A DNA stretch of 64,000 bases from Nocardioides houyundeii (lineage in GTDB: Bacteria > Actinomycetota > Actinomycetes > Propionibacteriales > Nocardioidaceae), in NCBI RefSeq assembly GCF_002865585.1, contig NZ_CP025581.1, forward strand, positions 2,542,001-2,606,000. The letters run 5' to 3'. Numbering within the stretch: position 1 is the first letter of the stretch; every line of letters begins with the position of its first letter. The position numbers and the translations under genes are program-made. Positions 1-64,000 of this stretch are shown here, one piece after another. The notes under the pieces were generated by a model. The model ran no database searches, had not been told where the DNA came from, and was given only the letters and a program-made list of their open reading frames with translations.

Positions 1-103
1 TGCGGGCCAGGACGCGCCGGCGCACGATCAGCGCGACCCCGTAGAGGAGCACAGAGACCAGGAGCGCGCCCAGCACGTCGAGCAGGACGATCCAGAACTC
101 CAA
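1..103 (-). CDS. DUF2550 family membrane protein, 5' part only
   Basis: Only the first 34 codons are inside the window; the gene continues past the left edge. I start it at a TTG preceded by a strong GAGGAGG ribosome binding site about 5 bases away. The visible residues form one hydrophobic N-terminal helix (about residues 4-26) followed by an arginine cluster (VRRR), as expected for a single-pass membrane protein. In many actinobacteria a DUF2550 gene lies directly after atpC, and the position here matches that. The family has no established function. The identity rests on synteny plus the membrane-anchor shape rather than on a full domain. Confidence 0.6.
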   Translation of the reverse strand, partial: MEFWIVLLDVLGALLVSVLLYGVALIVRRRVLAR

Positions 104-145
104 CCAAACCTCCTCGGTCACGACCCCGTGCGGTAAATGCAGCAA

Positions 146-174
146 GGTGAGCACACGGCATGCGTGTGCTCACC
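146..174 (-). terminator. Terminator hairpin after atpC
   Basis: A perfect 12-bp inverted repeat (GGTGAGCACACG and its complement) encloses a 5-base loop, just downstream of the atpC stop codon. On the minus strand it is followed by a T-containing stretch. It probably ends the ATP synthase transcript before the DUF2550 gene. Confidence 0.7.
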
Positions 175-198
175 CTACTGGTGCGTCTCAGCAGCCGA

Positions 199-593
199 TC
201 AGGACGCCAGCTCCACCGCGCGGATCCGGGCCTCGGCCCGGCGCACGGCCTCGGCGGCCTGGTCGTCGAACTCTCCAGCGGCATGGGCCCGCTCGAGGTC
301 CTTGCGTGCCTTCTCCAGGTCGATCTCGTGCGACATCTCCGCCCGCTCGGACAGGATGGACACCCGGTTCTCGGCCACCGACAGGAAGCCGGCGTCCACC
401 GCGGCCACCCAGGTCTCGCCATCCGCGGTCTGGACGTCCACGACACCCTCGATGACCACCGACAGCATCGGCGCGTGGTTCGGCAGGATGCCGACGTCGC
501 CACCGATGGTCCGAGCGATCACCAGCTTCGCCTCCCCCGACCACACCAGGCGGTCGGCGGCGACGAGCTCCACGTGAAGCAGCGCGTCAGACA

Positions 594-594
<1 letters not shown>
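199..594 (-). CDS. atpC: ATP synthase F1 epsilon subunit
   Basis: This 131-residue protein is the epsilon subunit of the F1 rotor stalk, which couples rotation to catalysis and can inhibit ATP hydrolysis. The N-terminal beta-sandwich carries the family motif GGDVGILPNHAPML (about residues 31-44). The C-terminal third (from about residue 85) is the charged two-helix domain. The ATG overlaps the atpD stop codon by one base (TGATG), which argues for translational coupling. A longer reading frame begins 19 codons upstream but lies inside atpD and lacks family similarity. It is the last gene of the atp operon and is followed by a strong hairpin. Confidence 0.95.
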
Positions 595-2991
<2,397 letters not shown>

Positions 2992-2995
2992 CTCC

Positions 2996-4636
2996 TCAGC
3001 CCCGCTTCTGCTTGACGATCTGCTCCTGGTCGACGTCGGCGTCCTCGAGTGCCTCGTGCACCTCACGACCAGCCTTGATGGAGTGCCCGTCCGAGGTCTC
3101 GAACTGGTCCAGGAAGGTCTCGTAGGCCACGGCGAGCTGGTCGGCCGTCGAGTCCTCGAACTTACCGGACTCGCGGATACCCGCAAGGATGCCCTCGTGC
3201 GAGAGACGCAGGTAGTCCAGGAACTCCTGCTCGAAGCGGAGCACGTCGTCGGTGGGCACCTTGTCGAGGCGGCCCGACGTTCCGGTCCACAGCGACACGG
3301 TCATCTCCTCGACCGGGTACGGCGAGTAGGCCGGCTGCTTCAGCAGAGCCATCAGGCGCTGCCCGCGGTCGAGCTGCTGACGCGAGGCCGCGTCCAGGTC
3401 CGAGGCGAACATCGCGAACGCCTCCATGGCACGGAACTGCGCCAGGTCGACCTTGAGCGAGCCCGTGACCGTCTTCATCGCCTTGGTCATGGCCGAGCCA
3501 CCCACCCGCGAGACCGAGACACCCACGTCGATGGCGGGGCGCTGGTTGGCTGCGAACAGGTCCGACTGCAGGAAGATCTGGCCGTCGGTGATGGAGATGA
3601 CGTTGGTCGGGATGAAGGCCGAGACGTCGTTGGCCTTGGTCTCGATGATGGGCAGGCCCGTCATCGACCCCTTGCCCATCTCGTCGGAGAGCTTGGCGCA
3701 GCGCTCGAGCAGACGGGAGTGCAGGTAGAAGACATCACCCGGGTAGGCCTCACGGCCCGGCGGGCGACGCAGCAACAGCGACACCGCGCGGTAGGCCTCG
3801 GCCTGCTTGGTGAGGTCGTCGAACACGATGAGGACGTGCTTGCCCTCGTACATCCAGTGCTGGCCGATGGCCGAGCCGGTGTAGGGAGCCAGGTACTTGA
3901 AGCCCGCGGAGTCGGAGGCCGGGGAGGCCACGATGGTGGTGTACTCCAGCGCACCCGCCTCCTCCAGCGCGCCCCGGACCGACGCGATGGTCGAGCCCTT
4001 CTGGCCGATGGCGACGTAGATGCAGCGAACCTGCTTGTCGGGGTCGCCCGACTCCCAGTTCTTCTTCTGGTTGATGATCGTGTCGATCGCGATCGTGGTC
4101 TTGCCGGTCGCGCGGTCACCGATGATCAGCTGACGCTGACCGCGGCCGACCGGGGTCAGGGCGTCGATCGCCTTGATGCCGGTGGCGAGCGGCTCGTGCA
4201 CCGACTTGCGCACCATCACGCCCGGAGCCTGGAGCTCCAGGGCACGACGCCCGGTGGTCTCCAGCTCGCCGAGCCCGTCGATCGGGGTGCCGAGCGGGTC
4301 CACGACCCGGCCCAGGTAGCCGTCACCGACAGCGACCGAGAGGACCTCGCCCGTGCGGCGCACGGTCTGGCCCTCCTCGATGCCCGCGAAGTCACCCAGG
4401 ATGACGACACCGATCTCGCGGGTGTCGAGGTTCTGGGCCAGGCCCTTGGTGCCGTCCTCGAACTCGAGCAGCTCGTTGGCCATGCACGAGGGCAGACCCG
4501 AGACGCGCGCGATGCCGTCTCCGGCCTCGGCCACGCGGCCGACCTCTTCACGACTGGCGGTCTCGGGCTTGTAGTCCGACACGAAGCGCTGCAGCGCGTT
4601 ACGGATCTCGTCCGGACGGATGTTGAGCTCCGTCAT
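2996..4636 (-). CDS. atpA: ATP synthase F1 alpha subunit
   Basis: This 546-residue protein is the non-catalytic nucleotide-binding alpha subunit. The P-loop GDRATGKT lies at residues 173-180. The C-terminal helical domain ends in a charged tail ([13 protein letters not shown]), an extension beyond the usual length of about 510 residues that is common in actinobacteria. The ATG follows a GGAAG box at good spacing. It lies between atpH (52-base gap) and atpG (4-base gap). All expected elements are present and there is no sign of damage. Confidence 0.97.
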
Positions 4637-4688
4637 TTGTCTTCCTTACTGTTCGTCTGCTCGAAAGGGGAGTTGGTGACCGACCGGC

Positions 4689-5500
4689 TCATCCGGCGAG
4701 CCTGCGTCGTACGTCGTCCAGCCTGCTGACCACGGTGCCGTCGATGACCTCGTCACCGATCTCGACGCGGATCCCGCCGATCAGCGACGGTTCCACGACC
4801 ACGTTGACCGAGACCGGTCGGCCGTAGCGGCGGGTCAGGGCTGCCGCGAGTCGCTGCCGGGCGCTGTCCGTGAGCGGCTGGGCCACCCGCGCCGTGGCGA
4901 CGTACTGGCCGTGGACCTCGGCGGCGATCTTCTGGTACTCCGCGAGGGCGACCGCGACGGTGCGGTGAGTGCCGGCCAGTGCCTGGTCGGCGAGCACGAC
5001 GGTCTCGGGCAGGGCCCGACCCTCCAGGAGGGAGGAGACCAGCGTGCGCTTGTCGGCCTGGGAACGCGCCGGATCCGACAGGGCGTCGCGGAGCTCGGAG
5101 GAGTCCTTGACCGTCTGCGCGAACGAGAAGAGCTCGTCGGTCAGCTGCCCCGACGCCCCCTTCTGCCCAGCGGAGTGCACCACGGCGATGACGCCGAGGC
5201 GCTCGAGCGCGTCAGGGAGGTGGCGCGTGGCTGCCCAGCGCATGGTCACCGCCCGTTCGAGGAGCCGGACCGCGAGCTCGGAGGCCTTGCCGCCGAAGAG
5301 CTGGCGGACCAGCCCGGACTTCGCCTCGGGGGCGAGGGAGACGTCCGTGGCCACCCGACGCAGACCGGCCTCGCTGCTCAGCACGGATGCCAAGGAGAAG
5401 AGGTCGCTGCCGACCAGCACGCCGTCGGAGCCCGGGAGCTCCCCCTGCAGGTAGTCCGACAGGGAGGCGACAGCGTCGACGGATGCTCCACGGAAGGCCA

Positions 5501-5501
<1 letters not shown>
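4689..5501 (-). CDS. atpH: ATP synthase delta subunit (OSCP-type)
   Basis: This 270-residue protein is the delta subunit that ties F1 to the peripheral stalk. The C-terminal half carries the signature region VVEPSLIGGIRVEIGDEVIDGTV (about residues 235-257), followed by the typical SRLDDVRRRLAG end. At about 270 residues it is longer than the proteobacterial protein (about 177) but is not the b-delta fusion found in mycobacteria, which helps place the organism outside that group. The start overlaps the atpF stop by one base. Confidence 0.94.
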
Positions 5502-6073
<572 letters not shown>

Positions 6074-6081
6074 TCAGGGGG

Positions 6082-6285
6082 TCAGAGCACGAACGCGAGG
6101 GCGATGCCGATGATGGCAAGCGCCTCAGCCAGGGCGAAGCCCAGGATGGCGATCGGCTGCAGGCGGCCCTGCGCCTCGGGCTGGCGGGCGACACCGTTGA
6201 TGTACGCGGCGAAGATCAGACCGACGGCGAGACCCGGACCCACGGTCGCGAGGCCGTACCCGAGCATGTTGAGAGAGCCATCCAC
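6082..6285 (-). CDS. atpE: ATP synthase F0 c subunit (proteolipid)
   Basis: This 67-residue, two-helix hairpin forms the proton-driven c-ring. The polar loop RQPE lies at residues 34-37 and the proton-carrying glutamate is E54 in the second helix ([10 protein letters not shown]). The glycine-rich first helix is intact. Its length and carboxylate match the Na+-independent, proton-translocating actinobacterial c subunit. It lies 66 bases after atpB and 35 bases before atpF. Confidence 0.96.
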
Positions 6286-6351
6286 GGCTTCTTCCTTTCG
6301 TTGTTCCTGCTAGGAGTGTTGGTTGGGCGCAGGAGGGTGTTGGGGGTGAAC

Positions 6352-7175
6352 TCAGTGCTCTTCGGCGACGGCGCCGGAGATGTACATCGACGTCAGCAGG
6401 ACGAAGACGTAGGCCTGGAGCACCTGGACCAGGAGCTCGAGGAGGCTGATGAGGCCGAACATCAGGAACGCGACGGGACCGGCGAGCTTGGTGAAGCCCT
6501 CACCGTGCAGCAGGAGGTACTCACCGCCGAGCGCGAACAGGATGAGCAGCAGGTGGCCGGCGAACATGTTGGCGAACAGACGCAGCGCCAGCGTGACCGG
6601 GCGGACCAGGATGTTGGAGAAGAACTCCAGCGGCACCAGGAGCAGGAGCACCGGTCCCTTGATGCCCGCGGGCACCGTCTGGTGCTTGAAGTAGCCGAAG
6701 AACCCGTGGCGCTTGATCCCGACGGCGTTGTAGACCACCCAGCTGAGCAGCGCCAGCGCGTAGGCGGTGCCGGCGCGGCCGAAGGTCGGGAACTGGATGA
6801 ACGGGATGGCCGCCATCACGTTGTTGACCAGGAGGAAGAAGAAGAGGGTCACCAGGTATGGGATGAACGGGGTGAAGTCCCGGCTACCGATGATGTCGCG
6901 ACCCAGGGAGTTGCGGACGAACCCGTAGCCGGCCTCGCCGACGTACTGGAGCTTGCCCGGCACCATGGCGCGCTTGCGGCTGGCGTAGTAGAGGAAGGCG
7001 AAGACCACTCCGGCCGCCACGACCAGCTGGATCATCGGCTTGGTGACGCCGAGGTACATCGTCTCGCCGAGGAACTCGAACGTCTTGTCCGGCCCGATCG
7101 GGGCAGGTTGAAGTCGGCCGGGCCCGGGGGGGTGAATCCCTCAGCCCGGATCGCGGTCATCCCGATCGCACTCAC
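6352..7175 (-). CDS. atpB: ATP synthase F0 a subunit, frameshifted in this sequence
   Basis: This is the membrane a subunit that forms the proton half-channels against the c-ring. The essential arginine lies in the segment LALRLFANMFAGH of the fourth helix, and the C-terminal helix VLQAYVFVLLTSMYISGA is typical. The reading frame is broken near base 7100. A GTG at 7175 with an AGGAGA box reads AEGFTPPGPADFNLP, then shifts. One extra G in the GGGG run at 7100-7103 (a C on the coding strand) joins it to IGPDKTFEFLGETMYLG and gives 274 residues, the usual length. An essential gene lost by one base in a G run is most likely a sequencing error. Without the repair only the part from the ATG at 7059 onward is readable. 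Confidence 0.9.
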
Positions 7176-7197
7176 GCTGTCTCCTGTGTCTGCCGCA

Positions 7198-7452
7198 CTA
7201 CTGATTCGAGTTCTTGTTCGTTCCGGAGGCCGGGGGCGTGCCGAACGCCCGCCAGGTCAGGTAGAGACCCAGGACTGCGCCGAACACGATGCCGATGCCC
7301 ACCAGGAACGTCGTTCCCAGCCAGCGGTCGAGTCCCCAGCCGCCCAGTCCGTAGACCAGGACACCGGTGATCACGTAGCTGAACGCACGCCAAGGGTCCT
7401 GCTGTCCGCGGGGTTCCTCGGCGTGGCTTGACCGTGAGTTCTTCAGAGCCAT
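7198..7452 (-). CDS. AtpZ-like small membrane protein of the atp operon
   Basis: This 84-residue protein has two predicted membrane helices (about residues 23-40 and 46-67) joined by a short GLDRWLGT turn, the layout of the AtpZ/AtpI family. Such proteins sit at the head of many atp operons and have been linked to c-ring assembly or divalent cation transport; which applies here cannot be told from sequence. It lies 22 bases before the repaired start of atpB and 30 bases after the AtpI-like gene, so co-transcription is likely. Confidence 0.75.
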   Translation of the reverse strand: MALKNSRSSHAEEPRGQQDPWRAFSYVITGVLVYGLGGWGLDRWLGTTFLVGIGIVFGAVLGLYLTWRAFGTPPASGTNKNSNQ

Positions 7453-7482
7453 CGCGAACCGGACAATAGCAGTCGTGAAAGG

Positions 7483-7986
7483 TCATCGCGCGCCCGCCTC
7501 CTCCCGCTCGGACGCAGCCGGGTCGGCCAGGTCGTAGAGCGGGATGCGCGCCTTGGTGCTGAGCCAGGTCTGCGCAGCGATCCAGACACCCGTGCCGACG
7601 ATGACGCCGGCTGCCAGCCAGCCCCGGGACACGACCGTGCCCAGGTCCCCGGAGCGGTCCAGCGCCGCGAAGACGGCGATCAGGACCGCGAGCTGGAGAC
7701 CGTAGGTCAGCAACGCGACGAGGAGGGAGGCCGAGGGCATCGCGGCCGCCACGACGTGGACCACGAAGGAGCCCAGCGCCAGGACGGTGATCACCAGACC
7801 GGCCCCGATCGCCGCGCCCAGGGCGCTCGGGCGCCCACCGGTCAGGGCCGCCAGAGCGACCACTGCGATGCCCGCTCCGACGGCGGCCAGCACGGCTCCC
7901 AGAAGCACACCGAGGCCCGGATCACCGGGCTGGCGTTGCGACGTACGGGGCATGTCTGGAGGCCGTCCTGTGGGGGTCTCGGGCAT
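7483..7986 (-). CDS. AtpI-like integral membrane protein
   Basis: This 167-residue protein has a proline-rich cytoplasmic start and four predicted membrane helices (about residues 26-48, 57-80, 86-108, 122-142). A protein of this size and topology precedes atpB in most actinobacteria and is annotated as ATP synthase protein I. It shows no catalytic motif. An in-frame ATG at codon 12 is a possible alternative start. Together with the AtpZ-like gene it gives two accessory membrane proteins ahead of atpB. Confidence 0.7.
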   Translation of the reverse strand: MPETPTGRPPDMPRTSQRQPGDPGLGVLLGAVLAAVGAGIAVVALAALTGGRPSALGAAIGAGLVITVLALGSFVVHVVAAAMPSASLLVALLTYGLQLAVLIAVFAALDRSGDLGTVVSRGWLAAGVIVGTGVWIAAQTWLSTKARIPLYDLADPAASEREEAGAR

Positions 7987-8060
7987 GGTCTCAGGTGGCG
8001 CCCGGGTGTCTCGGAGCGCTCGTGAAAACTATCACAAGCCTCCCGGGCCGCCGAATCGGC

Positions 8061-9206
8061 TCACGCCTCCTCGGTCTCCCCCGCATCGAGCAGCAGGGGG
8101 CTGTGCACCCGTGGCAGCACGAAGGTGACCACCAGGGTCAGCAGGCTGCCGAGCGCCAGGGCGGCCCAGACCATGGGGCCGGAGTAGAGACTCACCACCA
8201 CGGCCCCGAAGCCCACCAGCCCGGCCCAGGTCCACATGATGAAGACCGCGCGCCGCTGGGAGTGGCCGATCTCCAAGAGCCGGTGGTGCAGGTGCTGCTT
8301 GTCGGGAGCGAACGGCGACCGGCCCGCGCGGGTCCGCCGGACCACGGCCAGCACCAGGTCCGCCATCGGCACCAGCAGCAGGGAGACCGGGAGCAGCAGC
8401 GGGAGGAGCACCAGGATGCCGGCCCCCGAGCCGTCCCGGCCGAAGGAGGTCTGGGCACCGTCGAACTGGCCGGTCACGGTCAGCGCGCTGGCGGAGAGCA
8501 CGAGCCCGATCAGCATCGACCCGGAGTCGCCCATGAACAGGCGCGCGGGATGGAAGTTGTGTGGCAGGAAGCCCGCGCACGCCCCCGCGAGCGCGGCGCT
8601 GAGCAGCGCCCCCGTGGTCGCGAGGGTGACGTGGTTGAGGTTGGAGAGCTGATAGCAGAAGAGGAAGAGGGCCAGGGCGCCGATCCCCACGACTCCCGAG
8701 GCGAGGCCGTCCAGGCCGTCCACGAAGTTGACCGCGTTGACCGTCGCGACCACCACCACCACGGTCAGCAGCGTCCCCTGTGTGGGATCCAGTGCCAGCT
8801 GGACCCCCTCGCTGTTGGGGAAGAAGTAGAACTTGACGCCGTAGTAGGCCAGCAGCCCCGCGGCCAGCACCTGGCCGCCGAGCTTGGTGAGGGCATCGAT
8901 GTCGAAGATGTCGTCGAGCACTCCCACCGCGCAGATCAGTGCGCCCGCGGCCAGCACCACCCCGGCGTCCCGGAAGACCCAGGTGCCGCTGGTGGAGAGG
9001 AAGGGCAGCTCCCGAGCCACCAGGTAGGCCGCGACGAGCCCACCCAGCATCGCCAGTCCCCCGAGGTAGGGGATCGGCTTGGCGTGCACGTCGCGGTCCC
9101 GAACCGCCGCCACCGCCCCCGTGCGCAGCGCGATCTCCCGCGCGATGACCGTGAGGAGGTACGTCGTCGCGGCGGCGACCAGGAAGACCAGCAGGTACTC
9201 GCGCAT
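8061..9206 (-). CDS. wecA: Polyprenyl-phosphate GlcNAc-1-phosphate transferase (MraY/WecA family)
   Basis: This 381-residue multi-pass membrane enzyme transfers GlcNAc-1-phosphate from UDP-GlcNAc to a polyprenyl phosphate. In actinobacteria this starts the linker that joins arabinogalactan or teichoic-type polymers to peptidoglycan. The family motifs are all visible: DD at 98-99, NAVNFVDGLDG at 157-167, FMGDSG at 224-229 and the cytoplasmic HLHH motif near residue 295. Substrate specificity (GlcNAc rather than MurNAc-pentapeptide) is inferred from the HLHH motif and from synteny. The ATG overlaps the tsaC stop by one base. It lies upstream of the atp operon as in many actinobacteria. Confidence 0.92.
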   Translation of the reverse strand: MREYLLVFLVAAATTYLLTVIAREIALRTGAVAAVRDRDVHAKPIPYLGGLAMLGGLVAAYLVARELPFLSTSGTWVFRDAGVVLAAGALICAVGVLDDIFDIDALTKLGGQVLAAGLLAYYGVKFYFFPNSEGVQLALDPTQGTLLTVVVVVATVNAVNFVDGLDGLASGVVGIGALALFLFCYQLSNLNHVTLATTGALLSAALAGACAGFLPHNFHPARLFMGDSGSMLIGLVLSASALTVTGQFDGAQTSFGRDGSGAGILVLLPLLLPVSLLLVPMADLVLAVVRRTRAGRSPFAPDKQHLHHRLLEIGHSQRRAVFIMWTWAGLVGFGAVVVSLYSGPMVWAALALGSLLTLVVTFVLPRVHSPLLLDAGETEEA

Positions 9207-9904
9207 CAGCCCTGACCCGGGGTGTCGGTGGGGCCGGCACCGCCTGACTCGTCGGTGAGCTCGATCCCCAACGGGGTGAGCACCTCGGCCAGCTGGTCCA
9301 GGTCGATCGCGCCCAGCCGCAGCACGCGGCACCCCGGCCCGGTCACGTCCACGATGGTCGACGCCACGGCGCCGGCGCTGGGACCGCCGTCGACGATCAC
9401 CTCCACCCGGTCCCCCAGCATCCGCTCGGCCTCGTCGGCATCGGTGGCCGCGGGCTGGCCGGTGAGGTTGGCCGAGCTGACCGCGAGTGGGCCGGTGCGC
9501 TCCAGCACGGACAGGATGATCGGCTCGTCGGGCATCCGGACCGCCACGGTGCCATGGGTCTCCCCCAGGTCCCACTGCAGAGAGTCCTGCTGGTGGCAGA
9601 CCAGCGTCAGCGGGCCGGGCCAGAAGCGCTCGACCAGGGCGCGGGCGAATCCCGGGACCCGGGTCGCCAGGGCGTCCAGGGTGGTCGCGCTGCTGACCAG
9701 CACGGGAGGCGGCATGTCTCGGCCCCGGCCCTTGGCCTCCAGCAGCGCGCGGACCGCGACGGCGTCGAACGCGTCGGCCGCGATCCCGTAGACGGTGTCG
9801 GTGGGCAGCACGGCCAGCTCCCCGCGGCGCAGAGCCAGACTGGCTGCCTCGACGGCTTCCTCGCGTTCGTGCTCCGTGGCGGTCGCGTGTCGCATGAAGG
9901 TCAT
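9206..9904 (-). CDS. tsaC: L-threonylcarbamoyladenylate synthase (Sua5/YrdC/YciO family)
   Basis: This 232-residue protein makes threonylcarbamoyl-AMP from threonine, bicarbonate and ATP for the t6A modification of ANN-decoding tRNAs. The YrdC domain starts with GELAVLPTDTVYGIAADA (about residues 28-45) and contains AVSSANLTGQPAA, the conserved SAN loop. It lacks the full-length C-terminal Sua5 domain (about 340 residues) and so is the short TsaC-type form. It overlaps prmC by four bases (ATGA), continuing the block prfA-prmC-tsaC-wecA. Confidence 0.93.
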   Translation of the reverse strand: MTFMRHATATEHEREEAVEAASLALRRGELAVLPTDTVYGIAADAFDAVAVRALLEAKGRGRDMPPPVLVSSATTLDALATRVPGFARALVERFWPGPLTLVCHQQDSLQWDLGETHGTVAVRMPDEPIILSVLERTGPLAVSSANLTGQPAATDADEAERMLGDRVEVIVDGGPSAGAVASTIVDVTGPGCRVLRLGAIDLDQLAEVLTPLGIELTDESGGAGPTDTPGQG

Positions 9905-10758
9905 CGTGCCAGTCGCGCCGTCAGGAATCTCGCGCGCCCGGCCAGGTCAGCGTGGTCGCGGACCTCCGCCCAGCGCCCGGAGGTGGCGAACACCGCCGGC
10001 GCGCTCTCCCCCTGGGCGTCGGCGTGCTCGGCACCCACGACACCCCCGCGGCGCAGCAGGAGCGCTGCCCGCTCCTCCAGGACCCGGATCGCGTCGAGGC
10101 CGTCGTCGCCGGAGAACAGCGCCAGGTGCGGGTCGTGGTCACGGGCCTCCGCGGCCACCGACTCCCACGCCTCCAGAGGGATGTACGGCGGGTTGCACAC
10201 CACCACGTCCACCGTGCCGGCCAGCTCCGGGAAGGCCGTGGCCATGTCCCCCTGGCGCAGGTCCACCCCCGTCCCGGTGAGGTTGCGCAAGGCCCAGCCG
10301 TGGGCGGCCTCGTCCAGCTCGACGGCATGCACCTGCGCGGAGGGCGCCTCGTGGGCCACTGACGCGGCGATCGCCCCCGACCCGGTGCACAGGTCGACGA
10401 CCACGGCACCACGGCCGGTGGCGCGCTCGACCTCGAGCGCGGCCTCGACGGCCCACCCGGCCAGCAGCTCGGTCTCCGGCCGCGGCACGAACACGCCCGG
10501 CCCCACCTCTAGCTCGAGGTAGCGGAAGGCCGCGGAGCCCAGGATGTGCTGGAGCGGCTCGCGGGTGGCGCGCCGCGCCACCAGGGCGTCGTAGGCCTGC
10601 GCGTCACCCAGCGACAGCTCCTCGACCTGTACCAGGCCCCCCAGGGACACCCCGAGCACGTGCGCGAGCAGCTCGTCCGCATCCCGGTCCGGACTGGCCA
10701 CCCCCGCCTCGCGCAGCCGCTGGGCGGCGAGGCGACGAGCAGCCCGAGCGTGGCTCAC
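9901..10758 (-). CDS. prmC: Release factor glutamine N5-methyltransferase
   Basis: This 285-residue SAM-dependent enzyme methylates the glutamine of the GGQ motif of release factors. The SAM-binding loop DLCTGSG is at about 122-128 and the catalytic NPPY is at 189-192; both are intact. The N-terminal helical domain precedes them (residues 1-90). It starts with GTG, overlapping the prfA stop codon, so its expression is coupled to that of its substrate. The pairing prfA-prmC is widespread in bacteria. Confidence 0.95.
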
Positions 10759-11828
10759 TGCTCGAGGGACTGCAGACGGGCAGCCAGGTCCATGGCCACA
10801 CAGCTGTCGATGATCGGCCCGAGGTCACCGTCCAGCACCTGGTCGAGGTTGTGCGACTTGTAGCCGGTCCGGTGGTCGCTGATCCGGTTCTCGGGATAGT
10901 TGTAGGTGCGGATGCGCTCCGACCTGTCCACCGTCCGCACCTGTGAGCGCCGGGCCTGGCTGGCCTCGGCGTTCGCCTCTTCCTGGGCCGCGGCCAGCAG
11001 CCGGGCACGCAGGATCCGCATCGCCTGCTCCTTGTTCTGCAGCTGCGACTTCTCGTTCTGGCAGCTCACCACGATCCCCGACGGCAGGTGGGTGATCCGC
11101 ACCGCGGAGTCGGTCGTGTTCACGCTCTGGCCACCCGGCCCGGAGCTGCGGAAGACGTCGATGCGCAGGTCGTTGTCGTCGACGACCACGTCGACCTGCT
11201 CGGCCTCGGGGAGCACCAGCACGCCGGCGGCAGAGGTGTGCACCCGGCCTTGCGACTCGGTGACCGGGACTCGCTGCACCCGGTGCACGCCGGCCTCGAA
11301 CCGGAGCAGCCCGTAGGGCGCCTCCCCGGGCTGGGGCGTGCCCTTGGCCTTGACCGCCACCGTGACGGACTTGTAGCCCCCCAGGTCCGACTCGGTGGCG
11401 TCCAGCACCTCGGTGCTCCAGCCCTTGGTCTCGGCGAAGCGGGTGTACATCCGCAGCAGGTCGGCGGCGAACAGCGCCGACTCCTCGCCGCCCTCGCCTG
11501 ACTTGACCTCGAGGATGGCGTCCTTGGCCTCGGTCGGGTCCCGCGGCACCAGGAGGTGCCGCAGCCGCTCCTCGGCACCGGCGTGCCGCTTGACCAGGCT
11601 CTCGACCTCCGTCGCGAAGTCAGGGTCCTCGGCGGCCAGCTCGCGGGCGGCCTCGATGTCCTCGGCCAGCTCCTGCCACTCGCGCCAGGTGGCGATCACC
11701 GCGGAGAGCTCGGCGTAACGCTGGTTGAGCTGCTTGGCCAGCCGCTGGTCCGCGTGGGTCTCCGGCTCGGCCAGCCGCTGCTCGAGCATGGCGTGCTCGT
11801 CGACCATTCCCTCGACGGCCTCGAACAC
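10755..11828 (-). CDS. prfA: Peptide chain release factor 1
   Basis: This 357-residue protein terminates translation at UAA and UAG. The stop-codon-reading tripeptide PVT (PxT class, hence RF1 not RF2) lies at 188-190, and the peptidyl-tRNA hydrolysis motif GGQ at 232-234. The GTG start follows a strong GGAGGTGA box. The spacer upstream holds a 15-bp tandem duplication and the rpmE terminator, so prfA probably starts its own transcript, shared with prmC, tsaC and wecA. Confidence 0.96.
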
Positions 11829-11911
11829 GGGCGGTCACCTCCACAAACTGCTTGCACGGACCTGCAGGACACGCCACCTCCGCGGCGCGGGCGCCTGGGC
11901 GCAGCGCCTGG

Positions 11912-11941
11912 CGACAGGCGCACGAACGACAGGCGCACGGA
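11912..11941. repeat. 15-bp tandem duplication in the prfA-rpmE spacer
   Basis: Two adjacent copies of a 15-base unit (cgacaggcgcacgaa, then cgacaggcgcacgga) differ at one base. They lie between the rpmE terminator and the prfA start, where the prfA promoter or leader must be. I see no open reading frame here. Confidence 0.75.
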
Positions 11942-11952
11942 CGAAATGCCGA

Positions 11953-11987
11953 ACGCCGGTCACCCACATGGAGGTGGGGACCGGCGT
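11953..11987 (-). terminator. Terminator hairpin after rpmE
   Basis: A stem of about 14 pairs with a single bulged base (ACGCCGGTCACCCAC against GTGGGGACCGGCGT) and a 6-base loop lies 11 bases after the rpmE stop codon on the minus strand. It separates rpmE from prfA. Confidence 0.75.
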
Positions 11988-11998
11988 CCGGGTCGGAG

Positions 11999-12214
11999 CT
12001 ACTTCTGGGCAGCCTTGGCGTAGCGGGCCTCGAAGCGGGCCACGCGGCCACCGGTGTCGAGGATCTTCTGCTTGCCGGTGTAGAACGGGTGGCACTGCGA
12101 GCAGACGTCGGCGTGAAGCTTGCCGGACGGGGCAGTGCTGTGGGTGGTGAACGACGCGCCACAGGTGCAGGTCACCTGGGTCTCGACGTAGTCGGGGTGG
12201 ATGTCCTTCTTCAT
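11999..12214 (-). CDS. rpmE: 50S ribosomal protein bL31 (zinc-binding form)
   Basis: This 71-residue protein is bL31. Cysteines C16, C18, C38 and C41 make it the zinc-containing C+ type rather than the zinc-free paralogue made in zinc starvation. The motif [13 protein letters not shown] is family-typical. The gene is followed by a strong hairpin, so it is probably monocistronic. Its place next to prfA is the usual one in actinobacteria. Confidence 0.96.
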
Positions 12215-12308
12215 GTCAGTCCTTTCGGGGCCGCCGGGTCGCTCCGCCTGCTGCGGAGACGTGAACCGGAACCGACGCACAAGTGTGCCACCGTGCCCAA
12301 CAAGCGTG

Positions 12309-13823
12309 CTAATCGGTAGATTCCCCGATGACCAGGCGAGCTTCGGCCCGGCGGGCATGGTCCAGGTCACTGAACCCCTGCCGTTCCATGGTGCCCCAGT
12401 CGCGGGTGGTCCCCCGGAGTGCCTCGACGATGCCCTGCAGCCGCCAGAACGCGTTCATCTGGCGGTAGCCCACGTTCTCCTCCACGGCCGCGCCGATCGC
12501 CCGGAGCAGGTCGGGGACCCCTCGGTAGCGCCGGAAGCTCACCTCCTCGGCCAGCAGCGCGATCAGGGTGACGAGCACGGCGAACAGCACCGAGGCAGTG
12601 AGCAGGATGATCACCAGTGGCGGGTTCACCACGTCCCACCCCGGGATCAGCCACGTCTCCACCGCCAGGGAGCACAGCAGGAAGACCATCAGCACCAGCC
12701 CAGCGACCTCGACCACCGGCGCCAGCAGCTCGAAGGCGACGAACCAGGGCATCGCCACCATGCCGGCCACGCCGTACCGGGGGCGGAACAGCATCCGCTT
12801 GTGTCGCCACAGGATCTCGGCCAGGCCCCGGTGCCAGCGCCGCCGCTGCATGCGCAGCACCGCGCGGCTGTTGGGCACCTCGGTCCAGGCCACCGGCTCC
12901 GGCACGAAGACCACGCCCGCCTTGCGGTCGGTCTCGCCGAGGTGGCGGTGCAGACGCACCACCAGCTCCGCGTCCTCGCCGATGCAGTCGGTCGCCAGCC
13001 CGTCGACCTCGAACAGCACGTCCTTGCGGAACACCCCGAAGGCGCCCGAGATGACCAGCAGCCCGCCCGCCCGGCTCCACCCCGAACGGCCCACCAGGAA
13101 GGCGCGCAGATACTCCACCACCTGGATCCGGGCGATCCATCGTCGCGGCATCTTGACGTCCACCACCCGTCCCCGGTCGACCTTGGAGCCGTTGGCGACG
13201 CGCACCACTCCCCCGGCCGCGACGACGTTGCCGGGGTCGTCGGCGAACGGCCTGGCGACGTTGAGCAGGGCGTCGGGATCCAGCAGCGAGTCCGCGTCGA
13301 CCATGCACACCAGCTCCTTGCGGGAGTAGTTGATGCCGGCGTTGAGGGAGTCCGCCTTGCCGCCGTTGGTCTTCACCACCAGCGCCAGGTTGCGGGCTCC
13401 CCGCCTGCTCACCCAGGTGGAGACGATCTCGCCCTGAGTCGGGATCGAGCCCGCAGCCACCAGCGGGACCTCCTGCATGTCGAACTCCGCGATCAGCAGC
13501 GCCGAGGTGTCGTCGGTGGAGCCGTCGTCGATCACCACCACCTCGAAGTCGGGGTAGCGCAGCGACGTCATCGCCTGGACCGAGGTGAGGATCGTCGCGG
13601 CCTCGTTGAACGCGGGCATCAGCACCGAGACCCCGCGCGCGTGGGGGTCCAGGAACCACTCGTCGTAGCCCGCGAAGGCGAGTCGACGCCGGTAGGAGGC
13701 GAGATCGGCGACCGCCAGCAGGGTGAGCAGCGCGAAGCTGGCGTTGATCAGCACCGAGTAGACGGCGAAGACGATGGTCGTCCAGTGCACCAGCGGACCC
13801 AGGGCGTGGATCAGCTCAGGCAC
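12309..13823 (-). CDS. Membrane glycosyltransferase, family 2 (BcsA/PgaC-like)
   Basis: This 504-residue protein is a processive-type family 2 glycosyltransferase. One or two helices at the N-terminus (about 12-40) precede the catalytic domain with DDGS (99-102), DADS (176-179), ED (283-284) and QRRRW (326-330, the QxxRW type of processive synthases). Several helices follow (from about residue 350 to 450). It is likely to build and export a polysaccharide from UDP- or GDP-sugars; the sugar is unknown. Its start lies 8 bases inside the end of the HEAT gene, so it is translationally coupled to a response regulator operon. Confidence 0.85.
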
Positions 13824-14879
13824 TGGGCACCGCCAGTCGCGCCAGCGCGAGGGCCTCGCGCACCACCGGGTGCGCGGCGCTGGCCTCCAGGGTCCGTCTC
13901 CCGGCGAGGCCGCAACGCTCCAGTGCCTGGGCCGCCGCGCGGGCGACCTCGATGTTCTCGTCCCTCAGGGCGGCGGCGAGGAACGCGACCGACCCGGGGC
14001 CGCCGATCTTGCCCAGCGCGACCGCAGACGTGCGTCGCACCTCCATGGAGGCGTGGTCCAGCAGCCCGGCCAGCGACATCACCGAGGTGGGTGCCCCCAG
14101 GTCGCCCAGGGCGTTGACGCAGGCGATGACCAGCTCCGTCGCGTCGGACTCGAGCGCGGCCTCCAGGGTCGGCACGGACCTGTGACCTCCGACGAGGCCC
14201 AGTACCTCGGCAGCCAGGAACTGGCGCCGCAGTGCGACGGGCGAGGCGTCCTGCGGGGCCGCCAGGGCGCGCGCGAGCACCGGCACGGCCGAGGGGCCGA
14301 TCCGGTCGACGGTGGCCAGGAAGTCGTGCCGCAGCCGCACCTCGTTGGCAGCGGCGTCGAGGACGGCCTGGACCACCTCGTCGCCCGAGTACGACGCCAG
14401 CGCGAGCGTGGCGGTCCGCCGTACGGCGAACTCGCGGTCGACCAGCCCCTCGAGCAGCCGGTCGAGGCTCTCGGGGCGGCGAGGATCCCCAGCTGGTGCA
14501 TGCCGCGGCAGCGGCGCACCACCGAACGGCTCCGGGCCAGGCGCCGGGACTCGTGGAGCGAGCCCCAGTCGCGCATCAGCGCCTGCAGGCGCTCGCGGGC
14601 CCCGCCGCGCAGCTTGGGCACCAGGGCGAACGCGTCGTCGTACACCGCGCGCCGCTCCTTGCGACCGGTGCGCAGCAGCGCCAGGGTGGCGAGCTCGACC
14701 TCCTCGTCGTCACCGGCGGTGAGGAGCAGGACCTGCTGCCAGATCGGCGCACGCACGTTGCGCCGCCTTCCCTCCGAGTGGTCCCGCAGGACCCTGATCA
14801 CCACCAGGGCGAGCACGACGACGAGACAGGCCAGACCACAAGCAACGGCCGCGTACCACGCGAACCGCTCTACGGTCAT
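13816..14879 (-). CDS. Membrane-anchored HEAT-repeat protein, frameshifted in this sequence
   Basis: An N-terminal membrane helix (about residues 7-28) is followed by a charged linker and then by HEAT/PBS-type alpha repeats, for example VPTLEAALESDATELVIACV and MSLAGLLDHASMEVRRTSAV. The frame breaks at the GGGG run at 14473-14476. One added G (C on the coding strand) joins MHQLGILAAP to ESLDRLLEGLVDREFAV and gives 354 residues. HEAT repeats act as protein-binding scaffolds; no enzyme motif is visible. The ATG overlaps the response regulator stop codon and its own stop overlaps the glycosyltransferase start, so it probably links the two physically. That role is inference. Confidence 0.78.
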
Positions 14880-15247
14880 CGTGCTCGGGTCAGCAGCGCC
14901 TGGACTCGGGAGGCAAGCTCACGGGGGCTGAACGGCTTGGTGATGTAGTCGTCGGCGCCGGAGTCGAAGCCGGTCTCCACGTCGGACTCCTGCGCCCGGG
15001 CGGTCAGCAGGATGACAGGGAGGTCTGCGAGGGCGGGATCGTTGCGGATGACCCGCACCGCGTCCAGCCCAGACATCCCCGGCATCATCACGTCGAGCAC
15101 CGCGAGGTCGGGGCGCTGGCGCTGCACCTCGTCCACCGCGGAGGCGCCGTCAGCAACAGCCACCACGTCGTGCCCGAGGGTGGAGAGCTTGAACTCGACG
15201 AGCTCCCTGATGTCGACGTCGTCGTCCGCGACCAGAATCCTTGCCAT
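14876..15247 (-). CDS. Stand-alone response regulator receiver protein
   Basis: This 123-residue protein is a single CheY-like receiver with no output domain. Visible residues are the acidic pocket (DDD at 8-10), phospho-acceptor D52, T82 and K104 (YITKPF). It must act by protein contact, and the overlapping HEAT gene downstream (ATGA) is the obvious candidate partner. No histidine kinase gene is adjacent. A TAGTCT -10-like box at 15282-15287 on the minus strand could start this three-gene transcript, leaving a leader of about 30 bases with an AGGAC box. Confidence 0.9.
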   Translation of the reverse strand: MARILVADDDVDIRELVEFKLSTLGHDVVAVADGASAVDEVQRQRPDLAVLDVMMPGMSGLDAVRVIRNDPALADLPVILLTARAQESDVETGFDSGADDYITKPFSPRELASRVQALLTRAR

Positions 15248-15370
15248 TGTCCTGAAGGACCTTCCGTTCGATGTGACCCACAGACTAGGTCAACTCCATG
15301 GTGGCCGCGGCCGAACGCTCCGGCGCGTGATCTCTTGTGTTTACCCCAACAGGGGTAGGTGCGGTGCGCG

Positions 15371-17492
15371 CTAGGCGAGCTCGGCCACCGACGGCGTGCT
15401 GCGCTGCACCTGGGTGAGGAAGTCGATGTTGCTGTGCGAGCCGCGCAACCGCGCCAGCAGCAGCTCCAGGGCCTGCTCGATCTCCAGGTCGCCCAGCGCC
15501 TTGCGGAGCTTCCAGACGATCGCGACCTCCTCCGGGCTCAGCAGCAGCTCCTCGCGGCGGGTGCCCGAGGCGACCGCGTCGATCGCGGGAACAAGCGCCT
15601 GTCCGCGAGCTCGGACCGCAGTCGCAGCTCCATGTTCGCGGTGCCGGTGAAGTCCTCGAAGATCACCTCGTCCATCTTCGATCCGGTCTCCACCAGCGCG
15701 GTGGCCAGGATCGTCAGCGATCCGCCGTCCTCGACGTTGCGCGCGGCGCCGAAGAACTGCTTCGGCGGGTGCAGCGCGCTGGAGTCCACTCCCCCGGACA
15801 GGATCCGGCCGCTGGCCGGGGCGGCCAGGTTGTAGGCGCGGGCCAGCCGGGTGATGGAGTCGAGGAGGACCACCACGTCGTGGCCCAGCTCGACGAGCCG
15901 CTGCGCGCGCTCGATGGCCAGCTCGGCCAGCATCGTGTGGTCCGTGGCGGGCCTGTCGAACGTGGAGGCGATGACCTCTCCCTTGATGGTCCGCTGGAAG
16001 TCGGTCACCTCCTCGGGGCGCTCGTCGATCAGCACGACCATCAGGTGGCACTCGGGGTTGTTGGTGCTGATCGAGTTCGCGATGGACTGCAGCACCCTCG
16101 TCTTGCCGGCCTTGGGCGGGGACACGATGAGGCCCCGCTGCCCCTTGCCGATCGGCGCCGCGACGTCGATGATCCGACCGATCAGGTCCTGGCCACCGGT
16201 CTCCAGGCGCAGCCGCTCGCTCGGGTGCACCGGCGTGAACGAGGCGAACTCCGGCCGGTCCTTGGCCGCCTCGGGGTCGCCGCCGTTGACCGAGTCGATG
16301 CGCACCATGGGGTTGAACTTCTCGCGCCGCTCGCCCTCGCGGGGCTGGCGGACCTGGCCGACGATGGCGTCGCCGCGCCGCAGCCCGTACTTGCGCACCA
16401 TCGACAGCGAGACGTAGACGTCGTCGGCGCCGGGCAGGTAGCCGGTCGTCCGGACGAACGCGTAGTTGTCGAGAACGTCCAGGATGCCGGCGGCCGGCAC
16501 CAGGATGTCGTCCTCGAGGATCGAGGTGTCGGGCTCGTTGCGGCCGCCGGCGCGCGGCGTGGTCCGCTCGCGTCCCCGGCGACGGCGGTTCCGCCTGCTG
16601 CCGGCGTCGTCGTCCAGGTCGTCCTGGTCCCGGTTGCCCTGCTGGTCCCGGTTGCCCTGCTGGTCCCGGTTGCCCTGCTGGTCCCGGTTGCCCTGCTGGT
16701 CCCGGTTGCCCTGCTGGTCCCGGTTGCCCTGCTGGTCCCGGTTGCCCTGCTGGTCCCGGTTGCCCTGCTGGTCCCGGTTGCCCTGCTGGTCCCGGTTGCC
16801 CTGCTGATCGCGGTTGCCCTGCTGATCGCGGTTGCCCTGCTGATCGCGGTTGCCCTGCTGGCGGCGCTGCCGCTTCGGGGTGTTGGCCTCGTTCTCGCGC
16901 TGGGCGTCCTGCTCGTTGTCCCGGGCGCGCTCCTCGCGAAGCTCCGTCGACGCCTCGCGCCGCGCCTCCCGGGTCTGGCTGGTCACGGTGTGCCCACCCT
17001 GGGCCTCGATCGCGGGCTCGCTCGAGCCAGCCGCAGCAGCCTCGCCCCGACTACGACGGCGGGTGGCGCGGGCCGGCGCGTCCGGCGTCCTGGACTCATC
17101 GGCGGGCCCGCTCGGGGTGCCGGCGGCGTCCTGGCTGCCGGACTCGCCTGCCCCGGTCCCGGACTGGACGGGCGCGCCGCCGGCCCTCTTGCCAGCCGAT
17201 CGCGCCGCGACCCGCTCGGTGGACCGGGCAACGGCAGGCTGGCCCTCGGGGCCGTGCTGGGGGCCGCGTCGGCGGCTGCGGCTCGGGGCGGGGACTGCAC
17301 GCCGCGGATCGCCTCGACGAGCTGCGCCTTCTTCATCGAGCCGGCACCGGGGATGGCCAGCGCGCCCGCCATCGCCTTGAGATCCGCGAGCAGCATGGTG
17401 TTGAGGCTGGTGGCGCGCTTGCGCTGCGTCGGCGCAGTCGTGTCGGGCGCCTGCGTCGCCTCGGAACCGGTCGAGCCGGGGGTTTCGGTCAC
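15371..17492 (-). CDS. rho: Transcription termination factor Rho, frameshifted twice in this sequence
   Basis: Rho is the hexameric RNA helicase that ends transcription. The GTG start gives an N-terminal Rho-N fold ([18 protein letters not shown]), then a long disordered insertion containing 13 copies of QQGNRD, then the RNA-binding cold-shock fold ([15 protein letters not shown]) and the ATPase core with KAGKTRVLQ and [11 protein letters not shown]. Two single-base losses break the frame. One is in the 17259-17293 region, most simply the GGGGG run at 17259-17263. The other is at the GGG at 15587-15589, where TTC CCC GCG is expected ([13 protein letters not shown]). Repair of both gives 707 residues ending STPSVAELA. 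An essential gene with two such errors points to base calling. Confidence 0.9.
16626..16859 (-). repeat. 13 x 18-bp tandem repeat inside rho (QQGNRD)
   Basis: Thirteen uninterrupted 18-base units encode QQGNRD. On the plus strand the first ten read ggtcccggttgccctgct with no differences seen. The last three carry gatcgcg in place of ggtcccg, a synonymous change. Such near-identity implies recent expansion by slippage or unequal exchange, and the copy number may vary between strains or be collapsed in assembly. Confidence 0.95.
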
Positions 17493-17736
17493 GTGAAGTC
17501 CTTGCCACGTCCAGTGCGGGGCGGTGAGAACCGCCGGGCATCCGTTGATGAGTCTCCCCGACCTCGTCGCTCGCGGATGCGAGGCGCCGGTGCGGACACG
17601 TCGGAAGGGGGATGAGGCACACCGGGGGGTGCTCTTCGCAGTCACCGGTGGTCGCGCGCGGGTGGCGCGCCGGTCACGCTACCACTCCCGGCGCCCCCGG
17701 ATCGGGAGCGGGCGGCGGGCGGCGGTGCGGCCTCCC

Positions 17737-17766
17737 CCGCGTCGTCAGTGCCCGCGTCGTCAGTGC
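17737..17766. repeat. 15-bp perfect tandem duplication at the thrB stop codon
   Basis: The unit ccgcgtcgtcagtgc occurs twice in direct succession. The second copy contains the thrB stop codon; the first lies just beyond it. The rest of the 267-base spacer between thrB and rho (17493-17759) holds no gene that I can support and must contain the rho promoter. Confidence 0.8.
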
Positions 17767-18659
17767 ACCGTGGCGCCGTCCTGGTCGACCTCGAGGTGCC
17801 GGGCCTGCCAGCCCGACGGGCAGCGGCTCAGCAGCCCGCCCACCGAGGCGTGGTCGGTGAGGGCCAGGACGGTGGGACCGGCTCCGGAGACCACCGTCGG
17901 CACCCCCGACTCGCGCAGCCGGCGCACCAGGGCCAGGGAGTCGGGCATCACCGGCTCCCGGTAGTCCTGGTGCAGGAAGTCCTCGGTGGCCGCCATCAGG
18001 CACTCGGGCCGGTCCGCCAGCGCGGCGACCAGCAGGGCCGCGCGACCGGCGTTCGCCGCTGCCCGGGCGTGCGGCACCGTATCGGGGAGCAGGCCCCGTG
18101 CGAGCGACGTCGCCACGGGTACGTCGGGCACGAACGCGACCGCCGTGACCCGGGGGTCCACGGCACTCTTGACGGCGTACCAGTGCTCGTCCGCCCGCCC
18201 GGCGATCGTGAAGCCGCCCAGCAGGGCCGGAGCGACGTTGTCCGGATGCCCCTCCAGGTCCGAGGCCAGGGCCAGCAGGGCGTCGTCATCCAGGAGCAGC
18301 GCTCCCCCGGCCACCAGCGCTCGGGCCAGCACCAGGCCTCCGACGATCGCCGCGGAGGACGACCCCAGGCCCCGGGCGTGCGGGATCCGGTTGTCGCAGA
18401 CCAATCGCAGCCCCGGCGGCTGGGCGCACATCGCCTGGAACGCGCTCCGCATGGCGCGCACCACGAGGTGGCTCTCGTCCTGGGGGACGTCGGCGGCGCC
18501 CTCGCCCCGCACCGAGATCTCCAGTCCCGATTCCACGACCTGCGCGACCAGGGAGTCGCGCCAGGCCAGCGCGAGGCCGAGACTGTCGAATCCGGGCCCG
18601 AGGTTGGCGGACGTGGCCGGGACGGTGACCCGGACCTCGCCCTGCACGAAGGTCGGCAC
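17760..18659 (-). CDS. thrB: Homoserine kinase
   Basis: This 299-residue GHMP kinase phosphorylates homoserine to O-phosphohomoserine, the substrate of ThrC. The phosphate-binding loop GLGSSSAA is at about residues 97-104, and the N-terminal substrate segment PATSANLGPGFDSLGLAL is typical. I start it at the GTG 2 bases after the thrC stop codon, which puts the family N-terminus in place. It is the last gene of argS-lysA-hom-thrC-thrB. Confidence 0.95.
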   Translation of the reverse strand: MPTFVQGEVRVTVPATSANLGPGFDSLGLALAWRDSLVAQVVESGLEISVRGEGAADVPQDESHLVVRAMRSAFQAMCAQPPGLRLVCDNRIPHARGLGSSSAAIVGGLVLARALVAGGALLLDDDALLALASDLEGHPDNVAPALLGGFTIAGRADEHWYAVKSAVDPRVTAVAFVPDVPVATSLARGLLPDTVPHARAAANAGRAALLVAALADRPECLMAATEDFLHQDYREPVMPDSLALVRRLRESGVPTVVSGAGPTVLALTDHASVGGLLSRCPSGWQARHLEVDQDGATVH

Positions 18660-18661
18660 GG

Positions 18662-19729
18662 TCAGGTCAGCCCGGCGGCCGCGGCCGCGGCGTCGACCTG
18701 GGCGTCGACCACGGTGTCCACGATGGAGCCCACGCCCTCCAGTGCGGTGTCGGTGTCCTTGAGCCCGTGGCCGGTCACGGTGATGACCACCGTCTTGCCC
18801 GCGTAGGACTCGCCCTGCGCCAGCTCCTGCAGCATCCCCGCGACCCCGGCCGCCGAGGCCGGCTCCACGAAGACCCCGTCCCGGCGGGCGAGCTCGCGCT
18901 GGGCCGAGAGGATCTGGTCGTCGGTGACCGAGGCGAAGCGGCCACCGGACTGGTCGGCCGCGTCCACCGCGAGCTTCCAGGAGGCCGGGTTGCCGATCCG
19001 GATCGCGGTGGCCTTGGTCTCCGGGTTCGGGAAGGGCGAGCCGGTGACGAGCGGCGACGCGCCCTCGGCCTGGAAGGCACGCATGACCGGCTTGCGGGTC
19101 GCCCGGCCCAGGTCGGCGTACTGCTGGTAGCCCAGCCAGTACGCCGAGATGTTGCCCGCGTTGCCCACCGGCAGCAGGTGGTGGTCGGGGGCGTCCCCGA
19201 GGCGGTCGACGATCTCGAAGGCGGCCGTCTTCTGCCCCTCCAGACGCACCGGGTTGACTGAGTTCACCAGGGCCACCGGGTAGTTGTCGGCCAGGCCCCG
19301 GGAGAGTCGGAGGCAGTCGTCGAAGTTGCCGCGCACCATGATCACCTGCGCGCCGTGCATGATCGCCTGGGCCATCTTGCCGGCCGAGATCTTGCCCTCC
19401 GGCACCAGCACCAGGGGCTTGAGGCGGGCCTTGGCCGCGTAGGCGGCCATCGAGGCCGAGGTGTTGCCGGTGGACGCACAGACCACCGCCTCCGCGCCCT
19501 CGTGCTTGGCCACCGAGATCGCGGCGGTCATGCCGCGGTCCTTGAAGGAGCCGGTGGGGTTGTCGCCCTCGACCTTCAGCCAGACCTGGCCGCCGGTGAG
19601 CTCGGAGAGCCACTCGGAGGTGACGAGGGGGGTGCCGCCCTCCCCGAGCGTGACCGCGGGAGTCCCCTCGGGGAGCCGCATCAGCTCGCGGTACTCCTCG
19701 ATGACTCCACGCCACTGGTGAGAACTCAC
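18662..19729 (-). CDS. thrC: Threonine synthase
   Basis: This 355-residue PLP enzyme converts O-phosphohomoserine to threonine. The PLP lysine is K63 in [11 protein letters not shown]. The short length (about 350) marks the actinobacterial/plant-like class rather than the roughly 430-residue enterobacterial form. GTG is the start, overlapping the hom stop codon (GTGA). It is flanked by hom and thrB in the common actinobacterial threonine operon. Confidence 0.95.
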
Positions 19730-21018
19730 TCCGACTCTCCTTCAACGCGCATCACCGAGGTGACCTCGCGCACGATCTCCATGGTCCTGAGCTGCTCGAC
19801 GGTGGCAGCCAGCTGGGCGTCCGTGGCCCGGTGCGAGACCACGACGAGCTGGGCGTCCGCGCCCCGACCCTCCTGGCGCACCGTCTGGATCGACACCTCG
19901 TGCTCGGCGAAGGCCTGCGCCACCGCGGAGAGCACTCCGGCGCGGTCCTCGACGTCGATGGCCACGTGGTAGCGGGTGTGCGTCTCACCCATCGGCTGGA
20001 CGGCGCGGTCGGCATAGGCCGACTCCCCCGCGCCGGTGGTGTTCGAGAGCCGGTTGCGGGCGACGGTGACCAGGTCCCCGAGGATCGCGGACGCGGTCGG
20101 CGACCCGCCGGCGCCGGGGCCGTAGAACATCAGCTGCCCGGCCGCCTGGGACTCCACGAACACCGCGTTGTAGGCACCGCGGACGCTGGCCAGCGGGTGG
20201 CTGCGCGGGATCATGGCCGGGTGCACGCGGACCGCGACGCGGTCCTCGCGCAGCTCCGCGATCGCGAGCAGCTTGACCACCGCCCCCATCTCCCGGGCCG
20301 AGGCGACGTCCGCCGCGGTCACCTCGGAGATGCCCTCGCGGTGCACGTCGGCGGCAGTGACGCGGGAGTGGAAGGCCAGGCTGGCCAGGATGGCGGCCTT
20401 CGCGGCGGCGTCGAAGCCCTCGACGTCGGCGGTCGGGTCGGCCTCGGCGTAGCCCAGCTCCTGGGCCTCCTCCAGCGCCTCGGAGAAGCCGGCGCCGGAG
20501 CTGTCCATCTTGTCGAGGATGAAGTTCGTGGTGCCGTTGACGATGCCCATGACGCGGGTGACCCGGTCGCCGGCCAGGGACTCGCGCAACGGCCGCACGA
20601 TCGGGATGGCTCCCGCGACGGCCGCCTCGTAGTAGAGGTCGCGCTCTGCCTTGGCGGCCGCCTCGAAGAGCCGGGGTCCGTCCTCGGCCAGCAGCGCCTT
20701 GTTGGCGGTGACGACCGAGGCGCCGTTCTCCAGCGCCGACAGGATCAGCGACCGAGCGGGCTCGAGGCCGCCGATCACCTCGATCACCAGGTCGATGTCA
20801 CCGCGTGCCACCAGGCCGGCGGCATCGGTGGTGAGCAGCCCGGCAGGCACCTCGACCTCCCGCGCCGCGTCGAGCCGGCGTACGGCGACGCCGGCCAGCT
20901 CGATGCGGGCACCCACCCGGGCCTCGAGGTCGGCCGCCTGCTCGGTCAGCAGCCTGACCACCTGGGACCCCACCGAGCCGCAGCCCAGCAGGACCACCTT
21001 CAGCGACTTGTCGCTCAT
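19726..21018 (-). CDS. hom: Homoserine dehydrogenase
   Basis: This 430-residue enzyme reduces aspartate semialdehyde to homoserine. The dinucleotide-binding motif GCGSVG lies at residues 12-17. The catalytic region includes [11 protein letters not shown], which is family-diagnostic. A C-terminal ACT domain (about residues 350-425, [19 protein letters not shown]) suggests feedback control by threonine, as in other actinobacteria. The ATG overlaps the lysA stop codon (ATGA). Confidence 0.95.
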
Positions 21019-22424
21019 GCTCCACCTACGTCGGTTGCCAACAGATCGTCCTCAGTCTCACGCCGCACGATCACTCGTGAGGCACCGTCCCGCACCGCGA
21101 CCACGGGCGGCCGCAGGGCATGGTTGTAGTTCGACGCCATCGACCGGCAGTAGGCGCCGGTGCCCGGCACCGCCAGCAGGTCCCCGGGCGCGACGTCGGC
21201 CGGGAGGAACTCGTCCTTGACCACGACGTCCCCCGCCTCGCAGTGCTTGCCCACGACCCGGGAGAGCCGGGGAGCTGCCGTCGAAGCGCGACCGGCGAGC
21301 GTGCAGGAGTAGTCGGCGTCGTACAGCGCGGTGCGGATGTTGTCGCTCATGCCCCCGTCGACACTGACGTAGGAGCGGCGAGCGCCGCCGTCGAGCGCGA
21401 CCTCCTTGACCGTGCCGACGCTGTAGACCGTGCACATCGAGGGGCCCGCGATCGCGCGCCCGGGCTCGATGGAGAGCCGCGGCGCCGCGATGCCCAGGGC
21501 CCGGCACTCGCGCGCCACGATCTCCCGCATCTCGTCCGCGAGCTGACCGGGCTCGGACGGGTCGTCCTGCGTGGTGTACGCGATGCCGAACCCTCCCCCG
21601 AGGTCCATCTCCGGCAGCACCACGTCCAGCTCGCTGGCCACCCGGGCGTGCAGGGCCAGGACCCGGCGGGCGGCGACCTCGAAGCCGGAGGAGTCGAAGA
21701 TCTGGCTGCCGATGTGGGAGTGCAGACCGAGCAGCTCCAGACCCGGCGCCGCGAGGATCCGCCGGACCGCCTCGAAGGCGTCACCGGAGGTGATCGAGAA
21801 GCCGAACTTCTGGTCCTCGTGCGCGGTCGCGATGTACTCGTGCGTGTGCGCCTCGACCCCGGCGGTCACCCGCACCATCACCCGGATCCGGGCATCGGCG
21901 CCCCCACGAGCCGCAGCCAGCGCCTCCAGGCGCTCGACCTCGTGGAAGGAGTCGACGACGATGCGGCCGACCCCCAGCTCGACGGCACGCGCCAGCTCGG
22001 CGGCGGTCTTGTTGTTGCCGTGGTAGCCCACCCGGGCCATGTCGAAGCCTGCGCGCTGGGCCACCAGCAGCTCCCCGGCGCTGCACACGTCCAGGCACAG
22101 CCCCTCCTCGGCGACCCACCGGGCCACCTCGGTGCACAGGAACGCCTTGCCGGCGTAGAACACGTCGTAGTCGTCGAAGGCGTCGCGGAAGGCGCGGGCA
22201 CGGGCACGGAAGTCCGCCTCGTCCAGGACGTACGCCGGGGAGCCGTGCTCGGTGACCAGGTCGGTCACGCGCACGCCCCCGATCTCCAGCACCCCGTCGC
22301 TCTTGCGGGCGGTCTGCGACCACAGGTGCGGGACCAGGGCGTTGGGGTCAGCGGGCTCGCGCAGCCAGGACGGGCCCTTCAGGGCACCGTCGGCGTGCGC
22401 CCATCCGGCTTCGTGTGAGGGCAC
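21015..22424 (-). CDS. lysA: Diaminopimelate decarboxylase
   Basis: This 469-residue fold-III PLP enzyme makes lysine from meso-diaminopimelate. The PLP lysine is K93 in FYAGKAF. The glycine-rich phosphate-binding loop DLGGGFGIAY and the C-terminal substrate motif GAYCRSMASNYN are present. It starts 3 bases after the argS stop codon, which suggests one transcript from the argS promoter. The conserved argS-lysA-hom order couples lysine and threonine formation to arginyl-tRNA synthetase expression. Confidence 0.95.
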   Translation of the reverse strand: MPSHEAGWAHADGALKGPSWLREPADPNALVPHLWSQTARKSDGVLEIGGVRVTDLVTEHGSPAYVLDEADFRARARAFRDAFDDYDVFYAGKAFLCTEVARWVAEEGLCLDVCSAGELLVAQRAGFDMARVGYHGNNKTAAELARAVELGVGRIVVDSFHEVERLEALAAARGGADARIRVMVRVTAGVEAHTHEYIATAHEDQKFGFSITSGDAFEAVRRILAAPGLELLGLHSHIGSQIFDSSGFEVAARRVLALHARVASELDVVLPEMDLGGGFGIAYTTQDDPSEPGQLADEMREIVARECRALGIAAPRLSIEPGRAIAGPSMCTVYSVGTVKEVALDGGARRSYVSVDGGMSDNIRTALYDADYSCTLAGRASTAAPRLSRVVGKHCEAGDVVVKDEFLPADVAPGDLLAVPGTGAYCRSMASNYNHALRPPVVAVRDGASRVIVRRETEDDLLATDVGGA

Positions 22425-22427
22425 AGG

Positions 22428-24083
22428 TCACATCCGCTCGGGTGCCGAGACACCCAGCATGGCCAGGCCGTTGGCCAGCACCGTGCGGGTCGCCGCGACC
22501 AGCATCAACCGGGCCGCGTGCAGGTCGCCCGGCTCCTCGTCGCCCATCGGCAGCACCCGGCAGTTGTCGTAGAACCGGTGGTAGCTGGCCGCGGTCTCCT
22601 CGAGGTAGCGGGCGACCCGGTGCGGCTCGCGCAGCTGGGCTGCGGAGGCGACGACTCGCGGCAGCTCGGCGAGCGCCCGGAGCAGCTCGCCCTCCTTCTC
22701 GTGGGTGAGCAGCTCGGGGTGCGAGGCGGGCTCAAGACCGAGATCCGCGGCGTTGCGCAGGATCGAGCAGACCCGGGCGTGGGCGTACTGGACGTAGTAC
22801 ACCGGGTTGTCGCTGGACTGCCTGGTGATCTGCTCCACGTCGAGGGTCAGCGGCGAGTCAGCCGGGTAGCGGGCCAGGGAGTAGCGCAGGGCGTCGACGC
22901 CGATGAGGTCCACCAGCTCGCCCAGGGTGACGATCTCGCCGGCACGCTTGGAGAGCCTGACCTCCTCGCCGCCCCGCATGATCTTGACCAGCTGGCCGAT
23001 CGGGATCTCGATGTTCTTCTCGGGGTCGTCGCCGGCGCAGGCGGCCATCGCCTTGAGCCGGCCCACGTAGCCGTGGTGGTCCGCGCCGAGCAGGTAGATG
23101 CAGATGTCGAAGCCCCGCTCGCGCTTGTCGACGTAGTAGGCGGTGTCGGAGGCGAAGTAGGTCAGCTCACCGTTGGTGCGGCGCAGGACGCGGTCCTTGT
23201 CGTCACCGAAGTCGGTGGTGCGCATCCACAGCGCGCCGTCCCGCTCCACCAGGTGTCCGTTTCGCTGCAGCACGTCCATGGCGTGCTCGACCTTGCCGCC
23301 GTCGTGCAGGGACCGCTCGGAGAACCACACGTCGAAGTGGGTGTTGAAGGAGTCGAGCTGGTCCTGCTGCTCCTTGAGCTGCAGGGCGTAGCCGGCTTCA
23401 CGGAAGGCCACCAGACGCTCCTGCTCGGGCAGGTGCACGATGCCCGGGTCGGCCGCGACGATCTCCGCAGCCAGGTCCGCGATGTAGGCGCCCTGGTAGC
23501 CGTCCTCGGGCACCGGGCGGCCCAGCGCCGTGGCCTCGATGGACGCGCCGAACTTGTCCATCTGGTTGCCGCGGTCGTTGATGTAGAACTCGCGCTCGGC
23601 CGTGGCCCCGGCAGCTGAGAGCACCCGGGCGATGGCGTCCCCGACGACCGCCCACCGGGTGTGGCCCAGGTGCAGCGGACCGGTGGGGTTGGCGGAGATG
23701 AACTCGACGTTGATCCGCTGGCCCGCGAGGGCCTGGTTGGTGCCGTAGCTCTCGCCGGCCGCCACGACGTCCGCGGCGACCTGGCCCTGAGCCTGTGCGT
23801 CGACGCTGATGTTGAGGAAGCCGGGCCCGGCGATCTCGACCCTGGAGATGCCCTCCGCGGCCTCGAGGCGAGCCTTGACCTGCTCGGCCAGGGCGCGCGG
23901 GTTGGTGCCGGCCTTCTTGGCCAGCTGCAGGGCGACGTTGGTCGCGTAGTCGCCGTGCTCCTTCTGTCGGGGTCGCTCCACCGTCACGCTCGTCGGGGCA
24001 CCGTCTGGCAGGTCCAGCGTGCCTTCGGTCACCAGGGCGCTCAGCGCGTCGACGATCAGGGAGGACAGTTGTTCAGGAGTCAC
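22428..24083 (-). CDS. argS: Arginyl-tRNA synthetase
   Basis: This 551-residue class I synthetase charges tRNA-Arg. It has the HIGH-type HLGH motif at 138-141 and a KMSKS-type LSKR loop in EVRLSKRAGEIV, with the helical anticodon-binding domain at the C-terminus (YVQYAHARV onward). The start codon is GTG. It lies six bases after a TAGGCT box with no ribosome binding site, so the transcript is probably leaderless. A tRNA-Arg gene diverges from it about 130 bases away. Confidence 0.96.
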   Translation of the reverse strand: MTPEQLSSLIVDALSALVTEGTLDLPDGAPTSVTVERPRQKEHGDYATNVALQLAKKAGTNPRALAEQVKARLEAAEGISRVEIAGPGFLNISVDAQAQGQVAADVVAAGESYGTNQALAGQRINVEFISANPTGPLHLGHTRWAVVGDAIARVLSAAGATAEREFYINDRGNQMDKFGASIEATALGRPVPEDGYQGAYIADLAAEIVAADPGIVHLPEQERLVAFREAGYALQLKEQQDQLDSFNTHFDVWFSERSLHDGGKVEHAMDVLQRNGHLVERDGALWMRTTDFGDDKDRVLRRTNGELTYFASDTAYYVDKRERGFDICIYLLGADHHGYVGRLKAMAACAGDDPEKNIEIPIGQLVKIMRGGEEVRLSKRAGEIVTLGELVDLIGVDALRYSLARYPADSPLTLDVEQITRQSSDNPVYYVQYAHARVCSILRNAADLGLEPASHPELLTHEKEGELLRALAELPRVVASAAQLREPHRVARYLEETAASYHRFYDNCRVLPMGDEEPGDLHAARLMLVAATRTVLANGLAMLGVSAPERM

Positions 24084-24089
24084 CCCACC

Positions 24090-24095
24090 AGCCTA
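24090..24095 (-). promoter_or_regulatory. -10 box of a leaderless argS promoter
   Basis: TAGGCT on the minus strand is separated by 6 bases from the argS GTG. This is the spacing at which transcription would begin at, or next to, the start codon. It would drive argS-lysA-hom-thrC-thrB. No clear -35 box is visible. Confidence 0.65.
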
Positions 24096-24214
24096 AGTGA
24101 GGAAGGTGGCCGCACCTGCACCGGTTTCACCGTGCGAGGCCCGGAGGAGACGGTGAACAGCGAGGCGGTTTCGCACCCGGCACCCACGAGCGGTAGTCTT
24201 TCGGCGCGTACTGA

Positions 24215-24286
24215 GCCCCCGTAGCTCAGGGGATAGAGCACCGCCCTCCGGAGGCGGGGGCCTAGGTTCGAATCCTAGCGGGGGCA
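24215..24286 (+). tRNA. tRNA-Arg (anticodon CCG)
   Basis: The 72-base cloverleaf folds fully: acceptor GCCCCCG/CGGGGGC, D-stem GCTC/GAGC, anticodon stem CCGCC/GGCGG with loop CTCCGGA (anticodon CCG, reading CGG), T-stem CTAGG/CCTAG with loop TTCGAAT, and discriminator A. The 3' CCA is not encoded. A TAGTCT box at 24194-24199 is a plausible -10 element. A strong hairpin follows. It lies beside argS, its cognate synthetase gene. Confidence 0.97.
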
Positions 24287-24312
24287 CAGAGCACGAGCAG
24301 GACGCAAGCAGC

Positions 24313-24343
24313 ACGGCCCCGGTCGCCCAGCGACCGGGGCCGT
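24313..24343. terminator. Hairpin between tRNA-Arg and the LCP gene
   Basis: A perfect 14-bp stem (ACGGCCCCGGTCGC) with a CCA loop lies 26 bases after the tRNA and 40 bases beyond the end of the convergent LCP gene. It can serve as a terminator for both directions. Confidence 0.8.
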
Positions 24344-24383
24344 TCTGGTGTCCGGACCACCCGACGCCCGCGTCGTACGCCGG

Positions 24384-25352
24384 CTAGCAGCGCTTGATCG
24401 TGGCGTCCCTACGGGCGTCCTCGCCCCACCTTCGGGCCCGCGCCACGTCGGGGAAGACCACGCTCGCGGCACCGGCGAAGCCGACCCGGCCAGGCACCAC
24501 GCAGGTGGTGATCCTGCGCGGGTCCACCTGCGCCACGGCCTGGGCCAGCCGGAACAGCTCGGCCGGCGAGGCGTTGGTGTCGGTGTGGCGCAGCACCGAC
24601 ATCACCCCGCGCTCGATGAAGCCCGGCTCGTCGGCCTGGCCGGCGATCCTGGCCTGGATGCCCCGCAGCGTCCGCTGCTGGTTCGCCGACCGGCCGAAGT
24701 CCCCGTCGGGCAGCCCCTTGCGGATGCGGCTGAACGCCATGGCGTCGTAGCCACCGAGGTGGATGCGGCCGGTGCCGAAGCCCTCGCGCTTGAGGTTGGG
24801 GTCGCCGAAGCGGCGCGGGTTGCGCACCGTGATCCCGCCGATGTCGTCGACCATGTCCTCGAAGAACGGGAACCTCGTCACCATGACGTAGTCGGGCTCG
24901 ATGCCGGTCAGGTCGCGCATCGCCGCCGCCATCAGCTGCGGCCCGCCGAAGACCAGGGCGGAGTTGATGCGCTCGCGCCCGTAGCCGGGGATGGAGACCC
25001 ACGAGTCCCGCGGCACCCCGATGGCCGTGGCGGCGCCGGAGGCGGTGTCGAGTCCCACCAGCTGCAGGGCGTCACCGCGGCTGCGCGTCATCGGCTGGCC
25101 GGGACGGGCGTCGGACCCCACCGCCAGGATCCACACCACCCGGGGGCTCAGGTCGACCGCCTGGGCCCGGCGGACCTTGACCAGCGAGACCTCCGTCGGC
25201 GCCACCGACGCGTCGGGCACGACCAGCGCCAGCACCGCCAACGCCACGGCCACCCCGCAGGCGCGCAGCAGGCCGGGCCCCCGTCGTGGCACCCGTGGTG
25301 GCGCCGGTCGTGGCACGCGTCGTCGATCTGCTCGTCGGGGGAACACGCTCAT
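24384..25352 (-). CDS. LytR-CpsA-Psr (LCP) family protein
   Basis: This 322-residue protein has an arginine-rich cytoplasmic start, one membrane helix (about residues 29-46) and an extracellular LCP domain. Recognisable elements are WILAVGSDARPGQPMTRSRGDAL, AIGVPRDSWV and RINSALVFGG, plus the QQRTLRGIQARI helix. LCP enzymes transfer lipid-linked glycopolymers to peptidoglycan, in actinobacteria for example arabinogalactan or teichoic-type chains; which polymer is not clear. The ATG overlaps the stop codon of the lipoprotein gene upstream, so the two are probably made together. Confidence 0.88.
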   Translation of the reverse strand: MSVFPRRADRRRVPRPAPPRVPRRGPGLLRACGVAVALAVLALVVPDASVAPTEVSLVKVRRAQAVDLSPRVVWILAVGSDARPGQPMTRSRGDALQLVGLDTASGAATAIGVPRDSWVSIPGYGRERINSALVFGGPQLMAAAMRDLTGIEPDYVMVTRFPFFEDMVDDIGGITVRNPRRFGDPNLKREGFGTGRIHLGGYDAMAFSRIRKGLPDGDFGRSANQQRTLRGIQARIAGQADEPGFIERGVMSVLRHTDTNASPAELFRLAQAVAQVDPRRITTCVVPGRVGFAGAASVVFPDVARARRWGEDARRDATIKRC

Positions 25353-25945
25353 CGCCTGCCCTTGGTCAGGTCGTAGGCGAAGACCTTCCAGTCGTCGCCG
25401 ACCTTGGTCAGGCTCACCCGGCCTCGCAGCAGCACCTTGGTCCGCACCTCGCCGTCGGTCCGGTAGTCCAGCGTGATGCGCGCCGTCACCCCCACGGGAC
25501 GGCGGCCGACCGCCAGCACGTCGTAGCGCACGGCACGCTTGGTGACCTGCACCGAGTCGATCCTGGCCGCGAGGTCGGCACCGGAGACCAGCCGCCGGTC
25601 CCGGCGCGCCGCCCTGGCCGCGGCGGGGGTGAAGCCGGCGAAGGCGCCGGTGACGGTGCGCGGCCACTCGCCCCCGACGAACGCGGTGTCCAGCCACTCG
25701 TCGATGACCGGGGTCACCTGGTGCCGCAGCGCCCGGAGCCGGGCGCCGGGGATCGGGCCCACGACCTGTCCCATCAGCACCTTGGTGGCACGGGCCGGCG
25801 CCGCCACGCTGGGCTCGGTGGTGGCCTCGGAGGCCGCCGGGGCCCCGGCGTCACCGTCGGTCCCCGAGCCGGTGCACCCGGCGGCCGCGCCCATCAGGGC
25901 GAGGCAGAGCAGCAACGGGATCGTGGCCCGGAGCGGATGGATCAT
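25349..25945 (-). CDS. Putative lipoprotein of unknown function
   Basis: I do not recognise a named family. The 198-residue product starts with a lipoprotein signal (MIHPLRATIPLLLCLALMG) and the predicted lipidated cysteine C24 (AAGC), then a low-complexity Ala/Thr linker (to about residue 50). The remaining 145 residues look like a small alpha+beta fold with a C-terminal beta-rich half (VGVTARITLDYRTDGEVRTK, then DDWKVFAYD), reminiscent of Mce-associated or NTF2-like domains. An in-frame start 17 codons upstream would place charged residues before the signal and is less likely. Its coupling to the LCP gene suggests a cell-envelope role. Confidence 0.72.
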   Translation of the reverse strand: MIHPLRATIPLLLCLALMGAAAGCTGSGTDGDAGAPAASEATTEPSVAAPARATKVLMGQVVGPIPGARLRALRHQVTPVIDEWLDTAFVGGEWPRTVTGAFAGFTPAAARAARRDRRLVSGADLAARIDSVQVTKRAVRYDVLAVGRRPVGVTARITLDYRTDGEVRTKVLLRGRVSLTKVGDDWKVFAYDLTKGRR

Positions 25946-26102
25946 GACGTGCGACTTCCCTCGCCTCGGTTTTGCTCCTGCGTCCGGCTCCACCATGCCC
26001 CAAAGGTGACCCTTGAGCCTGCATTTGTGGAGCGGGGGGTCTAGCCTTGTGGCCGACTCACGTCCGTACCCACGCGCTTACCCGGAAGAGGCGAACCAAG
26101 CC

Positions 26103-29100
26103 GTGCCGCAGTCCCCCAGCTCTGATCAGTCCTCCCCCACTCCCGGCGCCGACTTCGGCGCCAACGAGTGGCTGGTGGAGGAGATGTTCGAGCAGTACCA
26201 GAAGGACCCTTCGACAGTCGGCTCCGCGTGGTCCGACTTCTTCGCCGATCGTGCGGCGGCGCCGAACGGCGACCAGCGGTCCGCCAGCATCGCGAGCAAG
26301 CCCGCGGCGTCGAGCAGCTCGGGGTCGGCCGCCAAGCCCGCCGTCGCCGCCCCGAAGCCGGCTCCTCAGGCTGCGGCCCCCAAGGCGGGTGCCGCCGCGT
26401 CCACCGGCCCCGTCCCGGTCGCCAAGCCGCGCCCCTCCGCGCCTGCCGCGGAGCCCGCGAAGGGCACGGACAAGCCCGTCGCCAAGGACCCCAAGCCCGC
26501 GCCGCCCGCCGAGGCGAGCGCCGAGACGACCTTCACCGTGCTGCGCGGCGCCCCGGCCCGCACGGCGCAGAACATGGACGCCTCCCTGACCGTGCCCACC
26601 GCGACCTCCGTGCGCTCCCTGCCGGTGAAGCTGCTGTGGGACAACCGGACCGTCATCAACAACCACCTCGCCCGCGCGCGCGGCGGCAAGGTCTCCTTCA
26701 CCCACCTGATCGGCTACGCGCTGGTGCAGGCCGTGAAGTCGATGCCGGAGATGAACGTCGGCTTCGACGTCGTGGACGGCAAGCCCAACCTGATCACGCC
26801 GGCCCACATCAACCTCGGCCTGGCGATCGACGTACCCAAGAAGGACGGCAGCCGCCAGCTGCTCGTGCCCGCCATCAAGGCGGCCGAGACCATGGACTTC
26901 GCCGGCTTCTGGACCGCCTACGAGGAGATCGTCTCCAAGGCGCGTGACAACAAGCTGACCGTGGCCGACTTCCAGGGCACCAGCATCTCCCTGACCAACC
27001 CGGGCGGCATCGGCACCAGCCACTCGGTGCCCCGCCTGATGAAGGGCCAGGGCGCCATCATCGGCGTCGGCGCGATGGAGTACCCGCCGGAGTGGCAGGG
27101 CGCCTCCGCCGAGACGATCGCCCGCAACGCCATCAGCAAGGTGATGACCCTCACCTCCACCTACGACCACCGGGTCATCCAGGGCGCCCAGTCGGGTGAG
27201 TTCCTCAAGCGGATGCACTCGCTGCTGCTGGGTGCCGACGGCTTCTACGACGAGATCTTCCGCTCGCTGCGGATCCCGTACGAGCCCATTCGCTGGGGCG
27301 CCGACATCGCCACCAACCACGACGAGGACATCAGCAAGCAGGCGCGCATCCTGGAGCTGATCCACGCCTACCGGGTGCGGGGCCACATGATGGCCGACAC
27401 CGACCCCCTGGAGTACCGCCAGCGCAGTCACCCCGACCTCGAGATCGAGACGCACGGGCTGACCCTGTGGGACCTGGACCGCGAGTTCGCCACCGGCTCC
27501 TTCGGTGGCGAGGGCCGCCGGTTCATGAAGCTGCGCGACATCCTGGGGATCCTGCGCGACTCCTACTGCCGCACCACCGGCATCGAGTACATGCACATCA
27601 TGGACCCCGAGCAGCGCCAGTGGATCCAGGAGCGGGTGGAGCGTCCCCACACCAAGACCCCCGCGAGGAGCAGCTGCGAATCCTGCTCAAGCTCAACCAG
27701 GCCGAGGCCTTCGAGACGTTCCTGCAGACCAAGTTCGTGGGCCAGAAGCGCTTCTCGCTCGAGGGCGGGGAGACCACGGTCCCGCTGATCGACGAGCTCT
27801 GCGAGGCCGCCGCCGAGGCGGACCTGGACGAGGTCACCATCGGGATGGCCCACCGTGGCCGCCTCAACGTGCTGGCCAACATCGTCGGCAAGAGCTACTC
27901 CCAGATCTTCCGCGAGTTCGAGGGCAACATCGACCCGCGGACCGTCCAGGGCTCGGGCGACGTCAAGTACCACCTCGGCGCCGAGGGCGAGTTCGTCTCC
28001 GGCAAGGGCGACACCATCAAGGTCTCCGTGGCGGCCAACCCCTCCCACCTCGAGGCAGTCGACCCGGTGCTCGAGGGCATCGCCCGGGCCAAGCAGGACA
28101 TGCTCGACCGCGGCTCGGACTTCCCCGTGCTTCCGCTCCTGGTGCACGGCGACGCGGCATTCGCCGGGCAGGGAGTGGTGGCGGAGACGCTCAACCTGTC
28201 CCAGCTGCGCGGCTACCGCACCGGCGGGACCATCCACGTCGTGGTGAACAACCAGGTCGGCTTCACCACCTCCCCCGGGGCCTCGCGCTCCTCGCTCTAC
28301 TGCACCGACGTGGCCCGGATGGTCCAGGCCCCGATCTTCCACGTCAACGGTGACGACCCGGAGGCGTGCATCCACGTCGCCCGCCTGGCCTTCGAGTACC
28401 GCCAGGCGTTCAAGAAGGACGTCGTGATCGACCTGGTGTGCTACCGCCGTCGCGGACACAACGAGGGCGACGACCCGTCGTACACCCAGCCGCTGATGTA
28501 CGACCTGATCGAGCAGAAGCGCTCGGTGCGCAAGCTCTACACCGAGTCGCTGATCGGTCGTGGCGACATCACGATCGAGGAGGCCGAGCAGGTGCTGCGC
28601 GACTACCAGCAGCAGCTGGAGCGCGTCTTCACCGAGGTGCGCGAGGCCTCCTCCACGCCGTCCTCGTGGACCACCGTGCCCGACTACCCCGAGAAGTCGG
28701 CCGGCGCCACCACCACCGCGGTCTCGCCCGAGGTGCTCAAGCGGATCTCGGACGCCTACATCACACCGCCGGAGGGCTTCACGGTCCACCAGAAGGTGAT
28801 GCCGCAGCTGCAGCGCCGCGCCGCGGCCATCACCGACGGTCCCATCGACTGGGGCACGGGCGAGATCCTGGCCTTCGGCTCCCTGCTGATGGACGGCCGA
28901 CCGGTGCGCCTGGCGGGCCAGGACTCCCGCCGCGGCACGTTCGTGCAGCGCTTCGCCACCATCATCGACCGCAAGAACGCCGACGAGTGGACCCCGCTGA
29001 CCAACCTGAGCGAGGACCAGGCGAAGTTCTACGTCTACGACTCCCTGCTCTCCGAGTACGCCGCCCTCGGCTTCGAGTACGGCTACTCCGTGGCCCGTCC

Positions 29101-29893
29101 GGACGCCCTGGTGCTGTGGGAGGCCCAGTTCGGGGACTTCGTGAACGGCGCCCAGACCGTCATCGACGAGTTCATCTCCGCGGGCGAGCCCAAGTGGCGC
29201 CAGCAGTCCGGCGTGGTGCTGCTGCTGCCGCACGGCTACGAGGGTCAGGGACCCGACCACTCCTCCGCCCGCATCGAGCGCTTCCTGACGATGTGCGCCG
29301 AGGACGCGATGGTCGTCGCCCAGCCCTCGACGCCGGCTTCGCACTTCCACCTGCTGCGCAGCCACTCGCTCGGCGAGGAGCACCGACCGCTGGTGGTGTT
29401 CACGCCGAAGTCGATGCTCAAGCGCAAGGAGGCGGCCTCCCAGCCCTCCGACTTCACCCAGGGCACCTTCCGCCCGTTCATCGGGGACGACGCGGCCGAC
29501 CCGGCCGCGGTCGAGACCCTGCTGCTGTGCTCGGGACGCATCACCTGGGACCTCATGGTGGAGCGCAAGAAGCGCGAGGACGGCTCCAGCTTCGCGATCG
29601 GCCGGGTCGAGCAGCTCTACCCCCGTCCCGTGGACGACATCAAGGCGGAGATCGCCAAGTACCCGAACCTCAAGGCGATCCGCTGGGTCCAGGACGAGCC
29701 GGGCAACATGGGCCCGTGGCCGCACTACGCGCTCAACGTGTGGTCCGAGCTCGACCTCCCCGTCGAGCAGGTCACCCGTCCGCAGTCCGCGTCGCCGTCG
29801 GTGGGCACCCTGAAGCGCCACGTGGAGGAGCAGAAGAACCTCCTCGACAGGGCGTTCGCCCCCGTCGAGCCGACGCCCGGGACCGACTACTAG
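26103..29893 (+). CDS. kgd: Multifunctional 2-oxoglutarate decarboxylase/dehydrogenase (Kgd), frameshifted in this sequence
   Basis: This large TCA-cycle enzyme of actinobacteria joins an E2-type acyltransferase domain to the thiamine-dependent E1o. In order it has a short N-terminal helix ([20 protein letters not shown]), an Ala/Pro/Lys linker, the acyltransferase with [11 protein letters not shown] (His near residue 355), then the E1 domain with [13 protein letters not shown] near residue 580. The frame is broken at the CCCCC run 27658-27662. A sixth C gives [20 protein letters not shown] and a 1263-residue protein, close to the mycobacterial enzyme. GTG at 26103 is preferred over an in-frame start at 26013 because a GGAAGAGG box precedes it and a TAGCCT -10-like box lies at 26042. 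FHA-protein (GarA/OdhI-like) control is known for the family. Confidence 0.93.
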
Positions 29894-29906
29894 GCCGAGG
29901 GCTCGG

Positions 29907-30083
29907 ATGTACTTCACCGATCGTGGCATCGAGGAGCTCGAGAAGCGCCGGGGTGACGAAGAGGTCACCCTGGCGTGGCTCGCGGAGCGGCTCCGGGAGT
30001 TCGTCGACCTGAACCCCGAGTTCGAGGTGCCGGTCGAACGGCTCGCGACCTGGCTGGCACGCGAAGACGACCCCGAGGACTAG
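29907..30083 (+). CDS. DUF6104 family small protein
   Basis: This 58-residue acidic protein starts MYFTDRGIEELEKRRGDEEV and ends EVPVERLATWLAREDDPED, as I recall for the DUF6104 family found beside kgd in actinobacteria. It begins 13 bases after the kgd stop codon and ends 4 bases before the next gene, so it is probably co-transcribed with kgd. It has no catalytic motif and is predicted to be helical and cytoplasmic. Its role is unknown; a link to the 2-oxoglutarate complex is inferred from position only. Confidence 0.85.
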   Translation: MYFTDRGIEELEKRRGDEEVTLAWLAERLREFVDLNPEFEVPVERLATWLAREDDPED

Positions 30084-30087
30084 GACC

Positions 30088-30669
30088 GTGCCCTTCCCGT
30101 CCCCGCCGTGGCAGCTGCGGGGCCAGCTCTGGGGGTCCCTGTTCCGTGCTGCCCCGCCCGACCAGCCCCGCGGGCTCTTCGTGGTCGCCTTCGTCAGCTA
30201 TGAGGCCGGCAGCACCTGCGAGTACTCCGAGCTGCTGGTGGCCCGTCGCGCCGAGGGCACGTCGAGCGCCCTGACGGTCCGCGACATGTGGGTGGACTCC
30301 GAGACCTCCCGTGAGGCGGGCCGGGCCCTGTGGGCGCTGCCGAAGGAGCTCGCTGCGTTCCACCACGACCAGGGCACGGTGGGCCCGGTGGCGCGGCACT
30401 CCTGGCGGGCCTCGACGGCAGGACGGACCCTGGCCAGCGCCGAGTTCGTGGACGTCTCGGCGCTCTCCGCGCGGGTGCCGGTGCGAGCCAGCACCAGGCA
30501 GCCGGTCGCCGACGGGGGCCCGCGCGTCGCCACGATCACCGGCAGCACCCGCGGGCTCCCCTGCCTCGGACACTGGTCGTTCGCGCCGGACGGCGCGCTG
30601 GGCTGGCTGGCGGACCGGCACCCGGTGCTGTCGTTCCGGCTGCGCCGGTTCTCGGCGACCATCCTCTGA
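30088..30669 (+). CDS. Acetoacetate decarboxylase-superfamily protein
   Basis: This 193-residue protein has the layout of the acetoacetate decarboxylase-like fold: an early GLFVVAFVSYEAGSTCEYSELLVARR segment, a central REAGRALWALPKELAAFHH segment resembling the lysine region of the family, and a beta-rich C-terminus. The family also includes non-decarboxylating members, so the reaction is not assigned. GTG is the start, 4 bases after DUF6104. It converges with gdhA, with about 54 bases between the stop codons. Confidence 0.68.
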   Translation: MPFPSPPWQLRGQLWGSLFRAAPPDQPRGLFVVAFVSYEAGSTCEYSELLVARRAEGTSSALTVRDMWVDSETSREAGRALWALPKELAAFHHDQGTVGPVARHSWRASTAGRTLASAEFVDVSALSARVPVRASTRQPVADGGPRVATITGSTRGLPCLGHWSFAPDGALGWLADRHPVLSFRLRRFSATIL

Positions 30670-30723
30670 GCCCCCGCCGCCGGCCCGGGGCGCCGGAGCG
30701 CCACCGGAGCCGGGACGTCGCGG

Positions 30724-32130
<1,407 letters not shown>

Positions 32131-32844
32131 TCAGCGAACCGGCGGCCGTGGGGCCGTGCGGAGGGTGACCTCGGGTATGACGGCGTCCGCGGGCAGGTCG
32201 AGGACGTGGCAGATCGTGCCCGCCACCGTCTCCGGCTGCATCCAGTCGGCGGGGTCGTAGGCGCGCCCCTCCTGGACGTGGACCTGCGCCTGCATGGGCG
32301 TCGCGGTACGGCTCGGGTAGACGGTGGTGACCCGCACACCGTGCTCGGCCTCCTCGGCGCGCAGCGCGTCGGCAAGGGCGCGCAGCCCGAACTTCGACGC
32401 CGCGTACGCCGACCACCCGGGCGAGGCGGCCAGACCGGACGTCGAGTTCACGAACACCACGGTGCCACGCGCCGCCCGGAGCCCCGGCAGCAGCGCCTGG
32501 GTGAGCAGCGCCGGAGTGGTCAGGTTCACGTCCAGCTGGCGCTGCCAGTCGGCCAGGGCCAGTGCCTCCACCGGCGCCAGGGCGACGGCGCCGGCGCAGT
32601 GCACCAGCGAGTCCACGGCCTCGAGCTCGGCTGCGAGCCGGCGAGCCGCCCGCTCGACCTCGGCCGGCGCGGACAGGTCGACCACGTGCACCGAGTGCCG
32701 CGCCCCCAGCGAGGCCGCGACCTCGCTGGCGCGCTCGGGCGTGCGCACCAGGAGCACCAGCCGGTCGCCACGCTCGGACAGGCGCTGCGCGAGGCGCAGC
32801 CCGATGCCCGAGGCGGCACCGGTCAGCACGTGGGTGCGAGTCAC
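32131..32844 (-). CDS. Short-chain dehydrogenase/reductase
   Basis: This 237-residue classical SDR has the cofactor motif TGAASGIG (residues 8-15), the catalytic serine in NSTSG and the YAASK tyrosine/lysine motif. The first strand ends in an arginine-containing segment (VRTPER), which would fit NADP(H); this is inference. The GTG start overlaps the stop codon of the MDR gene (GTGA), so the two are co-expressed. The substrate is unknown. Confidence 0.88.
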   Translation of the reverse strand: MTRTHVLTGAASGIGLRLAQRLSERGDRLVLLVRTPERASEVAASLGARHSVHVVDLSAPAEVERAARRLAAELEAVDSLVHCAGAVALAPVEALALADWQRQLDVNLTTPALLTQALLPGLRAARGTVVFVNSTSGLAASPGWSAYAASKFGLRALADALRAEEAEHGVRVTTVYPSRTATPMQAQVHVQEGRAYDPADWMQPETVAGTICHVLDLPADAVIPEVTLRTAPRPPVR

Positions 32845-33818
32845 CGGGTGAGCACGACCTTGCCGAAGATGTCTCCACCGGCCATGGCCGCGAAGCCGTC
32901 GCGAGCCTGGTCCATGGGCAGGGTCCGGTCGATGAGCGGCCGGGCCCCCGTGGCCTCGAGCATGGTGACCAGCGAGGCGAGCTCGCTGCTGGTGCCCATG
33001 GTGGAGCCGATCACCTGCAGCTGCAGGAAGAAGATCCGGGTCAGCTCGGCGTCGTCGAGCGCCGGGCCGCTGGTGGTGCCGCTGATCACGATCTTGCCGC
33101 CGGGCCTCAGCGACCTGACCGAGTGCGACCACGTGGCTCGGCCCACGGTCTCCATCACCGCGTCGACCTTGACCGGGAGCCGGGCACCGGACTCGAAGAC
33201 CTCGTGGGCCCCGATCTCCAGGGCGCGGGCGCGCTTGGCCTCACCCCGGGAGGTGGCCAGGACGCGCAGCCCGCCGGCCCGGGCCAGGGTGATCAGGGCG
33301 GTGGCCACACCGCCGCCGGCACCTTGCACCAGGACGGTGTCGCCTGCCTTGAGACCGCCCCGGGTGAACAGCATCCGGTAGGCCGTGAGCCAGGCGGTCG
33401 GCAGGCAGGCGGCCTCCTCGAACGACAGGGAGGCCGGCTTGGGGACCACGTTGCCCCGGGGCACGACCACCTTGTCGGCGAAGGTCCCCTGGTGCCGCTC
33501 GGAGAGCAGGGACCGCTTGGGGTCCAGCGTCTCGTCCCCCCGCCAGGCCGGGTCGCTGATCACCGCGTGGACCACGACCTCGTTGCCGTCCTCGTCGTAC
33601 CCCGCGGCGTCGCACCCCAGGATCATCGGCAGCGCCTCGGCACGCAGGCCCACTCCCTGCAGGGACCACAGGTCGTGGTGGTTGAGCGAGGCGGCCTTGA
33701 CGGTGACGGTCGCCCACCCGTCCGGGGCCACCGGGTCGGGACGCTCCCCCACGACTAGCCCCGCCAACGGGTCGGCGGCGTCACGAGGGGCGAAGGAGTC
33801 TGCGTAGACGGCGAACAT
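32841..33818 (-). CDS. Zinc-independent MDR family oxidoreductase (quinone reductase-like)
   Basis: This 325-residue protein is a medium-chain dehydrogenase/reductase. It has an N-terminal GroES-like fold (SLNHHDLWSLQG, ILGCDAAG) and the cofactor motif VLVQGAGGGVATALI. The structural zinc cysteines of classical alcohol dehydrogenases are absent, suggesting a quinone or enoyl reductase. The start lies seven bases after a TAGCCT box, so the message may be leaderless. It forms a two-gene operon with the SDR downstream. Confidence 0.85.
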   Translation of the reverse strand: MFAVYADSFAPRDAADPLAGLVVGERPDPVAPDGWATVTVKAASLNHHDLWSLQGVGLRAEALPMILGCDAAGYDEDGNEVVVHAVISDPAWRGDETLDPKRSLLSERHQGTFADKVVVPRGNVVPKPASLSFEEAACLPTAWLTAYRMLFTRGGLKAGDTVLVQGAGGGVATALITLARAGGLRVLATSRGEAKRARALEIGAHEVFESGARLPVKVDAVMETVGRATWSHSVRSLRPGGKIVISGTTSGPALDDAELTRIFFLQLQVIGSTMGTSSELASLVTMLEATGARPLIDRTLPMDQARDGFAAMAGGDIFGKVVLTR

Positions 33819-33825
33819 GGGACGA

Positions 33826-33831
33826 AGGCTA
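33826..33831 (-). promoter_or_regulatory. -10 box of a leaderless MDR-gene promoter
   Basis: TAGCCT on the minus strand lies 7 bases before the ATG. The first three bases of the box are also the stop codon of the malic enzyme gene upstream. No -35 box is evident. Confidence 0.55.
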
Positions 33832-35019
33832 GCGCCGGGCCACTCCGTCGCGACGAGCAGCCTCGGCCACCGCGGCGGTGACTGCGGGACCGACGCGCGG
33901 GTCGAACGGGGAGGGGATGATCAGGTCGGGTCGCAGGTCGTCGCCCACCAGAGCGGCCAGCGCGTCCGCCGCGGCGAGCTTCATGCCCTCGGTGATCGCG
34001 GTGGCGTGCACGTCGAACGCGCCCCGGAAGATCCCGGGGAAGGCGAGCACGTTGTTGATCTGGTTGGGGAAGTCCGAGCGCCCGGTGGCCACCACGCGTG
34101 CGTGCCGGTGCGCCACGTCGGGGTGGACCTCCGGCGTGGGGTTGGCGAGGCCGAAGATGATCGGGTCGTCGGCCATCGTGGCCACCACCTCCTCAGGCAC
34201 GGTTCCGCCGGAGACCCCGACGTACACGTCGGCCCCGGCCATCGCGTCGGCCAGGGAGCCGCTGCGGCCGAACTTGTCCGCGGTGTCACGGGCCAGCGCG
34301 GCCTTGACCGGCGTCAGGTCCGCGCGCTCGGAGTTGAGCACGCCCTGGCGGTCCACGACGGCGAGGTCGGTGATGCCGGCCTCGAGCAGGATCCGCGCCA
34401 CGGCCACGCCGGCCGCCCCGGCCCCGGAGATCACCACCCGGGTGCCTGCGGCGGTGCGGCCGGTCAGGCGCAGCGCGTTCTTGAGCGCAGCCAGCACCAC
34501 CACCGCGGTGCCGTGCTGGTCGTCGTGGAAGACGGGGATGTCGAGCAACTCCTTGAGCCGGTCCTCGATCTCGAAGCACCGAGGGGCGGAGATGTCCTCG
34601 AGGTTGATGCCGCCGAAGCTGGGAGCCAGCCGCGCGACGGTGGCGATGATCTCCTCCACGTCGGTGGTGGCCAGGCAGATCGGCACCGCGTCCACACCGC
34701 CGAACTGCTTGAACAGCACGGCCTTGCCCTCCATCACCGGCATGGCTGCCGCCGGGCCGATGTCACCGAGACCGAGCACCGCGGTGCCGTCGGAGACGAT
34801 CGCCACGGTGTTGGGCACCCAGGTGTAGTGCTGGGTCATGGTCGGGTCCGCCGCGATCGCCTCGCACACCCGTGCCACACCGGGCGTGTAGGCCAGGGAG
34901 AGCTCGTCGGGTCCGGTGAGCGCCACCGTCGACACCGTCTCGAGCTTGCCGCCTACGTGAAGGTCGAAAACCGGATCGCCTTGATGGGGGTGTGCGGGCA
35001 GATCGGGCATGGCAACCAT
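33829..35019 (-). CDS. NAD(P)-dependent malic enzyme
   Basis: This 396-residue enzyme decarboxylates malate to pyruvate. The N-terminal malic domain contains [35 protein letters not shown] and [12 protein letters not shown] (the catalytic lysine region). The metal-binding segment is FHDDQHGTA, and the NAD-binding domain starts with [16 protein letters not shown]. It is the short form without a C-terminal phosphotransacetylase-like domain. I start it at the first of two close ATGs, which follows a GGGAAGA box. The TAG stop codon forms part of the -10 box of the next gene. Confidence 0.92.
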
Positions 35020-35089
35020 GGCCTGATCTTCCCACGAGGTCCTGCGATGCCTGCGCAGGCGTCCATCTAGACGCCGAAGGAGGCTTCTG

Positions 35090-35464
35090 CTATATCGGCT
35101 CAGGACCGCTGCCGGCGACCCTGCCGGGACGCGGCCAGACCCGGAGCAGCACCACGGCCAGCACAGCCTCGGCGGGCACCGGCCCACGGTGGCGCGAGTC
35201 GACCCCCACATCGGGGTTGTCGCTGAGCAGCCACCAGCCGGCGGCCCCCGAGCGGGTCGCGCGAGGGCCAGCGGCGCGCTTGACCGCCAGCGTCCCGTCC
35301 GGGAAGCGGGCCAGCACCACCGAACCGGGCCGCGGCGGCACGCCGTAGCGGACCAGCAGCCGGTCGCCGCCCCTCAGGGTCGGCTCCATGGAGGCACCCT
35401 GCACCCGGGCCAGACCCAGGCGGGTGCCCACGGGCGAGACACCCGACCTCTCCCGGCTCACCAT
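35090..35464 (-). CDS. sodX: Nickel superoxide dismutase maturation protease (S24/S26 type)
   Basis: This 124-residue protein has the signal-peptidase Ser/Lys dyad: S25 in GASMEPTL and K62 in LAVKRAAG, plus GWWLLSDNPDVGVDSR, the typical third box. It has no membrane anchor, unlike leader peptidase, which fits a cytoplasmic processing enzyme. It diverges from sodN with 61 bases between the starts. The family partner removes the N-terminal propeptide of Ni-SOD so that the nickel hook can form. Confidence 0.9.
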   Translation of the reverse strand: MVSRERSGVSPVGTRLGLARVQGASMEPTLRGGDRLLVRYGVPPRPGSVVLARFPDGTLAVKRAAGPRATRSGAAGWWLLSDNPDVGVDSRHRGPVPAEAVLAVVLLRVWPRPGRVAGSGPEPI

Positions 35465-35525
35465 GCGGAGTAGTGTCGCAGTCCAGTCAGATCACCGTTT
35501 CGTGCACGACCGAGAGGAATCCTCG

Positions 35526-35927
35526 ATGTTCTCCCGTTTCATCGCCCCGACCGTCGACGTCTCTGCCCACTGCGACCTCCCCTGCGGCGTGTACGACCCG
35601 GCCCAGGCCCGGATCGAGGCCGAGTCGATCAAGCAGATCATCGCCAAGGTCGCCGACAACAACGACCCCGACTTCCGTACCCGCGCGGTGCTCATCAAGG
35701 AGCAGCGCTCCGACCTGGTCAAGCACCACCTCTGGGTGCTGTGGACCGACTACTTCAAGGCGCCGCACTTCGAGAAGTACCCGCAGCTGCACACCCTGTT
35801 CAACGAGGCGACCAAGCTTGCCGGCGCCTCGGGCACCAAGGGCACGCTGGACGCCGATGCCGCCGACCAGCTGCTGGCCAAGATCGACGAGATCGCCGAG
35901 ATCTTCTGGGAGACCAAGAAGGCCTGA
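35526..35927 (+). CDS. sodN: Nickel superoxide dismutase (proenzyme)
   Basis: This 133-residue protein dismutates superoxide using nickel. A 14-residue propeptide (MFSRFIAPTVDVSA) precedes the nickel hook HCDLPCGVY, so the mature ligands would be His1, Cys2 and Cys6 (H15, C16, C20 here). The rest is the four-helix bundle. The ATG follows a GAGAGGAA box. A TAGTGT box at 35471-35476 is a plausible -10 element with a leader of about 40 bases. A strong hairpin follows the gene. Confidence 0.97.
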   Translation: MFSRFIAPTVDVSAHCDLPCGVYDPAQARIEAESIKQIIAKVADNNDPDFRTRAVLIKEQRSDLVKHHLWVLWTDYFKAPHFEKYPQLHTLFNEATKLAGASGTKGTLDADAADQLLAKIDEIAEIFWETKKA

Positions 35928-35943
35928 GACCCGGTGAAGATGG

Positions 35944-35970
35944 GCGGGCCTCCCGATGAGGGGGGCCCGC
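35944..35970 (+). terminator. Terminator hairpin after sodN
   Basis: An 11-bp stem (GCGGGCCTCCC with one T-G wobble) and a GATGA loop lie 16 bases after the sodN stop codon. A TAGGGT -10-like box for the RsbW/sigma operon follows at 35976-35981. Confidence 0.75.
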
Positions 35971-36027
35971 TCCATTAGGGTCTGCCCCACGGGTCCACAG
36001 AATCGATCGAGGACGGTTGGAATCACG

Positions 36028-36432
36028 ATGAGCGAGGGCAGCACCCCCCGCAAGGCCGACGTGGAGCTTCGCCTCCCCGCTGACGGCGCCTACGCCTCCG
36101 TGCTCCGCACGACGACAGCCGGGCTGGCGGCACGCTTGGACTTCACCCTGGACGACATCGAGGATCTCCGCATCGCCATCGGCGAGGCGAGTGCGCTGGT
36201 GCTTCCCGATGCCGATCCCGAGGCCGACCTCACCTGCCGGTACTTCCTGGCTCCCCACGCGATGACCATCGAGGTCTCGGTGGAGTCCAGCAGCTCGGGC
36301 CCGGACGACCCTGCCTCCTTTGCCTGGCAGGTGCTGAGCACCCTGGCCGCCGACACCGAGATGGACCATGCCGACGGCAGGATCACCGTCCGACTCACGA
36401 TGGCGTCCAGCATCGGTGAGACCGACCGCTGA
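36028..36432 (+). CDS. RsbW-type anti-sigma factor
   Basis: This 134-residue protein resembles the GHKL-fold anti-sigma kinases of the SigB/SigF class. It has the N-box-like helix FTLDDIEDLRIAIGEASAL and a beta-rich remainder. The G-box seen in active kinases is not obvious, so kinase activity is uncertain. It ends 1 base before the sigma factor start, the standard pairing in which RsbW holds the sigma factor until an RsbV-type protein displaces it. No rsbV gene is adjacent; a STAS protein occurs about 20 kb away. Confidence 0.85.
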   Translation: MSEGSTPRKADVELRLPADGAYASVLRTTTAGLAARLDFTLDDIEDLRIAIGEASALVLPDADPEADLTCRYFLAPHAMTIEVSVESSSSGPDDPASFAWQVLSTLAADTEMDHADGRITVRLTMASSIGETDR

Positions 36433-36433
36433 G

Positions 36434-37237
36434 ATGAGTCGGGAGCTGGGGGACTCCCTCGAGGTGCCGCTGACCGCGATCGAAGCGACCCGCCTTCGCA
36501 GCGCGGAGCTGTTCCTGGTCCTGCGCGACGAGACCGGTCCCGACCACGCGCGTGCGTGGGCGCGCGACGAGCTCGTCCACCTGCACCTGGCCCTGGTCGA
36601 GCACTGCGCCCGGCGCTTCCGCAACCGCGGCGAGCCCTACGAGGACCTGGTCCAGGTCGGCACGATCGGCCTGATCAAGGCGGTGGACCGGTTCGAGACC
36701 GACCGTGGGGTCGAGTTCTCGACCTACGCGACGCCGACCATCATCGGTGAGATCAAGCGCCACTTCCGCGACAAGGGATGGGCGATCCGGGTGCCCCGCC
36801 GGCTCCAGGAGCTGCGCATGCAGATCAGCGGCGCCTCCGGCGAGCTCACCCAGCGGCTGGGCCGCTCCCCCACGCCTCGCGAGCTGGCCGAGGAGATCGG
36901 CTGCACGGTCGAGGAGATCATCGAGGGGATCGAGTCCAGCAACGCCTACGCCACCTTGTCCCTGGACGCGGGGGACGACAGCGACGACGGTCCCCCGAGC
37001 ATGATGGACACCTTGGGCATCGACGACGTGAACCTGGAGCACGTCGAGATCCGCGAGTCGATCAAGCCGCTGCTCGAAGGGCTGGATCCCCGGGAGAAGA
37101 AGATCCTGCTGCTCCGGTTCTTCAAGAACATGACCCAGTCCCAGATCGCGGAGGAGATCGGGGTCTCCCAGATGCACGTCTCGCGGCTGCTCACCCGCAC
37201 CCTGGACCAGATGCGTGCGTCGCTGGAGTCGGACTGA
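36434..37237 (+). CDS. RNA polymerase sigma factor, SigB/SigF/SigG family
   Basis: This 267-residue group 3 sigma factor has region 2 (EPYEDLVQVGTIGLIKAVDRF, EFSTYATPTIIGEIKRHFRD), region 3 (AEEIGCTVEEIIEGIES) and region 4 ending in QIAEEIGVSQMHVSRLLTR. The RDKGWAIRVPRRLQEL segment is typical of the SigB/SigF group. It is co-transcribed with the anti-sigma gene. These factors govern general stress or developmental genes. Which actinobacterial paralogue it is cannot be decided here, so I give no symbol. Confidence 0.93.
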   Translation: MSRELGDSLEVPLTAIEATRLRSAELFLVLRDETGPDHARAWARDELVHLHLALVEHCARRFRNRGEPYEDLVQVGTIGLIKAVDRFETDRGVEFSTYATPTIIGEIKRHFRDKGWAIRVPRRLQELRMQISGASGELTQRLGRSPTPRELAEEIGCTVEEIIEGIESSNAYATLSLDAGDDSDDGPPSMMDTLGIDDVNLEHVEIRESIKPLLEGLDPREKKILLLRFFKNMTQSQIAEEIGVSQMHVSRLLTRTLDQMRASLESD

Positions 37238-37268
37238 GAGTCGTACTGAGAGTCGGACCAGCGGTCGA

Positions 37269-37649
37269 CTACGGCTGCTCGCCCAGCGCGGCGAGACTGC
37301 GGGGGTGGAAGATCCCCACCAGGACGACGACTGCGACGACGGCCAGTCCGGCCGACAGCCACGGCACCGCGCCGCGATAGCTCCAGGCCACGCCGAGCTG
37401 GATGAGCTGGGCCAGCACCACCGGGCTGCGGGCCCAGGAGCTCCGGCGCAGCAGGCTCTGGGCGCCGAGCACCAGGCCGGCGCCGTAGCAGGCGAAGAAG
37501 AGCGCGGTCGTGACTCCCATGGCGAGGCGACCGCCGTCCAGCGCGGCGATCTCCGCGAGTGCGAGCAGCACCAGCACGACCCCTTCGGCACCCACCACGG
37601 AGGCCACGATCGCCAACGGCACTGGAATTCTCCTGCTGCGCTCACTCAT
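37269..37649 (-). CDS. Small integral membrane protein, unknown function
   Basis: I do not recognise the family. The 126-residue product has four predicted membrane helices (about residues 10-33, 40-62, 72-88, 92-112) and few charged residues apart from the ends. The ATG at 37649 lies seven bases after a TAGAAT box, so the transcript is probably leaderless and this start is preferred over another ATG three codons upstream. It converges with the sigma factor gene, with about 31 bases between the stops. Confidence 0.75.
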   Translation of the reverse strand: MSERSRRIPVPLAIVASVVGAEGVVLVLLALAEIAALDGGRLAMGVTTALFFACYGAGLVLGAQSLLRRSSWARSPVVLAQLIQLGVAWSYRGAVPWLSAGLAVVAVVVLVGIFHPRSLAALGEQP

Positions 37650-37656
37650 CACAGGC

Positions 37657-37662
37657 ATTCTA
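37657..37662 (-). promoter_or_regulatory. -10 box of a leaderless promoter for the small membrane protein
   Basis: TAGAAT on the minus strand, 7 bases before the ATG at 37649. It is close to the TATAAT-like consensus, and the start has no ribosome binding site. Confidence 0.6.
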
Positions 37663-37842
37663 GTTGTGACGGATGTGACGTTCCGAAGGGGTTGTGCAGA
37701 CGCCCATCTCTTGGCACGCTGGTGATCGCGCTTGTGTTGGGCGTTAGCAGTCATGCGCCACACGATTTTCGCATGTTTGCGACCGGGTCCACCGACCTGA
37801 CGTCGCCCTCCCCCAAACCCCAGGAATGAGGAACCCTCAGCC

Positions 37843-38094
37843 ATGGATTGGCGCCATCGTTCTGCCTGCCTCGACGAGGACCCGGAGCTGTTCTTCCCCA
37901 TCGGCAACACCGGGCCGGCCATCCTCCAGATCGAGGAGGCCAAGCAGGTGTGCCGACGATGCGAGGTTCGCGAGCAGTGCCTCGCGTGGGCCCTGGAGGC
38001 GGGACAGGACCACGGGGTCTGGGGTGGCTTGAGCGAGGACGAGCGCCGGGCCCTGAAGCGTCGCAACGCCCGCGCGCGCATCCGCACCGCCTGA
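37843..38094 (+). CDS. whiB1: WhiB family iron-sulfur transcription factor, WhiB1 type
   Basis: This 83-residue protein carries the four [4Fe-4S] cysteines C9, C37, C40 and C46 (CxxC and Cx5C), the turn GVWGG and a basic C-terminal tail (KRRNARARIR) for DNA binding. The start MDWRHRSACLDEDPELFFP and the length match WhiB1, an essential nitric-oxide-sensitive regulator that binds the principal sigma factor. It converges with pdtaS, the same neighbourhood as in mycobacteria. The 193-base spacer upstream (37650-37842) holds its promoter, which I cannot pin down. Confidence 0.95.
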   Translation: MDWRHRSACLDEDPELFFPIGNTGPAILQIEEAKQVCRRCEVREQCLAWALEAGQDHGVWGGLSEDERRALKRRNARARIRTA

Positions 38095-38116
38095 CGCGGT
38101 CCGGCGCAGGGCAGCG

Positions 38117-39619
38117 CTACTCGTAGGGGACGTCGAGCACGACCCGGGTGCCTCGGCCGCCCGGGGCGGGAGCCACCTCGATCTGGCCCCCCAGCTCTGA
38201 CTCCACCAGGGTCTTGACGATGGAGAGCCCCAGGCTCGTGGAGCGCTCCAGGTCGAAGCCGGCCGGCAGGCCGGCGCCGTCGTCCTCGACGGTGACCTGG
38301 AGACGGCCCAGGCTCCGCGCCACCGTCACCACGACGCGTCCCCGGGGCAGCTCCCGCTCGGAGCCGAGCGTCTCCCCGAGGTCGTCCTCGACGTAGCCGT
38401 GCTCGACCGCGTTCTGCAGCACCTCGGTCAGGACCATCGCCCAGGCGGTGGCCGCCTCCGAGGTGAGGTCGCCGAAGCTGCCGCGGCGCACCACCAGCAC
38501 CCGGTCCCCCGCGACACTGACGTCGGTGACCATCCGTCCCAGCCGGTCCGCGATCTCGTCGAAGCTGACGTGCTCCTCCACGGCGTGGCTCAGGGTCTCG
38601 TGCACGATGGCGATGGATCCCACTCGCCGTACCGCCTCGTCGAGGGCCGCCTTGGCGGCGGGCGCCTCGATCCTGCGGGCCTGCAGCCGGAGCAGCGCCG
38701 CAACGGTCTGCAGGTTGTTCTTCACCCGGTGGTGGATCTCCCGGATGGTGGCGTCCTTGGTGACCAGCTCGCGTTCGCGCCGACGCAGGTCGGTGACGTC
38801 GCGCAGCAGCACCAGGGCGCCGATGTGCTCTCCCGTGGGGCGCAGCGGCACGGCGCGGACGATGACCGAGACCTCGTCCGTCCCGATCTCGGTGTCCCGG
38901 TTGCCCCGGCCACCCAGGACGGCGCTCAGCGTCTCCTCGTCGGGACGGCGGCGCGGCGGCACCAGCTCGCGGGTGATGTCGGTGAGCGTCAGGCCGCTGA
39001 GGTCCCCGTTGAGCCCGAGCCGACGGTAGACCGACTGGGCGTTCGGGCTCGCGTAGGTGACCCGTCCCGCCGCGTCCACGCGCAGCAGGCCGTCTCCGAC
39101 CCGGGGAGTGTCCGTGTCGTCGCTGCGCTGCCCCTCGGGCGGGAAGAACCCGTGCGCGATCATCTGGGTCAGGTCCGCGGCCGTCTGCAGGTAGGCCAGC
39201 TCGAGCCTGCTGGGCGTGCGTACGCCGAGCAGGTTGGTGTTGCGGGCGATCACGGCGATGACCCGCTCACCGCGGCGCACCGGGATGGTCTCCACCCGCA
39301 CCGGCACGTCGTCGCGCCACTCCGGGTCCCCCTCCCGGACCAGTCGCTCGTGCTCCCAGGCCATGTCCAGCATCCGTCGGCGGCCGGCCGGGACGAACGT
39401 CCCCACCACGTCGTCGAGCAGCGCGGTGGGACCGGTGGTCGGCCGCATCTGCGCCACCGCCCAGAACCCCAGCTCCTCGGCATCGCGCAGCCAGAGCACC
39501 AGGTCGGCGAAGGCGAGGTCGGCGATGATCTGCCAGTCCGCCATCAGCAGCATCAGCCACTCGACGTCGGACTCGTCGAGGTCGGTGTGGGCGCGCACCA
39601 GATCGCCGAGGGAGGGCAC
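38117..39619 (-). CDS. pdtaS: PdtaS-type sensor histidine kinase
   Basis: This cytosolic two-component kinase is about 500 residues long: GAF-like domain (about 10-165), PAS domain (about 175-280), then HisKA_2 with EIHHRVKNNLQTVAALLRLQ (phospho-His at about 296) and an HATPase domain (VEDDGAGLPAGF). PdtaS normally phosphorylates PdtaR, an ANTAR antiterminator; no such gene is in the window. I choose the GTG at 39619. It lies seven bases after TATGGT, and the protein then starts VPSLGDLVRAHTDL, which aligns with the known PdtaS start. An ATG four codons upstream would lie inside that -10 box. Confidence 0.92.
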   Translation of the reverse strand: MPSLGDLVRAHTDLDESDVEWLMLLMADWQIIADLAFADLVLWLRDAEELGFWAVAQMRPTTGPTALLDDVVGTFVPAGRRRMLDMAWEHERLVREGDPEWRDDVPVRVETIPVRRGERVIAVIARNTNLLGVRTPSRLELAYLQTAADLTQMIAHGFFPPEGQRSDDTDTPRVGDGLLRVDAAGRVTYASPNAQSVYRRLGLNGDLSGLTLTDITRELVPPRRRPDEETLSAVLGGRGNRDTEIGTDEVSVIVRAVPLRPTGEHIGALVLLRDVTDLRRRERELVTKDATIREIHHRVKNNLQTVAALLRLQARRIEAPAAKAALDEAVRRVGSIAIVHETLSHAVEEHVSFDEIADRLGRMVTDVSVAGDRVLVVRRGSFGDLTSEAATAWAMVLTEVLQNAVEHGYVEDDLGETLGSERELPRGRVVVTVARSLGRLQVTVEDDGAGLPAGFDLERSTSLGLSIVKTLVESELGGQIEVAPAPGGRGTRVVLDVPYE

Positions 39620-39626
39620 GCCCGCA

Positions 39627-39632
39627 ACCATA
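39627..39632 (-). promoter_or_regulatory. -10 box of a leaderless pdtaS promoter
   Basis: TATGGT on the minus strand lies 7 bases before the GTG at 39619. The box contains the upstream in-frame ATG, which would therefore not be transcribed. Confidence 0.6.
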
Positions 39633-39705
39633 GGACACCCCCGCCGGTGGCCCCCGTGCCGACCGGAGCCTGGCGCACGACGTCCCGGCACGGTCCCGGG
39701 ACTGG

Positions 39706-39711
39706 CAGGAT
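39706..39711 (+). promoter_or_regulatory. -10 box of a leaderless promoter for the DUF2785 gene
   Basis: CAGGAT lies 7 bases before the ATG at 39719. It fits the looser CANNNT form of the actinobacterial -10 box. Confidence 0.45.
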
Positions 39712-39718
39712 GTGCGCC

Positions 39719-40555
39719 ATGGCAGTGGGGTACTGGCGCGAGGTTCTCTCCGACGGCCTCGCCGTGCCCCGGGACCGACCGCTCGACGAGCTGACCGCCG
39801 AGCTGACCGGCATGCTGGGGTCCCCCGACCCCGAGCAGCGCGACGGCATCGCCTACCCGGCGCTCTCCACCTGGGTGGAGCGGGGGGTCTACGACGACCT
39901 GCTGCCCGGGCTCGGTGACGGGATGGCCACCGGGCTGCGCGTCGGCCTGGGCGAGACGGGGACCGACACGGTCTTCCGGCGCAGCTGGTCGGTGCTGGTC
40001 CTGGCCGCGGTGCTGGCCCGGGACACCCAGCACCGGCTGCTGACCGGCGACCAGGTGCTGCGCTGGGGGGACGAGATCGCCACCTGGTTCCTGCGCGAGC
40101 GCGACCTCAGGGGCTGGGTGCCCGGACACGGCTGGGCGCACGCCCTGGCCCACGGCGCCGACGCGATCGGTGCCGTGGCCGGCTCCCCGCACCTGCAGGC
40201 GCCGGAGCTGACGGTCCTGCTCGACGTCCTGGCCGACCGGCTCGTGACCACCGAGCAGCTGCTCACCAGCGGCGAGCCAGACCGGATGGCGCAGGCCACC
40301 CTGACGCTGCTGCGCCGGGACCTGGTGCCGCTGAAGGTGCTCGAGCCCTGGATCGCCCGCCTCGCCGCGCACGCCCATCCCTTCGGCTCCCCCGACGCCG
40401 GGGACCCCTACCTGCGCTCGGGCAACTGCCAGGCCTACCTCCGCGCCCTCCACCTCCAGCTGGTGCTGGCACCGCACCCTCCGCACACCCGAGCCGACCT
40501 GCTCCTGGTCGTGGTGCAGGCCCTGCGCGCGACCAACGCGTCATACCTGCGCTGA
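39719..40555 (+). CDS. DUF2785 domain-containing protein
   Basis: This 278-residue soluble protein is mostly helical, with WVPGHGWAHALAHGADAIGAVA near the middle, the best-conserved segment of the DUF2785 family as I recall it. No enzyme motif is clear; the paired histidines (HGWAHALAHG) could bind metal. It is divergent from pdtaS and followed by the TPP enzyme 27 bases later, although that gene has its own promoter. Function unknown. Confidence 0.75.
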   Translation: MAVGYWREVLSDGLAVPRDRPLDELTAELTGMLGSPDPEQRDGIAYPALSTWVERGVYDDLLPGLGDGMATGLRVGLGETGTDTVFRRSWSVLVLAAVLARDTQHRLLTGDQVLRWGDEIATWFLRERDLRGWVPGHGWAHALAHGADAIGAVAGSPHLQAPELTVLLDVLADRLVTTEQLLTSGEPDRMAQATLTLLRRDLVPLKVLEPWIARLAAHAHPFGSPDAGDPYLRSGNCQAYLRALHLQLVLAPHPPHTRADLLLVVVQALRATNASYLR

Positions 40556-40570
40556 CGTGGAAGGGGTGAG

Positions 40571-40576
40571 TAACCT
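40571..40576 (+). promoter_or_regulatory. -10 box of a leaderless promoter for the TPP enzyme gene
   Basis: TAACCT lies 6 bases before the ATG at 40583. The start lacks a ribosome binding site at normal spacing. Confidence 0.55.
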
Positions 40577-40582
40577 CACGCC

Positions 40583-42241
40583 ATGACCATCGAAGAGATC
40601 TCCGGCCACGCCGGTGAGCTGGCTGTCGCCGCCGCACGCGCCCACGGCGTGGAGACCATGTTCACCCTCTCCGGCGCCCACGTGTTCCCGATGTACGACG
40701 GGGCCGTGAAGGCCGATCCGCCGATGCGCCTGCTCGATGTGCGGCACGAGCAGACCGCGGCCTTCGCCGCCGAGGCGACCGGCAAGCTCACCCGCGTCCC
40801 GGGTCTGGCAGTCCTCACCGCGGGGCCGGGGGTGACCAACGGGATCAGCGCGATCGCGCAGGCCCAGTTCGCCGGCTCCCCGATGGTCGTGGTGGGCGGA
40901 CGCGCACCCGCCAACCGCTGGGGCACCGGGAGCCTGCAGGAGCTGGACCAGCCGCCCATCGTGGCGACGGTGGCCAAGCAGGCCCGGACCCTGCACACCG
41001 CCGGCGACGTGCTCGGCGGCATCGACGACGCCTTCCGGACGGCGGGCAGCTCCCACCGGGGACCGGTCTTCGTCGACATCCCGATGGACGAGTTCTTCAA
41101 CTCGGCCACCGGCCCGGCCCCCACCGGCACCAAGCCTGCGCCCCTGGAGCCCGACGGGGACGTGGTGACCGAGATCGCCGAGCTGCTGGCCGCTGCCAGC
41201 CGGCCGGTGCTGATCCTGGGCACGGACGTGTGGGCCGACGGCGCCGAGGAGGCGGCCCTGCGCCTGGTCGAGCAGGCCTCGATCCCGACGATCACCAACG
41301 GCATGGGCCGGGGTGTCGTCCCCGGCGGGCACAGGATGCTGGTCACGAAGGCTCGCGGCAAGGCGCTGGGCTCGGCCGACCTGGTGGTGGTCGTCGGCAC
41401 CCCGCTGGACTTCCGCCTGGGGTACGGCGCCTTCGGCGGCAAGGAGGGCGGGCCCGCCGCCCGCGTCGTGCACGTGGCCGACTCCCCCGCACAGGTCTCC
41501 CGGCACACCGACCTGGCCGCCTCGGTCAGCGGTGACCTGACGTTGGTGCTCGACGGGCTCACCAAGGCGCTGGAGCAGGTCGTGAGACGGCCCGACTGGT
41601 CCTCGTGGGTGACCGAGCTGCAGGACACCGTGGCGGCCGCCGCCGAGCGGGACCGCGCCCTGCTCACCGCCGAGGCCGACCCCATCCACCCAGCCCGGAT
41701 CTACGGCGAGCTCGTGCCCCGGCTCGCCGACGACTCGGTCGTCATCGGCGACGGCGGGGACTTCGTGAGCTTCGCCGGCAAGTTCGTCGAGCCCAAGCGT
41801 CCTGGCGGCTGGCTGGACCCGGGCCCCTACGGCTGCCTCGGCGCCGGCCTGGGGTCCGCGATCGCGGCTCGGCTCGCCCGCCCCTCGGCCCAGGTCACCC
41901 TGCTGCTGGGCGACGGCGCCGCGGGCTTCTCCCTGATGGACGTGGACACCCTGGTGCGCCACGACCTGCCCGTGGTCATGGTGATGGGCAACAACTCCGC
42001 CTGGGGCCTGGAGAAGGGGCCGATGCAGATGCTCTACGGCTACGACGTGGTGGCCGACCTGGGTCAGCGCACGGCGTACGACGAGGTGGTGAAGGCGCTC
42101 GGCGGTGCCGGGGAGACGGTCACCGATCCCCGGCAGATCGGTCCCGCGCTGGACCGGGCCTACGCCTCGGGGGTGCCCTACCTGGTCAACGTCATCACCG
42201 ACGTGGAGGCGACGTACCCACGGAACACGTTCGGCATCTAG
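40583..42241 (+). CDS. Thiamine diphosphate-dependent enzyme, acetolactate synthase-like
   Basis: This 552-residue protein has the three-domain layout of the pyruvate oxidase/acetolactate synthase family. The catalytic glutamate is E56 (RHEQTAAFAAEA), and the TPP motif GDG...NN appears as LLGDGAAGFSLMDVDTL followed by VMVMGNNSAWG. The central domain is about residues 195-330. It is not next to ilvN or ilvC, so a role in branched-chain amino acid synthesis is unlikely. Oxalyl-CoA decarboxylase, IlvX-like and benzaldehyde-lyase-like enzymes have similar form. It heads a small operon with a GNAT gene. Confidence 0.88.
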   Translation: MTIEEISGHAGELAVAAARAHGVETMFTLSGAHVFPMYDGAVKADPPMRLLDVRHEQTAAFAAEATGKLTRVPGLAVLTAGPGVTNGISAIAQAQFAGSPMVVVGGRAPANRWGTGSLQELDQPPIVATVAKQARTLHTAGDVLGGIDDAFRTAGSSHRGPVFVDIPMDEFFNSATGPAPTGTKPAPLEPDGDVVTEIAELLAAASRPVLILGTDVWADGAEEAALRLVEQASIPTITNGMGRGVVPGGHRMLVTKARGKALGSADLVVVVGTPLDFRLGYGAFGGKEGGPAARVVHVADSPAQVSRHTDLAASVSGDLTLVLDGLTKALEQVVRRPDWSSWVTELQDTVAAAAERDRALLTAEADPIHPARIYGELVPRLADDSVVIGDGGDFVSFAGKFVEPKRPGGWLDPGPYGCLGAGLGSAIAARLARPSAQVTLLLGDGAAGFSLMDVDTLVRHDLPVVMVMGNNSAWGLEKGPMQMLYGYDVVADLGQRTAYDEVVKALGGAGETVTDPRQIGPALDRAYASGVPYLVNVITDVEATYPRNTFGI

Positions 42242-42243
42242 GC

Positions 42244-42777
42244 GTGACGCCATCGCCTGTCCGGGTGCGGGTCGCCCGGTCCGAGGAGCTCGGGGCGCTC
42301 GGGGACCTCACCCTGGCTGCCTACGAGCCGTTCACCCTGGGACCGGACGACCCGTACGTCGCGCGCCTGCGCGACACCGCCGCCCGAGCCCGCGAAGGCG
42401 TCCTGCTGGTCGCCGAGGACCAGGAGGGCTCCCTCCTGGGATGCGTGACCTGGTGCCCGGCGGGCTCCCCGCTCCGGGAGCTGGCCCAGGACCACGAGGG
42501 GGAGTTCCGGATGCTGGCGGTCGCACCACGCTGCCAGGGCCGGGGCGCGGGCGCCGCCCTGGTGCACCGCTGCCACGAGCTCGCCGCGGGCCTGGGCGCC
42601 ACCAGCATGGTGATCTCCTCCCTGGCGGAGATGACCACGGCACACCGGCTCTACGGCCGCCTCGGGTACGAGCGCGAGCCCACCCGGGACTGGTCGCCCG
42701 CCACCGGTGTGGACCTGGTGGCGTTCGTCAGGCCGCTCGACGTAGGGCACCGGATCGGGCACGCCCGTCCTCGCTAG
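42244..42777 (+). CDS. GNAT family N-acetyltransferase
   Basis: This 177-residue protein is a GNAT acyltransferase. Motif A, which binds acetyl-CoA, is FRMLAVAPRCQGRGAGAALV (Q/RxxGxG/A), and motif B includes the MTTAHRLYGRLGYER segment. GTG is the start, 2 bases after the stop of the TPP enzyme, so the two are coupled. The acceptor is unknown. Its TAG stop codon forms part of the -10 box of the next gene. Confidence 0.9.
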   Translation: MTPSPVRVRVARSEELGALGDLTLAAYEPFTLGPDDPYVARLRDTAARAREGVLLVAEDQEGSLLGCVTWCPAGSPLRELAQDHEGEFRMLAVAPRCQGRGAGAALVHRCHELAAGLGATSMVISSLAEMTTAHRLYGRLGYEREPTRDWSPATGVDLVAFVRPLDVGHRIGHARPR

Positions 42778-42780
42778 GCT
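42775..42780 (+). promoter_or_regulatory. -10 box of a leaderless hotdog-gene promoter
   Basis: TAGGCT lies 6 bases before the ATG at 42787. Its first three bases are the stop codon of the GNAT gene. Confidence 0.55.
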
Positions 42781-42786
42781 GCCCGG

Positions 42787-43173
42787 ATGAGCCTTCCCTC
42801 CGCAGCCCTCCGCTTCACGGTCACCGCCGACGACACCGCCCTGGCCGTGGGCAGCGGGTCGCTGCCGGTGCTGGGGACGCCCCGGCTGCTGGCCTGGCTG
42901 GAGGCGGCCACCTGCACCGCCATCGCCCCCGCGCTGCCCGAGGGCAGCACCTCCGTGGGCACCCGGGTGGAGGTCGAGCACCTCGGGGCCAGCGCCGTGG
43001 GGCAGGAGGTCGAGGTGACGGCCTCGTCCGCCTACGTCGACGGCCGGCTGCACCGGTTCACGGTCGCGGCCCGCCACGTGGCCGACGGTGTGCCGGGGGC
43101 GGTGGTCGGCTCCGGTGAGGTGACCCGCGTCGTCGTCGACGCCGAGCGGTTCATGCAGCGCCTGAGCCGCTGA
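42787..43173 (+). CDS. Hotdog-fold thioesterase-like protein (FlK type)
   Basis: This 128-residue protein has the hotdog layout of the fluoroacetyl-CoA thioesterase-like family. It shows a central helix (TPRLLAWLEAATCTAIAPAL), then SVGTRVEVEHLGASAVGQEVEV with the paired Glu/His segment, and a last strand RFTVAARHVADG. The likely reaction is hydrolysis of an acyl-CoA; the substrate is unknown. It is followed by a hairpin and converges with the bL37 gene. Confidence 0.8.
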   Translation: MSLPSAALRFTVTADDTALAVGSGSLPVLGTPRLLAWLEAATCTAIAPALPEGSTSVGTRVEVEHLGASAVGQEVEVTASSAYVDGRLHRFTVAARHVADGVPGAVVGSGEVTRVVVDAERFMQRLSR

Positions 43174-43222
43174 CCCGCTCCGGGCGGCCTCGTCCGCAGC
43201 ACGGCCCGTCCGGACAAAGCAA

Positions 43223-43252
43223 TGGACCCCCGGCCAGAGGCTCAGGGGTCCA
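43223..43252. terminator. Hairpin between the hotdog gene and bL37
   Basis: An 8-bp stem (TGGACCCC/GGGGTCCA) around a G/C-rich loop lies between two converging genes and could stop transcription from both sides. Confidence 0.55.
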
Positions 43253-43268
43253 GGGCTTGTGTCTGCGC

Positions 43269-43343
43269 TCAGGCGTTGGGGCGCTTGCCGTGGTTCGCGC
43301 CCTTCTTCTTGCGAGCGCGGCGCTTGCGGCCGGTCTTGCCCAT
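43269..43343 (-). CDS. 50S ribosomal protein bL37
   Basis: This 24-residue, highly basic peptide (MGKTGRKRRARKKKGANHGK followed by RPNA) follows a perfect AGGAGG box. It matches the actinobacterial ribosomal protein bL37, which is seen in mycobacterial ribosome structures and easily missed by gene finders. The position next to sigR-rsrA matches the neighbourhood I recall from mycobacteria. The flanking hairpins suggest it is transcribed alone. Confidence 0.88.
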   Translation of the reverse strand: MGKTGRKRRARKKKGANHGKRPNA

Positions 43344-43402
43344 GGTGTCCTCCTGGATGTCAGTGGTGGCCATCCTCTCAAACGATGACCACCCGAAGCC
43401 AA

Positions 43403-43430
43403 TCAGGGTCGGGGCCGGCCCCGACCCTGA
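43403..43430 (-). terminator. Terminator after sigR-rsrA
   Basis: A perfect 28-base palindrome (14 bp per arm, TCAGGGTCGGGGCC) lies 7 bases beyond the rsrA stop codon on the minus strand. On that strand it is followed by a TTGGCTT stretch. Confidence 0.75.
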
Positions 43431-43437
43431 GGCGCTG

Positions 43438-43698
43438 CTACTGCTCGGAGATGCGGACCTGCACCTGGCGGATGCGCACCAGCACCCGCGCGCGCAGGTC
43501 CGAGGGGGCGGACTCGCTGCACGCCCGGGCGACGACCGACTTCACGGTGCGCTGGAGGTCGTACTTCTGCAAGCACGGACCGCACTCGTCCAGGTGCTCC
43601 TGGACCGCACTGCAGTCGGCGTCGTCAAGCTCGTTGTCGAGGAAGTAGACGATCCTCTCGAGGTAGTCCGCACAGTCGTCGGCGTGCTCGTGGCTCAT
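43438..43698 (-). CDS. rsrA: Zinc-binding redox-sensing anti-sigma factor RsrA
   Basis: This 86-residue ZAS-family protein holds SigR inactive until thiol oxidation releases zinc. The zinc ligands of Streptomyces RsrA (Cys, then HxxxCxxC) are all present here as C9, H35, C39 and C42. Its ATG overlaps the sigR stop codon (ATGA), which keeps the two products in balance. A hairpin follows. Confidence 0.94.
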
Positions 43699-44309
43699 CG
43701 GACGGTCCCCTTCTCCACAGTGCTGGCCGGCAGGAGGTCGTTGTCACGCACGTAGTCGCTCAGCATGTCCCGCAGCTGGCGACGTCCCCGGTGCAGTCGC
43801 GACATGACCGTCCCGATCGGGGTGTCCATGATCTCGGCGATCTCCTTGTAGGGGAAGCCCTCGACGTCGGCGAGATAGACCGCCAGCCTGAACTCCTCGG
43901 GGAGCCGTTGCAGGGCGTCCTTGACCTGCGAGTCAGGCAGGTGTCCCAGCGCCTCGGTCTCGGCCGACCGGAGGCCGGTCGAGGTGTGGGACTCCGCGCG
44001 CGCCAGCTGCCAGTCCTCGACGTCCTCGGACATCGACTGCTGCGGCTGGCGCTGCTTCTTGCGGTAGGTGTTGATGAACGTGTTGGTGAGGATCCGGTAG
44101 AGCCACGCCTTCAGGTTCGTCCCGGGACGGTACTGGTGGAAGGCCGCGAACGCCTTGGCGTAGGTCTCCTGGACCAGGTCCTCGGCGTCCGTGGGGTTGC
44201 GCGTCATGCGCATCGCGGCGGAGTAGAGCTGGTCCAGGTACTGCATGGCCTCGCGCTCGAAGCGCTCGGTGCGTTCGGCGTCGGTCTCTTCGGAGAGGGA
44301 TTCAGTCAT
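43695..44309 (-). CDS. sigR: ECF sigma factor SigR/SigH (thiol-oxidative stress)
   Basis: This 204-residue ECF sigma factor has region 2 at about residues 20-88 ([31 protein letters not shown]) and region 4 near the end ([28 protein letters not shown]). With RsrA it controls the response to disulfide stress: thioredoxin, mycothiol and protein quality-control genes. The ATG at 44309 lies eight bases after a TAGTCT box, so a constitutive transcript may be nearly leaderless. A SigR-type promoter upstream implies autoregulation. An in-frame GTG at 44357 could give a product 16 residues longer (see findings). Confidence 0.95.
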
Positions 44310-44317
44310 CGCGTCCC

Positions 44318-44323
44318 AGACTA
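44318..44323 (-). promoter_or_regulatory. Proximal sigR promoter, -10 box
   Basis: TAGTCT on the minus strand, 8 bases before the sigR ATG. It would give a transcript starting at, or within about two bases of, the start codon and is a candidate for the constitutive promoter. Confidence 0.5.
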
Positions 44324-44366
44324 GCGTCGTGGGGGCTTCGGGCAGAGTTGCGAGCACACAATCGCC

Positions 44367-44393
44367 AACGTCGACTCACCCGAGTTGATTCCC
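44367..44393 (-). promoter_or_regulatory. SigR-dependent promoter upstream of sigR
   Basis: GGGAAT and GTT on the minus strand are exactly 18 bases apart, matching the SigR/SigH promoter consensus GGGAAY-N18-GTT. The start of transcription would fall near 44358-44361. The element overlaps the 3' end of the hydrolase gene upstream. This gives the positive feedback loop known for sigR in Streptomyces. Confidence 0.82.
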
Positions 44394-45023
44394 CGCGACC
44401 TCGCGGACGATCCACTCCAGGGTGCACTGCACCACGATGCCCAGGGCCTCCTCCTGGCTGATCCCGGCACGCCTGGGCACCTTGAGCCCGTGGTCCGCCG
44501 AGGGCACCACGCACAGGTCGACGCCCTCGGGGAACTCCTCCGGCGTCCCGAAGGCGTCCCGCTCGCCCTGGACCACCAGCGTGGCCAGTCCGACGCCGAG
44601 GAGCTCCGCCACCCGGCTCTTCTCGGGCCGCCCCGGCGGGTGCAGCGGGAAGGACAGCGCCAGGCAGCCGTTCGCACCCAGTCGGCGCGCCGTGCGGGCA
44701 GCGGACCGGGCCCCGGCGGACCTCCCGCCCACCACGAGCGGCGTACGCACCCGGAGCTGGTTGGCGGCGGCCTCCAAGGCGATGTCCAGGGTCGGCGGCG
44801 CCGTGGCCACCTTGCGCCCGGCTCGGCGCCAGGGCTGCTCGAAGAGCACCACCGTGACCCCCTCGCGCGGCAGCTCGGCGGCGAGTGCCGCGAGGTCCTC
44901 GGACTCGATCCCCCCGCCCGCCCCGTGGCTGAGCAGCAGGGTCGCCACCGGCCGCCGGGACCGGTGGGTGACCAGTCGCCCCTCCCCCTGCGGCGTCGCG
45001 ACCAGTCGCTCCACGGCGCTCAT
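44376..45023 (-). CDS. Alpha/beta hydrolase family protein
   Basis: This 215-residue alpha/beta hydrolase has the nucleophile elbow GGRSAGA (serine at about residue 101), an acid loop in VVQGERDAFGTPEE and the histidine in VPSADHGLKV. It resembles the KANL3/Tex30-like or dienelactone hydrolase-like group. The start overlaps the SRAP stop codon (ATGA), so the two share a transcript. The substrate is unknown. Confidence 0.85.
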   Translation of the reverse strand: MSAVERLVATPQGEGRLVTHRSRRPVATLLLSHGAGGGIESEDLAALAAELPREGVTVVLFEQPWRRAGRKVATAPPTLDIALEAAANQLRVRTPLVVGGRSAGARSAARTARRLGANGCLALSFPLHPPGRPEKSRVAELLGVGLATLVVQGERDAFGTPEEFPEGVDLCVVPSADHGLKVPRRAGISQEEALGIVVQCTLEWIVREVAGNQLG

Positions 45024-45790
45024 GGCGTTCCCGGCGCGGGCAGGTCCAGGACCTCGGGATCCAGCCCCTCGACGTCGCTGAGCGGGAGGGGCTCGAGCAG
45101 CTCCGGTCCGTTGTTGCGCACGTTGCCGACCAGCGGGCGCACCGGGTAGGCCTCCAGCAGCCCGGGGGCGGCCGGGGCCAGCGCCCGGCGGAGCTGCTCA
45201 GCCCCCGAGACCGCCCGGTCCAGCCACAGGTCGCGGTGCTCGGGCGACACCATCAGGGGCATCCGGTCGTGGATGTGCCCCAGGGAGTCCTCGGCCCGGG
45301 TGGTCAGCACCGTGCACGTCCAGCGGAACCGCTCGGGGTCGTCCTCGGCGCGGGCCGGGTCGCGCCAGATCTCGTAGAGCCCGGCCATCGCCAGGATCCC
45401 GTGGTCGCGCGGCCGGATGAAGAACGGCTGCTTGCGAGGCTTGCCCGCCGGGGTCAGCACCGAGGTCGGGTACCACTCGTAGTAGCCGTCGGCGGGCAGC
45501 AGGCACCGACGCGCGGCGAACGCCTTGCGGAACGCCGGCTTCTCGGCCACCGTCTCCACCCGGGCGTTGATCATCCGGTTGCCGATCGAGGGGTCCTTGG
45601 CCCACGAGGGCACCAGGCCCCAGGTCAGCGTCCTGAGCTGCCGCTCGTCGCGTTGCAGCACGGCGTAGACCTCCTTGGTGGGCGCGACGTTGTAGTCCGC
45701 GTCCAACGGCTGCGCCGTCCTGTTCGCCACCACCTCGAACTCCTCGAGCAGGTCTTCGGGACGCCGACTGGAGGCGTAACGGCCGCACAT
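45020..45790 (-). CDS. SRAP family protein (YedK/HMCES, abasic-site crosslinking)
   Basis: This 256-residue protein has the SRAP domain. Its catalytic cysteine is C2 (MCGRY), exposed after removal of Met1, and other typical segments are NVAPTKEV, PADGYYEWYP (glutamate) and GHIHDRMPLMV (histidine). SRAP proteins form a thiazolidine link to abasic sites in single-stranded DNA and protect them during replication. The ATG lies seven bases after TAGGCT, so the transcript is probably leaderless, which also keeps Cys at position 2. It diverges from aroA. Confidence 0.93.
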   Translation of the reverse strand: MCGRYASSRRPEDLLEEFEVVANRTAQPLDADYNVAPTKEVYAVLQRDERQLRTLTWGLVPSWAKDPSIGNRMINARVETVAEKPAFRKAFAARRCLLPADGYYEWYPTSVLTPAGKPRKQPFFIRPRDHGILAMAGLYEIWRDPARAEDDPERFRWTCTVLTTRAEDSLGHIHDRMPLMVSPEHRDLWLDRAVSGAEQLRRALAPAAPGLLEAYPVRPLVGNVRNNGPELLEPLPLSDVEGLDPEVLDLPAPGTP

Positions 45791-45797
45791 GTGCCTC

Positions 45798-45803
45798 AGC
45801 CTA
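45798..45803 (-). promoter_or_regulatory. -10 box of a leaderless SRAP-gene promoter
   Basis: TAGGCT on the minus strand lies 7 bases before the ATG at 45790. It sits back to back with the aroA promoter in a 48-base spacer. Confidence 0.65.
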
Positions 45804-45826
45804 GACGTCGCGGGGAGCCGCCTCAG

Positions 45827-45832
45827 TAGGCT
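45827..45832 (+). promoter_or_regulatory. -10 box of a leaderless aroA promoter
   Basis: TAGGCT lies 6 bases before the aroA ATG at 45839. The spacer leaves no room for a ribosome binding site. Confidence 0.65.
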
Positions 45833-45838
45833 TGCCCG

Positions 45839-47122
45839 ATGACTTCCCTGCGAGAGCGGACCGCCGAGCCGTGGCAGGCGCCGCGCGCCACCGACCCCGT
45901 GGACCTCACCGTCTCGCTCCCGGGCAGCAAGTCGATCACCAACCGGGCCCTGGTGCTGGCCGCCCTGGCGGAGGGACCCAGCACCGTCCGCCGCGCGCTG
46001 CGCTCCCGGGACACCACACTGATGGCGGACGCACTGCGCGCGCTGGGCGCCGAGATCGACACCACGGGCGAGGACTGGACGGTGGCGCCCGGACCCCTGC
46101 TCGGCGCCGGCCGGATCGACTGCGGACTTGCCGGCACCGTGATGCGTTTCGTCCCGCCGGTCGCGGTCCTCGCGCACGGCAGCACTCACTTCGACGGGGA
46201 CCCGCACATGCGGACCCGCCCGGTGGGCGAGGTGCTGCGCGCGCTGCGCGCCCTCGGCGCCGAGGTCGACGACGGCGGACGTGGCGCCCTCCCCTTCTCG
46301 GTGCGCGGCACCGGGCGGATGCCGGGTGGCCAGGTGGAGCTCGACGCCTCCGCATCGTCCCAGTTCATCTCCGCGCTGCTGCTCGCCGGTGCTCGCTACG
46401 AGGCGGGCGTCGACATCCTGCACACCGGCAAGCCCGTCCCCTCGCTGCCGCACATCGAGATGACCCTGACCATGCTGCGTGCCCGCGGCGTGGACGTCGA
46501 CGACTCCGACACCGACCGCTGGCAGGTGCGCCCCGGACCGGTGCACGCGGTGGACCAGGTCGTGGAGCCCGACCTCTCCAACGCCGCGCCGTTCCTGGCG
46601 CTGGCAGCCGTCTCGGGCGGCCGCGTGGTGGTGCGCGACTGGCCGCGCGAGACCGACCAGGCGGGCGACGCGCTGCGGGAGATCCTCTCCCGGATGGGCT
46701 GCCGCGTCACGCACACCGACGACGGCCTCGAGGTGGTGGGCACCGGCGGCCTGCACGGCGTGGACCTGGACCTGCACGACGTCGGTGAGCTCGCCCCCGC
46801 GGTGGCCGCCCTCTGCGCGCTGGCCGACTCCCCCTCGCACCTGCGGGGCATCGAGCACATCCGGGCCCACGAGACCGACCGCCTGGCCGCCCTGGCCACC
46901 GAGCTCGGTGCGCTCGGCGCCGACGTCGTGGAGCACCGGGACGGGCTCTCGCTGCGTCCCGCGGTCCTGCACGGCGGGCTGTTCCACACCTATGCCGACC
47001 ACCGGATGGCCCACGCGGGGGTGATCCTCGGCGCCGCCGTCGACGGTGTCCTGGTCGAGGACATCGCCACCACCGGCAAGACCTTTCCGGGTTTCGCCGA
47101 GACCTGGTCCGGCCTCCTGTGA
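45839..47122 (+). CDS. aroA: 3-phosphoshikimate 1-carboxyvinyltransferase (EPSP synthase)
   Basis: This 427-residue enzyme of the shikimate pathway joins PEP to shikimate-3-phosphate. Visible motifs are [12 protein letters not shown] (K31, S32, R36), [12 protein letters not shown] around the PEP site and DHRMAHAG near the C-terminus. Its two-domain layout is complete. It heads a gene group with rsgA and hisN on the same strand, the order common in actinobacteria near sigR. Confidence 0.96.
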
Positions 47123-47138
47123 CGCGGAGCTGGGCCGC

Positions 47139-48131
47139 ATGAGCCGGCGCTACGACGAGACGGACCAGGAGCACTACGAGCGCCCCCGGCGCCGTACCCG
47201 GCCCAGGACCAAGGAGCGCCCGTCCTACGACGACGCCGTCGACGCCGTGGTGGTCACCGTGGACCGGGGCCGCTTCACCCTGCTGCTGGACGGGCGGCGG
47301 GTGATGGCGATGAAGTCGCGACCCCTGGGCCGCAAGGGGGTGGTCGTCGGGGACCGGGTCCGCGTGGTCGGTGACGTCTCGGGCGCCGACGGCTCCCTGG
47401 CCCGCATCGTGGAGGTCCATCCCCGCACCACGACCCTGCGGCGCACCGCCGACGACGACGACCCGGTCGAGCGGGTGATCGTGTCCAACGCCGACCAGCT
47501 GGTGGTGGTCGCGGCGCTGGCGGACCCCGAGCCCCGGCCCCGACTCATCGACCGTGCCCTGGTCGCGGCCTACGCGGCCGGGATGTCCCCGCTGCTGTGC
47601 CTGACCAAGGCGGACCTGGCGGACCCCGAGACACTGCTGTCGACCTACCGATCGCTGGGCGTGCCGTGGGTGGTCACCGAGCGGGGCGGAGACCTGAGCG
47701 TGGTCCGCGAGCGCCTCGAGGGCCGGACCAGCGTCCTGGTCGGTCACAGCGGGGTGGGCAAGTCCACCCTCGTCAACGCACTGGTGCCGCTGGCCCGTCG
47801 CGAGGTCGGACACGTGAACGCCGTGACCGGACGAGGGCGACACACCTCGACCTCCGCCTACCTGCTGGAGCTGCCCGGCGGGGCCGGCTGGATCATCGAC
47901 ACCCCGGGCATCCGTTCCTTCGGGCTGGCCCACGTGCGGCCCGAGCAGCTGATCGAGGCCTTCCCCGACCTCGACGAGATGACCGAGGACTGTCCCCGCG
48001 GGTGCACCCACGGACGCGGTGAGCCCGAGTGCGGCCTGGACGTCGCCCTGGCGGCGCACCACGCCGACCCCGACCGGGTGGACTCGTTCCGCCGGCTGCT
48101 CGCCGCCCGGGAGCGCTCCAGCGACGAGTGA
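47139..48131 (+). CDS. rsgA: Ribosome small subunit GTPase RsgA
   Basis: This 330-residue protein is a circularly permuted GTPase that checks late 30S assembly. It has an OB-fold N-terminal domain (about 30-105), then the GTPase motifs in permuted order: G4 TKAD (156-159), G1 GHSGVGKS (202-209) and G3 DTPG (254-257). A zinc-binding domain with CPRGCTHGRGEPEC follows. The first 30 residues are an acidic/basic extension common in actinobacteria. It starts 16 bases after aroA, so it is co-transcribed. Confidence 0.95.
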   Translation: MSRRYDETDQEHYERPRRRTRPRTKERPSYDDAVDAVVVTVDRGRFTLLLDGRRVMAMKSRPLGRKGVVVGDRVRVVGDVSGADGSLARIVEVHPRTTTLRRTADDDDPVERVIVSNADQLVVVAALADPEPRPRLIDRALVAAYAAGMSPLLCLTKADLADPETLLSTYRSLGVPWVVTERGGDLSVVRERLEGRTSVLVGHSGVGKSTLVNALVPLARREVGHVNAVTGRGRHTSTSAYLLELPGGAGWIIDTPGIRSFGLAHVRPEQLIEAFPDLDEMTEDCPRGCTHGRGEPECGLDVALAAHHADPDRVDSFRRLLAARERSSDE

Positions 48132-48180
48132 GGCCGTCCGCCGAAACCACTCGACCCTCCGCAGCGGGGCCTACGGGGAA

Positions 48181-48186
48181 TAGCCT
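48181..48186 (+). promoter_or_regulatory. -10 box of a leaderless hisN promoter
   Basis: TAGCCT lies 7 bases before the ATG at 48194; the spacer gtccccc has no ribosome binding site. Confidence 0.6.
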
Positions 48187-48193
48187 GTCCCCC

Positions 48194-49078
48194 ATGCCCA
48201 TCACCGGTCCCGGCTCGCAGGACTACACAGACGACCTCCGGCTGGCGCACGTGCTCGCCGACGATGCCGACTCCCTCACCGCGGCCAGGTTCAAGGCGCT
48301 GGACCTGCACGTCATGAGCAAGCCGGACCTCACCCCGGTGACCGACGCCGACGCCGGCGTCGAGGACGGCATCCGGCGCACCCTGTCGCGCGCTCGCTCG
48401 CGCGACGCGGTGCTGGGCGAGGAACGTGGTTCCAGCGGGCACAGCCAGCGTCAGTGGATCGTGGACCCCATCGACGGCACCAAGAACTTCGTGCGCGGCG
48501 TCCCCGTCTGGGCCACCCTGATCGCCCTGTCGGTGGACGAGGAGGTGGTGCTGGGGGTCGTCTCGGCTCCCCAGCTCCAGCGGCGCTGGTGGGCCTCGAA
48601 GGGCAACGGAGCCTGGACCGGGCGCTCGCTGCTCAAGGCCACTCGCTGCGAGGTCTCCGACGTACGCCGGCTCGAGGACGCCTCGCTCTCCTACAGCTCC
48701 CTGTCGGGCTGGGACGAGCGTGGCCGCCTCGAGGACTTCGTCTCGCTCTCCCGGCGCTGCTGGCGCACCCGGGCCTACGGCGACTTCTGGTCCTACATGC
48801 TGCTGGCCGAGGGTGCCGTCGACCTGGCCGCGGAACCGGAGCTGGAGCTCTACGACATGGCGGCGCTGGACATCATCGTGCGGGAGGCGGGCGGCAGGTT
48901 CACCTCGCTCGCCGGGACCGACGGACCCTGGGGCGGCAACGCCCTGGCCTCAAACGGCCACCTGCACGAGGCCGCGCTCTCCTTCCTCGGCACCTCCCCC
49001 GACGACGCGTCCGACCCCGACTCGGCTCGACCGGGCCCCGGGTCGGTGCACACGCTGCGCCGACGTCCGCGGGAGTGA
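48194..49078 (+). CDS. hisN: Histidinol-phosphatase (inositol monophosphatase family)
   Basis: This 294-residue magnesium-dependent phosphatase of the IMPase fold has GEE at 75-77, the metal motif DPIDGT at 91-96 and a C-terminal ELELYDMAALDIIVREAGG segment. In actinobacteria the orthologue next to aroA-rsgA is the histidinol-phosphate phosphatase of histidine synthesis; other IMPase-type activities cannot be ruled out from sequence. About 30 acidic C-terminal residues extend past the fold. It has its own likely leaderless promoter despite following rsgA. Confidence 0.88.
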   Translation: MPITGPGSQDYTDDLRLAHVLADDADSLTAARFKALDLHVMSKPDLTPVTDADAGVEDGIRRTLSRARSRDAVLGEERGSSGHSQRQWIVDPIDGTKNFVRGVPVWATLIALSVDEEVVLGVVSAPQLQRRWWASKGNGAWTGRSLLKATRCEVSDVRRLEDASLSYSSLSGWDERGRLEDFVSLSRRCWRTRAYGDFWSYMLLAEGAVDLAAEPELELYDMAALDIIVREAGGRFTSLAGTDGPWGGNALASNGHLHEAALSFLGTSPDDASDPDSARPGPGSVHTLRRRPRE

Positions 49079-49178
49079 GGGGGCGACCCGCCCAGGATCC
49101 ACCGACGGCCGGCGGGGCTGTTCACGGGCACTCCCGGCGCACTAGCGTGTGGGCCCGGGCCCTTCATCGGAGGTATTG

Positions 49179-49610
49179 ATGCGCATCAGCGACGTACTCA
49201 GGCAGAAGCCGACCCAGGACATCATCAGCGTCCAGCCCCAGGCGTCGGTCCGCGACCTGGTCGCCCTGCTGGCCGAGCACAACGTGGGGGCCCTGGTGGT
49301 CAGCGCGGACGGCAGCTCCCTGGACGGCATCGTCAGCGAGCGCGACGTGGTGCGCCAGCTCGGCCGCGACCCCGGGGTGCTCGACCGGGACGTGGCCTCC
49401 ATCATGACCCGCGACGTCCACACCTGTGAGGGCGACCACCCGGTCGACGAGCTGATGGAACTGATGACCCGCCAGCGCGTGCGCCACGTGCCGGTCCTCA
49501 GCAACGGCGCGCTGGTCGGGATCATCAGCATCGGCGACGTGGTGAAGTCCCGCATCGGCGAGCTCGAGTTCGAGCGCGACCAGCTCGACAGCTACGTCCA
49601 CGGCAGCTGA
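49179..49610 (+). CDS. CBS-domain protein
   Basis: This 143-residue protein is a tandem CBS pair (Bateman module) with no other domain. The first CBS covers about residues 8-60 (GALVVSADGSSLDGIVSERDVVR) and the second about 72-130 (VRHVPVLSNGALVGIISIGDVV). Such stand-alone modules sense adenine nucleotides or SAM and act on partners that cannot be read from sequence. The ATG follows a GGAGG box. A TAGCGT box about 30 bases upstream is a possible -10 element. Confidence 0.92.
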   Translation: MRISDVLRQKPTQDIISVQPQASVRDLVALLAEHNVGALVVSADGSSLDGIVSERDVVRQLGRDPGVLDRDVASIMTRDVHTCEGDHPVDELMELMTRQRVRHVPVLSNGALVGIISIGDVVKSRIGELEFERDQLDSYVHGS

Positions 49611-49712
49611 GGCTCCCGGCACCCCGACGTCCTGCGCCCTCCGCCTAGGATTCAGGCCCACACCGCCGACCGCCCGACCCCGGGCGCCGCGCACGAGAGG
49701 CAGGCACCACAT

Positions 49713-50080
49713 ATGCAGAAGCCCGAAGTCGACCCGCACCTGGGCGACGCGCCCACCGACCTCGAGGTCACCGACCTGGTCGAGGGCGACGGCACCGAGG
49801 CCAAGACCGGCAGCACCGTCTCGGTGCACTACGTCGGCGTGGCCCACTCCACCGGCGAGGAGTTCGACGCCTCCTACAACCGGGGCGCCCCGCTGCAGTT
49901 CCGGCTCGGCATCGGCCAGGTCATCGCCGGCTGGGACCAGGGCGTGTCGGGCATGAAGGTCGGCGGTCGTCGCCGCCTGGTCATTCCCCGCACCTGGCCT
50001 ACGGCGACCGCGGGGCCCCCGGCGCGATCGCGCCCGGCGAGACCCTGATCTTCGTGGTGGACCTGATCGACGTCAACTGA
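49713..50080 (+). CDS. FKBP-type peptidyl-prolyl isomerase, frameshifted in this sequence
   Basis: This is a single-domain cytoplasmic FKBP. It starts MQKPEVDPHLGDAPTDLEV, then shows VSVHYVG, the active-site strand FRLGIGQVIAGWDQGVSGMKVGG, and after a frame break AYGDRGAPGAIAPGETLIFV. The break lies at the CCCC run 49986-49989. A fifth C restores VIPPHLAYGDRG and gives 122 residues ending DLIDVN, the normal length. The intact downstream coding in another frame argues for a sequencing error rather than decay. A TAGGAT box at 49646-49651 may be its -10 element. Confidence 0.9.
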
Positions 50081-50128
50081 CCCCGAGGCCCGTGGCCCGG
50101 AGTCTCACCAGCGCTGTCACTCGCGCTG

Positions 50129-50386
50129 TCACCAGGGCAGGTTGTCGGGGACGTCGCCCGTGGCGACCCTGACGACCTGCCCGCCGACGGCGACCTCGTC
50201 ACCGGGCACGAGCTGACGTCCCCGGCGGGTCTCCAGCTCACCGTTGACCCGCACCGCGCCGCTGGCCAGCAGCGGCCTGGCCTCGGAGCCGTGGTCCACC
50301 ATGTTGGCCAGCTTGAGGAACTGCCCGAGCCGGATCGACTCGTCGCGGATCGAGACATCCATCGGCTCCGGTGCTTGCGAGGTCAT
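50129..50386 (-). CDS. S4-domain RNA-binding protein (YbcJ/YaaA type)
   Basis: This 85-residue protein is a lone S4 RNA-binding domain. It contains IRLGQFLKLANMVDHGSEAR and ASGAVRVNGELETRRGRQL, then GDEV, the usual turn of the S4 alpha-L fold. Family members bind rRNA or stalled ribosomes; no target can be named here. An in-frame ATG at codon 9 is a possible alternative start. It converges with the FKBP gene and is followed upstream by DUF445 on the same strand. Confidence 0.85.
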   Translation of the reverse strand: MTSQAPEPMDVSIRDESIRLGQFLKLANMVDHGSEARPLLASGAVRVNGELETRRGRQLVPGDEVAVGGQVVRVATGDVPDNLPW

Positions 50387-50423
50387 GCCTCCATGCTCCC
50401 AGACGACTCCCCTGCGGCCACCC

Positions 50424-51719
50424 TCAGTGGCCGCTGAGCACCGCCACCGTGTGGATCAGCACCCCGACCAGGCCGCCGACGATCGTCCCGTTGATCCGGA
50501 TGAACTGCAGGTCCCGCCCCACGTGCAGCTCGATCTTGCGGGCGGCCTCGTGTCCGTCCCAGCGCTCGATCGTGTGGGTGATCACCGCGGTGATCTCCGT
50601 GCCGTACCTGTCCACGACGAAGACGGCGACGTCCGCCGCGGTGTGGTCCAGCCGCTCCCGCAGCTCGACGTCCTCACCGAGTCGGTCGGCGAACGCGGAG
50701 AGCTCGGCGAGCAGCCGTTCCCGCACCGCGCCGTTGGGGTCGCGCATCGAGGTGAGCAGCGCCCGACGCAGTGCGTTCCACAGTGACACCGAGGTGGCGC
50801 TGACCTGCTGGTGGTCCAGCAGCCGCTCCTTGAACCGTTCCGCCCGCTCCTGGGTGGCGGGGTCGAGCAGCAGGTCCTGGGCCAGCTGGGCCAGCATCGA
50901 GTCCAGCGCCTCGCGCGCCTGGTGCTGCGGGTCCTCCCGGACGTCCTCCAACCAACGGATCGCCTCCAGGTGCACCCTGGTCGTGACCACCTCGGTGAGC
51001 CGCGACGGGGTCCACCACGGAGCACGGGCCGAGAGCACCTCGGTGAAGGTCTCGGGGTTCTTGACCAGCCACCGGTGCAGCTCCTCCAGCCCCAGGTCGA
51101 CCAGCCCGTGGTGCAGGTCGTCTCGCACCACCTCGGTGAGCAGCGTCCCCGCCAGCGGCGCGATCGGCTCCTCCCGGAAGCGCGGGACCAACGCCTGGGT
51201 CACGAAGTCGGACACGTGCTCGTCGCGCACCTTCGCCAGCCCGATGGCCGCGACGTCGACGAACTCGTCCACCACCCGGCGCGCGTTGGCCGGCTCGCCG
51301 AGCCAGGTCCCGACCCTGGCCGAGATCGAGGCGTGCGCGACCCGCTCCCGGATGATGTCCTCCTGGAGGAAGTTCTCCCCCACGAACTCCTCCAGGCCCC
51401 GTCCGAGCTCGTCCTTGCGCTTGGGGATCAGCGCCGTGTGAGGCACCGGGATGCCGAGCGGGTGCTTGAAGAGCGCGGTGACGGCGAACCAGTCGGCGAT
51501 GGCACCGACCATGGACGCCTCAGCACCAGCGTTGACGAAGCCCCAGAAGCCGTCCTGTCCCAAGGTGAGGACGTAGACGACCGCGGCGAGCGCGAGCAGC
51601 GAGACCGCGAGCGTGCGCATCCGGCGCAGCCCGCGCCGGCGCGCCTCGTCGGCTTCCGGTGCGGGTGTGAGAATCGCGATGGCGGGCGCGGGTGCGGGGG
51701 TGGGGGCGTCGGTGTTCAT
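50424..51719 (-). CDS. DUF445 family membrane protein
   Basis: This 431-residue protein has a Pro/Ala-rich N-terminus, a membrane helix (about residues 38-56) and a second near the C-terminus (IVGGLVGVLIHTVAVL), flanking a long, amphipathic helical region. The conserved DUF445 start AEASMVGAIADWFAVTALFKHPLGIPVPHTALIP is complete (in two adjoining parts). The ATG at 51719 is preferred because a GGGAGG box lies 9 bases upstream; an ATG three codons earlier abuts that box. Function unknown. It diverges from the cytidylyltransferase gene. Confidence 0.9.
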   Translation of the reverse strand: MNTDAPTPAPAPAIAILTPAPEADEARRRGLRRMRTLAVSLLALAAVVYVLTLGQDGFWGFVNAGAEASMVGAIADWFAVTALFKHPLGIPVPHTALIPKRKDELGRGLEEFVGENFLQEDIIRERVAHASISARVGTWLGEPANARRVVDEFVDVAAIGLAKVRDEHVSDFVTQALVPRFREEPIAPLAGTLLTEVVRDDLHHGLVDLGLEELHRWLVKNPETFTEVLSARAPWWTPSRLTEVVTTRVHLEAIRWLEDVREDPQHQAREALDSMLAQLAQDLLLDPATQERAERFKERLLDHQQVSATSVSLWNALRRALLTSMRDPNGAVRERLLAELSAFADRLGEDVELRERLDHTAADVAVFVVDRYGTEITAVITHTIERWDGHEAARKIELHVGRDLQFIRINGTIVGGLVGVLIHTVAVLSGH

Positions 51720-51743
51720 CGTGGTCATCCTCCCAGTGCGTGC

Positions 51744-51749
51744 CAGAAT
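51744..51749 (+). promoter_or_regulatory. -10 box of a leaderless cytidylyltransferase-gene promoter
   Basis: CAGAAT lies 6 bases before the ATG at 51756; it fits the CANNNT form of the -10 box. Confidence 0.5.
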
Positions 51750-51755
51750 GCCGCC

Positions 51756-52151
51756 ATGTCTCGCACCGTCATCACCTTCGGCACCTTCGACGTCTTCCAC
51801 GTCGGTCACCTCCGGGTGCTCGAGAGAGCCGCCGAGCTCGGCGACCGTCTGGTCGTCGGAGTCTCCGCAGACGCCCTGAACGAGCGCAAGAAGGGCAGGG
51901 TCCCGGTCTTCAGCCAGGCCGAGCGCCTGGCCATCGTCGGGGCGCTGAAGGTCGTGGACCAGGTCTTCGTGGAGGAGAGCCTGGAGCAGAAGCGGGACTA
52001 CATCCTCGAGCACGCTGCCGACGTCCTGGTCATGGGCGACGACTGGGCCGGCAAGTTCGACGAGTTCTCCGACGTGTGCAAGGTGGTCTATCTCACTCGT
52101 ACGCCGGCGATCTCCACCACTGCCATCATCGAGCACATCGCCGATCTCTAG
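51756..52151 (+). CDS. Glycerol-3-phosphate cytidylyltransferase-like (TagD family)
   Basis: This 131-residue nucleotidyltransferase has the HxGH motif as HVGH (GTFDVFHVGHLRVLERA) and the second signature RTPAISTTAII. Length and motifs fit glycerol-3-phosphate cytidylyltransferase, which makes CDP-glycerol for teichoic-type polymers. Related enzymes use ethanolamine phosphate or other phosphates, and no teichoic gene is adjacent, so the substrate is uncertain. Confidence 0.85.
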   Translation: MSRTVITFGTFDVFHVGHLRVLERAAELGDRLVVGVSADALNERKKGRVPVFSQAERLAIVGALKVVDQVFVEESLEQKRDYILEHAADVLVMGDDWAGKFDEFSDVCKVVYLTRTPAISTTAIIEHIADL

Positions 52152-52229
52152 GGTCTCCACGTAGCCTGTTCACGCATCACTGCTGAGTCCCTCGCCCGAG
52201 GACTGCCCACCACGGAGGGAACGAATGTC

Positions 52230-53741
52230 TTGCCGCGTCTTGCTGCCGTCGCTCTTGCGACCGGTCTGACCCTGGCGCTGCTGTCGCCCGGCACAGCGTT
52301 CGCCGACGAGGCCGAACCAGCGCCACCCGCACCCGCCGCTCCTGAGCTCCAGCTGGCTCAGGACGTCCTGGGTGGAGAGACCACGGAGGCGGTCGACGGG
52401 GACGAGCGCGACGCCACGATGGTGCTGCGCGACCTGTGGCTGGCCCGGCCGACCATGTCGGCGGCCGAGCGCAGGTCCGCCGACGCCCTGCTGGCGCGGC
52501 CCACCATCCCGGGCAAGGACGCCTACGTCTCCTACCAGCCCGACACCCCCACCAGCACCGAGTGCAGCCAGCGCATCTGCGTCACCTACGTGACCACCAC
52601 GCAGGACCGGTCGACCCCCGGGTGGGCCGCCCAGGTCCTGTCCACCATGGAGTCGGCCTGGACCCGCGAGGTCGACGAGCTCGGCTACCGCGCTCCCGCC
52701 CCGGACGGCGACGCCGGTGGCGACTCCCGCTTCGACGTCTACCTCGCCGACGTCTCCAACCAGGGGCTCTACGGCTACTGCGCGCCCGAGTCGGCCGTGC
52801 CGGGCGAGCCGGCCCGAGCCCAGGCCTACTGCGTCCTGGACAACGACATGGCCGGCTTCGCCAAGGGTCCTCTCGCGAGCCTGCGCGTCACCGCCGCGCA
52901 CGAGTTCTTCCACGCCATCCAGTTCAACATCGACTCTCGCGAGGACCAGTGGTTCATGGAGGCGAGCGCCACCTGGATGGAGGAGCAGGTCGCGGGCGAG
53001 ATCAACGACAACCGCCAGTTCCTGAAGTCGGGCCAGCTCGGCACGCCCTCGCAGCCGCTGGACACCTACTCCACCGACCTGTCGATGTACGGCAACTGGA
53101 TCTTCGTCCAGCGCCTGGCGCAGTCCTTCGGGGTCGACGCGGTCCGCTCGGTGTGGCAACGCCTCGATGCCAGCGTCGGCAAGCGCAACCTCTGGTCGCT
53201 GCGCGGGGTCCGCAGCTACCTGCGCTCCCAAGGTGCGGCGTGGCCCAAGTTCTACTCGCAGTTCGCGGAGTCGAACCTCACGCCCCGCCGCTCCTACGAG
53301 GAGGGGAAGACCTACCGGGCCACGAAGGTCGCCCGCCGCCTCTTCCTCTCGGCCAAACGGCCTCGAGCCTCCCTCAACCCCGGCCTGCGTCACCTGACCT
53401 CGCACACCGTGCGGATCAAGGCGGCCCGGTCGCTGCCCCGCAGGACCCGCCTGGTCGTCAACGTCAAGGCCAAGCGCGGTGGCGCGGCCGACCCGGTGGC
53501 GCGACTGCTGGTCTACAAGAAGTCGGGCAAGCTGTCCCGGGTCAACATCAAGCTGGACCGCAAGGGCCGGGGCCAGCAGCGGGTCAGCCTGGACCGCAGG
53601 AAGGTCCGCAAGGTCGAGCTGGTGCTGAGCAACGCATCGCTGCGCTACCGCGACTGCGGCTCAGGCACTGCCTGGGCCTGCGGCGGCCGGCCGCGCGACG
53701 ACGACCAGCGCTTCCACGTCGTGGTGCGCGCCGTACGTTGA
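52230..53741 (+). CDS. Secreted zinc metallopeptidase-like protein (MXAN_6640 type)
   Basis: This 503-residue exported protein has a signal peptide (cleavage near residue 25, AFA-DE), an acidic linker, and a metallopeptidase-like domain with HEFFH at 224-228 and a downstream glutamate at about 244 (MEASATWME). A C-terminal beta-rich, Lys/Arg-rich domain follows (about 365-503). The HEFFH-MEA arrangement recalls the MXAN_6640 family of putative metalloproteases. The start is a TTG nine bases after GGAGGGA. An ATG at 52225 is better placed as a codon but runs into a stop after 14 codons. A TAGCCT box lies near 52162. A perfect hairpin ends the gene. Confidence 0.85.
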   Translation: MPRLAAVALATGLTLALLSPGTAFADEAEPAPPAPAAPELQLAQDVLGGETTEAVDGDERDATMVLRDLWLARPTMSAAERRSADALLARPTIPGKDAYVSYQPDTPTSTECSQRICVTYVTTTQDRSTPGWAAQVLSTMESAWTREVDELGYRAPAPDGDAGGDSRFDVYLADVSNQGLYGYCAPESAVPGEPARAQAYCVLDNDMAGFAKGPLASLRVTAAHEFFHAIQFNIDSREDQWFMEASATWMEEQVAGEINDNRQFLKSGQLGTPSQPLDTYSTDLSMYGNWIFVQRLAQSFGVDAVRSVWQRLDASVGKRNLWSLRGVRSYLRSQGAAWPKFYSQFAESNLTPRRSYEEGKTYRATKVARRLFLSAKRPRASLNPGLRHLTSHTVRIKAARSLPRRTRLVVNVKAKRGGAADPVARLLVYKKSGKLSRVNIKLDRKGRGQQRVSLDRRKVRKVELVLSNASLRYRDCGSGTAWACGGRPRDDDQRFHVVVRAVR

Positions 53742-53744
53742 GCG

Positions 53745-53786
53745 AGAGCGTTGGGACCGGGGCGCCAGCCCCGGTCCCAACGCTCT
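53745..53786. terminator. Bidirectional terminator between metallopeptidase and katE
   Basis: A perfect 19-bp stem (AGAGCGTTGGGACCGGGGC and its complement) with a GCCA loop begins 4 bases after one stop codon and ends 5 bases short of the convergent one. Confidence 0.9.
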
Positions 53787-53790
53787 TTAC

Positions 53791-56010
53791 TCAGGAGACC
53801 GCAGGGCTGGTGCCGAAGCGCTCCCAGACCCGGTGGGTCTTCATCAGCTCCAGCAGACCGGCCACCACGGTCTCGGCGTCGTCCCCGGAGACCACGCCCG
53901 CCGATCCGGCGACGCCGGCCGCGTCGAGCAGCTGGGCACCCGTGCCCCAGGCGCCGATCGCCTTGGAGTGCCGGAAGCACTCCTGGACCATCATGATCGC
54001 GCGCGCATCCGCGGCGACCCCGGGTGCGCCGGCCTTCTCGTCCCGCGCGGTGAGCGCGTCCGGCGCGGGCACCGGGGTGCGCGCCACGAGCACGGCGTCG
54101 AGCTCGACCGAGCGTCCGGTGGCGAGGGTGCGCTGCACCGGCAGCCCACCGATCATCCCGCCGTGCGGGCCGACCAGGAACGGGACCATTCCGGCGGCCC
54201 GGATCGCGGTCTGCACCCCGGCGACGTCGGCGAGGTCGTCGTCGTCACCCACCAGGATCCCGATGATGCGGCCGTCCAGCGGCCACGTCTCCCCCACCTG
54301 CGAGAGCGCCGGGCTGGGCTCGACTGCGGCCAGCTCCTCGGTGGGCGCCGGTGCCGGGAGACCCAGTGCGGTCGCGACCTCCTGGCAGAGCACCGGGTCG
54401 ATGTTGGCCAGGCACTGCAGCTGGCGCTCCTTGACCGCCTGCTCGTAGCACTTGCCGAGCTCGAAGGAGTAGGCCCGGATGATGTGCTCCTTCTCCACCG
54501 GGGTCATGGACTGCCAGAACAGCCGCACCTGGCTGTAGTGGTCGTCGAAGGTCACCGGGTTGGCACGCACCTTGGTGGCCGCTGCGATCGTCGCGGCCGC
54601 GTCCACGAACGCACGCGTCTGCTCCTCGGTCAGGTCCGCGCCCGCCTGGAACGGGCAGCCGCCGTCCAGCGAGTTCGGCTTGTACGGCGCCACGCCCGAG
54701 TGCACGGCCTGCTGGTGGAAGCCGTCACGCAGCATGTCGTTGACCGGGGCGTGGGCCCGGTTGATCGGGATCTGGTTGAAGTTCGGCCCGCCCAGCCGGG
54801 TGAGCTGGGTGTCGACGTAGGAGAAGAGCCTCGTCTGCAGCAGCGGGTCGTCGGTGAAGTCGATGCCGGGCACCACGTGACCGACGTGGAACGCGACCTG
54901 CTCGGTCTCGGCGAAGAAGTTCGTGGGGTTGCCGTTGAGCACCAGCCGGCCCAGCGGCTGCACCGGCGCCAGCTCCTCCGGCACGATCTTGGTCGGGTCC
55001 AGCAGGTCGATACCCGCAAACATCTGGTCGGGCTCGTCCGGGAAGACCTGCACGCCCAGCTCCCACTCGGGGAAGGCACCGGACTCGATGGCGTCGTACA
55101 GGTCGCGACGGTGGAAGTCGGGGTCGATGCCGTTGATCATCTGCGCCTCCTCCCAGGTCAGGGAGTGCACGCCGAGCTTGGGCTTCCAGTGGAACTTGAC
55201 CAGCGTCGTCTCACCGGCGGCGTTGATCAGGCGGAAGGTGTTGACACCGAAGCCCTCCATCATCCGGTAGGAACGCGGGATCCCGCGGTCGGACATGTTC
55301 CACATGGTGTGGTGCTGCGCCTCGGTGTGGAGCGAGACGAAGTCCCAGAAGGTGTCGTGGGCGCTCTGCGCCTGCGGGATCTCCCGGTCCGGGTGCGGCT
55401 TGGCGGCGTGGATGACGTCGGGGAACTTGATGCCGTCCTGGATGAAGAAGACCGGCATGTTGTTCGCCACCAGGTCCCACACGCCTTCGTCGGTGTAGAA
55501 CTTCGTGGCGAAGCCCCGGGTGTCGCGCACGGTGTCGGAAGATCCGCGCGAACCCAGCACGGTGGAGAAGCGCACGAAGACCGGGGTCTCCTTGCCCTTG
55601 GCGAAGACCCCTGCCATCGAGATGCCCTCTGCCGAGCCGTAGCCCTCGAAGACCCCGTGGGCGCCGGCCCCGCGGGCGTGCACCACCCGCTCCGGGATGC
55701 GCTCGTGGTCGAAGTGGGTGATCTTCTCCCGCATGTGGTGGTCCTGGAGCAGCGTCGGCCCACGCTCCCCCGCCTTCAGGGAGTGGTCGGTGTCGCGCAG
55801 CCGGGTGCCGGTCGAGGTGGTCAGGTAGGCACCCTGCTGGGTGCGGTCGGCCGGCTTGCCGACGCGGCGACCCGTGGCGGTGCCGGTCTCGGGAGCGCTC
55901 TGGTCGGGCTTGGGCGGCAAGGGCTCCCGAGGAGCGGTGGGCTCCTCCAAGGACGGGGGCTCGACACCGGGCGCGCCGGGGATCTTGGGTGCTTCGTTCT
56001 TGTCCAACAC
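53791..56010 (-). CDS. katE: Large-subunit catalase (HPII/KatE type)
   Basis: This 739-residue clade 2 catalase decomposes hydrogen peroxide. The catalytic histidine is H111 (RVVHARGAGAHG), the distal Asn region is VANNMPVFFIQDGIKFPD and the heme-ligand tyrosine lies in RLFSYVDTQLTRLGG. The core ends near residue 550. The C-terminal 170 residues form a flavodoxin/GAT1-like domain (IIGILVGDDDDLADVAGVQT), which explains the size. The first 50 residues are a Pro-rich extension. It converges with the metallopeptidase gene at a strong hairpin. Confidence 0.96.
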   Translation of the reverse strand: MLDKNEAPKIPGAPGVEPPSLEEPTAPREPLPPKPDQSAPETGTATGRRVGKPADRTQQGAYLTTSTGTRLRDTDHSLKAGERGPTLLQDHHMREKITHFDHERIPERVVHARGAGAHGVFEGYGSAEGISMAGVFAKGKETPVFVRFSTVLGSRGSSDTVRDTRGFATKFYTDEGVWDLVANNMPVFFIQDGIKFPDVIHAAKPHPDREIPQAQSAHDTFWDFVSLHTEAQHHTMWNMSDRGIPRSYRMMEGFGVNTFRLINAAGETTLVKFHWKPKLGVHSLTWEEAQMINGIDPDFHRRDLYDAIESGAFPEWELGVQVFPDEPDQMFAGIDLLDPTKIVPEELAPVQPLGRLVLNGNPTNFFAETEQVAFHVGHVVPGIDFTDDPLLQTRLFSYVDTQLTRLGGPNFNQIPINRAHAPVNDMLRDGFHQQAVHSGVAPYKPNSLDGGCPFQAGADLTEEQTRAFVDAAATIAAATKVRANPVTFDDHYSQVRLFWQSMTPVEKEHIIRAYSFELGKCYEQAVKERQLQCLANIDPVLCQEVATALGLPAPAPTEELAAVEPSPALSQVGETWPLDGRIIGILVGDDDDLADVAGVQTAIRAAGMVPFLVGPHGGMIGGLPVQRTLATGRSVELDAVLVARTPVPAPDALTARDEKAGAPGVAADARAIMMVQECFRHSKAIGAWGTGAQLLDAAGVAGSAGVVSGDDAETVVAGLLELMKTHRVWERFGTSPAVS

Positions 56011-56101
56011 GAGTACGTGTCCTCCTGGGGGTGGGCTGGAACGGCGTTCGTACCCATTCGCCCCGCAGAACTCACCTCGTCGGCACCAGCGGGCTGTGCC
56101 G

Positions 56102-56425
56102 CTAGGCCGAGCGGATGATCGTGAACACCCGGTCGAGGCTGGTGACGCGGAAGACCTGGAGCAGGCGCTCGTCGTCGCACCGGATGGCGAACGAGCCCTT
56201 CAGGGCGTGCGTCCGGCGCCGGGCACTGATCAGCGTGCCGAGCGCGGTGGAGTCCAGGAAGGTGGTGTGGTTGAGGTCGACCACGATGTGCACCTTGCCC
56301 GCGAGCACCAGCTCATGGATGGACTCGCGAAGATGACGGTGGGTCGCGACGTCCAGCTCGCCACGGGGAGTGACCACGTGCAGACCCTCCGCGTCCGACG
56401 CGGTGTCGACCGTGAATTCCGGCAC
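56102..56425 (-). CDS. STAS-domain anti-anti-sigma factor (RsbV-like)
   Basis: This protein of about 107 residues is a single STAS domain with the phosphorylation motif in FLDSTALG (Ser at about 59). RsbV-type proteins bind anti-sigma kinases of the RsbW class when unphosphorylated and so free a SigB-type factor. I start it at a GTG with a GGAG box 5 bases upstream. An in-frame start 14 codons earlier lies next to a TGATAT box and would hardly be transcribed. No anti-sigma gene is adjacent; the RsbW-like gene at 36.0 kb is a possible partner. Confidence 0.85.
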   Translation of the reverse strand: MPEFTVDTASDAEGLHVVTPRGELDVATHRHLRESIHELVLAGKVHIVVDLNHTTFLDSTALGTLISARRRTHALKGSFAIRCDDERLLQVFRVTSLDRVFTIIRSA

Positions 56426-56542
56426 CTTGGCTCCTTGACGACCGTTCACCCAGAGATTTTCGGGCACGATATCAAGCAGGTGTTCGATTACTGAGACGCA
56501 CGCGCCCGGCGTGCGAGGGCGGGCTCGAGCCAGGGCCGCGAA

Positions 56543-58222
56543 CTAGGAGGAGCCGAGCGACTCCGCGACCTCGCGGCGCAGCACCTTGCCCATGGGGTTG
56601 GTCGCCAGCTCCTCCACGAACACCACGCGCCGGGGCACCTTGTAGCCGGTCAGGGCCTGCCGTGCGTGTGCGCGCAGGTCCTCCGGCTGCAGGTCGACGC
56701 CGTGCTCCAGCACCACCGCGGCGACCACCTGCTCGGTCCCCTCGTCGTCGCGGACCCCCACCACCGCTACGTCGAGGACCCCGTCGTGCGTCCGGATCGC
56801 GGCCTCGACCTCGGACGGGTAGACGTTGAAGCCACCGGTGATGATGACCTCCTTGATGCGGTCCACGATCGTCAGGAAGCCGTCGGGCGACATGGTGACC
56901 ACGTCCCCGGTGCGGAACCAGCCGTCGTGGAAGGCTGCCTCGGTCTCGTCCGGCAGCCCGCGGTAGCCGGAGAACACCTGGGGTCCCCTGACCAGCAGCT
57001 CGCCCCGCTCCCCCGGCGCCACGACGCGGTCCAGGTCCTCGGGGTCGGCCAGCCTGATCTCCACGTCCGGGAAGGGGACGCCGATCGACCCGGGCCGCCG
57101 CGAGGAGGTCATCGGGTTGCCCACGATGACGGGCGAGGTCTCGGTGAGTCCGTAGCCCTCGACCAGCAGCCCTCCGGTCGCCGTCTCCCACCGCTCGACG
57201 AGCGCGGACGGCAGCGGCATCGCGCCGGAGAGGCCGTAACGGATCCCCTTGATCGAGGTCCCCCGGCGCTCCGCCTCGTCCACGATCCGCTGGTAGAGCG
57301 GCGGGACCGCCGGCACGAAGCTGGGCACGCCGCGCTTGATCGCGTCCATGATCAGATCGATGTCGGGCTTGGGCAGCAGCACCAGCTTGGCCGCCAGGGA
57401 GATGCCGAGCAGCACACTCACCGTGACGCCGTAGGCGTGGAACAGCGGGAGCGGCACCAGAAAGGTCTCCGTCCCCTCCGCCAGCCCCGGCACCCAGGCC
57501 TGGCCCTGCAGCACGTTCGCGACCAGGTTGCGGTGGCGCAGCGGCACCCCCTTCGGCCGGCCGGTGGTGCCCGAGGTGTACAGCAGCAGGGCGACGTCGT
57601 CGGCGCTCGGCCGCGGGTGCGCCGGGTCCACGGGCGGCGAGGACAGCAGCTCGTGCCACGGCAGCGCGCCGGGCGCCGGGCTCGTCAGCTGCTCGCGGGC
57701 GGCCCTCGCCTTGGCGATGGGCAGCCGCAGGGCGAGCCGCTTCAGCGGCGGCAGCTCGCGGGTCAGGTCGACCGCGACGACGTGCTCCAGCGCGGAGCCG
57801 TCCCGCAGCTCCTCCACCACGGGCACGACCTTGTCCCAGACCACCGCGACCCGAGCACCGTGGTCGGCGAAGGCCGGCCGGAGCTCGCCGGCGGTGTAGA
57901 GCGGGTTGTGCTCCACGACGGTGGCCCCCAGGCGCAGCACGGCGAAGAACGCGACGACGTTCTGCGGGCAGTTCGGCATCACCAGCGCCACGTTGTCGCC
58001 GGGGCCGACGCCGAGCCTGCTGAGTCCGCCGGCAACCCGGCGTACCGCCTCGTCAAGCTCGCGGTAGGAGGTGGTGGCCCCCAGGAAGTCGAGGGCGGGT
58101 CGGTCGGCGTGCCGCTCGACGGAGCGCTCGAGCAGGTCGAGCACGGTGGTGTCGCCGTAGTCGAGGTGGAGCGGGACCCCTGGGCCGTACGAGTCAGCCC
58201 ACGCGGGCTCCTGAGCCGACAT
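56543..58222 (-). CDS. fadD: Long-chain-fatty-acid-CoA ligase family protein
   Basis: This 559-residue adenylate-forming enzyme activates a carboxylic acid, probably a fatty acid, with ATP and CoA. The AMP-binding P-loop is [12 protein letters not shown] (215-226), followed by the [12 protein letters not shown] signature and the hinge region GWFRTGDVV. The C-terminal lysine lies in [11 protein letters not shown]. Chain-length preference is not predictable. It stands alone on the minus strand, about 118 bases from the STAS gene downstream. Confidence 0.92.
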
Positions 58223-58286
58223 CGGTGGCCTGTCCTCCTTCTGCGCTGCGTGGCCGGGCAGCCGACGCTGCCACCACGCTACAGAG

Positions 58287-58625
58287 TCAGGTCAGGTTCT
58301 GAGCGAGCCGGGCCACCCCCCAGTAGAGGGGGAACCCCAGGACCTCCGCCAGCTCGTCGTCCCCCGCCTCGGCGGCCCCGACGGCACTGCGGTAGGCCGC
58401 CGCCAGGGCGACGGCGTCGGCGTGGCCCCGGAGTCCGAAGGGATCCACCAGGCGCTGCAGCGTCACCCACAGCTCATCGGGCAGCGACAGCTCCACTGCC
58501 CGCCGCTCGCGCTCGGAGAGCTGCTCCCAGGCGTGGACCACCGCCCGGACCGCCGAGACGTGGCGCGGCCGGTTCGTGCCGGGCGGGGCCGGACGTCGTA
58601 CGGCGAGCTGCTGGGGGGGATGCAC
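58287..58625 (-). CDS. Hypothetical protein, about 112 residues
   Basis: I do not recognise this protein. It is predicted to be mostly helical and soluble, with HAWEQLSERERRAVELSLPD in the middle and a C-terminal YWGVARLAQNLT helix. The codon bias matches its neighbours, and the GTG start at 58625 lies seven bases after a TAGCGT box, consistent with a leaderless message. A GTG three codons upstream is inside that spacer and less likely. It lies 64 bases before fadD on the same strand. Confidence 0.55.
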   Translation of the reverse strand: MHPPQQLAVRRPAPPGTNRPRHVSAVRAVVHAWEQLSERERRAVELSLPDELWVTLQRLVDPFGLRGHADAVALAAAYRSAVGAAEAGDDELAEVLGFPLYWGVARLAQNLT

Positions 58626-58632
58626 GCGCCAC

Positions 58633-58638
58633 ACGCTA
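58633..58638 (-). promoter_or_regulatory. -10 box of a leaderless promoter for the 112-residue protein
   Basis: TAGCGT on the minus strand, 7 bases before the GTG at 58625. Confidence 0.45.
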
Positions 58639-58728
58639 GGCCGACCTCACGCCCGGCACGGGCGGAACCGGGCAACTCCTGGCCGTCGGTCTGGACCAGC
58701 GAGGCGGGAGCGAATCAGAGCAGGTGCC

Positions 58729-59553
58729 TCAGAGGAACCGGCCGCAGTACGGCCAGGGCGAGCGGCCCCGCGACTTGTGCAGGATCTTGGCGCGCGTGGT
58801 CTGCTCCGCCGCAGACGCCTGGGTCGGCGTGCCGCGGCCCCCGACGCTGCGCCAGGTGCCGATGTCGAACTGGTAGAGGCCGTAGTAGCCGGCGGCATTC
58901 ACGGCCCGCGGGTTCCCGCCGGACTCGCACTTGGCCAGCGCGGTCCAGTTGAGGCCGTCGGAGGCCGCTACCGGGGCGGCCTTGCGGCCCACCAGGACGC
59001 GGCGGGGCTTGGCGGCCCGCACCGTGGTGCGCGAGACGACCCGCCTCTTGACCACGTCCCCGTTGTGCCGGGTGCGGGCGATCTTGACCCGTCGTACGCC
59101 GGGGCGGCCGGTCGAGACGACCTTGCGGCGACCCGGCTTCAGCGAGGTGACCGACACGGTCACCGTGCCCGGGGCGATCCTGACCCGGCGGATCACCGAG
59201 TCCTTCTTGACCCGGATGACCTTGACGGTGTCGCCCTGGCGCAGGCGACGCCGGTCGCCCTTGACGTGCCGGCCCTTGCGGACGACGTCGATCAGGTCGT
59301 CGCGGTCCACCTTCACGCCGTGGCTGGACAGCATCGTGGCAGGCCAGACCTGCTTCGGGGTGGCCACCTTCTCGGCGGCGCGGTCGGCGACCTTGAGCCG
59401 GACCGGGACCTCCACCGCGGCGTCGGCCGCGGTCGGGGTGGCAGCGATGGCGCTGCCCGGGACCAGGCTGACGGCGACGGCCGCAGCGGTGGCTACCACC
59501 GTGGTCCGGGTGAGCTGGCGCAGGGCGCCGTGATGACGAATGGGTGCACGCAC
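58729..59553 (-). CDS. Resuscitation-promoting factor-like secreted protein (DUF348/G5/transglycosylase)
   Basis: This 274-residue secreted protein has a signal peptide (cleavage about residue 37, AIA-A), a DUF348-like beta domain (about 47-120), a G5-like domain (about 120-200) and a C-terminal lysozyme-like Rpf domain with the catalytic glutamate in AKCESGGN and the fold motif GYYGLYQFDIGTWRSVGG. Two cysteines (in KCES and PYCGRF) can form the Rpf disulfide. Such enzymes cut peptidoglycan and help dormant cells grow again. The GTG at 59553 follows a GAGG box and places the signal correctly. A 363-base spacer precedes it. Confidence 0.9.
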   Translation of the reverse strand: MRAPIRHHGALRQLTRTTVVATAAAVAVSLVPGSAIAATPTAADAAVEVPVRLKVADRAAEKVATPKQVWPATMLSSHGVKVDRDDLIDVVRKGRHVKGDRRRLRQGDTVKVIRVKKDSVIRRVRIAPGTVTVSVTSLKPGRRKVVSTGRPGVRRVKIARTRHNGDVVKRRVVSRTTVRAAKPRRVLVGRKAAPVAASDGLNWTALAKCESGGNPRAVNAAGYYGLYQFDIGTWRSVGGRGTPTQASAAEQTTRAKILHKSRGRSPWPYCGRFL

Positions 59554-59916
59554 GTGCAATACCTCGTTTGCTTCTCTTCGCCCACGTACGGGCGATCGGA
59601 CGCAACGCCGCAGGAATGGGGCGCTGAGGCCACGGCGACCCAGTCCTCGGTCAGGCATTCAGGTGGCCCGCGCGGCTACGACGAACGCTCCCTCCGGACC
59701 CCGGAGTGGACCCGGGCTGGGGCTACGAACGCGCCGTGCCGCGGCCACCGCGGCTCTTCGAGTTGAACGCCCCGGGCGGCCAGAAGTCGAATCGGGGTCC
59801 CGGCCCCAGGCGTGGGGGGTGAGGGGGTTCACATCCTGCGGCCCTATCACGACCGCCCGGCGCCCGGGGCCCCGGGTCGGCTCCGGGGACGACGGGGCGC
59901 CGCACTCCCCGGCTGG
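59554..59916 (-). other. 363-base gene-free region: leader of the Rpf-like gene and end of jetC transcript
   Basis: No supported gene lies here. Read on the minus strand, the part nearest the Rpf-like gene can form a stem-loop at 59628-59668 (GGCCAC/GTGGCC with an inner GACC/GGTC stem) and a 5-bp hairpin at 59579-59594 (CGCCC/GGGCG) a few bases before the ribosome binding site. Two similar 12-15 base stretches (GCGTTCGTAGCC and GCGTTCGTCGTAGCC) lie farther upstream. The region next to jetC is very G/C-rich with a CCCGGGGCCCCGGG palindrome. I could not match the known c-di-AMP riboswitch core. Confidence 0.4.
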
Positions 59917-62900
59917 TCAACCGGCGTTCTCGACCTCGGTGATGGCGTGGATCGCGGAGAGATGGGTCGAGGTGTGCTTGGTGATCACCAGCAGCTGGTC
60001 CATGTGCGGCTCCAGGCCGGTCACCTTGTCCAGGGGCACCCCGATCACCAGCTGGAAGCCCAGCCCGCGCCAGGCGCGGACGGCTCGCCCGGCGAACTCC
60101 GAGTCCGCCTTGACGAAGCCCTCGTCGAGGAAGACCGGTGCGAAGCGGGGCCGCGAACGCATCTCGTCGCCGAGCCGGAACCTCAGGGCGGAGCCGATGA
60201 TGAAGGCGACCAGCTCCTGGCTCTCACCACCGCTCTTCTCCCCCAGCGTCCGGTAGGTGGCGCGCAGCTCCCCGGTCAGGCGGTCGTAGCGCTCGGCACT
60301 CACCTCCACGTGCCGGCGTACGTCGAGCAGCCGGTCGCGGTCGGCGCCGCCCTCGGGGCCCGATCCCGGCTCGGGTCGACGCAGCTGGTCCATGAACCGG
60401 CTCAGGGAGCGGAAGCGGGCTGTCATCTGCTCCTCGTCCAGCTCCCCGGACGGAGGGCGGGAGAGGTCCCGCAGGTCGCGCAGGAAGGCCTGCACGTGCG
60501 CCGGGGCGAGACGACGGAGCCGGATCCGCAGCCGGTCCTTCTCGGCACCGAACTCGAGCTTGCGCAGGATGGCGTTGATCGGTTCCAGCCGGTCCTCGAT
60601 CTCCTCCACCGACGACGACATGGCGCCCGCCAGCGGGACCAGGTCCTGGCCGCTCCACTCGGTGAGGCGACGGCGCCACTCCCCGCGCCGCTGCGCCAGC
60701 CCGGTCTCGGCGATGCCGGTCAGGATGCGGGCATAGTCGGAGTAGGACTCCGGGCCGGTACCGAGGTTGGGGTCCTCCCACTGCAGCTGGTAGGCCCGGA
60801 AGATGGCGGTGAGCTCCCGCTCGGCGTGCTCCGCCTCGACCTGGGCGCTGGCGACCGCACCGGTGAGCCGGGCCTGGAGTCGCGCGGAGTTCTCGTGGAA
60901 GCGCGCCAGGTCGCTCGGGTCGTCGGGGGCGCAGGCCGCCGCGAACTCCTCGTCCAGCCGGGTCGCCTGCTCCGGCGTGAGGACGGGGTCCCCACGCCGC
61001 ACGACGCGTTCCAGCTCGTCGCTGACCTGGTCCTCGGACTCCACCAGGTCGCCGTGCTCCCGCTCCAGGACACGGGTCCGCTCCTCCAGCCGGAAGCGGT
61101 GAGTCCGTGCCTCCTCCAGGGCGGACTCCACCTCGGCCATCTGCTGCTCGGCGGTGCTCAGCTGGTCGTCGGCGCCCAGGATCTCGGCTCGACGTCGCTC
61201 CAGGTCGGCGATCCGGGCGTCGCAGGAGAGCACGTCGAGGTCGTGGTACCCGTGCCCGCCCACCGCGGCGTACGCCGTCCGGTGCAGGTCCAGCACCCGC
61301 GCCCGGGACTCCACCTCCCGCAGCTCCTCGTCCAGCGCGGCCAGGGCGGCCTCGAGGGAGGCCAGCTCGCGGTCCACCTCGGCCAGCGCCTCGGCGTTGC
61401 TGAAGCCGATGATGTTGCGCCGCTCCCCCCGGCCGTGCGAGCCACGTCGCCCCGAACGGGTCTGACCCGCCAGGGTGACCCGGAGACCGTCGCCGACCAG
61501 CCCGTCCGCGGACTCCACGCACAGCGCGTTGCGCGACGGGTCGGCCACGTGGCGCTGCACCCAGCCCAGGAACGGGGAGTCCCGGAAGACCAGCTTGCCC
61601 GCGACGTGAGCGCCGTCGGTGGGTGCCGCCGGCTCCAGGTGCTGCTCGGCGCCGACGAAGGTCAGCCGGCCGCGCAGGTGCACGTCGTCGATGGCGGCGG
61701 AGAACTCCTCCAGCCGGTCCAGCGGCACCAGCAGCTGGCGCGCGGCCCCGCCCAGCACCGTCTCGACGGCCAGCCGCCACCGGGACTCCGCGGGTGCCAG
61801 GTCGACCAGCTCGGCGACGAAGGGCAGCTCCTCGGTGCTGAGGCCGCTGGCCCGGGCCACCTCCGCGCGCAGTGCGTGCAGCTGCTCCGGGACCCGCCCG
61901 AGCGTCCCTCCATGGAGGCCCGCTCCGCCTGCAGCTCGGTACGGCGAGCCATCAGCGGGTAGCGCGAGGCCATGACCTCGTCACGCCGGTCCCGCAACGA
62001 CGCGGCAGCGGCGGGGTGCTCGGCGAGCCAGCGCTCGGCGCGGGCGATCAGCTGACCGAACCCGGCACGTGACTCCAGTGCGTCGGCGACCGGCTCCGGG
62101 CCGGTCGCCGGCCCCGGCACCAGCAGGGGGGCCAGCCGCTCCAGCAGCGCACCGCGCCGGGCCACCCGCTCGGCCCGACGCGCCTGCTCCCGCTCGATCT
62201 CGCCGGCCAGCCGCTCCAGCGTGGCGCCGCCCGCGGCCCGGTGCCCCTGCTTGGCGGCCTCCAGCTCCTCCTCCAGCGCGCCCACCGTGCGCACGCTGGC
62301 CCGCAGCTCGTCGGCAGCCTGCGCCCGACCGATCCGGTTGGCCTGGACGGCTGCCTCGAGCAGCGCCGAGTGGGTGCGCAGCAGCCACAGCCGCACCGGG
62401 CTGTCCCCCGGGGCCGTGACGCCGAACGCGTCGAGCTCCTCGGCCCGGGCGCGCGCGGCCGACCGGCGCTGGTGCAGCTCGGGGATCGGGGCGAGCAGCT
62501 CCTGCTTCTGCTCCTCGGTGCGCATCGCGCGGTACGCCGACTCCAGGTCGTCGAAGTGCTCGACGGCGCGGTCCGCGGCCGCGAAGGTCGCGGGCCGCTC
62601 CAGCACCATGTCCTTGTACAGCTCGTCCACGCTGCGCACCTGGTTGCCGGCCTGGATCCGGGCCAGGAGTCGGAGCGCCTTCGCGCCGTCACCGTTAGCG
62701 CCGATGCCCAGCCGGGCGTGGAGCAGCGCGGCGAACTCGGCGTAGGTCCGGTGCACCCGAACGCCCGGGTAGAGCTTCTTCAGCGTGTTGGCGTGGAAGC
62801 GGTCGGGCACGGCGGCCTCGAGGGTGCCCAGGTCGACGGGGGCGTCGATCGTCGCCAGCTGCATCGCCACGTCCGCGGACCGGGTCGCCCGGCGCGGGAC

Positions 62901-63440
62901 GTAGTAGGTGCGCAGGACGGTGAAGCGGCGCTCCTCGTCGTTGACGAAGGTCATGGCGATCGCGCCCCAGGTGTCGCCGCTGCGTCCGCGCAGCAGCGAC
63001 TCCACCGGGCGCCCGGTGCGGGGATCGTCCACGACGTCCACGGCACCGCGCAGGTAGGACAGCAGGTTGCGCTGTCCCACTCCTCGGGCCCGGCCGGCCA
63101 CCGCGTCGTTCGAGGCACCGTTGAACTTCGCGTCCGAGGGCATCATCAGTGCGGTGTAGGCGTCGAGCACGGTGCTCTTGCCGACGCCGGAGGCGCCGGA
63201 GATCATCGTGGAGTCGGCGCGGAGGTCCACGGCGGCGCGGCCGGAGAAGCCGCCCCAGTTGACCAGCTGGAAGAGCTCGGCCCGCCACTGCAGGGTGTCG
63301 TCGGTGGGGTTCGCGACCAGCTCGTGCGCGAAGAGCCCCGGCGCCCAGCCGTCGTCGCCACCGTCCAGGTGGGCGCCGGCGTGGGCCAGCCCGTCGGACT
63401 CCGCATCGACGACGGTCACGGGCTCGCTCGGCACGCTCAT
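59917..63440 (-). CDS. jetC: Wadjet JetC-like SMC-family ATPase (MukB type), frameshifted in this sequence
   Basis: This is a large SMC-like ATPase. The N-terminal ABC half has Walker A GASGVGKST (82-90), then come long charged coiled-coil arms with a central hinge-like part. The C-terminal half has the signature SGGESQ and Walker B FAPVFLDEGF about 70-110 residues from the end. The frame breaks near 61906-61908. One added G on the coding strand gives MEGTLGRVPEQLHALRAEVARASG and 1174 residues, the family size. In Wadjet, JetABC forms a loop-extruding condensin and JetD cuts circular plasmid DNA. It overlaps jetB by four bases. No jetD follows; the next gene is the Rpf-like one. Confidence 0.87.
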
Positions 63441-64000
63441 TCGTCTTCGTCCCTGTCCTCGTCGTCGTCCAGATCCAGGTCGTCGGCCTCGGCCGGCGGC
63501 CCGTCGAAGAGTCCCTCGTCCGGCCGGGGCGGCTCGGGCTCGTTACCGCGCCGCAGCTCCTCCAGCAGCACGGTGAGCAGCTCCAGGGGCAGCAGGGACT
63601 CCACGGCCTCGCTGATCTCGAAGCGGTCGTCGTTGGGAGCGCCGATCAGCAGACCGGACTTCGCGACGCTGGCCACGGCGCTCCGCGCCCGCCTCTCGAC
63701 GCCCGCAAGGTCGGTCGCGTGGGCGGGTGCGAATCCGGCGACATGCTCCACGACGTCCTCGCGGTCGACGTACGCCCGCCCCTCGCCGGCTGCTGCTGCC
63801 GCCCGGTAGCGGTCCCGGAGATGGACCAGGACCACTGTCTCCTCCCGGCTCCACGCGGTGTCGTGGAGCAGGGTCGGGAAGCGGTCGCCCGCCTCGGGGA
63901 CGGCCTGGCGCTTCCACGCGACCTCACGCACCCGGTCGACCCGCAGGTCCAGGAACAGGTCGTTGAGCCGGGACCTCAGGATCCGCTCGTTCTCCATCAG
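63437..64000 (-). CDS. jetB: Wadjet JetB-like DUF4194 protein (MukE-like), 5' end outside window
   Basis: The 187 visible residues match the DUF4194 family: RLNDLFLDLRVDRVREVAWKRQ, then WSREETVVLVHLRDRY, the AYVDREDVVEHV segment, and a winged-helix-like end (LPLELLTVLLEELRRG) with an acidic tail. The frame stays open through base 64000, and the first ATG here (63997) seems too late for a full JetB, so I treat it as truncated by the window edge. It overlaps jetC (ATGA). JetA (DUF3375) would be expected beyond the right edge. Confidence 0.83.
   Translation of the reverse strand: MMENERILRSRLNDLFLDLRVDRVREVAWKRQAVPEAGDRFPTLLHDTAWSREETVVLVHLRDRYRAAAAAGEGRAYVDREDVVEHVAGFAPAHATDLAGVERRARSAVASVAKSGLLIGAPNDDRFEISEAVESLLPLELLTVLLEELRRGNEPEPPRPDEGLFDGPPAEADDLDLDDDEDRDEDE

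Follow-up and report, generated by a model that had tools for sequence, protein, structure and literature searches.

One-base shortfalls in short G and C runs interrupt genes across an actinobacterial assembly and very probably reflect homopolymer under-calling

Introduction

Pseudogenes formed by true slippage carry one-base indels in homopolymer runs, and their occurrence depends on run length. In long-read assemblies, gene-fragmenting indels in homopolymers make up most of the leftover errors, according to the Kastor (PMC12007338) and Homopolish (PMC8011154) reports. The former gives an example in which deletions mostly follow four to five identical bases (PMC12007338), and the latter describes leftover nanopore errors as mainly homopolymer indels, which shift reading frames (PMC8011154).

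Here we describe a window of 64 kb, the whole stretch of DNA that was analysed, from a genome assembled as a single contig of 3,840,802 bases. Its kgd protein has its best named relatives in Nocardioides and other Nocardioidaceae, which are environmental actinobacteria. The GC content of the sequence is approximately 71%, which makes codon phase very informative and G/C runs frequent.

The breaks in this DNA share with described long-read errors that one-base homopolymer indels disrupt genes, and the run lengths fit those of the Kastor example (PMC12007338). They differ from the Kastor example, where deletions were most often associated with A/T runs (PMC12007338), in that 20 of 20 sites lie near a G/C run of at least 3, the search having covered G/C runs alone. 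With true slippage pseudogenes they have in common the one-base indels in runs and the dependence on run length; they differ in that usually needed genes without an intact second copy are affected, together with one of three rRNA operons, and in that near-identical intact proteins exist for both genes checked (kgd and atpB).

Methods

Two independent tests were applied: tblastn of relatives' intact proteins against the window, and a codon-usage HMM that works without homology. This codon-phase HMM was trained on the codon usage of this genome and run across the 64 kb window. The genome sample consisted of the window plus 400 kb from 20 places (464 kb), and the control set of 100 kb from each of seven relatives (G001-G004, G024, G029 and G110; 700 kb in total). 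A frame switch was counted only if its two coding segments adjoined with no gap. Gapped switches (6 of 22 flagged rows in the genome's own sample; 7 of 7 in G001-G004) were excluded because they probably mark gene boundaries, and for G024, G029 and G110 gapless switches alone were reported. The null for run proximity was the presence of a G/C run within 10 nt of random coding positions. The three rRNA operons were aligned over a shared block of approximately 5.5 kb.

Results

Relatives' proteins changed frame in the window, with an offset of -1 modulo 3, at six sites (tblastn): in atpB, a HEAT-repeat protein gene, the 3' part of rho, kgd, an FKBP gene and jetC. The codon-phase HMM revealed sharp switches inside genes at 14472, 15586, 27659, 49982 and 61905, and no further sharp switch in the 64 kb window. 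The atpB break and a break in the rho linker were invisible to it, which puts its sensitivity in the window at 5/7, two known sites having been missed. The first-pass annotation had proposed seven one-base losses in six genes; relatives' proteins back six of these sites, and the seventh, a second break in rho, is real but only roughly placed.

An eighth break was not found in the window. One candidate near 51.7 kb proved to be an over-extended ORF of a single relative at a divergent gene pair. Two-frame matches near 2.99, 9.9, 18.65, 39.6 and 47.1 kb were taken for ordinary gene boundaries, with the relative's ORF over-extended or fused, since at these places one window gene gives way to the next or neighbouring genes are on opposite strands. 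The first tblastn round, performed with unfiltered ORFs, gave extra two-frame matches, some of them antisense.

The gene for F0 subunit a, atpB (6355..7175, minus strand; PF00119), changes frame at approximately 7101 by tblastn with the G003 and G110 proteins. An intact AtpB of 274 aa (P0242; on a 137,734-base contig) is identical at 232 of 235 residues across the part downstream of the break, and although the source field of P0242 is blank, as it also is for window proteins, its contig differs in length from this genome and no single window frame encodes it. The longest ORF downstream of the break begins at an internal ATG and covers 235 of the 274 residues; such errors, then, need not look like pseudogenes. 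On its own, this downstream ORF (window 6355-7175) could pass as a complete short gene.

Profile and relatives together locate a frame change at approximately 27659 in kgd (26103..29890, plus strand), the gene for the multifunctional 2-oxoglutarate decarboxylase/dehydrogenase. NF008907 is divided across the break (5-505 and 503-1240 of 1241), and tblastn with the G002 and G004 proteins gives the change at 27647-27662. An intact kgd protein of 1263 aa (P0002; on a 149,510-base contig) is 99% identical on either side of the break. The kgd DNA span differs from that of the window by 1 modulo 3 in 59 of 60 relatives, these being the first 60 rows after the genome itself and not every listed row. 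The lone exception, G111 (matched to window 27000-28600), may have a break of its own or may reflect an alignment end effect.

Two frame changes fall in rho (15374..17645, minus strand), one at approximately 15587 and one in the linker. The 3' change lies at 15586-15595 with the proteins of G001, G004, G024 and G029, and at 15604-15619 with that of G110; the Rho profile is divided between two frames (45-353 and 350-414 of 415). The frame of the Rho_N domain differs from that of the Rho core, which shows the second break to be real. Its position (best estimate 17224-17296) is rough and uncertain because the linker is poorly conserved and the N-terminal homology match reaches approximately 17100. 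Codon likelihood is best at 17260 and remains within 3 log units over 17224-17296, an interval that holds several runs, including GGGGG at 17259. No near-identical intact rho protein was present among the 120 matches listed, the best of which stood at 87%.

The HEAT-repeat protein gene (13834..14879, minus strand; HEAT_2) changes frame at approximately 14472, at a sharp phase switch; a 354-aa G110 protein matches in two frames, and the G003 and G110 proteins place the change at 14445-14475. The FKBP-type peptidyl-prolyl isomerase gene (49713..50077, plus strand) does so at approximately 49986, with FKBP_C 2-67 of 94 before the break. Intact proteins of G001, G002, G003 and G029 switch frame at 49988, and G110 gives two overlapping matches at the break, one per frame. 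The gene jetC (59923..63440, minus strand), for the MukB-like subunit of a Wadjet-type system, is interrupted at approximately 61900 (sharp phase switch at 61905): PDLC00517 is divided into 10-470 and 482-1116 of 1119, and the G024 and G110 proteins switch frame at 61896. Wadjet-type jetB and jetC occupy the right end of the window (59923-63997), and no defence-family match was obtained for the two genes tested to the left of this pair (window 58732-59658 and 56546-58222).

DNA alignments at five sites showed a one-base gap in the window, in or beside the run, for atpB, the 3' part of rho, kgd and FKBP; the alignment of the HEAT gene was poor, and its gap falls some bases off the run. In these short alignments relatives often show other synonymous bases at the break sites and no longer run. 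Run lengths there are therefore no direct test, and a run-length comparison with a relative, put forward earlier as a check, proved uninformative where codons are differently composed. Gap-by-gap DNA alignment to three closer relatives (approximately 72-90% identity) was also discarded, with one-base gaps about equal both ways (97/115, 91/91 and 119/121).

We identified 21 sharp switches in the 464 kb, five in the window and 16 in the 400 kb sampled from the rest of the genome; the latter confirm the suspicion that more cases lie hidden elsewhere. The same procedure gave no sharp switch in the 700 kb of the seven relatives. The sign was that of one base fewer, which by codon phase itself is indistinguishable from two bases more, in 20 of the 21 (two-sided binomial p = 2e-5), and the atpB and rho linker breaks, which stand outside the 21, have the same sign. 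The single switch of opposite sign is located in L116, in a linker rich in repeats. The one pair of phase switches that run in opposite directions, L116:14973-15153, may reflect either a genuine difference in the repeats or an artefact of decoding.

A G/C run of at least 3 was found within 10 nt of 20/21 switches, one of at least 4 near 16/21 and one of at least 5 near 6/21, compared with 56.5%, 16.0% and 3.7% of random coding positions, respectively. A run of at least 3 is a weak criterion, since more than half of random coding positions have one; adjacency to a run of 3, which had been offered as evidence, says little at 71% GC, and the signal is carried by runs of at least 4. As for the attribution of all breaks to G/C runs, the association with runs of at least 4 (16/21 vs 0.160) stands, whereas the rho linker break is not assignable to a single run.

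The broken share increased with inferred true run length, at 0.1% (3/3131), 1.1% (9/827), 5.6% (7/124) and 25% (1/4) for lengths 4, 5, 6 and 7, where the longest full run near each of 20 sites was assumed to be the affected one. As a rough estimate, 20 errors in 464 kb extrapolate to approximately 166 in the genome, or approximately 230 at a sensitivity of 5/7; the assembly probably contains approximately 170-230 such errors. Scarcity of long G/C runs was rejected as an independent sign of under-calling, long runs being scarce in relatives too. Relative to expectation, length-6 runs stand at 0.03-0.32 in four relatives and 0.44 in this genome, length-5 runs are depleted in relatives about equally or more than here, and runs of at least 7 are nearly absent (3 vs 82.6 expected here; 4 vs 56.4 expected in the four relatives together).

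For the 16 sampled switches, both pieces were scanned at 13 and the left piece alone at one; L122:236 and the right piece at L116:15152 were left out. At 12 of the 13 fully scanned sites, the two pieces correspond either to successive stretches of a single family or to two domains of a single protein. The sampled broken genes encode a solute-binding protein, glucosyl-3-phosphoglycerate synthase, a Gfo/Idh-like dehydrogenase, an MFS transporter, an LLM oxidoreductase, an AMP-binding enzyme, a thiolase, a pyridine-nucleotide oxidoreductase, flagellin, FtsH, Cas3 and a phosphatidylethanolamine-binding-family protein. The C-terminal match of flagellin is below the Pfam cut-off, and the two Cas3 domains can also be separate genes. 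At the thirteenth site, a short-chain dehydrogenase, the short second piece had no family match. For the L116 dehydrogenase, an intact 364-aa G024 protein splits at residues 181/182; the search for a G024 counterpart of sampled stretch L123 yielded scattered weak matches only. Among these frame breaks outside the window are those in ftsH (L128:14412-16456), the cas3-like gene (L131:16494-19441) and flagellin (L127:18994-19877).

We then consider gene copies. Searching the genome itself, with intact proteins and the FtsH peptidase family as queries, failed to reveal an intact second copy for any of the genes atpB, kgd, rho and ftsH; it returned the broken loci, plus weak kgd and rho matches at 27-32% identity. 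This agrees with the earlier judgement that true loss of atpB, rho and kgd is implausible.

Alignment of the three rRNA operons gave 13 differing columns. Three G runs, of 5, 5 and 6 in L161 and L162, are each one base shorter in L163 (own genome 995728-1002728); the first lies within the 16S gene, the second soon after its end and the third deeper in the operon. Among the remaining columns are four substitutions and an insertion of five bases in L163, as well as one extra G in L161, which adjoins a substitution; this extra G may be real.

Discussion

From these sequence comparisons, we consider it almost certain that all seven frame changes stem from errors of base calling or consensus, with the assembly one base short in short G or C runs; the genes themselves are probably intact. 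Homopolymer under-calling fits the direction of the changes, their association with runs, their dependence on run length and their spread across the genome, and likewise the single-copy genes, the intact near-identical homologues and the discordant rRNA copies. The pattern comprises indels in runs, a deletion bias, a rate rising with run length and a spread that includes non-coding RNA. Homopolymer under-calling was the cause named in the first-pass annotation, and the run-length trend, the clean relatives, the intact homologues and the rRNA copies support it. The missing bases would have been lost in sequencing and not in the cell, the source of error probably being a long-read assembly without enough polishing.

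Genuine indels, in a strain that is an indel hypermutator or in genes that are decaying, are very improbable. Polymerase slippage favours longer runs too, and it is a caveat to under-calling that genuine slippage is equally run-length dependent; moreover, a cell could survive the loss of jetC, the HEAT gene and the cas3-like gene, and a genome of 3.84 Mb is rather small for this genus. Yet atpB, rho, kgd and ftsH are among the broken genes, with no intact second copy found, and it is implausible that a cell could lack functional F0 subunit a, Rho, 2-oxoglutarate decarboxylase and FtsH. For kgd and atpB, near-identical proteins are intact, and decay would be expected to bring stop codons and larger deletions, whereas the examined pieces are otherwise open and well conserved. 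There is likewise only a very slim chance of a living indel-hypermutating actinobacterium with many one-base G/C-run losses in its population, its essential genes rescued by slippage during expression.

It is more doubtful still that the genes are read by way of programmed ribosomal frameshifting, or of slippage during transcription, at the runs. The breaks do lie in or beside homopolymer runs, which are possibly slippery, but relatives keep a single frame through each of the six placed sites, so the site is not conserved; the kgd span differs by 1 modulo 3 in nearly all counted relatives (59/60), and unrelated genes are affected throughout the sample. Furthermore, rRNA is untranslated and likewise shortened, so frameshifting cannot account for those runs. 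That the frame changes arose by chance or from the method, through overlapping genes or spurious high-GC ORFs, is just as hard to credit: high-GC antisense ORFs and over-extended starts did yield false candidates, but consecutive parts of one family flank the break, at the six placed sites intact relatives have one ORF running through the junction, and the relatives showed no sharp switch in 700 kb under identical treatment.

Homopolymer under-calling is a known kind of artefact and nothing new biologically; what results is a concrete warning about one genome. Automated annotation of this genome will miss or split genes, and a 718-aa kgd fragment (P0003), on a contig whose length equals that of this genome exactly, is already present in the protein database. 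Despite the breaks, the single-contig genome has a listed completeness of 100%, so that figures of this kind give no hint of the problem. Some errors can pass for believable short genes, as the atpB example illustrates. Where this genome is cited for a lost gene, a pseudogene or variation among rRNA copies, the claim should be checked first.
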